A stretch of 64,000 nucleotides of DNA from Mayamaea pseudoterrestris (Eukaryota > Bacillariophyta > Bacillariophyceae > Sellaphorales > Sellaphoraceae). The notes under the pieces are model-generated. The model saw only the letters and a list, made by a program, of their open reading frames with translations, did not search any database and was not told where the DNA came from. The translations under genes and the position numbers were made by a program. Within the stretch, counting starts at the first letter, position 1; each line of letters opens with the position of its first letter. The stretch spans positions 620,001-684,000 of the forward strand of contig BROI01000018.1 in assembly GCA_027923505.1 (NCBI GenBank), read 5' to 3'. Shown here piece by piece: positions 1 through 64,000 of this stretch.

Positions 1-304
1 TCTTCAGGTACGAATATGAAAATGGTTGTTTGAAAAGAGGATGAAAGGAATATGCATTTACACGGTCGGCAGAGTAGTTACCCTACTCTACTTTACTGTA
101 CCTATAGGTATGCTATTTGTCTCATAAATTAGCAGTTTAATGTTAAATGCGGTGTTAGTGGAAGGTTGCTTATCGCCGAGCTAGCAGTAACACCAGTCGA
201 TGACGACTACGAGTTGTCGACGAGTAACGGAACGACAGATTTAAAATTGAAACAGCGCCGCGAATGCGCGCGTCCATCACTTCTGTTTTTCCAATTGAAC
301 CACG
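1..304. other. 5' edge, no gene seen
   Basis: This stretch carries only short unsupported reading frames and presumably holds the promoter and 5' UTR of the thioredoxin gene that starts at 305. No clear regulatory element could be picked out. Confidence 0.5.
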
Positions 305-1174
305 ATGAATCTCCGAATAGCTTTACAATTGTGCTCCTTATTGGCCATTCCAATCAATGAAGCATTTATAATTCGACCAAAGCTCTACCAAGCTCGTCTT
401 TCGCTCGCATTATGCGCTGAGCTGACCTCTCTTCGAGTGTCCGAGCTGAAATCGGAGTTGAAAGATCTTGGCGTTGACTTTTCCGACTGCTTTGACAAGG
501 AAAGTCTCATGGCGAAACTAAATCATGCACGAGGTAGTGATACAGCTGGAAATGGAAGCAGTGCTGACTCGTCGGCCGATGTTACAAATCTAGAAGAGGA
601 ACTATCGACAACTGCACCGGCCCCAACACCATCGTCGCCATCACCTTCCATTTCATCGCAAAAATCACAATCATCACCTACAGACTTGCTGCAGGAACTC
701 GGACAAAAATCCGTCAAGGAACTTCGGCAGGAACTTGCTTCTCGAAACCTTCGCTGGGCGGGTATGTTGGAAAAGAAGGAACTCGTACACGCAGTCTATG
801 ACGCCATGCAAGCGGATGCATTGTTCAGCGCCACAGGTCTCATGACTCCTGGTCAGGTCTGCAACATGGTTGAGGACGATTTGCGAAGGGAGATTCAGGC
901 AGCTGATAAGGAGACACCGCTGCTGGTTGATGTTTACGCTACATGGTGCGGCCCATGTCAACTCATGGCGAAGGAGTTGCAGGACGCGGCCCAAGAACTT
1001 GGCAGTTCTGTGCGTATCGCCAAGCTAGATTCGGACCAAAACGAGAAGCTGGCTGGTGAGTTGCGCGTCCAAGGTCTTCCAACGCTGATTCTGTTTGAGA
1101 ATGGAAAGGAGGTCAAGCGGATGGAGGGTGCCATCAAAAAGGATCAATTGATTGAGTGGGTGGTCGAAGAATAA
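305..1174 (+). CDS. plastid-targeted thioredoxin with two SAP-like motifs
   Basis: An intronless 289-residue protein. Residues 1-21 form a hydrophobic signal peptide ending NEAF, and the phenylalanine at the cleavage site fits heterokont plastid import. Two helical SAP/ARMET-C-like motifs follow, about residues 41-76 (RVSELKSELKDLGV) and 135-170 (VKELRQELASRNLRW), separated by a Ser/Pro/Thr-rich linker. A thioredoxin fold fills about 185-289, with the active site WCGPC at 214-218 and the cis-proline motif GLPTL. Thioredoxins reduce protein disulfides; in the plastid they link electron transport to enzyme activity. The SAP-like motifs may bind nucleic acid or protein, which is inference, and the combination is not one of the standard m, f, x or y types. 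The start is the first ATG before the signal peptide. Confidence 0.88.
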   Translation: MNLRIALQLCSLLAIPINEAFIIRPKLYQARLSLALCAELTSLRVSELKSELKDLGVDFSDCFDKESLMAKLNHARGSDTAGNGSSADSSADVTNLEEELSTTAPAPTPSSPSPSISSQKSQSSPTDLLQELGQKSVKELRQELASRNLRWAGMLEKKELVHAVYDAMQADALFSATGLMTPGQVCNMVEDDLRREIQAADKETPLLVDVYATWCGPCQLMAKELQDAAQELGSSVRIAKLDSDQNEKLAGELRVQGLPTLILFENGKEVKRMEGAIKKDQLIEWVVEE

Positions 1175-1224
1175 TACAAAATACATGAGACTCGTATGAA
1201 TATGCAGCGCTGCATTGTCTATTG

Positions 1225-2019
1225 CTAATGGCTATCTACATAGTCTTGATCAAGCAATTGCGTATTCAAGTAGTCGTCAACCTTGATAATCGAGGCACCT
1301 CCAAAATAGTCAATCAGCCAAACATCCTTTAGCTCTAACTTGGCAACGATCCAATCATGGTTGCTTGGCCATCCTTCCATATCAGGGTGCCGCTGGAAGA
1401 GTGCGTTTTGGGCCCACTTGAACTCGTCGGATGCTTGCTCCACCTCCACCATGCGCCCCGACAGTGTCAATCGCGCGCAAACCGGGCTCTCAGCATCGCC
1501 ATAGTAGCCCTTGGTTTGCGTGGAGGCATCGCATGCTGCTAGTATTAAACCGCCTCCGCAAACTGTTGCGAGTGAAGCTTCCGAGAGTGTAAACGAGGCA
1601 TATGGATGCTTTTGGATATCGCGAAAACTTTGGTCCATGTAAGTTCCATAAAAGTACGGAACGCCAGTCGAATTGTCGCAGGAGCCATCAACAAAACTAT
1701 ACACATTTCCAAATGGCATGGCAAGTTGAATTTTCTGGGCGTCCTCGGCAAAAAGTCGACTCGAAATGGTGGAAAGTACGCCCCATTCCAGCGAGTGGAC
1801 CATCCATCGAGCTGTCAAAGCCTTGTCCCATATATCAGGCTTGGCGAGTAATCGGCATGGGCAGTATGGTTTCTCATCAACGTTTGTATCTCCGTCACTG
1901 GTTGAATTCATGACTTCTCTCATACGCGCCTCGGTTTCAGCGCGTGAAAGTATGAAGAGCGTCAGGACGAAACGCAGCAATGAAAGCGAAAGAGGTTTTT
2001 GTAGGAAGGAGATTGTCAT
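1225..2019 (-). CDS. CREG-like secreted FMN-binding split-barrel protein
   Basis: A 264-residue intronless protein. Residues 1-28 are a hydrophobic signal peptide. The rest resembles the CREG family (cellular repressor of E1A-stimulated genes; pyridoxamine 5'-phosphate oxidase-like fold): an ARWMVHSLEWGVLSTIS segment near the start of the domain, GNVYSFVDG, YFYGTYMDQSFRDI, a CARLTLSGRMVEV strand and a C-terminal WLIDYFGGA motif. Animal CREG is a lysosomal/secreted glycoprotein that has lost oxidase activity, so enzymatic function is not implied. The gene converges on the thioredoxin gene (about 50 bp between stop codons) and diverges from the MsrB-like gene, with a 42-bp repeat array in the shared upstream region. 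Confidence 0.82.
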   Translation of the reverse strand: MTISFLQKPLSLSLLRFVLTLFILSRAETEARMREVMNSTSDGDTNVDEKPYCPCRLLAKPDIWDKALTARWMVHSLEWGVLSTISSRLFAEDAQKIQLAMPFGNVYSFVDGSCDNSTGVPYFYGTYMDQSFRDIQKHPYASFTLSEASLATVCGGGLILAACDASTQTKGYYGDAESPVCARLTLSGRMVEVEQASDEFKWAQNALFQRHPDMEGWPSNHDWIVAKLELKDVWLIDYFGGASIIKVDDYLNTQLLDQDYVDSH

Positions 2020-2174
2020 GGTTCCGTTTCTTCTCGCTTCACATAAATATACTTGTTCAGTCGTTTCGAACTGTTGTTATGCTTCAAAGTATGATGGAAA
2101 AGATTTACAGATTTACAGCCAAAGCATGACGAAACGTCTTGGCATGGTCCATCGTCGCATCTTCTATCGCGGCC

Positions 2175-2189
2175 GCCGCGCCATCGCGG
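2175..2189 (+). promoter_or_regulatory. GC-rich promoter-proximal imperfect palindrome, copy 1
   Basis: The sequence GCCGCGCCATCGCGG lies about 155 bp upstream of the CREG-like start codon. The same 15 bases recur upstream of the LHC gene (56733-56747), and variants occur upstream of several other genes. Function is inferred from position only. Confidence 0.4.
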
Positions 2190-2206
2190 TTGATCGCGGA
2201 TCCTGT

Positions 2207-2550
2207 GAAAGTGCGTCATCAGGCAATAGTATAAAACAAGTGCCAGTGATAGCTACGTCATAAAGCAATAGTACGAAACGAGTGCCAGTGAAAACGGCGT
2301 CATGAGGCTATAGTATGAAACGAGTGCCAGTGAAAACCACGTCATTAGGTAATAGTATGAAACGAGTGCCAGTGAAAACTACGTCACAAAATAATATAAC
2401 GAAACGATTTCCAATGAGTCATTAGGCAATAATATGAAACGAGTGCCAGTGTCAATTACGTAATGAGGCAATAGTATGAAACGATTGCCAGTGATAACTA
2501 CGTCACAAGGCAATAGTATGAAACGGGTGCCAGTGAAAACTCCGTCATAC
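2207..2550 (+). repeat. 42-bp tandem repeat array 1 (about 8 units)
   Basis: Contiguous units of about 42 bp with core GAAACGAGTGCCAGTGAAAA, followed by ACTACGTCAT and then an AGGCAATAGTAT-type segment. About eight units lie head to tail, all in the + orientation; the fifth (around 2385-2425) is strongly diverged. The array lies between the divergent CREG-like and MsrB-like genes, about 190 bp from the start of each. Many units carry ACGTCA, a half CRE-like site, where arrays 2 and 3 mostly carry GCGTCA. No spacers separate the units, so this is a satellite-like repeat. Confidence 0.93.
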
Positions 2551-2723
2551 AAGCGTCATCGTCGAGAGATGACGTGTTCGCTAACCGTGCTTCACCATGA
2601 GGATTCTTTGCGATGTGTATCGTCAGTTTCAACACGATCCGATTGATTTAGCGAAAGATTGTCATCATACATTCGTAGAGATTGCCATATCTCAAGTTTA
2701 AAGAAATATTACACCAAACGAAT

Positions 2724-3483
2724 ATGAAAATCTCCTCCACAGCCACCGTCGCGATGGCCATGGCTTCGACGGTTTCAGCCTTCGCTCCCGCCTTTGTCTC
2801 GCAGCAACTATCACGAACAGCTAGTCACGCTGCATTGTCAAGTCAACGACTATTTCTTTTCGACAAGCTCTTTAGCACGTCCACCAAGGACTCGCAGTAC
2901 CCAGTTTACGCGGACGAGTCTGTCATGGCACCCAAGGCGCATGGAACATCCGAGAAACCCGTTCAGTCCAACTTGCGATGGAATTGTGATGTTGCAACGG
3001 CTGATCGCATTTCTAATTTCAACAGACATTACGCCGAATTTGCTGGTATGTTTCGATTGCTGCTCAAGTGACGTTAATCATGCAGTACATGCGTTCTGCC
3101 GGCTCAACCACCATCCATCACTCTTTTCATTCACTTCATGCACAGGCTATTGGACATCAACTGATTTTCTTACATACGTCAAGGAACACGAGGATGAAAT
3201 TAAGGCTGGAAATCCCATTAACTTTTACGACTCGGTCACTGGCAAGTTGCTCTTTCGCGCACCTGTCGGTCGCTCACTCGAAGACTTTATTGCTGAAAGC
3301 AAGAGTCATGGGTGGCCCTCCTTCCGCGACGAGGAAACTAACTGGGAGCATGTACGTTGCCTTAAGAATGGAGAATGCATTAGCGAGACCGGAACGCACT
3401 TGGGACATAACCTTCCAGATGGCAAGGGCAATCGCTACTGCATCAACCTGGTCAGCGTTGCGGGTCATCCAGAGGAAAAGTAA
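2724..3483 (+). CDS. plastid MsrB-like methionine sulfoxide reductase family protein
   Basis: Exons 2724-3045 and 3146-3483 join to 219 residues; the intron (100 nt, GT-AG) interrupts the glycine codon of FAGYW. Residues 1-20 are a signal peptide ending VSAFAPAF, a textbook heterokont plastid cleavage motif, which decides the start over an in-frame ATG at 2682. The mature part matches the SelR/MsrB fold: GWPSF, HLGHNLPDG and the catalytic RYCIN cysteine near the C terminus. MsrB reduces methionine-R-sulfoxide. The two zinc-binding CxxC pairs of typical MsrB are not recognisable: YVCVVCG is replaced by FYDSVTGK, and the second pair is broken by an insertion (RCLKNGEC). It may therefore be a zinc-free or repurposed member. 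Confidence 0.78.
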
Positions 3484-4299
3484 ATGATTAAATTAGTGCT
3501 CGTCGAGTCATTATAGTTCAAGCAACAGTAATTGCTTAAAAGGTTAAACTTGGTAACGTGGCGAGCTTAGGATACATGCGAGACGACGACCTGCAATAGA
3601 AAACACCAGTCGACGACGTGCACCAAGTCTCGATCGAACGAGCCGACTGTGTAGCTAGCCAACAAGTGTCGTGTAGCGGCTGGTAGCTGCAGCGCACGTG
3701 TGTAGTCGACCGCAGTCATGGCAGATAGTGGCTCCTTTGTGTTCTTGCTTCGTAGATCTTGCTCCGTAGAAACCTGTCCACGTTGTCTTGTCGTCGACGT
3801 GCCCGCAAATTACGTGGGCATATCGTCATGCCGACAAATCAGTCCGATCTTTGCTTGCGGAGTTGTAACTTCATGAGAGCGTTTGCGATGACGCTTGCTC
3901 CATGATCGTGATTGAAACACTAGGCTGAAAATGTGGCCTTCTGCAATGCAAACATGCTGGGATTATCACCAGCTGTAGGAGCACTGCCGAACTAACAGTA
4001 AATCCAAGCTGTCCACTTGCTTTCTGTAGTGCCACGTTTGTCGTTTGGGATTTCTTTAGCCTCCACCGTCAGTTGTAACGTCACTGCCGACGACAATACT
4101 TTCTTCATCTTGGCCGCTGTAATGTCGACTTCTTCAGTTTCGACAATCTTTTAATCCAGCCGAGATGATGTAGCATCTGCTGGAGAAGAACCCTGAAACA
4201 ATTCTAAACCTTTTTATGCTTATTCGGCTATTGTCACGAAAGAGTAGCATCGCACGACCAATGGGCACCTCATTGTCTCATCCATACGTAACGCATGGC
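3484..4299. other. intergenic, no gene seen
   Basis: About 0.8 kb between the 3' ends of the MsrB-like gene and the convergent methyltransferase gene. Only short shadow frames are present, and no repeat or RNA gene was recognised. Confidence 0.5.
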
Positions 4300-5388
4300 T
4301 CAGTCAGCCACTTCGAACGGCTTGCGAAACCTTGCCGAAACCCAGACTCGCCGTCGCTTGGATTGCTGCGAGCGATTCTCAAAGACTTTACAAAGATAGC
4401 GCAGTTCCAAAACCTCCAGACCACAGTCCTGCTCGAATAATTGACGCAAATCATCCAAGGTAAAGTAGTAGCACTTTGTGCCATCAAACTTGCGATAGAA
4501 GTTGCTCTTGACAAGCTTGTGTCGTTGCAGTCCAAGCTTGAGTTGTCCCTCGTCGTATCGCCCATAGTCACGAATTACCAAGACACCGCCATGCGCCAAT
4601 GAATGAGCAATGTTTCGAGCTGCAGCAGCGTGCAGCATTGGATCAATGGCCGACAAGCAAAAGAAAAGCGTCGTGACAGTCGCCGCATGGATGCATGGCT
4701 CTGGAATTTGCTTTGTAATGTTGCAAACGTACGCAAAGGCGCGATTCATTTCATGAGCTTGCTTAAACCGAGCATCTTGTTGCAGCAATTCGACTGCCAC
4801 TGGACTGAGGTCCATGCAGTGAATCGTCCAGTCAATGGCTGCTGCGCCGTCACCATTGTCGTCTACTCGCTGATCCAAAAGTGGAAGCACTGCATTGCCA
4901 ACGCCACAACCAATCTCAACGCAGCAGCGAGCTCTTGTCGGATTGATTGTCGTTACGGAAAATTCGTCGCTAAAGTCCGTTTCCAAGTAATGTTTGTCCT
5001 TGTAAAAGTTGGTTTGGTGCGAATGGTAGAAGCGATTCCACGAGTCCTCCTCCAACTCTTCGAGGATATTTGTAATGAGACACTTTTCTTCGTGAGCTTG
5101 AAGCAAAGATGCAGCCTCCGTTGCATCGGTTTCCGTCCAATCCTCCTCGGTGACAGTAATGGTTCGATTCGCGCGTGATGAATTAAGCACGGTGCTTGTT
5201 GTCGGAGTATCAGACGAGTCCTTTGTATTTGACAATTTCATACGACCAAAAAGGTCATGATATGAAACAGCAACTTGCACCTCGGGATCAGTGAGCATGT
5301 TCTTGAAACTACGGGCAGGTACTACACTGTATTTGGAGTCATGGCCGGTAGATGTAGATCCCGCTCTCATCACTGTCAATTGCATCAT
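4300..5388 (-). CDS. METTL2/6-type tRNA N3-methylcytidine methyltransferase
   Basis: A 362-residue intronless class I SAM-dependent methyltransferase. The family signature WNRFYHSHQTNFYKDKHYL lies at about 117-135 and the SAM-binding motif VEIGCGVGNAVLPLL at 157-171. These are followed by an acidic loop with HCMDLSPVAVELL (motif II), VTTLFFCLSAI (motif IV) and the C-terminal GVLVIRDYGRYDEGQL block, all characteristic of the METTL2/METTL6/METTL8 and Trm140 family. Family members methylate C32 of certain tRNAs to m3C in the anticodon loop. The N-terminal 115 residues are poorly conserved. Which tRNAs are targeted cannot be read from the sequence. Two adjacent ATGs open the frame. Confidence 0.9.
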   Translation of the reverse strand: MMQLTVMRAGSTSTGHDSKYSVVPARSFKNMLTDPEVQVAVSYHDLFGRMKLSNTKDSSDTPTTSTVLNSSRANRTITVTEEDWTETDATEAASLLQAHEEKCLITNILEELEEDSWNRFYHSHQTNFYKDKHYLETDFSDEFSVTTINPTRARCCVEIGCGVGNAVLPLLDQRVDDNGDGAAAIDWTIHCMDLSPVAVELLQQDARFKQAHEMNRAFAYVCNITKQIPEPCIHAATVTTLFFCLSAIDPMLHAAAARNIAHSLAHGGVLVIRDYGRYDEGQLKLGLQRHKLVKSNFYRKFDGTKCYYFTLDDLRQLFEQDCGLEVLELRYLCKVFENRSQQSKRRRVWVSARFRKPFEVAD

Positions 5389-5444
5389 GCATCATGCATC
5401 GGGTCCGATCGTGCCAAATTTTGTCTATGTACTTCTTAATCCAT

Positions 5445-5630
5445 AGTGCCAAAAACTTTGATTTTCAACGGTTATCAATGTGCACTCTGGAGCACAGTGC
5501 CAAAAACTTTGATTTTCAACGGCTCACCATACTGCACTCTGAACTACAGTGCCAAAAACTTTGATTTTCAACGGTTGTCAGTGATACATTCTGGATTACA
5601 GTGCCAATAACTTTGATTTTCAACTGCCAG
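5445..5630 (+). repeat. 51-52 bp tandem repeat, 4 copies, upstream of eIF4E
   Basis: Four copies begin at about 5445, 5496, 5548 and 5600. The conserved part is about 27 bp, containing AGTGCCAAAAACTTTGATTT and then TCAACGG; the remaining 25 bp of each unit (for example TGCACTCTGGA) vary. A fragment at about 5411 (GTGCCAAATTTTG) may be a further, worn copy. The array ends about 140 bp before the eIF4E start codon and begins about 55 bp before the divergent methyltransferase start. The conserved-block pattern fits a repeated binding site better than a neutral satellite, but that is inference. Confidence 0.88.
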
Positions 5631-5767
5631 TCGCAGCAGCAACTCTACAGTCTATTCCCACTGCGACGCTCTCGCCCCGATGGCGTGCTTCCATATCTTG
5701 CTTGGCAACCACAACATGACATGAAGAATCAAACCACAGCAACTACAACCCTCTCCGACATCGTACC

Positions 5768-6764
5768 ATGACCTCCGCCAAAGTAACGCCTCTCCAATGC
5801 GCCTACACTTTTTCCTTTATGCGTCGCGGCAAAGGAGCCAGTGCTACCGACGCAGCGGCCGCCGGCAAAAAGGAGGAGAATGCAGCAGCAACTAGCGAAC
5901 CTAATCCTTACGAGAATGCCATCAAGACAATCACCACCGTTGGATCCGTCGAGGAGTTTTGGGCAGTTTACGATTTTTTGAAGCGTCCGAGTGACCTTAC
6001 GCCAACGACTGACTATCAGTAAGTACACAATGAGAGGAGGAAGGAGGATTCGCTGTTGCATGACGGAAACGATTCACTCAATTCTCTGCTATTGCGATTC
6101 CTTCCTCTTTTCAGCATTTTTCGCTCTGGCACTAAACCTACCTGGGAAGACCCCAATAATAAGGATGGAGGGAAATGGATTGTTCGACTCCCAAAGGGCC
6201 TTGCAAGGTGGGCTATCGATTGAATGATGGATGGATGGAGGGATGCAGTCCGACTTTCTTAGAACGCACAACCACTCACTCAAAAACATCTTTCATCTCA
6301 TACATTGATTCCCTTTCACAAACTATTTTTATTTTTACAGCCGTTACTGGGAAGAAATTACGCTAGCATTGATCGGTCAACAGTTCCTCGGCGTGCCCGA
6401 CGGCGAAGTTTGCGGAGCAGTATTGTCTGTTCGATACAATGAAGACATTCTTGGCGTTTGGAACAAGTCGGCTAGTGATCGGGAATGCATTGAAAAAATC
6501 AGAGACGCAATCAAAAAGATATTACAGCTGCCTCCTCACGCAAACATGGAATACAAGCCCCATCAAAACAGCATGGCGGATCGATCAAGCTTTCGCAATA
6601 CGACAGTCTGGAAACCAAAGTCTTTGGAGGGTCGGACGGCTGGGGGCGCCGCTGCTGCCGGTGGCGCGGAGGCTCGTCGGTCCTCCTGGGCGGAGCGGGA
6701 GGAGCGAAAGGCAGCAACGACCAAGGCGACTGGAAGAGATACTGGCACGGGGCGTTGGCGCTAG
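5768..6764 (+). CDS. class II eIF4E cap-binding protein (4EHP-like)
   Basis: Exons 5768-6018, 6115-6207 and 6341-6764 join to 255 residues; both introns are GT-AG (96 and 133 nt) and restore the reading frame. The product matches eIF4E2/4EHP through YTFSFMRRG, VGSVEEFWAVYDFLKRPSDL, the splice-formed YHIFRSG, PTWEDPNNKDGGKWI, KGLASRYWEEI, GQQFLG, VCGAVLSVR and ILGVWNKSASD. Aromatic residues in place of the first cap-contacting tryptophans of class I suggest class II, whose members bind the mRNA cap but often repress translation. After FRNTTVWKP the protein carries a roughly 45-residue Gly/Ala/Arg-rich tail not typical of the family. A 52-bp repeat array sits upstream. Confidence 0.9.
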
Positions 6765-7437
6765 AATGACTGCATCTGCAGCTACTTCTATAGTCATTGA
6801 TGTTGAAAATGTAACAGAATGGATGACATACACAACAGGGCTTTGAGTAACTATTGTTACTTCCTGTTAGTAGAAGACGCACGGTAAATGAAGTCCATGC
6901 TATGCGCACGACACTCTGGCACGTTTTGTCGTTCCGGTTCTTCTGCGACATTCGTTCATTCACTGCAGGAAAAAATGGCGACGAACAAATCTTCCATATG
7001 AACCTCTCACCTGTCCTTCGGCCCTGCAAGCAAGCACATTAACCTTTATTCTAGGTGAGGCATTATAAAATGAGAATTTGATCGAGGATGATGGTTTCGG
7101 CGATCGTCAAGAGAGTAGTCTTGTTTCTTTGGACGATGGCCAAGAACAAACGAGCGACAACGATATCCAGCCTGCAACAAAACAACTCGTCATTGATTTC
7201 GAAACTTGTCTTAATTCATTATGATTTCGTTCTGATGATAAGATGTATAAGACCTTTTCCTCAGGGCTGCATTGGTGACCGGGTGCCTACAAATTTGAGG
7301 GCGACGTGCTGCGACGACGTTCATCACATTTTTTTCTAGCGAAGGAGCAACAATCAAGGATAAAGCAACGACTATACAAGGCATTGCACTTACTGCCAAG
7401 ATAGCAATTGCCACTCGTACGTTAAACTTGGGTAGCA
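6765..7437. other. intergenic, possible stray coding fragments
   Basis: No complete gene. A + frame at about 7069-7210 reads as an acidic coding-like stretch (EDDGFGDRQESSLVSLDDGQ) without a start codon. A segment at about 7340-7445 is flanked by a good acceptor (tttttttctag) and donor (cccag/gtaaac). Either could be exons of an unresolved gene or remnants. Confidence 0.3.
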
Positions 7438-7872
7438 ATGTCCCAGGTAAACTATGAATCAAAGCGGAGCACCAGGAAGCATGTGCGACATGACGTGCCC
7501 GAGCCAGCTGGATTAATGACGGATGCGTCTGATAGCATTAAAGCGAGCTCAATTTCGGACAATCACTCGTCAGCTGTGAAGAAGATCAAAGAGCGCAGCA
7601 AGTCTAATGCTGATGCTGCCAGTGCCGTATGTTCGTTAGAAAATGCCGATCAAGATGCAAAAAATTCCATCAGCCTTCTTCATCTTGACTCAAACGCCAT
7701 TGAACAAGTTATGAGATTCTTGGAGATTCGAGAATTGGCGGTTTTGGCTTCGTGCAGCCACATGCTGCGCGACAAGCTGAACATTAGTGGGTACCTCCGG
7801 CTGATTGCAGAAGCTCTGCATGCGCACACGGGGCGAACGTATTATAAATCGACTGCTGAAAAGCACAAGTGA
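7438..7872 (+). CDS. small F-box-like protein, tentative
   Basis: A 144-residue reading frame opened by an ATG. The N-terminal half is polar and Ser/Lys-rich. From about residue 80 the sequence LLHLDSNAIEQVMRFLEIRE, followed by LAVLASCSHMLRDKL, resembles an F-box, the SKP1-binding motif of SCF ubiquitin ligases. No substrate-binding repeats follow before the stop, so the protein is either very short or the 5' piece of a spliced or damaged gene. The ATG overlaps a candidate splice donor of another frame, which makes the start uncertain. Confidence 0.4.
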   Translation: MSQVNYESKRSTRKHVRHDVPEPAGLMTDASDSIKASSISDNHSSAVKKIKERSKSNADAASAVCSLENADQDAKNSISLLHLDSNAIEQVMRFLEIRELAVLASCSHMLRDKLNISGYLRLIAEALHAHTGRTYYKSTAEKHK

Positions 7873-7922
7873 TCTCAACGTTATTTGAATTCATTGGTTG
7901 CGACAGACACTCACTTTGTAAA

Positions 7923-8641
7923 ATGCGACGCGCCGGTTTCATTGGAATCTTTGCTTTGTTGACAGTCGTTCAACGAGCATGTTATGGTCGAGTGGAGGTG
8001 TACGGCGGCAAATACTTTACGGAAGATGTCAACGTCAACTATTAAATTGATTGCAAAGTTAATTCTAAGTCGGCTTGATAGTTACGCGACTGTCCAGCGT
8101 CGCGTAGCAAGCGCACTGCTTCCTTTTTGCCAACTAAACCAACAAAGCCTTGCAACTACAGCCGTATATAGTCATCTGGACCACCTCGCTGTAGTTGCGA
8201 TCGCGCATGTCAACTTTGTAGTTGTGCAATGCCTTGCCTTCTATGGAGTGGGAACAAAGTTTATCAACGCACGGTAGGAGCTTTTCCTGAAATCAATCCT
8301 TTCAATTTTCGAAACGTCCACGACCGACTTGGCGTGTGCATGTGCCTTTTTGCGTGGAACGGCTCGACAACACCATCGTAGCGTATCAAATTAAAGCGGA
8401 TCGATGGTCGTATGGTACGTGGTGGTACATTATACTTTGTTCGCTCTGAAGGAAACAGCGCTTGTCTCAAGATCCACATTCCGATAGATGTAGCTCTTGC
8501 CGGAGAACGATAGTACTTGGAGAAGGAAAAGAAGCCAGTAACAATGTCGCCGTCGCAATTGCATTTACGGTTGGTTTGCTTGGCCAACGATATGCTTCCT
8601 TTGTTCCCTCGCCAATCGATACCAGCAAACGACTGCTATAG
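7923..8641 (+). pseudogene. broken coding region of unknown family (+ strand)
   Basis: Several coding-like stretches follow one another in different + frames. They are a 40-codon ORF at 7923 with a signal peptide (MRRAGFIGIFALLTVVQRAC then RVEVYGGKYFTEDVN), a Cys-rich stretch to about 8390 (RCSCDRACQLCSCAMPC and FRNVHDRLGVCMCLFAW), a stretch from about 8388 to 8515 (KLKRIDGRMVRGGTLYFVR), and one to 8641 (ASNNVAVAIAFTVGLLGQ). Frame changes with no convincing introns between the later pieces suggest a host gene damaged by indels, although a multi-exon gene cannot be excluded. The family is not recognised. Confidence 0.3.
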
Positions 8642-8703
8642 TACCACTGCCACTGTCCAGGCTTGTGGACTAGTGGCTAGCCTTCGCATCGCTTATCACA
8701 TGT

Positions 8704-9489
8704 TCACTCGCCTTTGTAAATCGACTCATACAAACGACATTTTCTTTTGATTGCGAAAAACTCGTCGGCGTCATGAAAGGACTTCCACGTTCGAATATTT
8801 AAATGCTATTGCCAATCACACGCATGATAAAAGGCAAGTTGCCGCTTTATATACCATCCCATAGGGTCATCACCGTTATAGTTCTGCCACATTGGTACAT
8901 ATGGATCGTTCACGGTAGTTTGGTCCATTCGATGATGGTAAAATGATTGCGCCATTGCTGAAAAAACTCAAAAGGTGACGCTTTGTGTGGACTGTGGGTC
9001 GACAGCTCAGAATAGTGAAAGGCAAAAGGCCATTCCTTCCGCAGTCGATGGTTCTCTTCCATGACCATGATACAAGTACAGAACGTTCCGTTGTCGCTGA
9101 TGGAGTCATGACTTCTTGTATTGTCTGCCTGCCGGCGCTGCTGCTGCAGCAGACAGCTTTCTGACGAAGACGTGATCGTTGGTCTCGTATGCTGTATGCT
9201 TATATCTCCACAGATTGACGAGAGAGCGCTAGCAGTAGCCGTCGTGTCCAAGTCATGACGATGGTCAAAACGAATAGTTGTGGCGCGCTGCCTGTTCTTG
9301 GCGCTACTGCATGGCACCGTTACCTTCGACGAGGCGCTCCTGTAAGACAAGGAGCTCCTTCAACGCGCGCTCCGTCAACGCCGTTGCCATATCCACTTGG
9401 TTTTCACCCCAGCCGAGTATACTACACGCTCTGCCGCCGTTTGATCCCATGTCGGACGCCGCCTCCATCCGTTTCACCGTGGCCGCCAT
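8704..9489 (-). pseudogene. broken or multi-exon coding region of unknown family (- strand)
   Basis: Coding-like - strand stretches occur in order. MAATVKRMEAASDMGSNGG begins at 9489, leads to a helical ERALKELLVLQERLVE and a plausible donor (gaag/gtaacg, about 9322). A second frame contains HRLRKEWPFAFHYSEL and SPFEFFQQWRNHFTII and stops at 8910. A third frame contains TTVNDPYVPMWQNYNGDDPM and, after an in-frame TAG, RTWKSFHDADEFFAIKRK, ending at 8704. The first junction can be an intron; the later frame shift and TAG look like damage. The family is not recognised. It converges on the broken + strand region at 7923-8641. Confidence 0.3.
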
Positions 9490-9633
9490 GGCTGCAACTG
9501 GTCATCTCAAAGCAACAGATCTTTGGACAGGCTGCTGAAACGTAACGTGGCCTGCCATCGTCTCTTGCCTCAAGCGCGTTGATTGAATAGCGCGGCGACG
9601 ACCATCAAAGATACCGTTTGCGCTTAAGTCACG

Positions 9634-9908
9634 CTGACGCAGTTTTCACTGGCACTCGTTTCATACTATAGCCTAATGACGCAGTTTTCACTGGCACTCG
9701 TTTCGTACTATTGCCTAATGACGCAGTTTTCACTGGCACTCGTTTCATATGAGCATTGAAACGAGTGCCAGTGAAAACTGCGTCATTAGGCAATATTATG
9801 AAACGAGTGCCAGTGAAAACTGCGTCATAAGGCTATAGTATAAAACGAGTGCCAGTGAAAACTGCGTCATCAGACAATAGTAAGAAACAAGAGCCAGTGA
9901 AAACTGTG
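9634..9908. repeat. 42-bp repeat array 2, inverted (3 + 4 units)
   Basis: Three units in the - orientation (9634 to about 9747) face four units in the + orientation (from about 9757 to 9908) across a short centre TATGAGCAT. It is the same family as array 1, mostly with GCGTCA where array 1 has ACGTCA. The array ends about 110 bp before the malonyl-CoA decarboxylase start codon. Confidence 0.95.
9709..9795. repeat. perfect 39-bp inverted repeat with 9-base loop
   Basis: Arms 9709-9747 and 9757-9795 are exact reverse complements of each other; the loop is TATGAGCAT at 9748-9756. Pairing continues imperfectly into the flanking units. This is the centre of array 2 and could extrude as a cruciform or fold as a strong RNA hairpin if transcribed. 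Confidence 0.95.
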
Positions 9909-9921
9909 CGACGGATCATCA

Positions 9922-9944
9922 TGGCGCCGCACCGTGGCGCGCCA
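9922..9944. promoter_or_regulatory. GC-rich palindromic element upstream of malonyl-CoA decarboxylase
   Basis: TGGCGCC and GGCGCGCCA flank a short centre, giving TGGCGC...GCGCCA inverted ends, about 80 bp before the start codon at 10021. It resembles the other GC-rich promoter-proximal elements in the window, though more loosely. Confidence 0.3.
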
Positions 9945-10020
9945 TACCGCAGTGGTGTTTGCTTTTCCATTATCAACACAAACATCACTCCATGGGTTGA
10001 TCGTCTGCACGACCTCAATC

Positions 10021-11739
10021 ATGACCTTTACGAAACATTTTATAAACCAGCGGCAATGTCTGCCATCCTTTCATCAAGGCCATGGTAGAATACGAGTCAA
10101 AAGACTCGTTCTTTCCGCAGCATGGATTCTTTCCTCCTCGACACGACGCTCCATGGCAATCATTGCCGAAGGGAAGGGAAGAACCATCATTAGCAACTCC
10201 GGAGATGCGACTAAAACAGCAAAAGGAGTAGCAGATGCCTTGGAACAATTTACAGATTGCTTGCGGAAGCTACAGGATCCTCAAGCACGAGCAGCGAGGT
10301 TAACCAAAACATCACCGTCGTTGCAGCGTGCCACGCTGCGAAGCTTAGCGCTAGCCATTTTTGAAAACTATCCAACCCTACCGTGGTATCGCCCCGACAA
10401 GCAAGGATGGGAAAAGACACGGATTCTTCGCTTTCTAGCGGAGGATTGTACGCCATCGCACGACAAGGTTGCCGACGCTGCTCAAACATTCACAAGACGA
10501 CTCGAACATTTGCAGCAAGAATCAAAAGCATCGGAACAAGTAGATGGCCATTCTCTCCACCCAAAAAAGCCATCCATGCACGCCCTGCAGCAAGCATGTA
10601 CGCCGGAATACGAACGAGTCATTACACAATTGCTACAGATTCAAGCTGATCAGGGACTCGCCTTTTTGCTACACCTTCGACGAGACTTGCTTCATTGGAT
10701 GGCCTTTCAGCGAGAACAGCCACTACACGATCGGCAAGCCCTACGCAACTGTCAACAGCTGGACGAATATCTTGCATGTCTCTTCCAAACATGGTTTGCG
10801 CCTGGCTTGCTAAAGGTTGAACGCATTACGTATGATACAACTAGTGCCGCAATCATTGAACGCATTGCTCGCAACGAGGCCGTCCACCCAGTCCAAGATT
10901 TGGCTGATTTACGGCGACGACTGGGAGGAACGGATAGACGCGTCTTTTGCATCTTTCACCCGTTGCTCGACAAGTGTCAGCCGCTGCTGGTCCTTTACGT
11001 GGCGCTCACGGATCGCGTGCCAAACTCTATGAACGTCATTCACGATCATCCAAGTAAGCAAGTCGACAATGTGTTACGCGTCGCAACCTTTTACTCTATC
11101 AGCAACTTTGAAACGGGTTTAAAAGGCGTTGGTCTGGGCGAGTACTTGATCCATCAAGCGGTGGATTTACTGCGCACGGAGCTGCCACAATTGAAAATCT
11201 TTTGCACGCTGAGTCCGTTGCCCAAGTTTCGCAGTTGGCTGCAGGAGCGGACTGCGGCCAATGCCAGTGGAACGTTTGCTTCGTCCCACTTACTGAACGA
11301 GACAATGAGGCAAAAGCTTGCGGATGCGCTAAATGTGACTCCGGATCAATCCATTGTCGCCATGCTAGACTACTTAAGTGACAATGTGACGGCTGCAGAA
11401 GACATTGAATTGAACAATTCGCGCGACGTCGGACCACAAATGGTTGTTATACGGGATGCTTTGATGCAACTTGCGGCGCACTATCTTATCAACGAAAAGC
11501 ATCGGGAGCAGCCGCTTGATCCGGTGGCCCGCTTCCACATTGGTAATGGCGCATTGGTGCACGCCATTCGATGGGGCGCCGACAATTCTAGTCGAGGATG
11601 GAGCAATAGCTTTGGCATTATGGTCAATTACGAATACGACTTGGAATGCCTCACTGAGCATCAAGTGCAGCACGAGCAATCGCTCGTCGTACCAATGCGT
11701 GACAATGTGAGAAGCCTATTAGTCGATTCCAGCCTATAG
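10021..11739 (+). CDS. MLYCD: malonyl-CoA decarboxylase
   Basis: An intronless 572-residue protein; the open frame extends upstream but 10021 is its first ATG. The catalytic GNAT-fold half is well conserved: HPVQDLADLRRRLG, RRVFCIFHPLL, ATFYSISNFETGLKGVGLGE, the CTLSPLPKFRSWL block that carries the conserved serine region, and FHIGNGALVHAIRWGADNSS, which includes the catalytic histidine motif. The enzyme converts malonyl-CoA to acetyl-CoA and CO2, controlling malonyl-CoA levels. The N terminus (MTFTKHFINQRQCL, then RIRVKRLVLSAAW) is basic and fits a mitochondrial presequence. The C terminus is SSL, a weak variant of a peroxisomal signal, so dual location is possible but unproven. Repeat array 2 lies directly upstream. 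Confidence 0.93.
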   Translation: MTFTKHFINQRQCLPSFHQGHGRIRVKRLVLSAAWILSSSTRRSMAIIAEGKGRTIISNSGDATKTAKGVADALEQFTDCLRKLQDPQARAARLTKTSPSLQRATLRSLALAIFENYPTLPWYRPDKQGWEKTRILRFLAEDCTPSHDKVADAAQTFTRRLEHLQQESKASEQVDGHSLHPKKPSMHALQQACTPEYERVITQLLQIQADQGLAFLLHLRRDLLHWMAFQREQPLHDRQALRNCQQLDEYLACLFQTWFAPGLLKVERITYDTTSAAIIERIARNEAVHPVQDLADLRRRLGGTDRRVFCIFHPLLDKCQPLLVLYVALTDRVPNSMNVIHDHPSKQVDNVLRVATFYSISNFETGLKGVGLGEYLIHQAVDLLRTELPQLKIFCTLSPLPKFRSWLQERTAANASGTFASSHLLNETMRQKLADALNVTPDQSIVAMLDYLSDNVTAAEDIELNNSRDVGPQMVVIRDALMQLAAHYLINEKHREQPLDPVARFHIGNGALVHAIRWGADNSSRGWSNSFGIMVNYEYDLECLTEHQVQHEQSLVVPMRDNVRSLLVDSSL

Positions 11740-11932
11740 CGAAGTTTGTTCGATGAAGAATCGACAGAATGTAGCCACCAAGCTCACGCGGATTAGCTCT
11801 TATGGCCAGAAAGATCAGATTGGTCAAGCGCATCTGTCAGTACTGTACTGTAAAACCTACTACTACTGTCAGTCCATGCATAAGATAGGTTTCTAATCAC
11901 AAAATGTAGCAGCTATCGACAAAGTAGTGACA

Positions 11933-13603
11933 CTAAACGACCGCTGGCAGACTACTAGTAGGTCCACGACCGAAACCGTCGCCTTCAACTGCCCTTTCCT
12001 CGCTCTCAGCATGCGCAGCCTCGCCATTTTCACGTCCAGACGACTCCATTTGCGACTGAATTCGCGTCGACGCTTCCATTTCCGCCTCGCGCAGCAAATT
12101 GTGAAACTGCGCCGCCCGCAAGCAGCACATGAACCAAACTAAACCAGGCAGCACCATGACGGAAAGGGCGCTCTTAAAAATTTCCTCGTTCGTCATGACG
12201 TTTATGACATCATCGTCAACTGCAGTATCTGTGGGATGACTCTTGCTTGCATTGTAAGGATTACCGCCATGTGTCGCCTCATAGTCTCGCTCCTGCTCAT
12301 CCTGCATGGCTTGATCCATTCTGACCGTCAAATAATAGTTGAACAGCATCCACCCCACGCCTACCACTACCGTTCCCATCAAATAGACGCGCGCCAAGGC
12401 TAGCCGCGTTTCACTGGCAGCGCGAATACCGACGAGCGCAACGTAGACGCCAAGCAACGACAGACACAAGTCCACCAAATTGATCCAGCCCCAAGGGTTT
12501 TGTTCGAGCGGCATGTATGGATCATAACTCTCGTAACCACCATTCGTCGAACTGCTGCTGTTGTTCATTGTTGCGTTATAGTCATCGCTACTGCTGCTGC
12601 TGCCCCCTCCGCCATTATAATGATGCGCATACATGTCATCGTCCAAATTAACAAAAACGTCGTCCACTTGCATGGCTGGTGGATATCCGCTCGACGCTGC
12701 TCCCGAGTGTCGAGCCGCCGCCTCCTCCTGCGGCACACCCATAAAGATTGCCAGAAGATTTAATAGCTCCATGGTGGAAATCATGAGCAGCATGAACGAA
12801 AATAGCTTGACATTGGACTGCGCCTCCATGTATTCCACCGAGCCCAGTACCAAAATTTGTGAACGTCGCTCCGCCTCGTCGGCGTTCAATACAATCGTTG
12901 GAACGTGTGCGCCTCCGGAATTTGAATCGTCGCCATCGTCGTCGTTGCATGGCGTTCGCTGGTTTCCCTTGGCGTGACTGTCGTTACCATTGTCGCCTTC
13001 CAAAATGACGCGTGGCTTTGGAAAAAGGTGTACAATGGTATTCTCCGCATTTATTCCAGCCTGCTCCAAGGTCGAATCATCGGCCAGTAGCTTGCCTCTA
13101 TAGAAGATGCGCTGTCCGGAAACTGGAACCTTGTGGATCAGACTTCCAGCCGTCTTGAATTGAGCGACGGTCCAACTTGGATGCACTGGAATGCGAAACT
13201 TGGTCTGATGGCCGTCCAAGAGAATCAGAGTCATGGATGGAGTCGGGAGGTTTTCAATCGTTGTCTTGCTGACTTTGGCTTTGCTACCTTTCGTTGCTGT
13301 CGAAGAGGTACTAACGCTGCTCGTCATGCTTGACACGGAAGCGCCGTCTTCCTCATCCTGCGCTGCAAGTGTTTGGTAGGGACGTCGCTGCCGCCGGCCT
13401 GGAAGCGCTGACATTAATGGAGGAGCACTTACGGTAGTAGACGAATTCAAGTCAATATCATTCAATTGGTCCTCCTCGTCGCCCTCATTTGATAGTACTG
13501 GTCGATAGGACTGACGCGAAGGGTCAGAGCCTCCTGCGCCTCCTCTCCGCGTGTTGCTGTTGCTGCTGTTACTCGTGCCTGCAGTATTTCGGTTGCTGCT
13601 CAT
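11933..13603 (-). CDS. ubiquitin-like domain membrane protein
   Basis: An intronless 556-residue protein. Residues 1-120 are Ser/Asn-rich and disordered. Residues 124-196 form a ubiquitin-like domain (MTLILLDGHQTKFRIPV, then FKTAGSLIHKVPVSGQRIFY and GINAENTIVHLF) without a C-terminal Gly-Gly, so it is not conjugated. Four hydrophobic segments follow, at about 268-290 (KLFSFMLLMISTMELLNLLA), 382-405, 413-435 and 480-505, and then an acidic C-terminal tail. The layout recalls the UBL plus transmembrane proteins of ER-associated degradation (HERP, TMUB, Dsc3), but I cannot assign orthology. The gene converges on malonyl-CoA decarboxylase and diverges from the RING-H2 gene. Long Ser/Asn homopolymer runs come from triplet repeats. 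Confidence 0.75.
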   Translation of the reverse strand: MSSNRNTAGTSNSSNSNTRRGGAGGSDPSRQSYRPVLSNEGDEEDQLNDIDLNSSTTVSAPPLMSALPGRRQRRPYQTLAAQDEEDGASVSSMTSSVSTSSTATKGSKAKVSKTTIENLPTPSMTLILLDGHQTKFRIPVHPSWTVAQFKTAGSLIHKVPVSGQRIFYRGKLLADDSTLEQAGINAENTIVHLFPKPRVILEGDNGNDSHAKGNQRTPCNDDDGDDSNSGGAHVPTIVLNADEAERRSQILVLGSVEYMEAQSNVKLFSFMLLMISTMELLNLLAIFMGVPQEEAAARHSGAASSGYPPAMQVDDVFVNLDDDMYAHHYNGGGGSSSSSDDYNATMNNSSSSTNGGYESYDPYMPLEQNPWGWINLVDLCLSLLGVYVALVGIRAASETRLALARVYLMGTVVVGVGWMLFNYYLTVRMDQAMQDEQERDYEATHGGNPYNASKSHPTDTAVDDDVINVMTNEEIFKSALSVMVLPGLVWFMCCLRAAQFHNLLREAEMEASTRIQSQMESSGRENGEAAHAESEERAVEGDGFGRGPTSSLPAVV

Positions 13604-14868
13604 CTTGGGTGACGTTAATTTGTAAAAAATATTTGTAGAATATTTTGTAGCTTACTTCCGCATATATGACTGCTGAGACGTGTAGTAACGATGAACGAGA
13701 GATATAGAGAGAAGTCAATCGTCTCGAAACGCAGCGCCGCCGCCAACATCCATCATGGCCGACGAGACACGTGGTGACGTGAATGAGGCAGGTATTAACC
13801 TTCCCGCTAATAGAGCTATCGGGAGTCAAACCGTCTACACTATAAACGACAGTACATTTGTACACTTTTAAATACAGTAAGCAAGCGCGGAGGAGCAACC
13901 GACCGCGACGCGAGCGTTCGCACCAAAACTGACCGAACCGCCACTTGCCTCCAAGCTTGGATGCAACGAAAGAAAAGCATTGCTGCAAGGAACGCAACAG
14001 TGACTGTTCAAACTGAATATAGGAGACTAACAAAAAGGCTTTCTAAATGTGAGTTTATCTTTGACTTAATGGAGTGGGAAGAACAAGACTGGAGTCGTCG
14101 AAAAGTGTGGCTGCTTCACACTTCACACTTCACGCTGCAGTTTCGTAAACCGCCCTTTGTTGACGACTTTCACGCGACCTTCCATCTTTTCAACTGGTTG
14201 CCACTCTTCTTGTCTTTTTTGCTTTGCATCAAGCCGAGTGGAAAAGCAGAAGCGACAGAGGAAATTGGCTGCGGATTCTGGATCGTCAATGCGTTCGTCG
14301 TCCGTTTCTTGTTGCTTGTTGCTTGTTGCTCGAGAACTTTCGTGCCTTTTGGGCCTGCCTATGAGTTAATTCTTTCGCAGATTTCATCTTGCCATCATCC
14401 ATTCCTTCAATAACATCGTCTCAAACTCCATGGTCCAGCAGCCGCAAGGCACGAGTCGCTGGTCGTTCGCCTCTCCTCCAAATTCCGCGACCTGTTTCTG
14501 AAACCCGGAATCACGTGAACGTGTCACATCGGAACTGTTTTGTGTTTGTTGCTTTTTAATTGGCTATAAGCTGTTTCCTTGCGTCATTCATGATGGTGGT
14601 CAATAACAAGCGAGTCATTCCGATTCGTTTGGCGTCAAGCTGTCCGGCAACAGCAATGCCAAAGAACATGCCATCCTTGACACGCTTTGGCTGCTCTGCC
14701 TCCTTGCACCCAACTTGTTGATCGCTGGAAAGAGTGTCGTCGTGATCTATAATCCTGGGACTGCAACTGGAACTGCAAACGCAAGTCTGACTTGTCTCTT
14801 TTGATTCTCTTTTCCAGAGCAGAAACTACCAAGAACAAAAAGATCAGCAACATCCAATACTCTTTAGC
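13604..14868. other. 1.26-kb divergent spacer
   Basis: This is the shared upstream region of the UBL and RING-H2 genes. An ATG-opened + frame of 150 codons at 13961-14413 has no recognisable domain and looks like chance. No repeat or RNA gene was seen. Confidence 0.4.
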
Positions 14869-16314
14869 ATGGATCAACCGCAAATTCACATGCGCCGACA
14901 CAACTCGCTGCCAGCGAACCGAGGCAGTTCGAGTCTTTTGCTGCGCAACGTTTCCAATCGTTTCAATCCTCATGTTGGAACCTTTCGCCATGCGCCTCCG
15001 TGTGCAGCGGTGACGCGCGAGTTGAAGCTCACGTTTACTACGTCGAACAAAATATCTACCATGTCGAACTACAGCAGCAGCAACATTAGCAAGCATTTCT
15101 TGACTTTGAACGACAGCAAGTCTCCCTACGTTGGATCCTTTCGACATGCGCCGGCGTACTCTAACAAGTCATGGCTTGAATCGGCGCTCTGCGAGTTGCT
15201 CTTTTCGCATACGCACGGGCAAAAGGGTTTCGGCTTGTCGGATTTGCTAATGATTAGTGGGCATTTGCGTGGAGGAAGTCCCTATTGGAGGCGGCAGTCG
15301 GATGACAATGAAGGTCGTCATTCCTCGCGCTCCACCAGCGCTGTATCTTCCGTCTTGGTCAAGCTTGCCTGCTGGGTACTCTTTGGTGAGCAACCCACCA
15401 AGTCGTCGCGCATTCGCAACAAGTCGCACTCTGGATCCTTCACTGACTTTGGACGACAAGATTCAGTTTCGGATGATTCATCCATGTGCACCGATTCGGA
15501 TGATCATTCCTGCTGCACAACGCTTTCGAATGGTCCTCCAGCAAGCTCTCTTCAACCTAGCAATCAAGCATCGACATCAACAAATCTGACCCTCATTTCG
15601 AGTCAAGCGGAAGCATACTATGCGCACGCCATGGTCAGCAAGGAAACGGCCCTGACGGCTGATATTTCCGATGAGGAGGCCATTGCGAACTTGGATTATA
15701 CTGTCAGCATTACGCAAATGGATGTAGTTCGCATGATGCGCAACGCCTCGCGGCACTTGGACGTTGAATCAATTGTTCAGCTTCCAGTTGTTACCTATCA
15801 AGCGTCATTGGCAAATGGAGTTGAAGGCGACCAGCTAGAACAAGTGGTCGAGAAGGAGGAGGAAGCGGTGGAACAATTGTCTAGTACTGGAAGTTTTACA
15901 TCGGTGGCGGATGATTCCACAGCCACGCCCGAGGAAATGAGTTGGTTGCTCATTCGACGTGAGGAAGATGGCGGATCAAACAAGAAGAATGCCGCTGCGG
16001 TGACGACGGTCGCTAATGTGCAACCCAAAAGATCGCGGGAGACGAGTGATACAGATCATATTTGCGTCATTTGCCTTGAGCACTTTGTCGCCGGCGATCG
16101 TTTGCGCGTCTTGCCTTGTCATCACTCATTTCATGTTGGCTGCATTGACCGGTGGTTGTCTGGATCGAGCTCGTTTGACGACTGCATCACGAGTGGTTGT
16201 CCGACCTGCAAGAAGCGTCCCGATATGGACGAGACGAATGTCGTGGATGGAAGCGTTCCGTCGTGGGCCTTTGCGCGCATTGGAAATGCATTGGCGACGT
16301 CGCAGAGTGGATAA
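14869..16314 (+). CDS. RING-H2 E3 ubiquitin ligase
   Basis: A 481-residue protein with no obvious intron. A RING-H2 domain lies at about 397-445: [34 protein letters not shown], then a short insertion ([13 protein letters not shown]) before CPTCKKRP. The cysteine and histidine order fits an E3 ligase that recruits an E2 enzyme. The N-terminal half is Ser-rich and includes a short duplicated motif, VGTFRHAP near residue 40 and VGSFRHAP near residue 90. No transmembrane segment is clear. The divergent neighbour encodes a ubiquitin-like membrane protein; a shared ubiquitin role is possible but is only suggested by position. Confidence 0.85.
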
Positions 16315-16836
16315 TGGGGAGGAAATGGAACGAGGGCATTTGCAGTTTTAGCCAGTTTGGATTCTGCTTATTCGGCAAAAGGCACGTCGAATGGAACCAC
16401 CATCTGCATTGTATACATGTTCGAAATGCGTAAGCGCTGATTACATGCTGACATCTCACGCGCTTTGCTCTGTATGACACGAATCTATTATAGACAATGT
16501 TTTTGCACTATATATATATATATTATTCCAGCACTAACTGTACAAATGGTTGAGCGCATTCGCCTCGCATGCTCAACTACTGCTCATTCTCATCTACCGG
16601 CTCGATTTTGACGCTCCTCTGCCCTTCTGCATGTGTGATGCAGTGCTCTCTAGCCGTAAGCAATGGAACCACGCATTTATAGGTATCCACACTGTCAGAG
16701 CTTCCTCCATGAATAATTATATGCATGGTGATGTCACCGATATTTTGCCTGCTTTGCGCGATGGCATGTACGGCTGGCTATTCAGTAGACGCAAGTTCAT
16801 AGTTTGTGACATAAGTCAAAAAATTTTAATCAATAG
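16315..16836. other. convergent spacer with a TA microsatellite
   Basis: The 3' flanks of the RING-H2 and CDC123 genes. A (TA)n run lies at about 16509-16523. No gene is supported. Confidence 0.5.
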
Positions 16837-17949
16837 TTAGATCTCCTCTATGACTTCATTGTCAGAGTCATTGTTGAGTGGCTCGCAGAGTTTCATGAGT
16901 GCTTCAAACGCCTTTGGGTCACCTCCAGTAAGTGACGCAAGGTGTACGGCGTCGATTGGCGCCCGATAGCTCGCCAGAGGATCCGAGCGGACTTGCTTGT
17001 CCGTCTCGACGATTCGCATCTCTGGCATATCTGAATCCATGGCTTCCAGTTCGTCCCACGTGTATAACAAGGTATCCGTCCGTCGTCCCCAAACGTTGAA
17101 ATCAACAATCCATACTTTTTCATGCTGGTCAACGTAACAATCAAATACGTACTTCACGATAGCACCATTGGCAAATTTGCCGCAAACAATCTCGTCAAAG
17201 AATTCGACAATGAGTGAGCGAATCATGTAGGCATCGCGCTGCAGGTGTGGAAAGTGTTGTGAGTCGTGGCGCTGGCAAACGGCAACAAGCTCATTCTCCT
17301 TGACAAAACAGCGAAACTCGTGTGAAGGATACAAGTTGCACCACTTGCGCAGTGCAAGCTGGAGCTGAAAGTCATTGTTTGCGTCGCCAGTAACATCGCG
17401 CTGCTCGTCATGGCATACATCCATCAAGGCATGGTGCACATCGTAGGAACAAAAGTCGCTTGACTTGAGCAGCAAGTAAACGTCTCCAGGCGTTTGACAT
17501 TTAAGAGTTCCAGCATTCATCCATATCGAGTCCTTTGGCGAGCTCCAATTAAGTTTGGGTATGACGGATCCACCAAGTTCAGTAATCGCTGATTCAATGC
17601 GAGCGTCAAGGTCGGGAAAGGTAAAAGCGGATGGTACATTGTCCGATGAATCACCCACACTGCCGTTAACGTCAAATTCATCATCAAAGTCATTTTGATT
17701 TTGCTCAGCAGGAAGAAATGATGATGTCTTTGATCCTGCCGGAAGTCGAACGCCGTCGCTGCGAAGATAAGCTCGAAATTCCTCCGACAAGTCGATAATG
17801 ATCGTTTGTATGGTACCCTTTGTGCGTCGGAGCGAATTGCGCGGCAGTTTTGCAAAGGTTGGATACCAAGATAAAATTTGGCAGTGCAAGACTTCGTCCA
17901 ATGATGGAAGAGGACCCTCTCGTGCTGCCTCGGCTGGGTGAGGTTCCAT
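16837..17949 (-). CDS. CDC123: CDC123 (D123 family) eIF2 assembly factor
   Basis: An intronless 370-residue protein that spans the whole D123 family. Diagnostic blocks are WYPTFAKLPRNSLRRTKGTI near the N terminus, GGSVIPKLNWSSPKDSIWMN, CQTPGDVYLLLKSSDF, LRKWCNLYPSHEFRCFVKEN, LVAVCQRHDSQHFPHL, VFDCYVDQHEKVWIVDFNVW and LYTWDELEAM. CDC123 is an ATP-grasp-like protein that helps assemble the eIF2 heterotrimer, so it acts on translation initiation in the cytosol. The linker at about 75-115 is acidic and of low complexity. It sits about 110 bp from the 3' end of the prefoldin-like gene on the same strand. Confidence 0.93.
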   Translation of the reverse strand: MEPHPAEAAREGPLPSLDEVLHCQILSWYPTFAKLPRNSLRRTKGTIQTIIIDLSEEFRAYLRSDGVRLPAGSKTSSFLPAEQNQNDFDDEFDVNGSVGDSSDNVPSAFTFPDLDARIESAITELGGSVIPKLNWSSPKDSIWMNAGTLKCQTPGDVYLLLKSSDFCSYDVHHALMDVCHDEQRDVTGDANNDFQLQLALRKWCNLYPSHEFRCFVKENELVAVCQRHDSQHFPHLQRDAYMIRSLIVEFFDEIVCGKFANGAIVKYVFDCYVDQHEKVWIVDFNVWGRRTDTLLYTWDELEAMDSDMPEMRIVETDKQVRSDPLASYRAPIDAVHLASLTGGDPKAFEALMKLCEPLNNDSDNEVIEEI

Positions 17950-18061
17950 TGTGAATCTGCAATTTGTTTCTCGATGAAGGTGAATCGACCGTGGATTAAT
18001 GGCTTGACTCTAATCACTCCTCACGTTCCTCAACAACTAAGCAATATGATGTAACCTATTT

Positions 18062-18334
18062 CTACTTGTTCACGTCAAATGTAGTGGCAGGTTCCTGTTC
18101 AATGCGGTCGCGCAACTGCCGCGAAACGCGTGCTTGCGCCACGGGTCGATCCGTCAAAAAGGCAACGGCTCCCTTGGAGAGTTGCACAAAGACTTGGCCT
18201 TTGGTATTTCCCGACGTGAGTTCCTGCTGGGCGACGCGGAGCTCCTCAATGGATGGCTTGGATGGAGTCGACGAAGTAGATGATGATGATGGCATCTGGA
18301 CGATGAGTCGATCGATGGTTTTGCTTGCATGCAT
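18062..18334 (-). CDS. small prefoldin-like protein
   Basis: A 90-residue protein. After a Ser-rich stretch the segment ELRVAQQELTSGNTKGQVFV, then QLSKGAVAFLTDRPVAQ, resembles short prefoldin-type subunits: a helix, a beta hairpin with a hydrophobic FLTDR turn, and a second helix. The closest match I can name from memory is ASDURF, the prefoldin-like subunit of the PAQosome (KVYRQQQNSNIFFLADR). This assignment is tentative. A GC-rich palindromic element lies 27-42 bp upstream of the start. Confidence 0.45.
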   Translation of the reverse strand: MHASKTIDRLIVQMPSSSSTSSTPSKPSIEELRVAQQELTSGNTKGQVFVQLSKGAVAFLTDRPVAQARVSRQLRDRIEQEPATTFDVNK

Positions 18335-18360
18335 TGCTTGGTCGAGTCGTCGCGCATTGT

Positions 18361-18376
18361 GGCGCGACGGCGCGGC
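18361..18376 (-). promoter_or_regulatory. GC-rich promoter-proximal palindrome, upstream of prefoldin-like gene
   Basis: Read on the - strand this is GCCGCGCCGTCGCGCC, two bases different from the copies at 2175 and 56733 over most of its length, and about 27 bp before the start codon of the - strand gene. Confidence 0.4.
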
Positions 18377-18668
18377 GACAGTCAGTCACACTGGTTAATG
18401 AAAGCGGTTGCTGTGCTCCGAACCATGTTGAAGTGGCAATAGCATGACTCGTTATCCAGTCTCCAATGCTTTACTCCGTGACTTTCCCTTTCCACCTTTT
18501 CACTTAATGGGCGATAGTATTAATGAATAGACATGCGTAGTTGTTTGCAATTCAATGTGTTTCACGTACGATTGTCTTTTCATGCGAACCTCTTTCACGA
18601 CCCAACGCGAAACTGCGGCGCACAAGACCTCTCACACTTCCTGCAAGGAAGAGCCTGTTGCCATCATC

Positions 18669-20722
18669 ATGTCGACCATGGAAAGGCCTCAGAATGCACC
18701 TCCTCGACTCATCATCATCGATCCGCATCAGCAAGGTGAGTCAAACGGAAATTGCAAGCATGGAGTATTATTGGCTTATTTGGTGGGGGATGGAGAAGAA
18801 TAGGAGATGGCGAATGACATCATGCGAATGACGTGTGAGAGGGGCCATCCGTCCCAGCATGCAGTATGTGACGTCCTAATTGATGGATGCAATAGGATGT
18901 CCGCGTTATCCGACGTCCTAGACTCGCTAATACTTCGACTTGATTGGGAATGCATTGGCTGAGCTTGCTTGGAGCTAGTCAACGCATTGACGCTTTGACT
19001 TGCACCTTCACTCACGGATGTTTTGCATTCTTTCCAGACGCCCATATCAGTCACAGTCACAGTCACGCCATGACCATGGTGACTCGCGTTCCGTCGACGA
19101 CTTCGAGACGTCGCACTGCGCGGGGAGCTGGCTCGGCAACCTCCGACAATGACTCGAGCACGCAAAACATTGGCGGCAGCGGAGGCAGTACTGTCAATGG
19201 CGGGGGACCCAAGACGGGACGAAAGGGAGATGCTCGCATGCACCGAGCGGTTGCGGCACGGTTGGCGGATGGCGCCATCAGCTTGTTTGAGGCTCTGCAG
19301 ATTGGAGGCTTTGGATACAGTGTCGATGACGATGCCAATGCACTCGATCAGGAAGGTGTAACGCTAGGACAACGCAAGAACCAATTGTCTCGACGACTTC
19401 GACAGGCTCGCAAGCATCCTCATCCGGGCATGGAAGATTTCATCCAAACTGAAAATGAACGCAAGCGGCAAAATGTACTGCTGGATGAGGAAGTGGAGGA
19501 ATGCCGCAAGACTCCAAAGCAAGCCAAGACGGAGCATGAGCAAGCATTTCTGCCCAAGAACCATCCAGCTTATGGCCATTCCATGATTCCACAGGCTCGG
19601 ACAGGCCAACAGCAAGGCTCTGACGCGAATGCTGTCCACTACACCAACCAAAATGGCAAAAATGGATATCATAAGATTCCGTCGCAGGTTCATGTTCAGC
19701 ATCAACAAGAACCAATGTACGCAACGTCTCCGCATCCAGACCCTCCATCGGGAGTTGCTCTTGCAACGTTTCATTCCATTGCACAGTCGCTTGGAATGAG
19801 CATGGAGCAACTTGCGCTCGCGCTCAGTTCGTCGGACAATTTGCTGCAAGCCTTGTCAACCGATGAAAAAGAGAAGCGAAGAAAGCAAATGGAGCTGGCT
19901 TGTAACCTGTATACGAATGAGCTGCAAGCACTCATTCAAAGGTGCATGCTTCTGGCTGGCTACACGATTGAGCGGGCGCAGGAAGGTACTCCATGCAACC
20001 TTGAGTTTTCGGTTCTTGCTTGGAAGCAGGAAGGCGAGCGTCTCAAGGCTATCTACAACCAAAAATACATTAACGAGCCGCCGATTCAAGCCACCATTGA
20101 TCAAGTACTTTCCGCCACCAAGGAACACGCTGCGTCCAAATGTCGCAGCAAGCACTCGCAGTCGAATGACACAAAAGCGCCGCAGCCGGCCATGGTTCAA
20201 GTCCAAATAGACACGAGGGCCGTCCAGGACCAACACAATTGTTCCTTTCCTGACGGTCGTCATCTCCATTTACTCGAAGGCAAGTGCGGCCACAAGGCTA
20301 TTTTGCATCAGCCGGCCAACGGCAATGCCCACATTGACTTTGTCGTTGGCAATAAGATTGAGTGCTACGCTCACGTCCAGCCGATTGCCAATGGTCACGC
20401 GCAAAACATTTCCGTGTGGCCTTCGCAGTACAACTGTCAGGGCGAGGAGGTGGCTTCATCGGCCAAGTCGGCATGCTCGCAGTCCGTGGTGGGTGATCAG
20501 CATCATGACGATGCGAGTACGGTGAACACGCCTCGCATTTTGGATTTGGATGACGTTGACTTTACCGGACAAGAGTGGAATGCTGAGTTCACAAATGATG
20601 AATCGTTGTTGGGTTTGTTCAAGCTATCCGATGGCCGATCGCTAGGACCGTCGGACTGTCATTCGCTCATGGGAGCGTCAACGACTGGGAGCCTGCATGG
20701 GTCGAGACAGCATGATGAGTAG
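18669..20722 (+). CDS. unknown nuclear-type protein, stramenopile-like
   Basis: Exons 18669-18735 and 19038-20722 join to 583 residues. The donor (caag/gtgagt) and acceptor (tttccag) link RLIIIDPHQQ to DAHISHSHSH. In-frame ATGs at 18582 and 18555 make the start uncertain; 18669 has A at -3. A conserved-looking helical block, MHRAVAARLADGAISLFEAL, then GVTLGQRKNQLSRRLRQARK, lies near residues 75-140 and is rich in basic residues. A second block near residues 450-490, KCGHKAILHQPANGNAHIDF, contains a CGH motif and might bind metal. The middle is Gln-rich. A nuclear or DNA-related role is a guess from composition; no named domain was recognised. Confidence 0.6.
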
Positions 20723-21230
20723 ACGATCTTTATTTATTGTATATAGGTGTACATGCGATGTAACGCAACCTGCGTCACCTCTTTTAGTTTATCTGTACCA
20801 GAAACACCTGTGTAGTGCATGTCGCTTTGGCATAAGCTTATAACCACCGCCTCGATGCTGAATTCCAATCTAAGATTGCCAGAAACAGATCATATGTCAA
20901 ACTATACACTGACGGTGCCGTCACACAGTATTGCACTGCGCCGGTGAGATGGTGATGAGGCAGCGGTGATATACTGAGTGTGATGTGCCGATGACGAGCC
21001 GGGTTGCACAAAGAGTGTCGAACGCTTTTCAGTGACGATCATGAATGCTACTTTGCAACTATAAATAACATACTCTTCTACAAAAAAGTTATATCCAGTG
21101 CATTTATCGTTGTGCCCGAAGCCGCTGACGCCCATTGCCAAATACCGCGAGCTACGGCGCAGTTACCTTTTATTAATACCAGCCCGCCCATTTTCATTGA
21201 GCCACCACCAATTCGCTGTCACTATGGCAT
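20723..21230. other. convergent spacer, nothing seen
   Basis: About 0.5 kb between two 3' ends with only short unsupported frames. Confidence 0.5.
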
Positions 21231-22311
21231 TTACACTGGCGCCGGCAGTGCCAGCAATTGACCTTTAAAGTGCATAAAAATAACGAATCCTCCAAACAAT
21301 ATATAGTTTTGCGCAATTGGCAAAATGGCCCGCGTCAACGACTGTGGTCCCAGGTACTTTTGATACAGTTGATACAGTTTGGATGGCTCCTTTTTCGGCT
21401 TGCTGTTGAGAAAACCCGCTCGGACAGCCGCCTTTTGGTTGTTAGACGACGACGATCTTGATACGACTTGTCCATCGCCGCCATTGGCAGTCGTCATCAT
21501 TTGCTGGCGACTAGCCGCCACTGCCGTTTGGCGGAGTCGTTCCACAGCAGCCGACTTGCGCTGGGAACATTGATTCAAAAGTTCGTAAAGTTCCTCGCGT
21601 CTGTCCTTTTGACTTGGCTTGTAGACAAACTTGAGAGCCACCGAGCAAATACTAGGTGCGCCATCAGGTTGATTTTCATCGGGTGCTGTTCCTGAAATGT
21701 TGACAAAGACTTCCGTCTCATACTCGTCGCGCGTCTCCATGGCATTAAACTTGCAAATGGGCGCCAAGTCATAAGGTTCCGATGATCCAAGAGAAATGTC
21801 AGCGTCAAATGCGCTAACGGTCAAAGTTGCTTGGTTGGTTTCCACGCCCCGAAATGTAGCAACGTCACTGGATGCATCATTATCAGCAGCCATAGATGTA
21901 AGCGTTGCTTCCTCCACTGGTGACGAGAGCTGAAGAGAAAGTCGAGGAATAGCACCTTCCAGTAACCCTTCAATCTGAGCATCATGGAATGGAACAGAGT
22001 TAGATGTGTGTGTGTTGAAAGTAATTCTGCTGCTGCAACGCAAACCATGGCATTGTCAAAGCTCTGTGTGTAGTTCTCTTTCATTGTTTCGTTTCACAAA
22101 CACCCAATCCAATAATCTCCTAATAATTAAGGTAGTTGCATTAACGTACCTTGATCCAGTGCACGGAGAGTGTATTGGATTCATCGTCCGCCTCGCCCTG
22201 CGGCCCAATGGCTCGAAGCAAGCTTTTGATGCCGCTAATCTCCTTTTCGCATGCCACCAAATCCTGCTTGGCAGCGTCTGCTTCCGACGTAAGGTCAATT
22301 GATGATGACAT
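21231..22311 (-). CDS. unknown tail-anchored protein
   Basis: Exons 22150-22311 and 21231-21974 (- strand) join to 301 residues across a 175-nt GT-AG intron (K/I junction VHWIK-IEGLL). The first exon is a coiled-coil-like helix (DLTSEADAAKQDLVACEKEI). The middle, about 55-190, is predicted beta-rich (FRGVETNQATLTVSAFDADI; PSICSVALKFVYKP). It is followed by a basic helix, a Ser/Asn linker and a single hydrophobic segment close to the C terminus (ILFGGFVIFMHF), consistent with a tail anchor. No family was recognised. The gene is divergent from the carnitine carrier, with about 250 bp between the start codons. Confidence 0.7.
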
Positions 22312-22391
22312 GATGCAAATTTGAGCAATGAACTACTGTCGTTTGCACAAGTGAAATATGAAGAAGGATGCGATTGGAACGAGATGAGCCA

Positions 22392-22409
22392 TGGCGCGGC
22401 GGCGCGGCA
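22392..22409. promoter_or_regulatory. GC-rich palindrome in a divergent promoter
   Basis: TGGCGCGGCGGCGCGGCA; its reverse complement TGCCGCGCCGCCGCGCCA aligns with the element upstream of the LHC gene. It lies about 80 bp from the tail-anchored protein start and about 150 bp from the carrier start. Confidence 0.4.
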
Positions 22410-22559
22410 GAAACGGACAGACGGACGGACGCTTGAGGCTCAGCACCCGTTTCGAATCCGTGACCGAAGATCCAAGTCCCGAGTGTCATCGACGCGACGA
22501 CGAAGCAAACTGCGACGACGAATTGGATCTCACTATTTGCACCTTTCCTCTTGGCAACC

Positions 22560-23852
22560 ATGACGAGTGAAATGGAGCACGACGCCGTGGCCTTTGAGCT
22601 CGACAATGATCCGCTCCGACCTAAAGTAGTAACGCCGCCACCGCCGAAGCGTACGTGTCGCAATGGATGGATTCGTTTCAAGCTTGCGACCATTTGGATT
22701 TGGATTTTTTTTTTTCGACATCGACTTGCTCACTTAATCGTTATATTCATTTATTAATCTGTGACAGCCGAGTCTGCGTTAAAAAGCTTCTTGTCGGGTG
22801 GAGTTGGAGGCATTTGCGTCGTCTTGGTGGGACATCCATTGGACTTGATCAAGGCAAGTATTATCGTGCTGCTTCGTACTGCTCTTTGATTCCGTTGCTT
22901 CCGATTCTTTTCAATTGTCAATGGAATGCAAAAGCATATCGATTCATTCACTCATTCATTCATTTACTTACTCACTCACTCACTCACTCACTCACTCACT
23001 CACTCACTCACTCACTCACTCACTCATTCATTCATTCATTCATTCATACTCTAACTTGACTGTTAGGTCCGCATGCAAACGGCAACGGCTGCCACGGCCG
23101 CCGCCTCGCAATCGGTTGTCACCATGTTTACCAACACTTTTCGCACCGAAGGAGTCCGCGGCTTGTATCGGGGTGTTTCAGCTCCACTCACTGCTGTCAC
23201 GCCACTCTTTGCCGTTTCCTTTTGGGGCTACGACATGGGACAGCGCATTGTGCGATACACCATGAAGCGACCGGCCACTGATCACTTGTCACTTTCGGAC
23301 AAGACCATTGCGGGTGGGATATCGGCATTACCGTGCACGGTTCTAATGGCTCCCAGTGAGCGCATAAAGGTATTGCTGCAAACGAATCCGGGCAAGTATA
23401 ATGGCATGGTCGATTGCGCCAAGGCTGTCTATCAGCAAGGAGGCATCAAGAGTGTTTTCAAAGGAACGCTATTGACACTCTACAGAGATGTTCCTGGAAG
23501 TATGGCATGGTTCGGAACGTATGAAGCAGTCAAGATTGGCATGATGCAAGCTCAAGGCATTCAAGACATGTCCAAGCTCTCGCCACTTTCCGTACTGACC
23601 GCTGGAGGCTTTGCCGGCATGGCTTGCTGGGTGGTCAGCATTCCAGCAGACGTTTTGAAGAGCCGCTTCCAGGGTGCACCGGAAGGCACCTACAAGAATG
23701 TTGCCGATGTTTACACAACCTTGATGCGCCAGGAAGGACCGGCAGCTCTGTTTACAGGCATTCGACCCGCCTTGATTCGAGCCTTTCCAGCAAATGCGGC
23801 TTGCTTCTTTGGAATGGAAGTGGCGCGCAAGTCACTAGCTTTTTTGGATTAG
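22560..23852 (+). CDS. SLC25A20: mitochondrial carnitine/acylcarnitine carrier
   Basis: Exons 22560-22650, 22768-22853 and 23067-23852 join to 320 residues. The protein has the threefold mitochondrial carrier repeat, each with its signature: GHPLDLIKVRMQT, LMAPSERIKVLLQT and SIPADVLKSRFQG. The variant second signature, FLSGGVGGICVVLVGHPLD and IRPALIRAFPANAACFFGME are typical of the carnitine/acylcarnitine branch, which exchanges acylcarnitine for carnitine across the inner membrane to feed beta-oxidation. The second intron uses a GC donor (aag/gcaagt) and contains a tetranucleotide microsatellite. The N-terminal 30 residues are an unconserved acidic extension. Confidence 0.9.
22943..23047 (+). 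repeat. (ACTC)n/(ATTC)n microsatellite within an intron
   Basis: About 105 bp of tetranucleotide repeat, ATTC-type units flanking a long pure ACTC run. It lies in the GC-AG intron of the carrier gene, close to the acceptor, where it serves as an extended pyrimidine-rich region. Confidence 0.97.
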
Positions 23853-24138
23853 CTGTAAATTACATTAATGGACGTTGCTGGCTGCTGATTGGCAATTTGT
23901 TGAACAAACTCGCTGCGTCGACATGCGGAGCATGACTCGTAGATAATGTACATTGAATATAGAAAGACGTTAAGCGAGCAAGGTGCTCTGCCGTTGTAGA
24001 TGATCGGAAAATCTACTACCGATACAGGTCGTCGTCATTTGCTCGTAGTCCATTGCTCATACTCAGCAGTAGCGACGAGGGAGACGGGGATGTAAAGGCT
24101 CTACAATATATTAAGTGGCAAAATATGATATTCAAATG

Positions 24139-27100
24139 TTAGTTTGATAAAGTGCTTTCGGACCGACTCCGGACTTGTCGGACGCTGTACATGGATGGGC
24201 GCTTTTGCAGCTCCGACACCAGCACCGATCCGTCACCATCCTTAAACTTGATCGCAAGTTCAATAATAGCGGCTGGTTTGTCGCCGTCACTAGAGCTGCG
24301 AAGGCCGTACTGAACAATCTCGACCGGTTCCGACAGTGTGTTTGCTGCTTCGTGAATTGCATCAATGGCCAGAGTCAGTGCATCGGCGCAATGCTCAGCT
24401 TCAATTCGCAATAGCAACATGTCGGGCCCTTGGTGTTGGCTTTCATCAAGTGAGAGAATCGAATACTCACTCAATATTGTTTTGATATGCGATACAATCG
24501 ATGAAGCCGTCGGTCGCTTTGACGGTTTCTCCGACAGCATGGAGAGAAGCAGCGGACCTAACGTCGGAAAGGCATTTCCGACCAATATGTCGAAATCGTT
24601 TGGAAATTGGGACTTTCGTAACTGCGTCAGGCAAATGTTGCGCTCCATGCCAGTGTGCATTGGATACACCAACTCGAACAAGAGCACTCCAAGCGAGTAA
24701 ATCTGCGATGAAGACAGTGAATGAGTTTGTTCACAGATTACGATGGCGCAAAGTCATAGTACTCGGAAACTTACATCCGTCGATGAGGCATAATCAGATC
24801 CATTCATTTGTTCAGGACTTGCGTACGATCTCGTCCCCACACCAGCCGTGTGGTCGAGGTTTTCAATGCTGACTATGCCATGTTCCAGGGTAGATGCGCG
24901 CTGAAAGGACCCAGACTTGTGAACTATGCCGCCGGATGACTCGCGACTCAAGCCAAAATCGCCCACCTGCACATTCCCACCCTCGTCGACAAAACAATTA
25001 GCTGGCTTTAAATCTCTGTGTATTAAGCCTTGCGTGTGGACGTAGGTCACCGCCTGTGCAATCTGCTGGAAAAGCTTTAGCGCCTGTGGGACGTCGACGC
25101 CGTTTGAAACAAAACCTTGACGTGCCGTCATATTCGTCAGCAAATCTCCAATTGTCTTTTGCGTACAAAGCTGCATTTGAATATAGAGAGTATGTCGAAC
25201 CTTTTCGTTTGCTGACAAGGCTGTTTCTGGTGGCGTTGCTTCTTTTAATAGAACCTTCTCGTCAAATGTGCGGGTGGCAGTGGCGCTGTTTCGCTGCACA
25301 GATGAGGGTTGGTCTGCAGACTGTGAAGAATCCACCTTCGACTCCTTGTCTATGTCGTTCGACTGGGACTGTGTTTTGCGAGTCACAACGAAGTGTAAGC
25401 CCAATGAAAATAAAAAACGATAGCAATTCCTCAATCTCACTATCTATTTACCTCAAAATTCAAAAAGTCGCTGGCATCATCCATTGCTTTGGGACGCCAA
25501 ACAACGCTTTTTCGCAAGGGCGAGGACAGCCCTGCATGAGACGGACGATTGCGCCCTTGATACAGCGATGGCCACTGGCTTACCGAATCCGACATAAGCA
25601 TGGAGCTGGAGTAGCATCTTGTTATGGCAGCACTGCTTTCGTCTATAGTACTCGTGTCTAGCGTGCGTATCTCTTCTCCGTTGTCTTTCTCGAGCTCAAG
25701 CCAAGCGTTGTAATAGCGAACAATGTTTGGATGGTCCAAAGCGGCCAAGATTTTGACCTCGCGTAATGTTCGCTCCAGACGCTGCTGAAATTGAGGGTCG
25801 CCAACGGTTCCATGTATAAAGACCTTCTTCATGGCATAATGTCGACCGTCAAACAAATTGCGCACCCGCCACACAGTGCCAAAGCCACCCTTGCCAAGTG
25901 CTTCCAGCTCTTCGAACTCAGTCGCGTATCGAGAGTATCGCACCAGCGGAATTCCACCAATCGCAGTCATGGTGACTGGCGCAGCGTTCGTACTGTCCGC
26001 GTCTACTTTCTCCTCGTCCGAGAACGGACAGTTTCTATCGGATAATTGCCTAGTAAGTGCGTCTGGTAGAGCAACAGCAGAACCTTTGGCGACCTCATTG
26101 TCGCTGCTACTGGGAACAATCTGGCCATCACCAGCCGACATGACAATTTCATTTTGTAGTTGCATGTCTTCCAGCCATTTTTGTTTCTTTCGCAAATACC
26201 AGTAATGTCCGGCGAATCCGGCAATTGCAACAAAAGTCGTCAACAAGCCTCCGACCAACCTCCATGAAAGGTATAAACCTTCGGGCTGAACTCGAGGCGG
26301 CGGAGAGGGCAGCAATGGAAGAAACCTTTTAATTTCGGGAATGTTACGACAATCGTCGCCAGGCATACATACGTTATATTCCGGAGCATTTCGTCGCGGA
26401 AACTTTGGTTTGATGCCTGATGGTCGCATGGAATGCTCGCTCGAACGATGCTGCAGATACGCGTTGCTATATGGATTCGTCGTCCTGGAGTAGAACCAGT
26501 CCTGCAACGCATAATCGTAATAGCGTTGCGTCTCCTCGTCTCGCTCACTGGCGGCATGATCGTCAATGGCCAAGGCAGGCGTATGTTTCTTGGTGTTCGT
26601 CAGATCTTGCTCCTGGAGTACTTGAACGGGTTTCCATTGCCCGCCCTGCATGCCAAAGACGGACGCCACGACACTGGGAGTATCCATGGTCCATAGGACG
26701 CGCATGGATACCAAGTCAACGGCAATCAGCGTTTGTCCTTGGTTTTGAAAGACAATGGCTGGTAACACTGGTGCATTCAAGCGGATCTGCTGCTGCTCCT
26801 TCTTGTGGTTTAATCGTTTCTCCTTCATGTCCTTTTCCCGTCGCTTGCTGCTATCTATACCATGTCCAACCGGGAGCGTCTGCCATACAAACTCGTCTTC
26901 GTCGTCATTGTCATCATCGTCAATGGCCAAATCTACCGGTTGGCCCGATCCAAAATCTAATGCTTGCCACAAGCCCAAGGAAATGTTCCAGGCTTGCAGC
27001 CCCGTACTGCTTCGAACATGCTTGACGTGATAGTCACGTCGCTGCAGCAACAAGACCGGTTCGTCCTTGTTTACAGACGTTGAAGAGGGAAGGTTGCTAA

Positions 27101-27680
27101 CGTCGCCACTGCTTGAAAATGTGACTGTCGATTGGTGTGCCTTGTCATACCACTGCACCTTTCCGTCCGCATTGAAAGCCATTAATGACGTCTCCACTGT
27201 CGCCGTTAAAATGCCGCAATTTTGGCTATCACCTTCATCCGGACAACTCTTCACGGGCTGCTCCAATAGTGAGGAAATCTCTAACTGAAGAGCCTCCAAA
27301 TGGCCATCCTGTTGCTGCCAATACAAACGCCCGTCAAGGCCGGGCAGAATAATGTTCATAGAGTCTTCGTCGTCATCATCATCGTCGCCGTCATATTCTT
27401 GATTCTCCGGACCGTCTTCGTCATCGTCGTCGTCATCCTCTCCTCGTCGTCGTGCCAGTGAAGTCGGCACGGTGGACCGACCAATCAAGGGATCCGTCTG
27501 AATTACTTGTTCTTTTTGCACGTCACCCGTCCAAGCATGGACTGAAAAGACGCGGCCATCAGCGGTACAAAGCAGCAAATAGTCGGATCGATTGCCGCTG
27601 TTGTCTTCGACAAGGGCCATGCAAGCAGCAGCAAGGAAAAGAATCAAGGCGTGTGCCAGTCGACGCATCCGAGGCGTCAT
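24139..27680 (-). CDS. PERK-like eIF2alpha kinase
   Basis: Exons 25452-27680, 24775-25368 and 24139-24702 (- strand) join to 1128 residues; both introns are phase 0 (83 and 72 nt). Residues 1-22 are a signal peptide. A beta-propeller-like lumenal region follows (DYLLLCTADGRVFSVHAWTG; LDGRLYWQQQDGHLEALQL; QTLIAVDLVSMRVLWTMD), then a transmembrane segment at about 470-497. The cytosolic kinase has GKGGFG near 592, YAMKK near 613, a long charged insert typical of eIF2alpha kinases, HRDLKPANCF near 859 and DFGLS near 877. All catalytic residues seem present. This is the layout of PERK (EIF2AK3), the ER-stress kinase that phosphorylates eIF2alpha. Very acidic Asp-rich runs occur in the lumenal part. 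Confidence 0.9.
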
Positions 27681-28134
27681 CCGATGGATTAATGAGTGTC
27701 AGGCTTTAGCTCGTTGGAAGAAATGAATGGAAAGTCATTCAATGTATATAAATTAATAAGTACAATATGCAATCGAGGTATGTATAGAAGACGGAAATAT
27801 CTTTGGTTACGGGACGTGAAATGAGAGTAAATGAGCTTCCTCGAGCTCGGAACAATCCCCATGGTCGTTTCTGACACGTGTTCACTGTGAATTTCAGTAC
27901 CGGAGCGTCTTCTAAAGATCTGGCGCATGTGCTTTCGCGGTCATTTTGTCCGGTCATCTGGATCTTGATCACAGATCTTGCCGCACGTCTTGCATGCCTC
28001 GATCAAAAGCTGTCATCAATCAGCCTCCTCGCACACAGAAGGAGTCGATTGTCCACTCTTAAACTGGCATTGTCTAGTCTTGAAGATAGCAAAGGGTGGA
28101 TATTGAAAACATAGAAGTGAAGTCTGAGACAAAA
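27681..28134. other. divergent spacer, nothing seen
   Basis: About 450 bp between the start codons of the PERK-like and glyoxalase-fold genes. No GC-rich palindrome or 42-bp repeat was recognised here. Confidence 0.5.
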
Positions 28135-29767
28135 ATGGCGGACGATGAAAAGATGAAGCAGGTACGATGAAGCGATGGATTACGTCGCTCGGTCACGTCG
28201 GTCATACTTATCTCACGTTCATTGCCTTTTCTTCTCGCTGCAGCTACTGGAAGAGTGGGACGAAAAGGACGCCGATGCTGGTAAGGAATTCACGGAGCGC
28301 GTCAGGATCATGTGCATTTTGTTCATGCGATCAACCCGCATACTGCCTTTTACACATTTCTAAGAAACATCCTACTCTCTCCGCTTATTCCAACAGAGTT
28401 TGTCGACGCCGACGATGATGAGGACGAGGATGACGCACGCGCCAAGAAGGAGCGATTGAAGTCGGCAGCCGATGACGAAGATGAGGAAGAGGAAGATTCC
28501 GTCGAGGACGACGAAGAGTCGGAGGAGGAATCCACCGAGGAAGGCGACCTTTCGTCCGATGGCGAGGAACTCGAGTCATCGGATGAAGAAGAGGAAGATG
28601 ATGAGCCAGTTTCCAAGGAAAAGGAGGAGGATGACGATGATGACGGTACGTGCAAACTCTACAGTAGGCGTCATTTGAACAGGTCGCCATGTATTTTCGT
28701 ATTTTTACTCACGTTCCTCGCTTTTGCCATTGACAGACGATGACGACGAAAACCCTGTCGAGGACAAGCTTAAGAAGAAGAAAAAGAAGAAGTCCAAGAA
28801 GAAGAAGAAACTCAAGAAGCTCACCGAAATTACGGCGGATGACAATGAGGAAGACGCCGAGATGAAGGCAATGTTGGCGGCTTGGGAGGTTGACATGGGA
28901 ACTGGCGATTCGGATGACGATGAAGAGGAAGAAAATGAAGACGACGAGAGTGAACAGTCGGAACGCGAGGTCATTTTGGATGACAATGTCGTGGATCATA
29001 TTGTCCTCGCAGCTGGCGACCTTGACGAGGCCATGACGGAGTTCGAGAAGCGAACTGGACTTCAACCAATCATTGCCGGGACCATCAAGGGACTTGGTAT
29101 CAAGTGTGCGCGCATTTCGTTCGCCGACGCCACGTATTTGGAAATTATTGCGCCGGATCCAAAGGGACCTGGACCGATCGGCGAGCTTATCAAGGCCAAG
29201 AAAATCAAGGAGCTCACGCCATTCCACTGGGCGGTCCGCACCAAGCGAGCCGAGGACCTCAAGGACGAAGTCTCCAAGTTTGGATACACGCCCGATCACA
29301 TTACCATGTTTGGATCCAAGGCTGACGGTACGCCGCGAAAGTGGGAAATGCTTTTCCTGTACGGCCACAAGATGGGAGGCGTCTGTCCCTTCTTTATTAA
29401 CTGGGCCAACTCGGACCACCCATGCGCGACCCTTCCAATCGTTGGCAAGCTCAAAAAGATTACGATTCGCGCACCTGAAGATGACCCGGTGCATCAATTG
29501 ATTGACCACATTGGTATCACTGGCATTGAGGTAGAAAAGGGCAAGAAGAAGTTCTCCGTCTCGTTCAAAACGCCCAACGGAACTGTCAAGCTGTCCTCCG
29601 AGGCTCCGGTCGGTTTCAAGTTTCCTGGTTTCGAGGCAGATGTCGGCGCCATTGACGGTGACGATGGCGAGCAGGATGCCGAGGTAGTGTTTGAGAATCC
29701 AAGCATGCCAGAGCTGCTTCCTGTCGGCGACACGGACTACGATGCACTCCCACCTCCAGCCTACTAA
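28135..29767 (+). CDS. acidic/basic N-terminal protein with glyoxalase-like domain
   Basis: Exons 28135-28161, 28244-28280, 28397-28645 and 28737-29767 join to 447 residues. The first exon codes for only nine residues (MADDEKMKQ). Residues 20-105 are almost entirely Asp/Glu, followed by a Lys run (about 112-130) that looks like a nuclear localisation signal, then a second acidic block. From about 195 a glyoxalase/VOC-like fold begins (VVDHIVLAAGDLDEAMTEFE; ARISFADATYLEIIAPDPKG; TPFHWAVRTKRAEDL), resembling the Glyoxalase_3 family found mostly in bacteria and fungi. Metal ligands (His, Glu) are suggested but not proved. The charged extension on an enzyme fold is unusual; a chromatin or nucleolar site is possible. 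Confidence 0.75.
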
Positions 29768-30322
29768 GCAACTGGCCCGGGATTGAGCTTTGTGCAATGA
29801 TAGTCATGATGTAGTAGTTGATCGAAAGAATATAAACCATGGATGTTATACGCATCGTTGTCTCGCTTCACTTTCAGTTTATGTTTCATGTATATGTAAC
29901 GCCGGACGTCGAGCCACATCACCCGCTTCCGTCTTGACCCATATTTGATATGGTCAAGATAGCTTGCTTATTAATAGCCATTCGCTTACCATGGTCGAAC
30001 ATTACCGGTAGTTCAAGCGGCCTCGGCCTCTGCCTTGTGGAGAGGTAAGCATGCTGCGCTTCAATAGCTAGGTGGATAACGGAGGGACACGAGCCTCGGA
30101 GCCAAGAAGAATCGGACGATGCACAATTGCCATCATCATCAAGGTCTGCAGAAGCTCATGACAGCAATCTCGTACATTAAAAAGAATCGAAATTATACTA
30201 TCAATCATATTCTAAAGCTGGTTGTTGCAATTAACCCGAATCGGGAGACTTGAAGCTAGAGGAACGAGTGAGGAAGGAAGAGTTTGTTCCACGACTCGCC
30301 TCTCTTGTTCGACACTGATGTC
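29768..30322. other. spacer, nothing seen
   Basis: The 3' flank of the glyoxalase-fold gene and 5' flank of the DGDG synthase gene. No feature beyond short chance frames. Confidence 0.5.
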
Positions 30323-33251
30323 ATGGCACCTACATTGAAGATCAAGAGGCTCATTTTCGATCCACAATCATTATTTTGTATATTCACTCTACTGTTAGTT
30401 CTTGTGTCGAGTCGAGTAGTCTACGCAGATGAGGAAGAATCCGATGCAGAGCTCTTTAATGTATCGCCTCCATTCGATAATCTTGCTGCCTCAACACTCA
30501 TGTCATCTGCGCCTTCTCCAGCAGCAGATGTCACAACAGCAGCAACAGCAGACTCTGCTTTGGCTCGCAAACAATACTGGCAAAGAACGTTTGACGAGAT
30601 TCGAGAGTTGCGCTACAATCAAACGTCGCGAAGCATGACCCAGTGGAAGGAGTACTTTATGGATCGATCGTCGTCATCGGCAAGCAGCAACAGCAGCAGC
30701 AGCAATAGGAAACGTTTCGAAGGTTTTGTTTCCTGGGAGCGACTGCTGCAAGACTGGGCTGATGATATTCAAGACTACATGGAGAAGGAACAGGAGGAGG
30801 GCTATCCGTTCAGTACCTATGGCATGCCCAAGGCTGTCATTGATGATGCCTCACTGTCGACGTTATCGGCTGACCAGAACGATACGCACAAAGTCCTCCT
30901 GGCGCACCTGACGACGACGTACGATGACGACAAAACATCTTCCACCAAGCAATCAACAACGCCGTCACTCCCAGTCCCAAAGCCTGCGACAAAGGGTCAA
31001 GCCGTGTTGCCTCACACCGACATATCTGACAAGTCAAAACACATTTGGATTGTAACCACTGCATCACTTCCATGGAAGACTGGAACAGCCGTCAATCCAC
31101 TTTTAAGGGCCGCCTATCTTTGCCAAGGACGCAAACAAGCTGGTGGAAGTGTTACCTTGCATTTGCCATGGCTCGAGCGAGCAAAGGATCAGCAAATTGT
31201 TTACGGCGCCGATAATGTGTTCGAGTCGCCCGGCCGACAGGAAGACTATCTGCGCACGTGGCTGCGCGAATCGGCAAACATGCTCGAGGCGGCTGATGAG
31301 CTACAGATTGAATGGTACACGGCCTGGCAAAACAAGGTCGAAAATAGCATATACAGCATGGGTGACATTACCGCGTTGATTCCAGAGGACAAGGTTGACA
31401 TTTGCATTTTGGAGGAGCCCGAGCATCTGAACTGGTACGTGTGCAATAATTGCGACGTTATGTGCGATTAGCATTATACATGAGCATATTTGGTAATCTC
31501 ATGCGTCTTTTCCTTCATGTTAAAGGTACCGCGCTCCAGGTGATAGCTGGACGAAAAAGTTCAAGCATGTTGTTGGAATACTCCACACTAATTACTTTCA
31601 ATACGCGCTTGACCAGCCAGCCGCCATTGTCCGGGCGCCTGCCATGCGTTTGCTTTGTTCATGGATGTGTCGGGCGCACTGTCATCGCATTATCAAACTA
31701 TCGGCAACGTTGGAACCAGTGGCGCCGGAGAAGGAGCTTGTCGAAAATGTGCATGGGGTTCGAGGAACGTTCATCGACACTGGCGTTGCCTTGCGAAAGC
31801 GTCTTGGCAAGTCTCAAGACAACTCTGACCCAATCTTTGGAGCGACGGCAGACCCAAAGATCTATTTTATTGGCAAGATGCTTTGGAGCAAAGGGCTAGG
31901 CTCGCTCATGGAGTTGCTCAAGTTTGCCGAGGAATCGACCGACTTGAAAGTCACTGTCGACATGTACGGCGGTGGACCCGACATGAAGGCGGCCGCAGCC
32001 AAGGCAAAGAAGCTGGATCTTGATATGTCGTTTCTTGGACCACTGGATCATGCAGAAGTGGCCTTTACGCACAAGATTTTTGTCAATCCATCAACGTCAG
32101 AAGTCTTGTGCACAACGTCAGCTGAAGCCTTGGCCATGGGCAAGTTTCTTATTCTTCCCTCGCATCCGAGCAATGACTTCTTCGAGCGGTTTCCGAATTG
32201 TTTGGCGTACACGACGAAGGAAGAGTTTGTAGCTAATCTATACTACGCCATTACGCATGAACCAGAGCCCTTGTCGGAAGATTATGCGCGCGCTCTTGGC
32301 TGGGAGGCGGCCACAGAACGATTGGCAGCGTCTGCTTGCATTCCAGTTGAAGAAGCGGAAGCGCGGCAAGAAACTCTTGACGCTGACATGGCAGCCGTCG
32401 AGGTGAGTGATGATGATTGATGTTTCAGTAATGTTAAGAGTGATAACAATCGCTCACGGTATCTTTCGTTCGAATCTAGATTAAGCTCCCTCCACTTATT
32501 GAGGATGAGGAAGGACGGCAAATGGTTGCTGTGACGCTGTACAAATCTCGCGAGCGCTATCGACTCTTTCGTGACAAGCTTGCGCAGGAAATATCGCAAA
32601 ACAAGGGTAAGCGCACCCGGTTGGTGATGTCGCTAGTAGCTCATCTGGAATGTGTTTACTCACTTTTATTCCTTTCTTTAATTTGCAGTTTTGCCAAAGC
32701 CAGTCCGAGAACGTCTACTGACGGAACTCGGCAAGCGTCTCGATATTGACATTGAAGAAGCTCTAACGTCTCCTAAACTAAAGCTTCAACTTTCACCTGC
32801 CGAGCTCGATTCGTCGCTTTTGGAGCTGTATGAATACATGATTGATGGTCCGGGCGGTGACCTGTTACGATTGATAGGCGGTGGAGGCGCCGTAGCTCTG
32901 CAGAATTTGTATTTAAGACGGAAAGTGGAAAAGGAGCGGTTGAAACATGGTTGGCTTCCCGAAGTGTTTCCTGCACTGCTGGACGAAGCAGACGACGACC
33001 CTGAGATTGGTCCGCTACAACGAATTCGTGCTGCCATGCGAAAGAACATACCTCAAACAAACAGCCAGCATCGTACCCCTTTCACGCTTTCACAAAAGCC
33101 CGGAAGCAAGCTTCCGACGAGAAAATCTGGCAAGGACTCATCAGTTAACATGATGTCTGCATCACCGCCCGTGTTTGGCGGTTCAACACGGTCGTCATTC
33201 TCTAGTGCACCTCCGCGACGAGGGAGTATGTACATGTCCATTCTTATATGA
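30323..33251 (+). CDS. DGD1: digalactosyldiacylglycerol synthase
   Basis: Exons 30323-31434, 31526-32402, 32480-32606 and 32689-33251 join to 892 residues; all introns are GT-AG (91, 77 and 82 nt). The first splice rebuilds LEEPEHLNWYRAPG, exactly the DGD family motif. Other signatures are HIWIVTTASLPWKTGTAVNP, FKHVVGILHTNYFQYA, YFIGKMLWSKGLGSLMELL, VDMYGGGPD, FVNPSTSEVLCTTSAEALAM and FLILPSHPSNDFF. The enzyme is a GT4-type glycosyltransferase that adds galactose from UDP-galactose to MGDG, making DGDG for plastid membranes. An N-terminal hydrophobic segment (about 13-32) may be a signal peptide or anchor. The long C-terminal tail is basic and Ser-rich. It is the DGD1/DGD2 type; the paralogue is not determined. 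Confidence 0.92.
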
Positions 33252-33537
33252 TTGGACGCTAAAGAGCTACCAGCATACGTATATTAAGCTATAGATTTAT
33301 TGTCACTTCACACCGTCCCTTCTAAAACGAATATCAAGCAAGCTTGCGGCATTATGGGTTTATCGCTGCAGCGGCTAATAATTCATCTGATCATGACTCG
33401 ATAGCAAGTCAAATTCAAATTCGTAATACGATGTAGTGTAAGTACGAGTTCCAAGGAATTCAAATTATGTTTTAGCTGGGCTACCAGTCGACTCAATAAA
33501 AAGTCAATCCACGCGCCTCCCATATAACCCTGGTGTG

Positions 33538-35722
33538 CTACCGATTCCACCACAGCTCTTGGGCATCCAAGTCTCGCAGACTCTCAATCTTTTTCATGTA
33601 TATTTTGCTGTTTCGACTGCGATTATATGTTGCTTGTCGGCTCGGAGGCAGACGGTCAACGTCAACTTCTTCAAAGCCGCGTTCAACAAACCATTCCATA
33701 GTCTGCGTGCTCAAGACGAAGATGGACGTGCAGCCATTCTCAACCGATAGTCGTTCCAAGTAGCCAAGCATAGCGTCACCGCGTCCGCGGCTTCGGTAAT
33801 CCTTGTTAACGACAAGGCATCCAATTTCGGCGAATCCGTCCTCAAACTGCTTCAATTGGCCGCACGCCACGATATGATTGTCGCGTGTATATACGTAATA
33901 CATGTCAACGTCCTTTTCAAGTGTTGCTCTTGGACGATCCACCAACGTGCCCATTTGAATGAGCGGCGCAATGAGGTCGTGTATGCCGGCCACGTCGTTG
34001 ACATCAGCCCGACGGATACCTTCGTACAAGTCGCCTGAAATGAGCGTTCCGCTTCCATCACGCGTATACAGTTCCTGCAAAAGGGCTCCGTGCTTGGGAG
34101 ATATAATATGAGCTCGCTTGACGCCTTGTTCGAGCGCCTGCATGGCATATCCAATCTTTAAAAGCATCTGCACCGCAAACTTGTCATATTTTGGATTGTT
34201 TGGGCCCATGGTAACGTATCCCTTCTTGTGGACCGATATGCCCGAGTACTTGAGTAAGTTGCGAGCATCGGATAGCCGAAGACTTTGTATCTTATTCCCA
34301 CTGCTCGTGTGCCGAAGTTCCGTTTCCTTGTCTGTAAAGTAAATGACCTTGCTTGCCCCCAATGCTCCCGCAACTGCCGCCGCCAAGCTCTCCGAATTGC
34401 AGTTGAACACTTCCCCACTCGGACTGACGCCAAGCGTTGTAAGTAGACAAATGTCTCGTCCGTCCAATACTTGACGAATCTTTTGCGCTTCTACTCGTCG
34501 GACAAAGCCAGTGAATCTGTTTTAAAGGTGCGAAAGAGGCATTGTTTGTAAACTCGGTTGTACGTATAATTCCTCGTGCCGCGCATTTGCAGGAAAAAAT
34601 GACCATCAGGTACAGTACTCACTTGTAATCCACTCCATCGCGTACTCCAAACGGCTGCGCCGAGTAAAAGTTGCCACTGACAACGTTACCATCAAAATTG
34701 CCCGCATGGTCCAAATTCACCGTCTTTTCAGCACCACTTCCGCCTTGTATCCGCAGCGACCTAGCCAGCTGCCGCTCCACTTCGAATCGCACATAGCCAG
34801 CCTCCTCCTTGACAATGCGCAGCGTTTCCTCGTCCGTGACGCGCAGGGCGCCGTCGTGCAGTTTGCTATTGGGTGACCACCAGTGATCCTCGCGTTGACG
34901 ACGACTCTCTTTTGTTACATGGTTGTCGTTATTATCGTTACCATTATCCAAAAGATGCAGTTGTTTTTCTCGTTGAATCCTTCGCTCAATCTGATGGCGA
35001 CATCCAACTACCAATACAACCTTCATGCCAAGCAACCAGGTGAGTGAAATGTCATTCATTAGATTGCGAAAGGCTTCCGAATTATTAGAATCATTGTCTT
35101 GTTCGGTCAAAATACTTCCGGGAATGTGATAGACGGCAAGCGTGTTGCGGTGATTGGCAATGTAATTGGCGCTTCCGCGAAACATTCCGACGAATGGAAT
35201 GTTGAGTGGAAGTTGCTGCTGCTGCTGCTGCTGCTCGCGTGCAGCATCAAGTGGCAATGTTGAGTCTTTATTGCTGCTGTCAGTATTATTATCTTGCACC
35301 GTGACGATTTGAATATTGCTCGGATCAATGGCAAGGACGGCACTCGATATTGATTGTGGTTGTAGCGGAATGCTTCCAGTGGATGCTGCCCCAGTGGAAG
35401 TGTCGCCATTGACGGCAATATTATAATTTCGACTGAGTACTTCATTGTTGCGTAGATTGAGTGGCATGGATCGTCCGCCATCAGCGTCTGCTTCGGAAGA
35501 ACCCGAGGACGTTGCCGACAAGGGTCGAGATTGTGAAGCGATCGTTCCCAGCGAGCGCCGCTGGAGCGACGACGCCGAACTAGACGCTGAGAATGCTCTC
35601 GTCAAAATCGGATATTTCAATATTAAAAAAAGAGAGGCGAGTCTGTTCCGCATGTTGTTACTCCCGATTGACGTAGAAAAATGGAGTAAAGGTCTTGATG
35701 CCGCGTGAAGCAGTCGAAGCAT
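33538..35722 (-). CDS. N-acetylglutamate synthase (ArgA-type, kinase fold plus GNAT)
   Basis: Exons 34623-35722 and 33538-34516 (- strand) join to 692 residues (106-nt intron; YK-FTGFVRRVEAQ). An amino-acid-kinase fold comes first (FVGMFRGSANYIANHRNTLA; LLGMKVVLVVGCRHQIERRI; ICLLTTLGVSPSGEVFNCNS), then a GNAT domain (IRRADVNDVAGIHDLI; CLVVNKDYRSRGRGDAMLGY; FVLSTQTMEWFVERGFEEVD). This order is that of bacterial and plant ArgA, which catalyses the first step of arginine synthesis from glutamate and acetyl-CoA. The N terminus, especially from Met24 (RLASLFLILKYPILTRAF), looks like a bipartite plastid signal. Low-complexity Ser, Gln and Asn runs lengthen the protein beyond the usual 450-600 residues. 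Confidence 0.9.
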
Positions 35723-36277
35723 TCACTCGTCGACCGGCAGAGCGATTGAGTGACAGCGATCGTTTTCTCTTCGATGCTATTCTCTCTTTCAGTATTCGAA
35801 TAGACTAAACGCTAGACAAAGTGGTAGCGATGTAGCTTGCATTCACTCGGACGCATCTGGTCGGCAGCATGCACGAGAGCCAAAGTGCGGTTGCGGAAGA
35901 AAGGCAGCATGTAAGTGTCGTTCCGCGACTAGATATCGATTTCAATACCGCTTGAGTTCCTGCGACACTCTTTGGCAGCGAAACGTCGCGAGACGAATGG
36001 ACCACCCGCCTCCTCGCGCCATAATCAATCTCGTTCCTGGTTAATCTCTCGCTCATTCTCCATTGTCAATAACTAAACGAGGGAGAGAGGACGGTTACAG
36101 GACAAGCAATCTCGTGCTAGTGGGAGGAGGTGGATTGACTTGAGCAGATCAGCATCTGCAGCAGCGGCGTGGCTTTTTGTCTTTCTGCGAGACAGCGCGG
36201 CCGAAGGAGACTGGCTGGAGCGCTTTGTTTAAAACGCTGCAGCTACTGCCTTTTGAGTGACGTCATATACTAGTAGC
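35723..36277. promoter_or_regulatory. divergent promoter region with a TGACGTCA site
   Basis: The shared upstream region of the synthase gene (-) and the PAM2w-like protein gene (+). A perfect CRE-type palindrome TGACGTCA lies at 36258-36265, 12 bp before the + strand start codon at 36278. The bases after it (ATACTAGTAGCATGAGACG) weakly resemble part of the 42-bp repeat unit, which may be coincidence. Confidence 0.4.
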
Positions 36278-38599
36278 ATGAGACGCTCGACGGAACCAAC
36301 GAGTGGAGCGAACGGTCCGCTGAAGAAAAAGTTTGGCAAGAATTTAAACAAGCTTGTCAAGCCTGCCGCTCCCCCCATTGTTTCCAATAGTGGAGCTCAC
36401 AATGCACGAAATGGACTGCTTCTGTTGAGTACAAAGAAAGCGGCTAGCAAGGAATCGGCTGGTCCAGGTCTGCTGTCAAAGCAGCCGCCCAAGGAAGTTA
36501 CTGTTGCGGCATCGCCATCAAACACTTCCGCTTCTGCAACAGCGGCTACTGTCAGCAAACCGGCCTACGAATCCAAAGCGGCTTCGACGCATGATGTATT
36601 ATTGAATGCCGTCAAGGGAGCATTGCTCGAGCCGCAAACGCCATTGGATGCCTGGGGCGTGCAGCAGCAGCAACTTGAGGCGGCGGCAGCGAGTAGTGAG
36701 GAACATGACAATGCAGCAATCTTGCCGTCTGAAGCAAACAGCTCTGAATCGAAGGAGCGAGAAGCATCTGAGTCTCCCCTCATTGATACAGATACTATTG
36801 GTCGAGCTCAATTTACGCATGTTGCTCCGTCTTGGGATGAGTATGGCGGACGCGATGCCACAGCAGTCGCGTCAAAGCGAGTTTCAGCTGTTGCTCTGCC
36901 ACCCAAGCCAGTTATTGCCATGATTCAAAAGCGACCTGAAGGTGAAGCAATTGCAGAAACAAAGTTGAACGAGACGGAGGAAGCGAAGGCTGCCGCATCC
37001 TTGGCACAAGAGTCGGCGAAACAAATTCAGCAGCAGGACACGATGGAGGCGCCTCGTCTTGATGCTGCTGTCGCCCATGCAACAAACGTAAAGACGGTGG
37101 AAAGTCGCCAACTCTGGTCTCCCGAGCCAGTGGCCGCATCAAACGAAGCTCAACCTATCGGACAGAAGGAAGCGAACGCAAAGACGCTTGACGTTGCGTA
37201 TCAGATGAACGGACCTACGCCGTTGAAGCATCAGGGGCCGCAACCGCCCACGCCTGCGACAAGCACGCAACCAGTCATTTACTTGGCAAGTTACGAGGAT
37301 CGCAATCGCGGCGAGCAAGACAAGCAGAATCAGTCGACCCGCATGTTGTACGATCCAAGAAGTGGATCAATGGTGGCTGTTGGGACCTTGGGCAACGGTC
37401 GAAAGGATGTGTCGGCGGCTAGAGGGTCCCGAAACTCAAAACCAGCAAATGCTCCAAAGTCAAATGCTCGTCGCGACAAGACGAAAGACAGTGGGTCTCC
37501 GGCGTTGAGTTCCACAAAGGCGAGCTTTAGCAATGGTGGCAAGGACGACATGATGGACGAGAAACGTCATCTTTTGTCCAAGCAGAGCTATGGCAACTCT
37601 AATTTGCAGCCTATGTCATCGGTAAACAATGTACATCGTCCTTTTCCTCGTACATGCGGCGTCCTGTACTCGCGCGACGACGAGGGAAACCTTTATTGCG
37701 TTGATGGGTGTGAGGGTGATCTTGGGTATGGGATGCATTCTGTGCCTGGTGGACGAATGGAGAATACAGCCGCCTACGCTGAATACAAGAGAAAGTATCA
37801 CCATTCTGCACGCGTCTACAAGGTGTCAGATGATCATGGCTACGAGCGTTACACGACAACTACTGCTCATGCCCGTTTTGGGGCGTCCAAGCTTCTTGCC
37901 AAGGAAGCCAATATGTCACTGTACACCGGTCTTACGGCTGCCGACAAGGACGAGGAGTTTATTTCTACACCGCTTGAGTATGTTCGCGCTGATGACAAGC
38001 TGGAGCTTGTGACTGGAGACGACGACACTCCGACTTTAAAACCCACGGCACGTGCTTGGGCACCTAGCCAGACGGCAATTGCTGCGGCAGCAGCTGCTCG
38101 TGTCGAGGGGAAGAATGCAACAAATGGAAATGAGCAGGAAATGGATGATAGTGGCGACGACGACGATGGTCCTTTGGGTCTTGGCTTTGACCCGACGCAG
38201 GGCATGGATTTTGAGCTTGAGTCGCCTTCCCACGAACGACGCGATACTAGTCGCCTCGGTTTGATAACCATGAGTGCTTTGTCTCTGGAGCCGTCTGGAT
38301 TTAAAACTACTGATGCCGAAGAAACCGATAGCGGCGGCGTGCCTCGTCACCTATTTGGCTTTGGTGCGTCGGGAACTTGGGGCGTCAACACAGATGCGTC
38401 GTCAAGCGGCGCGAGCGAGTGGGAGTTGCCACGTACTAACGATGCGGCGAGTTTGTTTGGCGGCGGTATTTTTCAGGTACAGAAAGATGATAATCGCGAT
38501 CCAAGTGCCGCATTTATCACTATATCGAGCAGCAACTCGTGGTCGGCACCTTCGTTGGCAACGAAAAACATCTCGACGACCCCAGCTGGCATTGAATGA
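36278..38599 (+). CDS. large disordered protein with a PAM2w-like motif
   Basis: An intronless 773-residue protein, largely disordered, rich in Ala, Ser, Gln and charged residues. The start is the first ATG of the frame. A basic N terminus (LKKKFGKNLNKLVKPAAPP), a short FTHVAPSWDEYGGRD block near residue 185, a TRMLYDPRSGSMVAVG block near 355, and a semi-ordered region at about 450-560 (GVLYSRDDEGNLYCVDG) are the only conserved-looking pieces. At about 583-594 the sequence LKPTARAWAP fits the PAM2 consensus (L-x-P-x-A-x-x-F/W-x-P), by which proteins such as LARP4 and ataxin-2 bind the MLLE domain of poly(A)-binding protein. An mRNA-related role is therefore proposed, not shown. Confidence 0.6.
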   Translation: MRRSTEPTSGANGPLKKKFGKNLNKLVKPAAPPIVSNSGAHNARNGLLLLSTKKAASKESAGPGLLSKQPPKEVTVAASPSNTSASATAATVSKPAYESKAASTHDVLLNAVKGALLEPQTPLDAWGVQQQQLEAAAASSEEHDNAAILPSEANSSESKEREASESPLIDTDTIGRAQFTHVAPSWDEYGGRDATAVASKRVSAVALPPKPVIAMIQKRPEGEAIAETKLNETEEAKAAASLAQESAKQIQQQDTMEAPRLDAAVAHATNVKTVESRQLWSPEPVAASNEAQPIGQKEANAKTLDVAYQMNGPTPLKHQGPQPPTPATSTQPVIYLASYEDRNRGEQDKQNQSTRMLYDPRSGSMVAVGTLGNGRKDVSAARGSRNSKPANAPKSNARRDKTKDSGSPALSSTKASFSNGGKDDMMDEKRHLLSKQSYGNSNLQPMSSVNNVHRPFPRTCGVLYSRDDEGNLYCVDGCEGDLGYGMHSVPGGRMENTAAYAEYKRKYHHSARVYKVSDDHGYERYTTTTAHARFGASKLLAKEANMSLYTGLTAADKDEEFISTPLEYVRADDKLELVTGDDDTPTLKPTARAWAPSQTAIAAAAAARVEGKNATNGNEQEMDDSGDDDDGPLGLGFDPTQGMDFELESPSHERRDTSRLGLITMSALSLEPSGFKTTDAEETDSGGVPRHLFGFGASGTWGVNTDASSSGASEWELPRTNDAASLFGGGIFQVQKDDNRDPSAAFITISSSNSWSAPSLATKNISTTPAGIE

Positions 38600-38929
38600 T
38601 GGTCTGCATGTACGGAGTGAAGTAAGGTACCGTATTACCCCACTTTATTCTTCGAGTGGAGCGTATTTGACGTATTATCAACCCAACTAGTCAGGTTTCT
38701 GCGCGTTGGCCGTCGTAACGAATTTACTTGGCAGTGGCAAGACGACGGGCTTGCAATCTACCTTGATCCGGATTATGCAAGAGTAATGACTAATTTATCG
38801 AAGCGTTAAAAGCTATCATTCTTTAATCTTTACCTTTGACGATTTACTTTATTCTGTTATAAATAGAGAGGCAGCCGACTGCTTGGACGACTACTCGATC
38901 TCCAACCAATCAATCTGCCATGCTCCAAT

Positions 38930-40542
38930 TTAAAGCCATTCTAAAAATGAATGAAACCCTGGATGCCCCATGTTCCCATTACCTAGAATGAGTCTTTGGT
39001 CGCTGCCAAAGCGTATGGCAGTGCCCCCGCATCCGTACCGTTTAAACTGCATCGTGACTTGTTGGAACCTTTTCTTGGGCTTGTCGGTGGGTGCTCGACC
39101 AACAAATAAGATGTCCTGCGCTTTACTCACTGGTGGCACCCAACTCGCGTCTGGCTGGATTGTACCACCCCATTGACTGTTTGCATCCTCTCCAAAGCAA
39201 TAATTGGTACCATCCAACTGATTCTGAACCACGTAAATGTCAGGTCGACCATTATTGTCAACATCAATAATCTCCAAGTCGGGAGCAGCAAACGGAAGGG
39301 TTGCTTGATACCAAGGTGTATAAAAGTCAAAGTAGGGAGCTTTCTCTCGCCCCTGGAACACCAACAGCGTGCTTGCTTGCGCATCTTCGTTGACGGCTAT
39401 CAAATCGAGACGACCATCACCCGTGACATCGGCCACTCGCACATTACTCCATCTTGCTGTGGCTGAAAGTTCCGAAAGCTTTAGCATTTTCCATCGTCCA
39501 GATAAAGTTTGAGTGTAAATCGCTGGTGGCAGTGGTCTATGGCAAAGTATAAGATCGTCGACTCCGTTGCCCGTAATGTCGACGGCAATCGCTGCAATCG
39601 CATCGGATATCACCTTCCAGGGCGCAGTGTCTGCTTGCACTTCTGTGAACCATGGTCGACTGGTCATTGATTTGAAGTCATTGCGAAACATGATATGCTT
39701 ATTGTACTTGCCATCCGTTCGTGGCACATCTCCTTCGACCCCTACAAACAGAAGTTTCGTGTCGTTTGGTCCTCGGAGCGTCGTGGCGATGCGGTTACGC
39801 ATTGTCGGGTACTTGTTGTTACCGAGCGTCTTGTCCATTATTTTGATCAGTGCTCCGTTCGACTCGGTCAGGTAGACTTCGCCGTATCCGATTCCTTTTC
39901 CCTGGCCAGCTCCGACAGTACAAATAACATCTTCAAGTCCGTCCCCGTTGATATCCATGTGAGTGCATCCGTGTCTATCCATCGTAATTTTGCCAATCTC
40001 GGCATTGAAAATGTTAATCGTGTCCAGCACCGACGTTTCGCTCATTTTCCAAGTGCCGTCTGCTTGCAGGCACCATGGACTCTCGTTGATGGCTTGATGA
40101 CCGACGAACCACATGGTTGGTAAGCCCTGGCACCATGGTGAACCTTCCGGCATTGACATTGAATTGAGGATCTGTGAAGAAACAAGTTGAAATTGGTGAC
40201 AGTGATGTACTCCAAAATGATAAAGCTTGAAATTGCCTGCATGCCACTTTCATCTGCAATCCTTACCTTGGTGGCAGGTCGCTGCTCTACAATAGTCACG
40301 GTGGGTTGATAGCTCATAGACTTCGTCGTCTGCTGTAGTCTTCTCGAGATTGTAAAAACATCTTCGTTGTTTGTTCTATTGTCAGCAAGAAAACCTTTCG
40401 TATCTACTCTGACAGTGACGTTGACGTTGTCCATGTCATCAGTTAACTCGCTTGTGCGACCGAGAACTACGAGAATCATGATAACTGTGGCAAGAACAAC
40501 GGCAAAAATAAAGCTCCTCCATGGCTTGCAGCGCTTCTCCAT
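38930..40542 (-). CDS. type II membrane protein with FG-GAP/VCBS repeats
   Basis: Exons 40267-40542 and 38930-40171 (- strand) join to 505 residues with a 95-nt phase 0 intron. Residues 1-10 are basic, and 11-28 (FIFAVVLATVIMILVVLG) are a signal anchor, so the bulk lies in the lumen or outside. At least four FG-GAP-like repeats with Asp-rich Ca2+-binding loops are seen: CTHMDINGDGLEDVI, VDITGNGVDDLI, VADVTGDGRLDLIAV and IDVDNNGRPDIYVV. The C terminus GCGGTAIRFGSDQ and GNGNMGHPGFHSFLEWL resembles the ASPIC/UnbV end of CRTAC-like proteins. Such repeats form an integrin-alpha-type beta-propeller for adhesion or carbohydrate binding. The ligand is unknown. Confidence 0.82.
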
Positions 40543-40744
40543 GGCAACAGTTGATTCTCGTAACCAACACTTGATTCACTGATTCGTTTAAAACAGGGAT
40601 TGGTGCTTTGATAAGTCTTGCATTCAGTCATCGAGCAAAGAATGAGGCTTCGGTGAAGTAACGGAGCAATGGAAATGACTTCTTGTAATGTCCGCCGCGT
40701 GTGCATCGCGAATGATTCTTGTTCCATCTTTACAGTTAAATCAT

Positions 40745-41047
40745 GCTGACGTAGTTTTCACTGGCACTGGTTTCGTACTATTGCCCTATGACGCAGTTTT
40801 CACTGGCACTTGTTTCGTACTATTGCCTCATGACACGTTTTTTAACTGGCACTCGTTTCACATAAGTGCATGCTGACGCAGTTTTCACTGGCACTCGTTT
40901 CGTACTATTGCCTTGTGACGCAGTTTTCACTGGCACTCGTTTCGTGCTATAGCCTTGTGACGTAATTGACATTGGCACTCGTTTCGTACTATTGCCTCAT
41001 GACGCAGTTTTCACTGGCACTCGTTTCACATTATTGCCCAATGATGC
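40745..41047 (-). repeat. 42-bp tandem repeat array 3 (7 units)
   Basis: Seven contiguous units, all in the - orientation relative to array 1, start TGACGCAGTTTTCACTGGCA and end near 41047. Unit 3 has a variant end (CACATAAGTGCATGC) that resembles the centre of inverted array 2. The array separates the divergent FG-GAP and EEP-family genes, about 200 bp and 65 bp from their start codons. Confidence 0.94.
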
Positions 41048-41089
41048 GAGAATGATCGACTGTTGATCAAAGAGTACATCGTGAGGAAC

Positions 41090-41105
41090 GGCGCGCCGTC
41101 GCGGC
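41090..41105 (+). promoter_or_regulatory. GC-rich promoter-proximal palindrome, upstream of EEP gene
   Basis: GGCGCGCCGTCGCGGC, close in sequence to the elements at 2175 and 56733, ends 5 bp before the start codon at 41111. Confidence 0.38.
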
Positions 41106-41110
41106 ACGGT

Positions 41111-42319
41111 ATGATAGCCATCGAAACATTCCATCCAATGCTTTCGTTCCGTTCGCTCTCAAGCATCTCGTTCCTCCTGTTAACAAACTTGTTGTGTCAA
41201 AGTCTCTTCTTTATTGTCAATACAAGAGCCTACTCTTTATCAGGCGCAGAGAACATGTGGCCATCCAGCACTCGAACGCTTTCCACTCGCATTGTTTCCT
41301 ACAATGTCCTTTCCTCGCATCTCGCCCAACCGTCGCACTACTCAACCTATCCAGTGGAACACTTGGATGCATCCAATCGACTCGCCATTGTCTTGCAGAA
41401 ACTCCAAACTGAACTGGACGCCAATAAGCGTGTCATTTTCTGTCTTCAGGAAGTCTCGCATGATTGGGCTGGAGCGCTGCATACATTCTTTTCTAATCGC
41501 AACTACTACATGGTGACTGGCAATTACGGCAAGGCCTTTAACGGATACATGGGAGTCTGCATGGCATGGCCAACCAAGGAACTGGAGACTGTTGATGTGA
41601 GCATGGCGCGACTGAGTGACCAGCGCGTCGATGGATGGCCGCCTGCCGATCAAGTCGGCGCCTGCATGAATGTAGTCAAGTCGATTCAAAAGATTTACTA
41701 CAGACTCACCAAGACTTGGCCAAAGGCAGAACCATGGGCGGATGCGGAGCGCCGCAACAATATCATTCTGACAGCCACACTGCGCGATCGAGAGACGCGC
41801 AAGTCGTTTCTGGTTGCAACATATCACATGCCGTGCGCCTTTTATGCGCCACCCATCATGACGATTCACTCGGAAATGGCGGCGCAGTACACGCAAAGGA
41901 TTGCGGCGGAACAAGGAGACGTTCCATATGTACTTGCAGGAGACTTTAACATAAAGCCTGGCGATGCCCCATACAAGCTGCTGCTTACGGCGGATGCTTC
42001 AGTAAGCATGGATGAGGCGAGTATTCCACCCACTCGAAATGGATTTGCGTGGAAATCTGCGCCACTGGCTCCCATGCGGAGCGCGTATGCCGAGTGTCTC
42101 CAAACGGAACCTGATTTTACCAATTTCGCACGGACGGGTGACAAGGAACCCTTTATTGATACGCTCGATTATATTTTTATTTCTAAGGAATGGAAAGTGG
42201 ACGACGTTTTGAAGCTTCCACATCGCGACGTAGCAAAGGGTCCCTTTCCCAATCTGGATGCCAATGAACCAAGCGATCACGTTCTCATTGCAGCGGACTT
42301 GTCATTGAAGAGTTCGTAA
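41111..42319 (+). CDS. endonuclease/exonuclease/phosphatase family protein, secretory
   Basis: An intronless 402-residue protein; 41111 is the first ATG in frame. Residues 10-40 (FRSLSSISFLLLTNLLCQSL) are a signal peptide or anchor, perhaps with a plastid or ER role. The rest carries the EEP catalytic motifs: IVSYNVLSS (Asn), FCLQEVS (Glu), MPCAFYAP (His-region), VLAGDFNIKPGDAPY (Asp and Asn), IDTLDYIFIS (Asp) and EPSDHVLIAADL (terminal Asp-His pair). EEP enzymes are Mg2+-dependent phosphodiesterases. The YNVLSS and LDYIF motifs recall the CCR4/nocturnin/Angel/PDE12 branch, which acts on RNA or 2',5'-linked oligonucleotides, but substrate cannot be decided. A secreted member would be unusual for that branch. 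Confidence 0.85.
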   Translation: MIAIETFHPMLSFRSLSSISFLLLTNLLCQSLFFIVNTRAYSLSGAENMWPSSTRTLSTRIVSYNVLSSHLAQPSHYSTYPVEHLDASNRLAIVLQKLQTELDANKRVIFCLQEVSHDWAGALHTFFSNRNYYMVTGNYGKAFNGYMGVCMAWPTKELETVDVSMARLSDQRVDGWPPADQVGACMNVVKSIQKIYYRLTKTWPKAEPWADAERRNNIILTATLRDRETRKSFLVATYHMPCAFYAPPIMTIHSEMAAQYTQRIAAEQGDVPYVLAGDFNIKPGDAPYKLLLTADASVSMDEASIPPTRNGFAWKSAPLAPMRSAYAECLQTEPDFTNFARTGDKEPFIDTLDYIFISKEWKVDDVLKLPHRDVAKGPFPNLDANEPSDHVLIAADLSLKSS

Positions 42320-42618
42320 GGGTGCGGTGTCAAAACGATTGTGCAGATGGCGCCAGCATTACCAGTCGTATGTCTGATGTCTTGCGCGAAAGTGTGTTAT
42401 TGATAACTTGAACGTGTTAAAGATAGTGCATGGCAGCTTATATCGTTACCAATAATACATGTATTGATTTCTTAAATTCGTATCGAGTGCGGCGGCATTA
42501 CCAGCAGTTGATATATAATCTTCACGTATCGAGTCGATGAAATCTTCACGGCATTCGATACGCGATTCATGCGCCGATTCCAAATTCACAAACATTTTCC
42601 TTCACTATCATTTACTGA

Positions 42619-43421
42619 CTATGTAATAGTCTGGTTGGCGGGGACGATTACGGCCTTTTCCGCGGTGGGCGTTTCCGAAGCGGGCAAACGAGTGATCCGA
42701 GTCGTGGTTGTTGTGGTTGACAGGCCGACGGCTGGATGCTGCCGTGTCGCTCCGTACTGCCGCAAATGAGCAATGGCCGCGTAACTCGTCAAGTCAATGG
42801 GAGACCTGCGTGTTCCAGGAACAATGACAACTGTTCGGCCGTCCATGTCGGCAGCATACTTAAATCCAGTTGCCACTGCCAAAGCCTTTTTGCGTTGGGG
42901 TGGAGTCTGAGCGATTCGATCAAGGGCAGAACCCGAGCCTTGTGGATTGGAATACTGATTGCTATTAAGTTGGTTCGTATCGCTTGGAATGACATTACTT
43001 TCGTATGGCTTTGACGCAATGCGCTGGTTGGTTTGTCCCTTGCAGCAATACGCGTCCGGCACGACTTTCATGAGTTCGCTTCCGGTACAGCAGTATGACT
43101 GCGACAGAGAGGAAGATTAGAAATGCATATCAATCGCAGTTAGTTCCATCCATTCAGCATGAATATACGTACTTCTGTTGGATAGTGATCCGAAAACGTG
43201 GATCGAAAAAAGTCTTTGAGCACATTGACAAAGGACGTTTCTGATTCGGACCTCGCCTCTTGAGGACGCAAAACCTTTCCAGGAGCAGCTGGATCTCGTT
43301 GGTCTTCTTCAATAGAATCAGAGTCGTCTGCGCGGCCACACAAAATGTCTTCCGTGTCGTCTTCGTACATTTCTCGTGCGGATAGAACTTTGTCTTGACG
43401 CAGTGGATCCGTCGCCATCAT
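42619..43421 (-). CDS. unknown protein with Cys pairs
   Basis: Exons 43173-43421 and 42619-43098 (- strand) join to 242 residues across a 74-nt intron (YPTE-SYCCTG). The open frame extends upstream to about 43496 without an ATG, so a further 5' exon is possible; 43421 is the first ATG. An acidic first half (REMYEDDTEDILCGRADDSD) is followed by a helical FVNVLKDFFRSTFSDHYPTE, then two CC pairs (SYCCTGSEL and DAYCCKGQTNQRI) and a Thr/Pro-rich C terminus. No known domain was recognised. Confidence 0.5.
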
Positions 43422-44187
43422 GATAGGTTGTTTGATTGATTCCTCGGTTGTCGGTGGCAAAACAGCGCCCTGCGTGGTTCCTGTTCTTCGCAACAGCGCT
43501 CAAAGCAGCAAATACTGATGAAGGTGAAAGGTGATGTACCAGCTACTCCGTCGAGCGATACTGCACGTCAGTCTCGTGGTTATGACACTGTTCTTCGACC
43601 TATCCGTATCGTCCAAGTTGTCACGCACTTGGCGAACGGATGCCCCAGCAAAAGACCAGCAATGCTCAAGGTTATTTAGAACAATAAGCAACCTCTCAAC
43701 GCTTGATGCAACGCATCCACGTCGTCCATGTGCGCTCGACTTCCCGACAGAATTTGGGTGTCGATGGTCGGCTCGCTCGCCTTAGCGAATGTCAATTGTG
43801 AGTCATGATGTGACAGATTCAACATTCCGTCAGTGAGCTACCTGTACTCCTCCTTGTAATCTAAACTAGCTTGTCGAAAGTAAACAAAATGCATAGATCT
43901 AGAGACACTAAGCTGCTACTGGTAAGTGGACTTAATCTACCGGCAATTTCATACTGAAGGGTGTCACCAGTCACGAATTAATCTTTCGAGTCATGACGCC
44001 GGGCGTTCTTAAAAGGTATCCTATATCGATAAAATATTGGCGCGTCGAATCTGCAACGACCAGATATCGGTACATCAGCGAGTCCGTCCGCCTGTCGCTT
44101 CCACGCTTCGCCGCGAGTAGTCGCTGTTGTCATTTACTTTCCATCACGACCCGACGCCACAACAAGGACTTGACTGATACTATTACC
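43422..44187. other. divergent spacer, nothing certain
   Basis: About 0.77 kb between two start codons. The frame of the next gene is open from 43993, but the sequence before its Met at 44188 is not protein-like. Confidence 0.4.
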
Positions 44188-44808
44188 ATGGCTGACAATA
44201 CTGATCAATATTCTATGCCTCCCGGCAACTCTCTAGTGCCAGCTGCAGCTCGCGCCGACGCGACGGCGCCAGCTGAAGCTCGCGCCGACGGCACTGTTTG
44301 GGCTTGGATTGGTGACACCGTGGACGCGATCCGATCGTTTTTCGTCGACCCGCCGGAGGAGGAAGAGGAGGAGGAGGAGGATGACGCTGGCGTCCAGATG
44401 GAAGTTCCTGCCCACGCGGGGCGCGCCGAGAATTTGGATCATGCTCAAGTCGACAATGTCGCGCCTCCTGTAGTTCGCGAGCCTGCGGTGCAACCTCCAC
44501 CGTTTGGGGGCCTTCGATTCGACGAGTACGGCCGTGTTTTGAACACAAGCGACAGAATGAATGAACCTTGCGAAAAGTGCTCCATTGACCCACGCAATTC
44601 AACAACAACGTTTTGTCCAAATCACCGCCCGTTTGCGCATCCTATTCTTTCCGTCGCATTAAATGTTCTTGTACCGGAACACATTAATGACAGTTGGCCT
44701 CAAACTAAGTATAAAGTACCCTGCAAGGTTTGCCGCCCCATTCCTGCTGAGAATCCCGCTGATTGGACGTTGGTATGCTGCACAAAGCACAAACATTATC
44801 GGGCGTAA
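44188..44808 (+). CDS. acidic protein with two Cys/His zinc-like motifs
   Basis: A 206-residue protein starting at the ATG that begins MADNTDQYSM; an in-frame ATG at 43993 would add 65 residues of unlikely composition. It has a short Ala-rich duplication (PAAARADATAPAEARADGT), an aromatic helix (VWAWIGDTVDAIRSFFVDP) and a Glu run. Two similar C-terminal motifs follow: CEKCSIDPRNSTTTFCPNH and CKVCRPIPAENPADWTLVCC-TKH. Both are C-x2-C-x(11-14)-C-x2-H patterns and could each bind zinc. No named family was recognised. Confidence 0.5.
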   Translation: MADNTDQYSMPPGNSLVPAAARADATAPAEARADGTVWAWIGDTVDAIRSFFVDPPEEEEEEEEDDAGVQMEVPAHAGRAENLDHAQVDNVAPPVVREPAVQPPPFGGLRFDEYGRVLNTSDRMNEPCEKCSIDPRNSTTTFCPNHRPFAHPILSVALNVLVPEHINDSWPQTKYKVPCKVCRPIPAENPADWTLVCCTKHKHYRA

Positions 44809-45411
44809 GAATTTGCAAGTCCGGGCGACGACGGCGAGCGTCGAGTGACGAATTACATGTTTGTGCTGTTTCGTTTGAGAGAAGTTGTTTCGTTTGAGAG
44901 AAGAGAATATTGATAACTAAAAAATAAAATTTGTTGTAATGAACAGTCGCGTGCTGCTAATTACATTGCAAAGTGATTAGACTATCCTACGCACGTAGCC
45001 AGCATACATACTGCTCAGTAGTTCATAATTTGGATCTCATTGCCGAGTGAACGACATATAGCGATACTTGCTTTGCCACTTTAAAAGAGTGGCTGGCGAC
45101 TGGCAAGTAGTTTTGCAGCCTACAAGAACGTCAACTAACGATTGACACCAAGAGGTAACATTCACGGTTGGTGGGCGAACTAATGTCGCGGATTTGCGCG
45201 CGCATACACTTACCAAGCTATGGGAGTCCCAGAAAGGGTTTAAGCAAGGTAAGGTACGAGGAAGTCATTATCCACCGTGATTTACTGACCGCCAGTTGCG
45301 CCGCATCTAAAAAGCGCAGCGGACCCTTTCCGAATTCATTTTGAGATATGTATTTCTATCATAGAACTTACTAGGTGTCTAGATTTCAACGCTTCACACT
45401 AAACGTTTGTG
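44809..45411. other. convergent spacer, nothing seen
   Basis: About 0.6 kb between the 3' ends of the zinc-motif gene and the ATR gene; no gene, RNA or repeat seen. Confidence 0.5.
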
Positions 45412-48400
45412 TCAAAGCCACGGCATCCATCCAATATAAAGTTGAATGAGATTCTCGCTGCTCGTTGCTTCTGCAATCATCTTGTGCACTTGGCCGTCCA
45501 CCGACAAAGGAACTAAGTGGGTCAAATCGTCGTCTTCGTTCAATGCCGCCCCACGTAAGTCGCTTCGACGAATTTTTGTCAAATTGGGATTGCGAAGATT
45601 GTAAATGCCTCGGAGTCGTTGCTCAATGACAAGCAGTGACCGTTTCGCCTCTTGCGCTAATCGAGGATCAGACTTTTCGGCGCCTTGCTTCTCGTGTCCT
45701 CGTTGCTGGCTTCGAAGACGCTTCCAGTCAATAATGGGGTCCTTGACGAATGGCTCGAGAACTGACAGCAAAGTGTCGCGGTTATGTCGTAGTACGCGCA
45801 TGGTTTCAAGCAAAGAACAAGTATATACACCGTCTACTCCAGTTGGGCCAAATGCATCGACCATGTTTTGTGTTAGACGAAAAGGGACAGCTTCGGGCTT
45901 TGGTAGCGAAAGGCCTTTGTCAAAGATGCTGATGAAACAGAGGGAATGACAAATCAAACGTTATCAGAGTTGCAGTTGTTGTGAGGTGCAATTATGGCTT
46001 TGCAATAAACGTACCAATCGAAGTCAACATGCACAACTTCTCCCAATGTCATGTCCACCAATATATTCTCAGAGTGACGATCGCCAAGCCCAATCACATG
46101 GCCAACGCCAGACCAGATAGCCGCGCTCATTGTAAATCGTGTTCGAGCCTCGTACCACGAATGAGGATCAGGGAAATGCTGGACAAACCACCAATACAAG
46201 AGCGGTGGAAAAGGTTTCAAACATAATTCCTCGAATAATGTAGCGGCTCGTCGAAGGTCACCATGCTCAAAAAACATGGCCTGACACTTTTTCTCGTAGT
46301 TTGATTTCAGCATCGGGTCACCAAATGTAGCTGCACGCAGTCCTCTTCGTTTAGCGGAGAAGGGTGATGCTTGCGGATTGTAAGACGCTGAGATGAGACT
46401 GCGCAGCGGTGCGGTCTCTGGAACCCATTCGAGAATGCCCGTGTCTTCGCTTAGACAGGTCACAGCATATGTCCGAAGGCGAAGCCGGCGACTATTCACC
46501 GACGCACCTTTGTCTAGAGTCGAGGTTGTCACAAGACGATTGATCACGTTGCAAAAATCCTGCACTCTAGCGTCCTTTCTGAGATCTCCACGAACTTCTT
46601 GCTTCACCAAAAAGTGGATCTCGCCAATGTCAATCGACTGGCGAGACGCTTTGTCGGTAACTTGAGCAGGCAAACGATAAGTATCAGCGGAAATTACATA
46701 AATCTTCAACTTTTTTGGGCGTGCCTTTGAACCCATGATAGTGACATCTGGACAAACAGCTCGCATTCGTGGCACTTGCCGAGGGAATGACTCGTGATAA
46801 GCACCTGATGCGCTTGTCGAAAATGACACCGAAAGTGCTGCCTGGACCGGTGGAATAAAATCCGTCAGCAGCACTGTTCCTTTCCAAGGTTTGATGGTTG
46901 TTTTTTGCGTCGATGTGTCCACGGTTTTTGAAGTTGCAAGGTTGTGAAAATACATGAATAAGCTTTTCGACTCGACAAGAACCTTGTGCCTGTGTATGTT
47001 GAGAGCGCCGCCAATCTTCATGAGGCTTTGCTCCGCCTGCTGAAAAATCTCTTCGCCAATCTTTTTGCGATCCTCGAGTTGTGATTGTCGAAGCCAGCCC
47101 AAATGCCACATTGCCTGCTCGGGGTGCTTTGAAAGGATGCGACACAAGACGACCCTGACCAACTTCTCCGTGTCTTTGCAGTCGTGAGTCACTTGTGATA
47201 CCAGCTGGGGAATTGCTGTGTAGAAAGCACGGGGTGGAATCATCTTGTATTCTCTAGCAATGAAGGCGTTCATCTCCTCCTGCGCCATCAGAAGAGTTTT
47301 CGAGTCTGACTGCCCATCATCTGAGGTCGATAAAGCGGTGAAATCGAACCAAAGCGAAAGTAGCCGGGGCAGAGCCTGATAAACATGCTGCGTGTCTAAC
47401 TTTAATGCTTCGACGTAAAAATGGATTGCGACCAAGATATGGCGGTGGCTTGCTTTGTCGTCTCCAAGACACAGGCGCCGGGCAGTCTCTTCGTCTAGTC
47501 CAAAAAATTTGTGGGGGAATCGAAGACGAATTGCTTCAAGCCGTGTTTCAAGCATTGAATCAACGTATTTCGCGTAATGAAATTGACCTTCCTCCCATTT
47601 TGGCGAGAGCCGATGTAAAATCATGAATCGGTCTTTAATTTGAACAGTGTCTTTCAAACCTCCATCAACCATCCATTGCGTTGTTTGCAGGAGAGATTGT
47701 GAGTACATCTTGATCATCTCGGCATCTGTAAGGCTGTGCCCCTCTGAACCTTTTAATAAGCTCGTGGTGAATCGGACAGCCGCGCGTTGCAATGTTTGTA
47801 ATGATCCATTAGCAAGTTTTTCCTCGTCGTCAAGATGAAAGAGCCGAAGAGCTCCACCACTTTCTCCGCAGTCATATTTCAGCTTTGCCATCTCCAATTG
47901 GAGAGTAAATTGCTGAGCAGCTGTTGACATGGAAACTAGAGCCCTTTCCGCCTGAGCAAAACTGCTAGCAGCAATGCTTTGTCGTGATACTTTTCGAGCT
48001 CGCGTTCCAAGATTCAAAAACAACAATCCTTCCATAGCTCGGTCATCTGCTAGCCGCGAGAGGGCAAGCCGAGTTTTTATGACTTTAGATGCGCCTTTTG
48101 ACGACACAACGTCCAGTCGGCCTTTCCATTCCCATTCACGAGAATGAACTTCGAGGTCGACAGGTACTTCGGAGCAAAGTAGGTCAAGTGAGTCTTCAAT
48201 CTCGCGAAGGTAATGAAGATCGACTATGTGGTTGTATGCCCGAGAGTAGCTCTCCCTTGCTACGCTGGAGAGCCCTACCATAATTGCAGTTCGTGCCCTT
48301 ACCAGTTCTGCGTGGACATGATCTGGGTTTTGACGCTTTAGTCCCAACATGATGCTCCCAAGCGATGTCTGAAAGTCTAATTCAGGTCTTCTCCGAACTT

Positions 48401-51400
48401 TTGTCGACTCTTGCGTAACTAATTCGGCTAGGGTCTCCCAACGTCCAAGTCTCCAAGACGCTTCGATCGCCAGAGGAAGCGTATCATTCGTTGGTAAAAC
48501 AGACGTTGTGCTCACTCCATTGTTTGATAGGCATGCTAAACCCCTTGCCTGATTCAAAACACTTTCATAGTGTCCGAGCTCTAGTAGACATCTCAAAGAG
48601 CCTGCCTGTAGCTTTTGATCCGGTCCATGGATATGCTGTGCGTGCTCATAATCTAGCAGTGCTCCTTCCCAGTCGTTTGCAGCCTCTTTTAATTTAATGC
48701 TGTCATACAGTCGTAACTCAGGGTCTAGACACGAATAATCATCAACCAGCGTAGCCATCGTATCGTAATCATACAACTCCGCCAATACATCTTTCATTAA
48801 ATTCAAGTCTTGAGAATTGCTAACTCCTGCCGCTCTTGATCGTTTATTAATTGCCATTGCTTGATCCTTGTTTTGTGACGAGTCAAAAATCACCGAAGAA
48901 CATGTTTTTCTAGCTGCAATCTCCAGTAATCGCAAGGCGCCGGCATGCATTCCAACTCTCGCAGCTGCCTGAGCTCGAAGCGAGAGTGGCAACGCTTTAA
49001 AAAGGTCCTCCATTCGAATTAGCGTCGAATCGCGAGGCCAATCATCACTTAAAGCCTCCGCCGCCTTGGTCATATTGCGCCCTCGTGACCGATGTTTGCG
49101 CTCGGTTTCGTCGTTATACCAATGCTCTAAAGTGGCTATCAGCTTAAATACAGTGTTAACAGCTTTTTGCCGCTCAGACGCGTCCATCTCGACTCCCACA
49201 TCAAAGTTCAAAGCTGATGTAAGCTCATTTATTATGTCTCGTTCGTCTTGCGACTTTCCGAAGCATAGGCGCTCCAGGACAAGTAATGGCAAAAGCGTTT
49301 CGCCGACATTCAGTCCGGCATCTGACCGCATAACAATCTTACACGCAGAGAAGAGCTCGATCCAAGGCGTGCGCTTCCCCCGTTTTGCGCATACAATCAT
49401 ATATCGACACCAATTAGCCATCCAGCCGCTGTAGGATTTCGAAGTTTTAAAAAAAGGAGGTTTTCTTCCTACAATTTTGTCGCTCGTCTCGCAATATTCT
49501 GTATACCAGAAAGGGTCAACAACATCCAGCACTCCAGCTTGAGCCAGTTTAGAGGTAAGGACCTTGCTCATCGACTTCTTTTCCAAACCCTTTGCCGCCA
49601 GCTTCTCGGAGTTCGCTGGGTTGTCATGTTCGGTGTAGTAGGAATCAAGTAAGACGAGAAGCTGCTGGATCGTATATGCTATTTTGTTTTGGTCGGTTGA
49701 TGTTGTGGCAGCTTTCAAACCAACAACAAGGTCACACGTTACCAAAATTAATTCGTACTGCGCGGCACTTGACCGCCACGGAGGTAATGCTCGTTTGCTA
49801 GTCGCAGGTGCGGCGCCAGACATGCTTCGTGCAGCTTTAGTTTTCGTCTCGTCAAGCCGACTCGGATCAACAGCGCCGACTTCGCCAAGACAGACCGCGA
49901 GAAGAAGTCGTGCGTTCAAATCTGTTTCGTCGGTGCATCGAAAGCGAAGCGTGTCGATCAAATCTACCACCACGCCCCGAGAACGTCCCCGCTCGTCATA
50001 CGCGACCGTCAAGTACCGTCCCATAGATGCCGTGCCTTCGTTGTCAATCAGCAAGCGGAAGAGCTCACGGTTTGCTCTCAGCAGAGCCGACACATGCTGC
50101 AAAGAGACTTTGCGGATGCTAAGGTTTTCGCTTTGAAGTAATGGCCGAACAATCGTTAAACGACGACGCAATGCTTCTTGTTTATTAGTCATGTCAAGCA
50201 GACGATCCACGCTTGTGGAACCGTCGCTTGTCAAGCTATTACGATGATGAACATTTTGAATACCTTCCTCCGCAGATGTCTGCAAACAATCAAAATCAAG
50301 TCCAGCCATCCTCAAGTTCGTGCGCACGCCATTCAGCTTTTCAGAAATTGGTAAAAAAGGAACCTCAATAAAGCGAGCAGCAAGTTTCTTCCCCAGTTCA
50401 CCCTGCGTGAGCCACTCTAGAAGCGCGAGCGCAGCGTCACGAGCGTCGTCTATGTGGCTTGTCTCGTCGTGCAAACGATCCAATTCGTTTCTTGACAAGA
50501 TTGGGATTAACGACACCACAATGGTAGCCAAATTTTGATCAAGCGTCTCCCAGTGATGGCGCGCAATCAACCGGACAAACTGTGATAGAATCTCAAGAGA
50601 TCGCAAAATTAACCGCGGTGCTCCTGGCCTACCCTCCGCGTCCGTAATTGCGGCGTTTACCGTAGACATAATCTGCGGTATGTATTGCGACGAATCCGAA
50701 TGTGGCAGGTACGTGAGCATTACGGAGAGACAGTTTAGGGACTGAAGGCGTTCGATCGTCGACTTGCTTGCCCAATCATGCTGGACAATGTTTACCATGA
50801 GATACATGAAATGGCGAGACATCGTGTCGGAGACTACTTTGTCATCGTTTGTCGTTGTAAGCTTTGCCACGGCTAACAGTGGAAACTTCAATTCCAATGC
50901 ATCATGTTTTTGAGCGAGGGCGGCGACGCGAATTGCCTCAGCAGCACGATCCGACCATTGCGGAAGACCAAGCTGCCAAACAAGATTTTTGAACACCACC
51001 GTTTCACGCTCCTTCATGATAACGGGCAGTTGCAAGGTGTCTTGAAGAACCATCTTCATGAAAAATAGAAGCTCTGCTTGTCCTCCTCTCACAAAGACAG
51101 TTGCAAGAATTGGCTCCGTAATGTAATGGGCGAGACTTAATCGTCGAGTCTCGTCCTCCAAGTTTGAGCCCCAAACCCTTTTTGTCGCCTTTCGATCGCT
51201 TAATGTTCCGGAGATGCGATCGGCTGACAAGTCGGTCTTGCTTTGAATATTGTAAATCTCGGATCGCGCACAAGCTTTATCGTCGTGACGAGACAGGTGC
51301 ATTATAAAAATCTTAAACTCGGTCGTCAATCTGAGTGCATCGTATTCCTTTTCGATAACAAATTGGGACATCAGCGATGGCAGCATGACATCGAAAAATT

Positions 51401-54400
51401 TGAGTAAATAGGACAAACTGGTAAAAGAGGCAATCCTGCTATTTGAAATTGTCGGCATTACGAACCACTCTATTAACGTGCTCAACAAATGATAATTTTG
51501 CAAACGACGAGTAACGGGTATGCTTTCAATAGCAATGGACCGACGACTTGGCTCAACCTCGAATCCGGAAGAAGGAACGAGTAAGTTGTATAATATTTCG
51601 GGCATGAATGTTTTAAGATACGGTTGCAGGAGCTTTGGGAGTTCCACGCGATTTCGTGCCCACTCGAGCGCAGCGAGGCAAAGTCCCCGCATCTGCAAAG
51701 GTACTGGACTGCCATCCCCGCTCGAGAGACTGAACAATCGTTTCGAGACATTTTCGAACACAAGCAACATGCTTTCGTTCGACGACAGCTGTCCCACTGT
51801 ACATAATGCTGCGAGTGACCGCGTCGCCGCCCGCTGACACTCTAAAATTTCACGTGGGCGTCTCATCGGCCCCTTCTGTCGACTCTTCACGCTGGAGGAC
51901 CTCATCGTAGACGAGAGAAGGACTTGTGGGACTGACGCATGCTCGTGGAGTAGGTGATCAATTTGCTGCAATAAGGCTTCAGCTTTCTGACCAGCTGGTG
52001 GACGTGAATTCCAAACGCCAGCGCTGTGCGCAACGTCACTTTCAACTTCGTCGTGCTCCAGCAACAGCGTCGACAATACACATCCTTTCGCAAATAGCAT
52101 TAGCCCACCAATCTCGCAACTGGCAAAATCTCGAATAGTAGAGTTCGTGTCAGCCAACGCTATCGACAGTATGCCACGTAGCAGCTCACGGCGGACATTT
52201 AGCGACGGGCATTCGCGACAAATATCACGGGGATCCGTGCAAAGCAAGAGCCAGGCGAGGCTTTGCCACCACAGCAGACGTATAGACGGGTTGTCATGGG
52301 AATGCGCCATCGACTGAGTGACCCAGACCATTGTTCTTCGCTGAACAAGTGGCAATGAAGCTTCATCGCCGACTGTCTCAACGGATCCAGTACCAATCTC
52401 CATAAATGAAAGACGTTCCATTTGAAGTTCAATGCTCCCAGAAATTGAACCAAGTAAAAATTCGGCCTTTAGCAAATGTATCAATGTAGCCGACATGTGG
52501 TTCCATGCAATTACCAGACTAAAACCTGGAAACAAGGCGATGCTAGCCTCAGCAGTTCCGTGTGACACCGACAATGCTCTGACAGCCTCCAACGACAAAG
52601 GACAGTGCATGAGAGCAGGTGCTCCGTCCAACGAGTCTTTCCAAGCTGCCTTCAAGCATAGATGTCGCACTTGCTTGACAAAAATGTCTAACAGGGGGTG
52701 CATGATTGCCAGGGATCCAATGTAAGCTCCACAGTCGACACAAACAGATACGCAAGCAGAGCATGTGCTCGTGCAACTCTTAAGTAAGTTACAAAAGGCA
52801 ACCATTGACTCAAGCAAGAGTGATAAAAGCGCTGCAAGTCCACAAGGATCATTATCTCGACCACCCAGGTCGACGTGGGAAACTAGCAGACGAATGGCAC
52901 TTGAAACCGCCATGGCATCAGAAATACAGTCAGATGATAGCGTTCCAGTAGTTTCTGCGCAAAGTCGAATCGCTGCTGGACGTGCAGTTGCTGTCAGAAA
53001 AGTCGAAATCTGATCCTCAAGGCAATCACCAAAGCTAAAATCCACTAGCGATCCATCTTCCGATGCCGACAACATTTCCAACTTTTGTCGCTTAACAGAC
53101 GAGTTTCCATTTACTGGATCTCTCTTCCTGTTGCTGCTAGTAGCTTCAGTCTTTGCGTCGCCATTGTTCCAAGTAGAATTGCCTCGTGAAGTTGCCAGCA
53201 CAGCTTGCACGCGAGTTTCAATGGCGATCAAATGTCCTTGTTCGAGCCAAGCCGTAATAATCCGCCAAGCTCCATGACCAAGGATTGGATCTTTTAGCCA
53301 GCACACTAGTTTGTTAAAAAAGATTTTTGTGCCGCCACTGGTATATTGTGCAGACGGCGAGGGTAACGAAGGGAATACTAGTTGGTCGCCAGCAAATAAT
53401 CGTCCCTTCAAGGCTGGCTCGAGCAGCACTCCCTTGTGCAGGACAGCAAGACACGTGCCAACTAATTGCACTGACTCTCCATCACTTGTCGCCAAAAGAC
53501 GTCCCTGGTCGTCGACTTGGAAAGGCGGAGAGGACTTTGCAGAAGATGAAGGATGCCGATGCGTCGAGCAGCACCATGATGACGACGACAGTGCCTGCAA
53601 AACGACCGGCCATACAGCCAATCGAATCATTCTCGGCGACTGCGCGTCCACTATGCATGACTTGTCGCGTATCTTATTCGGCATCAGGAGTATATTTTTG
53701 ATCAAAAGTTGCTCAAGTAGCTTGGACATTTCATTCTCTTCGCTACTGCAACGTTCCTCTGGCGTGGATTGCTCTTTCAAATATTCGTGCGTTGCTTTTG
53801 CGACAACCGCCGCCACTTGACACGAGAGTCGTAAATTGCTGTGTATCGACAGCAGCTGTTGTTTGTATTCAAATATTCTCGATAGTAATTGTAGCGCCCA
53901 AAGTTTTCCTTGCGTTACAAGCACTCGTCCCTTCTTATCGGCCGAGGCAAAGTGACAATTCGTTGTCGTCCATTCAATGATGCGCAAGCAAGTATTTACA
54001 TTCGACGGCGTAAGCAGTGGTTCAACAAAGCATTTATGTTCATCACTGGAAACTAGATGACCAACATCGTGTAAACTCCCTGCTCGAACCAGCGCCAGTC
54101 GTCGCAGGTAATGATTCATCAAGTGAAAGCTTGCCGCTTGCCATGCCCGCGCTTGTTCGAGCGAGCCAATGGACAATGACACTGGTGTTCTAGTAGTAGC
54201 GTGATTCGAAGCAGCATCAGTAGCAGTTGGAATGAGTGAAACATTGAGTTGAACCGTTCCAATCGTATCCGGAGCTGACGACGACACGTAGACGCTTACT
54301 ACCGTCGTGGCATCTAGCAATAGTCTTGTCAAGGAGAGCGTAATGCTTGCATGTATCGAGGCTTCCGGGATCAGCAGCAGTAGCGTCGTAATTGTATGAA

Positions 54401-55138
54401 TAATAGTGTCATGCAGTGAAGTGCTGATTGTTGAGTTGCCATCACTGTTGATTGTTGCGTGCGATGTTGAAACGCCAACTTGATTCGCAATGACATTCTT
54501 GGAAATTAGATGTTCCATGAGCGCAAAGACTCGAGGCATGACTTTGAGTATAAAGTGATAGACAATCATAGTTTGAGTATAACAGGCCATGCATGAAATA
54601 CCGAGGCGTCGTGACAAAATGTACATTGACGCCTAGCACACGCTATCGACGCACCTTCAGTTCCTTGCCGTCCTAGATCGAGTAACTTTGGTGCTTCCGG
54701 GCAGAATCCTCCTCGACAAACAGATTCATAAAAGTCGCAAACATGCTTGATATTTTCCAGCGATGGATGATTGGAAGCTCGATAGGTTTCGTCAATCTTT
54801 GGAAGCAACAAGCGGAGTGAATCGATGGCACTCTGACAGTGTTTTCGTTGCTCAAAGTCGTCTTGTCTGGAAGCAAAGTTTTCGAGATGCTTCTGACTCT
54901 TGCTGCTACTACTATGGGAGCGTCCATGCTTGTCGCAAGCCTTGGAAAGGTTGATGAGGAGCGAATCGGCGAGTGATACTGCAGCCGCTGGAGCTGCGGA
55001 ATGGTTGCGTTGCTGCGGCTGCAAATTGTTTGACGTCGCTATCGGCCCCACTATATTGATTCCTTCATCTTGCCCTGCGGTTTGTTCATTGCGGCGTCGC
55101 TTTGATACACGAAGATTATCTGCCTTTGGAGAGCTCAT
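45412..55138 (-). CDS. ATR: ATR checkpoint kinase (PIKK family)
   Basis: Exons 54655-55138, 46015-54541 and 45412-45928 (- strand) join to about 3175 residues, long for ATR (human about 2640). The 3' splice rebuilds HVDFDCIFDKGL, the ATR-type kinase motif, so that intron is secure; the 5' intron (about 113 nt) is inferred from phase. HEAT-like helices fill most of the protein. The UME domain, specific to ATR, lies near 1600-1700 (RRLTIVRPLLQSENLSIRKV). FAT repeats follow, then the PI3K-like kinase (from about 2750) with LGDRHSENILVDM and VPFRLTQNMVDAFGPTGVDG, and a FATC end LYIGWMPWL. ATR responds to single-stranded DNA at stalled forks. A diverged 42-bp repeat array lies upstream. Confidence 0.93.
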
Positions 55139-55224
55139 TGTGTATTGCTGCTGCTATGATCTATGATTCAAATTGGATGATCGCCACGAATTTCACTTGC
55201 AGAGTTTTGGTGCGACTGGAACAG

Positions 55225-55350
55225 GGAAGGATTAATCATGAAAACATCATTCCAGGCAATAGTAGAAAACAAGCCCGCAGTGAATACTAGTCAGAAGGCT
55301 ACCGTAGTGCAGGAACGAAAGGGAGTGAAAACGCGTCATCAAGGAATCGT
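55225..55350 (+). repeat. decayed 42-bp repeat array 4 (about 3 worn units)
   Basis: Sequence such as AGGCAATAGTAGAAAACAAG, then CGCAGTGAATACTAGTCAGA, and GGAGTGAAAACGCGTCATCA keeps the order and spacing of the 42-bp family with many substitutions. It starts about 90 bp upstream of the ATR start codon. An older, more diverged copy of the arrays at 2207, 9634 and 40745. Confidence 0.7.
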
Positions 55351-56731
55351 GCTATTACCGCTAAGACAAATCCGTTCGTACTCGTCGTTTCGCTTTTGTT
55401 CCTTTGTTCCCTCTGGTTGACGACGACGAACTGATGCCATCGTTCCAAGTAAAGCTCGATAAGATACAAATTTTATTGTACTTTCGAGTCTGATCTTGTT
55501 GGATGCTTTTTACATTGCAAACAGCAGCAGCAGCAGGAGACGTTGATCAGAACAACAAACACTCGACACTCGACACTCGACTACTGAATGCTTCACGGCA
55601 CTATCGACTACACAATCATCATCGTCATCCAAAACTTCTTCGCTATTCAGTCCCTGCGAGATTTTATGCTTCTGAAAAATCCTTGCAAACGACGGATTCC
55701 ATGATCTTGCCTCCTTGGTTCGAACCGTTGGCAGTAACGACATTTTTGGAGCCTTCTGTCTCCGTTTTTGCCAGACCAAAAAACCAAGTGCAATACCTTT
55801 GAATAAGCCATGCCAGGAATTCCTGTTGCTCCAAGCAATCTATAGTTACGAGCGCTTCAGTTGATGCGCGAAAAGACTGTACTGCAAAAGTACTTTCACG
55901 CAAAACTGATCAAGCAAGCACAGCTAGACTTGGCGGAGGATCGGCCAATGCTGCCACAACGCTATGTGAGACCAATCAGATCATGCAACAGCCTGTGTCT
56001 CTTGGCCAGTACCGGTAGTCGAGTGATTGGGTGCGCTTGGATCCGTCAATTAATTCATTCTATTAGGAGGGACAGTCTAGGCCTAGTCAGCCTACAGCCT
56101 ACGACTGCACGGCTCGAGTCAAAGTCGTTACGTCATTGGATCCAATCAAGAGCATTCGCGACAGTGCCACTTGCGTTTATTTGATCAAGCCATCCAAGAT
56201 TGGCTTTTTGACGCTCTCCGTCTTTCAAGCGCTCCACTATAATGAATTGAGTGCCATGGACCTAATGAAACGTTGCTGCCAGCGTTTTGCGACTAAGGCG
56301 AGGTACAACTTGGTGATGATTTGGAAGCACCAGCCTTTCGAGTAGTTTTAGCGCTTGCCAACATCAAGCGGGCACTCCTGCAGCAAAAGTAAGATCATGT
56401 ACTCATGTCAGGGTCGGACACTTCAATCTTTTGCTTGGGCAAACCAAAGGATGCGATGCATTTAAAAACGAGTTTGTCAAAGACAACAGACATGGAATGG
56501 ATGTACTCGCGAGTGATCTTATCTATCAGCCTGATCGAGAGTAGTTCAAGCAACCATGTCTTGTAAAATTGAGCTTGCATGGTCACATAGAAGGACGGGG
56601 CGCATATAGTACAGTAGCCACTGAACGCGTCACTGTCACACACCCGAGAAGATAAGCTACCTCTTGTTGACATTAAGTGTATGTACTCGTAGCAACGAGT
56701 GAAAGAAAGTTCTAGGCAACTTTGCGCTAGC
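55351..56731. other. spacer, no gene supported
   Basis: About 1.4 kb. Several frames of 60-150 codons exist on both strands (for example 55664-55903 - and 56395-56847 -), but none shows a domain, and most lack a convincing start. Confidence 0.45.
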
Positions 56732-56749
56732 TGCCGCGCCATCGCGGCA
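56732..56749 (+). promoter_or_regulatory. GC-rich promoter-proximal perfect palindrome, upstream of LHC
   Basis: TGCCGCG-CCAT-CGCGGCA, a perfect 7-bp inverted repeat with a 4-base centre, about 138 bp before the LHC start codon. It shares 15 identical bases with the element at 2175-2189. Confidence 0.45.
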
Positions 56750-56887
56750 TGAACTTTAGCTACCCTAGAGATAAGGATACGTGACGCAACGATGTTGAAC
56801 GTGAGCCGTGCGCGATCTTTTTCACCTGCCGATCTCAGGACGACCATGCTGCAGCTGCAGTTGCCTCACCAACGAAGCACATCGACC

Positions 56888-57864
56888 ATGAAGATTGCCG
56901 CATCCCTCCTTGTTTTCGCTGGCTCTGCCGCAGCCTTTGCTCCCGCAGCTTCATCAAGCCGCAGCAACAGAGACGTGGCCTTGAATGCTGCCGAACGATC
57001 GCAATCAATGCCATTCATGAACCGTCCAGCACTTGTACGTCTTGATGGTCGTTGCGTAATTAGCGAGTGAATTGAATCAAATGCTTACAATTGGATAAAG
57101 GAGTTCTCTTGGCAGAGCTTTCATTCGAGCTACTGCTGCAATAAAACTTGCCGGACGCAATGTCAAGGATGTAGTTCATCGCTCTCATTGCCGTCACACT
57201 CACCTCTTTCTTTCACCTTTCCGCACCTTTGCAGCTCGACGGAAGCATGGCAGGAGATGTTGGCTTTGATCCTCTCGGTCTTTCCAACATCAACGACGTT
57301 GGAATTGATCTATACTGGCTGCGCGAGGCGGAACTGAAGCATTGTCGTTTGGTACGTGCTGCTGCATTCGTCTTGCAATCATTCATCCACTTTCACGTCG
57401 TTCCTTCACTCATATCAACTCACCCTCTCGTCAACTTACTTTTCTATTCTATACAGGCTATGCTTGCCGTCCTTGGTTTCGTCGAGGTTGAAATCTTTGG
57501 ACCGGCACCTGGCAATGAAATGGCCACGGCCAAGAACCAAATGGACGCCTTTTGGCAGTTTTGGAATGCTCATCCCCAATACATTGCCTTTGGCCTCATT
57601 ATGATTGCTATTGCCGAAACCGTTTCGGGCATTGCCACGACTACGGGCCGCGAGTCTGGCATGCGCGAGCCAGGTAACTTTGGATTCGATCCGCTCAGCT
57701 TCTCCAAGGGCGACCCTGCCAAGTATGAACGATTGAAGCTTTCAGAAGTCAAGAATGGACGTCTCGCCATGTGGGCCGCCGCAGGATTGATCCTTCAAGG
57801 TTGCACGACGGGACATGGTGGAGTGGAAAACATGGTGCAAGCGCTTTCGGATAATTCTTTCTAA
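56888..57864 (+). CDS. plastid light-harvesting chlorophyll-binding protein (red-lineage type)
   Basis: Exons 56888-57034, 57235-57351 and 57457-57864 join to 223 residues; introns are 200 and 105 nt. The start is the ATG of a signal peptide ending SAAAFAPAA, a heterokont plastid motif. Helix 1 has the LHC generic motif ELKHCRLAMLAVLGF, split by the second intron; helix 3 has KLSEVKNGRLAMWAAAG; the middle helix is YIAFGLIMIAIAETVSGIA. DVGFDPLGLS and EPGNFGFDPLSFSK are also typical. Such proteins bind chlorophyll and carotenoids around photosystem I or II. The second FDPLS box and overall form suit the Lhcr (red-type, PSI-associated) group rather than Lhcf, with moderate certainty. Confidence 0.92.
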
Positions 57865-58113
57865 AAGTTCTTTGCGTTGATGCACCCGCACGCAAAAACC
57901 TTGAGCAAGTACGTTTCCTGCTCGAGCGAAAGATAGCCATTCCTTTTACACTACGCTAGTAAAGAGTACACATTGTGGCACGTACGTCTAGCAAATTTCT
58001 GCGATGAAACGCTAACGTATATAGTACCATGATTTCGCCGACGCGGCTTGAGAGTCCTCCCACTCGAAACATGGCGGATTCCTCTCCACATCCACTCACG
58101 CTCATCATGCAAG

Positions 58114-59271
58114 CTACTGGTCCAAGGCATCGCCCCGCTTGTCGCCCTCCCACTTGTAAAAACCTTGACCACTCTTGCGTCCCAAGTGTCCTTTCGTCAC
58201 GAGCTGTTCCAAGCAGTTTGGAACGACAAAGGCAGGTTCGTCCGGGTACTTGGTCACCCATCCCTTGACAATGTAGAGACAGGTATCCAATCCTATATAG
58301 TCCGCCAAATGCAATGGCCCCATTGGATGTCCCGCTCCAAGCTGCATGGAAATGTCAATATCGTGAATAGATGCATCGTTGCGATCGACCATGAGCATGG
58401 CCTGCATGAGACTCGGCACAAGGAGTCGATTGACAATGAAACCGGGCGTGTCGTTGCAGCGTACGGCAACCTTGCCAATGTCAGATACCCAATTGAACGC
58501 CTTTTCGAAGACTGCCGGATCAGTTTCCTTGGTGCGAATGACTTCGACTAGTTTCATGAGTTGTACTGGGTTGCTGTGTGGTGCGTGATTGTGGAGAATG
58601 AAAATGTGAAATGTGAATGAACCATGTGTGAGCGACGAATGAATTCATGCAGCCGCTAGAGCTCCGACATTATGCAACGAGTGCTCGCTCGTATCAATCA
58701 AACATTATGCATTCCTATCATGTCCTTTTGTTACGTACAAAAAGTGAACGCCACAAAAGTTTCGCGGCCGACCGGAAAAGGCTGCCATTTCGGTGATACT
58801 CAGCGAGGACGTATTAGACGCGAAGATAGTTTCCGGCTTGCAAATGTTTCCAAGCTTGCCGTACAAATCCCGTTTCAAGTCCATGTTTTCAATGACAGCT
58901 TCAACGATGAAATCAGCGTCGGCCAAGGCATCAAAGTCCGTCGTGAATTGAATATTCGACAAGACTTGCGTCGCCGCGTCTTGCGACATTTTTTGTTTCT
59001 GAACCAACTTGTCAATGCTCTTCTCAATTCTAGACTTTCCCGACTCCAGATACTTGAGCTCGGGTTCAAACGCGACGACCGTGTCGTGCTTGCCACTGCT
59101 GGCTGCTACTTGAGCAATTCCGTGGCCCATCAATCCCAATCCAACGACTCCAACCTTGCTGAAGGAAGATGACGAGAGTGAAGGACTACTGCTGCTACTA
59201 AAGCTGCTCGTTAAGGCTCGACGCATCATGCTGCTGCTACGCGAGAGCGAGTGAAACGAAAGGGCCGCCAT
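58114..59271 (-). CDS. 3-hydroxyacyl-CoA dehydrogenase (mitochondrial-type)
   Basis: Exons 58739-59271 and 58114-58573 (- strand) join to 330 residues; the 165-nt intron splits the phenylalanine codon of HFFNPVQLMKLVEV, a family signature. A Ser/Arg-rich presequence (MRRALTSSFSSSSS) fits mitochondrial import. The NAD-binding Rossmann motif GVVGLGLMGHGIAQ begins about residue 41. FIVEAVIENMDLKRDLY, IFASNTSSLSITEMA (catalytic Ser region), FIVNRLLVPSLMQAM and GLDTCLYI follow, the order of the 3-hydroxyacyl/3-hydroxybutyryl-CoA dehydrogenase family. It oxidises L-3-hydroxyacyl-CoA in beta-oxidation, a pathway also served by the carnitine carrier in this window. The length is normal for the single-function enzyme. 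Confidence 0.93.
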
Positions 59272-60738
59272 GGTAGCGAGTCAAGATTTGCGATCCAACG
59301 AGTGATTGACGGTGCTTGGATCTTGCGAGAAAAGCGTTCCATGCGTGACGCGCTGTCGCAGCAAGACTAAACCCATTGAAGCGGCATTGAAAAGCGTGAC
59401 AAGAAAGATCATGATGAATCGACGTCCTTGCAGTGCTGCCTTTCATGGCTTATTGCTCATCGACATTGTTCAAAGAATCTCGGCACTCATGTAGTCCATG
59501 GCAATTGGAAAAAGTCACCGTTATGCTTCCGCTGTCAAGAAAAAGGCGTTCAACCAATTGCGCTGTCCGACGCACTTCGACATTTGTATAAAGCTGTACC
59601 AAGCAAGGACAAAGGACAGAAGCAGCGACTGCAACCATTCATCCTTGATATACTTGGTACATGATGCTGATATTGGAGTTGCGATTGAGTCGCTCTCCAC
59701 GTTGCAGCGGATTAAGGTAACCCCGAATGACGAATGGAATGGAACGAGCTTCAACAAGCTTGGCGAAGCGGTGAAATTAGCAAGCTCGTTGGTGGAGTCA
59801 GCAAGCATGATTCATCGAAAGAGAGTCGTAATTCGAAGTTTAACTCTTCCGGAGTTGTTTGTGAATGTTGCGAAATTGCACCAGTGCGTGCCTATTAGTG
59901 TTCTGTGGCAGCGTCTACTCAATACTCGCGCTGACTCCACTCACTCTTTCACTCGCTGGCTCGCACCTCCCACTCGCACCAGGATGATGTATACTCACAC
60001 GCACTGATTATTCTTCCTACACGGAGTCGAAGCGATGGATCAATGATGGCAGTATGATTGATATGTTGCATTAATATCATGGTCCTCACGTTTGCCACTG
60101 ACCGATGCACTGTCGAAGTGGTGTCGACCACCGTCACCACCATTGCATGCTCCTCCACGCGACCGGTCGATCGAAATTAGGATGGTTGTAATGGAGAAAA
60201 TGCCATGATATCTATTATGTACCAGTTCGCAAAGTGGCTTTGCTGCCGGATTGTATCACGAGTGGACTGCCATGGAAGGTCTTGCAACGCTCACGACCTT
60301 CGTTTCATCTGCGCTTTCTACTGTACAAGTACTACGAAATGGAGCGTAGAGCTAATACGCAACAGAATAAATGCACTGATAATCTTGAATGCATACTTAT
60401 AATAAATGTAGAGCAAGTAAGTTGAGCTGGAAATTTAAACGTTGGCGTTCGATGCAGAGCAGCTCCACCATCGCAAGTTCAACAATTCCACGTGAAAAGA
60501 ACATGGCTCATCGTGGACGCTCAACGTGAACAGACCCTCTTATGTTTCCGTCTCATTGTCATTGGCCGCCAAGCCAGCAGAGGCATTGCATGCGGCAAAC
60601 AGGGAATCACTCGCTTCTTTTGCGGCGGCGGCCGTGTTCTCGACGGTTTCTCTGGCAGCCAAGTAAACTTCGGAATCAGGGCGAATACTAAATCGTCTAT
60701 TAGTTGCATCATCCATCCGTTAATTAAAACGACGACTC
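59272..60738. other. 1.47-kb spacer, one doubtful ORF
   Basis: An ATG-opened + frame of 169 codons at 59498-60007 contains coding-like helical stretches (VAIESLSTLQRIKV; LGEAVKLASSLVESASM), but so do the alternative + frame at 59428-59664 and a - strand frame at 59521-59808. No domain supports any of them, so no gene is called. Confidence 0.35.
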
Positions 60739-62369
60739 CTAGCGGCACCCGCAGCAACCATGGCTGCAATGTGAGCATTGGCGGCGACAACAATTTTCGC
60801 GCGAGGCGAGGCTGACGCCCTGCGCCTTCGCAAGACCATTGTCAACGGCTGGTGCCGCCAAACGTGCCCGTGATAGATGAAGCAGCAAACCAAACTCGTT
60901 ACGTTGCAACGTCGTAAACAGATTTGACAGATCAATCCACGCCAACGCTTCAATCAGCAGCCGCATGACAAAAGCTGATCCAGTCTCATTCGGTAATGGT
61001 CGTTGAAGGCGCGCCCGAATCAAGAGACGCCCATGGTTTGCCATGGCAATATGTGAAACTGACATTGATTCAAAAATATTTCCACGAAGACGAAGGTCGT
61101 CTAAGCGAATATCCACCAAGTTCGAACCCATCGCACCAAATGCATCCAACAACAATTGGGAACCGAAGAGAGGCAATTGTCCATCCATGTCTTCCGGGAC
61201 GTACAGCGTCAAACCTCGCAAATTGCGAAGCGGCACAGGCGCCAGCAAATAGGCCGCCAGTTCTGCGTCGAGTGTGTCATTCCAGGTCGATACATCCAAA
61301 TACAACTCCCGTACATTCCATTGGCGCGCTTGGCGAAGTAGAAATTGTATTGTTGCTATCTTATCCCCGCGACTTTGTCTGTCGTTTTTGCGGCAAACTG
61401 GGCCGACACCAAGCTTGCGTATGAGCATCCCACCTGCAAGGCGCTCTTGAAAGCAATCAACAAAATTTCCGCCAGTAACATCCCATTTGTAACGAAATGT
61501 GACTTCTTGTATGTTCACTGGAACTCCTTCCGCCGCGTTCGTCTTTTGTATGAAGAAACAGTCAAGGTCGATGCTCTCGATTCGCGACAACAAAATGTCA
61601 TGGGCAAAACTATTAAGAACAGTCGGTTCAAAAGGCGTCGTCAATTCCGATATCGTCTGGCTTTGAAGTAGCTGTACAATGGCGAGTATACCGTCTTGAG
61701 CCGAGATGGCGGGCCAACCGTCAGAATGTAGAAAACCAAATGTAACTTTCTCGATACTCGGCAGCGTTGCGAGCGCCGAGCTAACGGCTCGAACAAATCC
61801 ATTCGGTACGTCAAAACAACGAAAGTGTCGCAGCAGCCTACTACGACCAATAAGCTGTCCCAAATACTGAAAGGCGTCGTTTTCCGCATCGTCATCCAGA
61901 GACCACCCTGCAATTGGAAAATGTAGTGTCATCAACCGCATTCGTTCGCACGCCAAGCTTGCCATAATGCAGATATATGGAAGTGAGATAGGCGTTATGT
62001 TCCCCATGAATAGTCTGTTGATTCGTTGCCATGCCAAGCTCTCAAGCAAGTCTCGAATATCCGTAGCGCAAGCGTGCAAATCGGGCACAGGAATGATGGA
62101 GCGGGTGATTAAATTTAGCTCATCTTCGGGGAAGCCAAATACATCATGCTGTCATCAAAACTACCATGAGCAATAGAAGCAGCAATTATCTCGCGACGAA
62201 TCTCGGGAAAGAGAGCAAGCGCCAGAAACGTCGTTCCGCGAAGTCCTAAATTTACGTTGCTGCGACGTCGCAAGTTTTCCCTCAATCTAGCTCGGCAATC
62301 AGTGAGCAGTCGTTGTACTGCCGGAGTCGGACGATGAAAAAAATTATCTTCGATTTGAGGAGGATTCAT
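60739..62369 (-). CDS. LRR-like protein, reading frame broken near the N terminus
   Basis: The first ATG is at 62369 (MNPPQIEDNF). About 84 residues are read to 62115, with a helical F-box-like start (LGLRGTTFLALALFPEIRRE). The main frame continues from about 62148 (VFGFPEDELNLITRSIIPVP) to 60739, about 465 residues. The frames overlap, and no intron of normal length fits, so there is an indel, a sequence error or a very short intron. The main part has irregular leucine-rich repeats (RLLRHFRCFDVPNGFVRAVS; NVRELYLDVSTWND; LRGLTLYVPEDMDGQLPL; NLVDIRLDDLRL) and a Cys-rich end. The partial gene at the right edge is a paralogue. The role is unknown. Confidence 0.55.
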
Positions 62370-63747
62370 GTCTTCCAATTTATACTGCGTCACGTTGATT
62401 GGAAATACAAATATTAATGCATAATCGTAGACGGAATGAGGGTGAAGGATGTTGCGAGCCTTTTATTCAGTCTTCCCCATCGTCCATGGCGGATTGTGCG
62501 AGAGCGTGGAGCTGCGGCAGCGCACGGACGACATCAACTTTTCATAACCGCTACGACTTTAACCGGCCCTCGTTCGACGGCACTCATTCATTTTTTACAT
62601 TCCGGCCATGCCTGCCATGTTGAATCTACCGGCAGCAGTACCTTGGCTTTAAAGTAGCAACACCACATCTGCAGTCAAGTAGTTGTATATGGTGATGCAT
62701 GGGGAGCCCTATGGTCGCGTGTAAAATGCCGTCATGGAGCACAAGATCAAGTCATCATCCATTCCCATTTCCCATTTCCCATCGACAGTCGTCATGTCGT
62801 CATCATTAAAGTGAAGTATATACTATGATTAAAGCAAAACATGACGCGACACGATCCACAATTTATGCATATAATGGTTTAGGTATCGATTGCTGATGAC
62901 TCTTCACAAAGCCGACAGCAGTGGCGTTGCAGCGCAAATTATAGCGGCATATCGGCACGTGTATCATCGACCATCAATCACCAATCGCCATGTCATGCCT
63001 ACCACCATGCGTCATTCATCATCACTATAAAGGGTTAAACCATTACACTGTTGTCTGTGAATGGAAGCAGATACGTTCGCGTCGGATTGACTTCTGACAG
63101 CATGTTTTTCGCGCTGCCTTTGAGCCGAATAGTTACTCGCACGCCTTTCCTATGGGCATGTTGCAATGAGCCTCTGGCGTCGACGGACCTTTCAATACGA
63201 AGGATCCTCTAATTGATTGGTCATCGGAACAAGTCGGCGTAAACATTTTTTGCTGGGATGGACCCATGGGATATGCTGCGTGCCGCGACAGTAATTTTTT
63301 GGTTAGTCCGTTGGCGCATGACGCTCGCCATTGGTCGAATTGAACGACTTCGCCACACCAAAACTACCAGTTTATGGCGAAAGCCTTTAATGCATGTACA
63401 TTTGATGCACGGCGTTCGAGAAAGAAGCGCTCCACCGGTAGTTGTTGCTCGTGCGATACTGCTGGCGGCGCTCTGCGTTTCATTGTCGCCAAGGCGAATG
63501 GCAATTTACATCATTTGGCTTGATTAATAAGATACGAATATACACGAAACATTAATAATATGAACTAACTGTACCAGGTTTCAGCTATAACCACTTTCTC
63601 ACACTTGCGTACATGGTGATGAGAGGACAGCACAGCAACGCCCTATGTAGAAAGGCGCAGACCACATCGACTATACTTCAACCATCACGACTCTTCGTTC
63701 CCTTCTTCCGAGGTTACTTGCGAAAGAAAGATGGCCGACAGCCTCAA
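62370..63747. other. spacer between tandem paralogues
   Basis: About 1.4 kb. A + frame at 63258-63527 (89 codons) has no support. No 42-bp repeat or GC-rich palindrome was found. Confidence 0.45.
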
Positions 63748-64000
63748 TCATTGTTCTGCAGCAACACGAAAGGACCGTTCCATCAATCGACGGCGCCGCA
63801 AGACAAGCCGCAACAAGCGAAATGAACCTTGCTCTCCAAACGGCGGCGGAGGAAACACAGCAACGTGCGCAACCTGTTCGCGCCACTCCGGATCAAACAT
63901 GCCAGCATTTTGAAACATAACGACGTTGTGGTGTACTGTACAGTCAATCAAGTCAATCTCGGCTAAGGACGATTCAGTCGCACCAAAGGCCTGCAAAAGG
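63748..64000 (-). CDS. LRR-like protein, 3' part only (window edge)
   Basis: The frame is open to the right edge of the window; the 5' part lies outside. LLQAFGATESSLAEIDLIDC and later GSFRLLRLVLRRRRLMERSF align with LLLDAFGAMGSNLVDIRLDD and GSAFVMRLLIEALAWIDLSN of the gene at 60739-62369, so the two are tandem paralogues on the same strand. The C terminus is shorter than in the neighbour. This region has no other frame with comparable similarity. Confidence 0.6.
   Translation of the reverse strand, partial: LLQAFGATESSLAEIDLIDCTVHHNVVMFQNAGMFDPEWREQVAHVAVFPPPPFGEQGSFRLLRLVLRRRRLMERSFRVAAEQ

Follow-up and report, generated by a model that had tools for sequence, protein, structure and literature searches.

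The genome of the diatom Mayamaea pseudoterrestris contains more than 100 short arrays of a 42-bp repeat, and their association with promoters holds in a wider sample of loci, although some of the placement tests are only modest. We consider it probable that the arrays represent a multi-copy composite promoter element in which a bZIP-type site is combined with a putative partner site. The preliminary description had proposed either a dispersed, promoter-seeking satellite or a genuine regulatory module; the blockwise conservation of the unit, the lack of within-array homogenisation and the lack of shared flanks and of TIR or TSD signals favour the regulatory module.

Results

Within the 64-kb window (the whole stretch of DNA analysed here), TRF detects 42-bp arrays at 2214-2549, 9635-9906 and 40742-41044, and a search with the 20-bp core allowing up to 3 mismatches yields 20 matches against 0.02 expected, in good agreement with the three well-kept arrays reported previously (Table 1). 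Array 2 is composed of two opposed halves. A worn fourth array at 55225-55350 had also been proposed, but its best unit retains just 25/42 consensus letters; scored with the unit matrix, the segment contains no site above -14 bits, while the best sites of ten Markov-random windows range from -21 to -8 bits, i.e. the proposed array is not above chance. As described earlier, the copies lack unique spacers: the linkers belong to the consensus (79% consensus letters in the left linker), which speaks against a CRISPR-like array. The CREG, malonyl-CoA decarboxylase, FG-GAP and endonuclease/exonuclease/phosphatase (EEP) labels of the neighbouring genes are supported by Pfam and the ATR label also stands, whereas for the MsrB-like label the SelR match (19.7 bits) falls below the Pfam cut-off of 24.9 bits. 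Array 2 would be divergently flanked, too, if the 61-aa open frame on its left is a gene.

Table 1. Arrays and neighbouring genes in the 64-kb window.
Feature	Position	Strand	Remarks
CREG beta-barrel gene	1225..2019	-	Left of array 1; PF13883, 8e-46
Array 1	2214..2550	+	7 units by core match, with one worn slot among the units; CREG gene (-) on one side, gene from ~2724 (+) on the other
Gene right of array 1	2724..3483	+	Weak SelR match below Pfam cut-off
61-aa open frame	9304..9489	-	Left of array 2; without Pfam match
Array 2, left half	9632..9746	-	3 units
Array 2, right half	9747..9914	+	4 units; upstream of malonyl-CoA decarboxylase
Malonyl-CoA decarboxylase	10125..11739	+	To the right of array 2; start unproven, left limit taken from the coding HMM
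FG-GAP protein gene	38930..40542	-	Left of array 3; two open frames
Array 3	40742..41044	-	7 units; FG-GAP gene (-) and EEP gene (+) on either side
EEP gene	41210..42319	+	To the right of array 3; left limit taken from the coding HMM
ATR-like kinase gene	45954..54626	-	Near the proposed worn array
Proposed worn array	55225..55350	+	Upstream of ATR; not above chance

A genome-wide search shows that the repeat recurs: the whole genome contains 389 exact copies of the core, and 1,190 copies of the two-block pattern when as many as 3 mismatches are allowed, while reversed control patterns yield 0 copies. By division, the genome would hold about 170 arrays. The 27-letter pattern has no exact match in viral or prokaryote contig collections, which are unlikely to hold diatom repeats, and four 14-15-letter pieces of the unit were not found in the literature. 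Our detailed sample comprises 37 array places and 259 units. Successive units are exactly 42 bp apart in 186/219 steps and 43 bp apart in 20/219, and 36 of the 37 places contain 4 to 15 copies, with the remaining place, L033, holding a lone unit. All units share a single orientation in 34/37 arrays, the other three consisting of opposed halves, and two unit subtypes occur, mixed between arrays.

Conservation within the unit is blockwise. Across the 259 units, a 15-bp block, AAACGAGTGCCAGTG, has 2.5% non-consensus letters and a CGTCA block has 5.3%, compared with 21-40% at the positions outside both blocks; the two blocks are separated by 7 bp. Since CGTCA lay outside the core used to search for arrays, its constraint is not due to ascertainment. 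In 223 of the 227 units that carry CGTCA the site reads RCGTCA, i.e. TGACGY on the opposite strand, which agrees with TGACGT/C, the reported target of Phaeodactylum tricornutum bZIP11 (PMC11142338; motif list in PMC4915529, Table 3). The genome encodes 14 bZIP matches over the cut-off. One of its FCP proteins is closest to chain 6l4u_2 of Chaetoceros gracilis, but not identical with it. An extra CGTCA placed exactly in register opens 14 of the 34 single-orientation arrays (chance ~0.001 each), and the 200-bp flanks of the arrays show no excess of TGACG sites (3.1 vs 3.8 per kb). Units from the same array resemble each other scarcely more than they resemble units from other arrays: identity at the 18 variable positions is 0.647 within an array, 0.693 for adjacent units and 0.615 between arrays.

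The period of 42 bp is divisible by 3, and the longest open stretch in the five arrays checked spans 67 codons, as might be expected if the arrays were transcribed leaders or encoded a repeat peptide or RNA. We consider this very improbable. Variability at third codon positions does not exceed that at the others in the most open reverse frame, and the frame is broken by the 43-bp steps, both of which disfavour a coding repeat; furthermore, none of 23 arrays coincides with a segment called as coding by the HMM, and an Rfam search of the window gave no match.

We then related the arrays to gene edges predicted by our own coding HMM. Where both neighbours could be called, 21/32 arrays lie in divergent gaps, 11/32 in tandem gaps and 0/32 in convergent gaps; judged by these predicted coding edges, the 21 divergent gaps are candidates for bidirectional promoters, in which the starts of two divergent genes are at most 1 kb apart. 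The nearest 5' coding edge is at a median distance of 140 bp (34 arrays). The proximity to starts described earlier stands, but the distances are more spread than the 65-200 bp originally given: the edge is at most 300 bp away in 29/34 arrays and at most 150 bp away in 18/34. Arrays point either way relative to the adjoining genes. Neither the mostly divergent placement nor the TGACGY bZIP-type site appeared in the preliminary description.

Comparison with shuffled positions, suggested in the same description, was carried out by placing 23 arrays at random in the window and the 10-kb loci under two permutation nulls. Divergence (P 0.013 and 0.036) and a 5' edge within 300 bp (P 0.011 and 0.0025) both exceed random placement. 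For 91% of 22 arrays the closest coding edge is a 5' rather than a 3' edge, as compared to 64-66% for random placement (P 0.004 and 0.002). The median distance to the 5' edge is significant with the pooled null (P 0.0145) but not with the own-locus null (P 0.094). The absence of convergent arrays is not significant in the permutation nulls (P 0.14 and 0.12), while a length-share binomial gives 8e-4 for a sample that includes 14 self-chosen loci. L036 was convergent by the first gene model; the refined model sets a + gene beside it. The earlier statement that gene bodies and the spaces between convergent 3' ends are free of arrays also holds in our sample: none of 23 arrays overlaps a predicted coding segment in the first model, and of the 37 arrays in the refined model a single one, L025, is touched by a coding segment, by 2 bp. 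Other tandem repeats in the array loci are mostly coding (13/22) and do not share this placement.

Two further features count against the promoter reading. Firstly, the genes flanking the arrays have no obvious common pathway, and the neighbours tested show no carbon theme. Secondly, the arrays clump regionally, with a median nearest array neighbour at 25 kb vs 90 kb under uniform placement, a pattern left unexplained by a simple promoter role. Neighbouring arrays within 30 kb share their orientation in 19/28 cases (P 0.04, a weak effect), as do 30/52 within 100 kb (P 0.17) and 43/71 at any distance (P 0.05). Clumping, orientation in either direction and the lack of a functional theme are what one would expect of chromatin boundary, insulator or replication-origin elements residing in nucleosome-poor divergent gaps, the clumps being chromosome domains. 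This explanation appears quite unlikely to us, as the very short distances to both coding edges in several gene pairs fit promoters better: the array of L044 occupies 168 of the 285 bp between coding edges, which are 73 and 44 bp away, and that of L030 occupies 466 of 643 bp, with edges at 115 and 62 bp. Similarly, the array of L020 fills 337 of 508 bp.

The clumping, together with the many copies in unrelated places, the opposed halves in 3/37 arrays and the mixing of unit subtypes between arrays, is also compatible with a dispersed minisatellite or non-autonomous mobile element that either targets open promoter chromatin on insertion or persists nowhere else, and that does not serve the genes. 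Array-free gaps have a median length of 631 bp between divergent and 234 bp between convergent genes, and the longer divergent gaps may be permissive. The conserved blocks would then be binding sites of the element's own mobilising protein, just as the subterminal repeats of CACTA-type transposons bind theirs. We regard this scenario as unlikely, given that several of its expected traces are missing. No flank is shared beyond the arrays: comparison of the 74 flanks of the 37 arrays, each up to 400 bp long, gave 0 matching pairs, and comparison of 20 loci and the window gave only two unrelated repeat pairs. The latter set aside matches under 700 bp touching both arrays and left out the 1.4-kb loci; next to each array, the 400-bp comparison covers what was omitted. 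Within ~50 bp on each side of the 37 arrays, the mean longest direct match is 5.43 vs 5.45 in the null (TSD) and the inverted match 5.43 vs 5.58 (TIR), in a test that would miss imperfect or distant repeats. A TATAGCC-like sequence past several 3' array edges looked like a TIR by eye, but the inverted-match test gave nothing. The negative flank comparisons and TIR/TSD test speak against a larger transposon. Finally, identity within arrays barely exceeds that between them (0.65 vs 0.61), and in 264 kb no unit outside the arrays exceeds 10 bits, the lone unit of L033 being itself one of the sampled places.

Discussion

How might a composite promoter element of this kind operate? We infer that the TGACGY site (CGTCA on the unit strand) would be bound by a CREB/ATF-like bZIP factor and the block AAACGAGTGCCAGTG by a putative second DNA-binding protein. 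With 10.5 bp per helical turn, 42 bp make up four turns; at this period successive modules would face the same side of the helix, where the bound factors could stack and keep the array free for nearby transcription starts. Given the usual head-to-head gene setting and the occurrence of arrays in either orientation, the array may serve as a bidirectional promoter or as an upstream activating array. A bolder version, which we offer only tentatively, is that a single repeat family provides a few hundred unrelated genes of one diatom with their standard promoter. It would be a helically phased bidirectional cassette, portable and independent of orientation, that would have spread between neighbouring promoters and then been held by selection on two protein-binding blocks.

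A two-motif phased repeat at more than 100 places, mostly promoters in our sample, offers a handle on what may be a major diatom transcription factor pair. The arrays would also supply diatom engineering with compact bidirectional promoters that are ready to use, and they offer a case in which to study how many unrelated genes come to be preceded by one regulatory sequence.

Among known diatom systems, the arrays can be compared to CCRE1-3, the CO2/cAMP-responsive elements of P. tricornutum PtCA1/PtCA2 (Ohno et al. 2012, as described in citing papers), which comprise three sites, distributed over both strands, within -86 to -42 relative to the transcription start. The likeness lies in TGACGT/ACGTCA/TGACGC sites occurring in several copies per diatom promoter, and the RCGTCA of our units conforms to the CCRE motif. 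However, while the PtCA1/PtBST1 motifs form an inverted set on both strands (PMC11142338), units keep to one strand in 34/37 arrays and form no such set. The 42-bp period and the AAACGAGTGCCAGTG block do not figure in these accounts of CCREs, and here usually 4-15 copies are present at more than 100 places, with no carbon theme in the neighbours tested.

Satellite DNA and minisatellites are head-to-tail arrays of fixed period. The arrays resemble them in both respects (42 bp in 186/219 steps), but differ in being short, constrained blockwise, placed at promoters and little homogenised locally. Promoter-associated minisatellites and homotypic clusters of transcription factor sites likewise consist of tandem copies of a site in promoters, as do our arrays. 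What sets the diatom repeat apart from these is that one family is common to more than 100 places, and that a two-part module has been kept while units within an array have not been homogenised.

Window arrays and genome-wide copies

The three well-kept 42-bp arrays that the preliminary description reported in the window were recovered by Tandem Repeats Finder (see table), and the core GAAACGAGTGCCAGTGAAAA matches the window 20 times at up to three mismatches, against 0.02 expected from shuffles. A fourth, worn array had been proposed at 55225-55350 and did not hold up: its top unit agrees at only 25 of 42 letters and all its sites score -14 bits or less with the unit matrix, while the top scores of ten Markov-random windows range from -21 to -8. 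This stretch may be a relic of an array, a status that sequence alone does not establish.

Positions of arrays, other repeats and genes (L numbers, array loci elsewhere in the genome)
Feature	Sequence	Position	Description	Source
Array 1	window	2214-2549	42-bp period	Tandem Repeats Finder
Array 2	window	9635-9906	42-bp period	Tandem Repeats Finder
Array 3	window	40742-41044	42-bp period	Tandem Repeats Finder
52-bp repeat	window	5445-5624	predicted divergent gap, 3.5 copies; apparently unrelated to the 42-bp family	
FCP (light-harvesting) gene	window	57226-57798 (contig 18, 677226-677798)		
~181-bp repeat	L027	6481-9908	long array, 18 copies	
Relative of ~181-bp repeat	L035	8987-9153		
~169-bp related repeats, common to two contig 2 loci	L029; L031	275-1247; 6-2018		
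Silicon-transporter domains	contig 1	2970661-2974680	three consecutive, each within a 1,445-codon open frame	
Recurring array places	contig 9	782158-801410	two places repeat exactly 10,090 bp on (782158 to 792248; 791236 to 801326)	

The window spans bases 620001-684000 of contig 18. Searching the whole genome (30.6 Mb, 41 contigs) with the core and a two-block pattern revealed a dispersed family. Exact copies of the 20-bp core number 389, of which 213 are forward and 176 reverse (reversed control 0), and the two-block 27-letter pattern, at up to three mismatches, is present 1,190 times (control 0). With a mean of seven units per array (259 units, 37 arrays), this amounts to about 170 arrays, a figure reached by division rather than by count. 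At least 112 array places outside the window were compiled from four match lists; the compilation takes in every exact core through position 299,792 of contig 8, past which an exact tail was required, CTGCGTCA as far as contig 17 or CTACGTCA as far as contig 27, with five others added, and it is without arrays of the second subtype alone (e.g. contig 2 positions 1022836 and 2626956). We read 37 places: the three in the window, 20 loci of 10 kb (the first 20 of the place list, contigs 1-3), six of 1.4 kb mostly chosen for high copy number and eight hand-chosen loci of 3 kb, these last 14 being non-random. Arrays hold 4-15 units across the places read, save one locus (L033) with a single unit. 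In the open-licence literature, judged mostly by title and abstract start and with subscription journals mostly outside its scope, we found no recognisable description of a family of this sort, and four pieces of unit sequence matched no paper.

Two constrained blocks in the 42-bp unit

In the unit consensus, GGCAATAGTAYGAAACGAGTGCCAGTGAAAACTRCGTCATAA, non-consensus letters make up 2.5% of the 15-bp block AAACGAGTGCCAGTG and 5.3% of CGTCA, as against 20.9% of the left linker, 21.7% of the 7-bp gap separating the blocks and 39.8% of the three final bases; units were located by core match, which biases towards a conserved core, and CGTCA was not in the search core. Dropping terminal units (186 internal units left) gives the same pattern, with 2.5% and 3.3% in the blocks versus 21-36% elsewhere. 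Variation between the blocks is due in part to two subtypes, GTGAAAACTRCGTCA and GTGTCAATTACGTCA, which are intermixed inside arrays. Exact CGTCA is missing from 32 of 259 units; a purine precedes it in 223 of the 227 units that have it, so that TGACGT or TGACGC appears on the reverse strand. In 14 of the 34 arrays whose units all point one way, an extra CGTCA stands exactly in register ahead of the first unit; the last unit contains CGTCA in 28 of them. Same-strand steps (n = 219) measure 42 bp in 186 cases, 43 bp in 20, 41 bp in four and other lengths in nine.

Arrays lie near predicted 5' coding edges of unrelated genes

Gene edges came from our own coding HMM, trained on long open frames, in a first and a refined version. 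By the first, 14 of 23 arrays were divergent, seven tandem, one convergent and one open; by the refined version, 21 of 37 are divergent, 11 tandem and none convergent, with a neighbour missing for five. The earlier statement that no array lies in a gene body stood for all 23 arrays under the first version, none overlapping a coding segment, and under the refined one holds but for a single locus of the 37, L025, where a coding segment reaches 2 bp into the array. Likewise, the claimed absence of arrays between convergent 3' ends holds under the refined version (0 of 32) and failed once under the first, at L036, which the refinement turned into tandem. Window array 2 went from divergent to tandem, and may be divergent if a 61-aa frame on the minus strand (9304-9489) is counted.

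For a permutation null, 23 blocks were randomly placed in non-coding DNA and set against the 22 arrays of the window and 10-kb loci with both neighbours. As proposed, arrays keep close to starts, here predicted edges: the 5' coding edge is the nearer in 91% of arrays versus 64-66% at random (P = 0.004 own locus, 0.002 pooled), and 77% versus 45-56% lie within 300 bp of it (P = 0.011 and 0.0025), the median distance giving P = 0.094 and 0.0145. Divergent arrays number 13 versus 8.3-8.8 (P = 0.013 own locus, 0.036 pooled), the 23 blocks against 22 arrays giving the null a slight advantage in these counts; absence of convergent arrays gives P = 0.14 and 0.12. The null is conservative because array-bearing gaps are included. 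A test on the length shares of gaps of 250 bp or more that hold no array, with the hand-picked loci included, yields P = 9.5e-4 for 21/32 divergent and 8e-4 for 0/32 convergent. The median distance to the 5' coding edge is 140 bp, with 29 of the 34 arrays that have a 5'-facing neighbour within 300 bp. Since the remaining tandem repeats of these sequences, 22 in all, are placed differently (13 coding, two divergent, three tandem, one convergent, three at locus ends), this placement is special to the 42-bp family.

Of the 45 frames that flank 23 arrays, picked by the first HMM version, 34 gave a Pfam family at an E value no higher than 0.001, a few of them under the cut-off: CREG, malonyl-CoA decarboxylase, FG-GAP, EEP, DNA polymerase beta/lambda, tubulin, TPR, LETM1, guanylate kinase, proteasome, ribulose-phosphate epimerase, kinase, ankyrin, BCAS2, Snf7, ATG13, CBS, replication factor C, ArfGap, SET, WD40, 5'-nucleotidase, RsmB/F-type methyltransferase and others. 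The neighbours, first described as unrelated, are functionally mixed, many of them housekeeping, with no carbon-concentrating theme apparent by Pfam among the 45 frames.

Genome-wide, the chlorophyll a/b-binding family has 53 matches and the silicon transporter family 10, on which grounds we regard the host as a diatom. One of the encoded light-harvesting proteins was compared with solved structures, and its nearest chain is not identical to it. The three silicon-transporter domains on contig 1 are probably one fused gene.

Clumping and evolution of the arrays

Across contigs 1-17, with the lengths of five of them interpolated, the median nearest-neighbour distance of 88 places is 25 kb, versus 90 kb for uniform placement and 71 kb within contigs. 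Counts per contig are uneven (P = 4e-6, computed on the unevenly covered place list); contigs 9, 12 and 15 have the most arrays for their length, and because they fall in the less covered part, the clumps are not a coverage artefact. None of the matches listed falls in the first 2.2 Mb of contig 1. Clumping could arise from spread between nearby promoters or from domain-level regulation. The recurrence on contig 9 suggests a tandem duplication of ~10 kb.

A young satellite expanded in place is expected to show far higher within-array likeness than that found: identity at 18 variable positions is 0.647 within arrays (0.693 for adjacent units) and 0.615 between arrays, and only five of 905 within-array pairs are identical. 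Comparing 74 flanks, each up to 400 bp long, gave no matching pair; over 10 kb the arrays' flanks had nothing in common, only two pairs of unrelated repeats being found, and array edges carry direct and inverted repeats no more than by chance. With the unit matrix, no unit outside arrays exceeds 10 bits in 264 kb, and five such sites score between -14 and -3 bits.

Possible function and likeness to diatom bZIP sites

The two constrained blocks, the bZIP-type site, the period of four helical turns, the closeness to starts and the occurrence in either orientation are as expected for multi-copy activating or promoter elements. Blockwise constraint, low likeness within arrays, unshared flanks and edge repeats at chance level favour these over the promoter-seeking satellite also suggested before. 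Candidate binders would be a bZIP and a partner, whose binding and response at the arrays we infer; bZIP has 14 matches above cut-off in the genome. The TGACGT or TGACGC read on the reverse strand of the unit is also found in Phaeodactylum tricornutum, where the bZIP11 target is described as TGACGT/C and the PtCA1 and PtCA2 CO2/cAMP elements as TGACGT, ACGTCA and TGACGC (PMC11142338, PMC4915529, PMC7378808).
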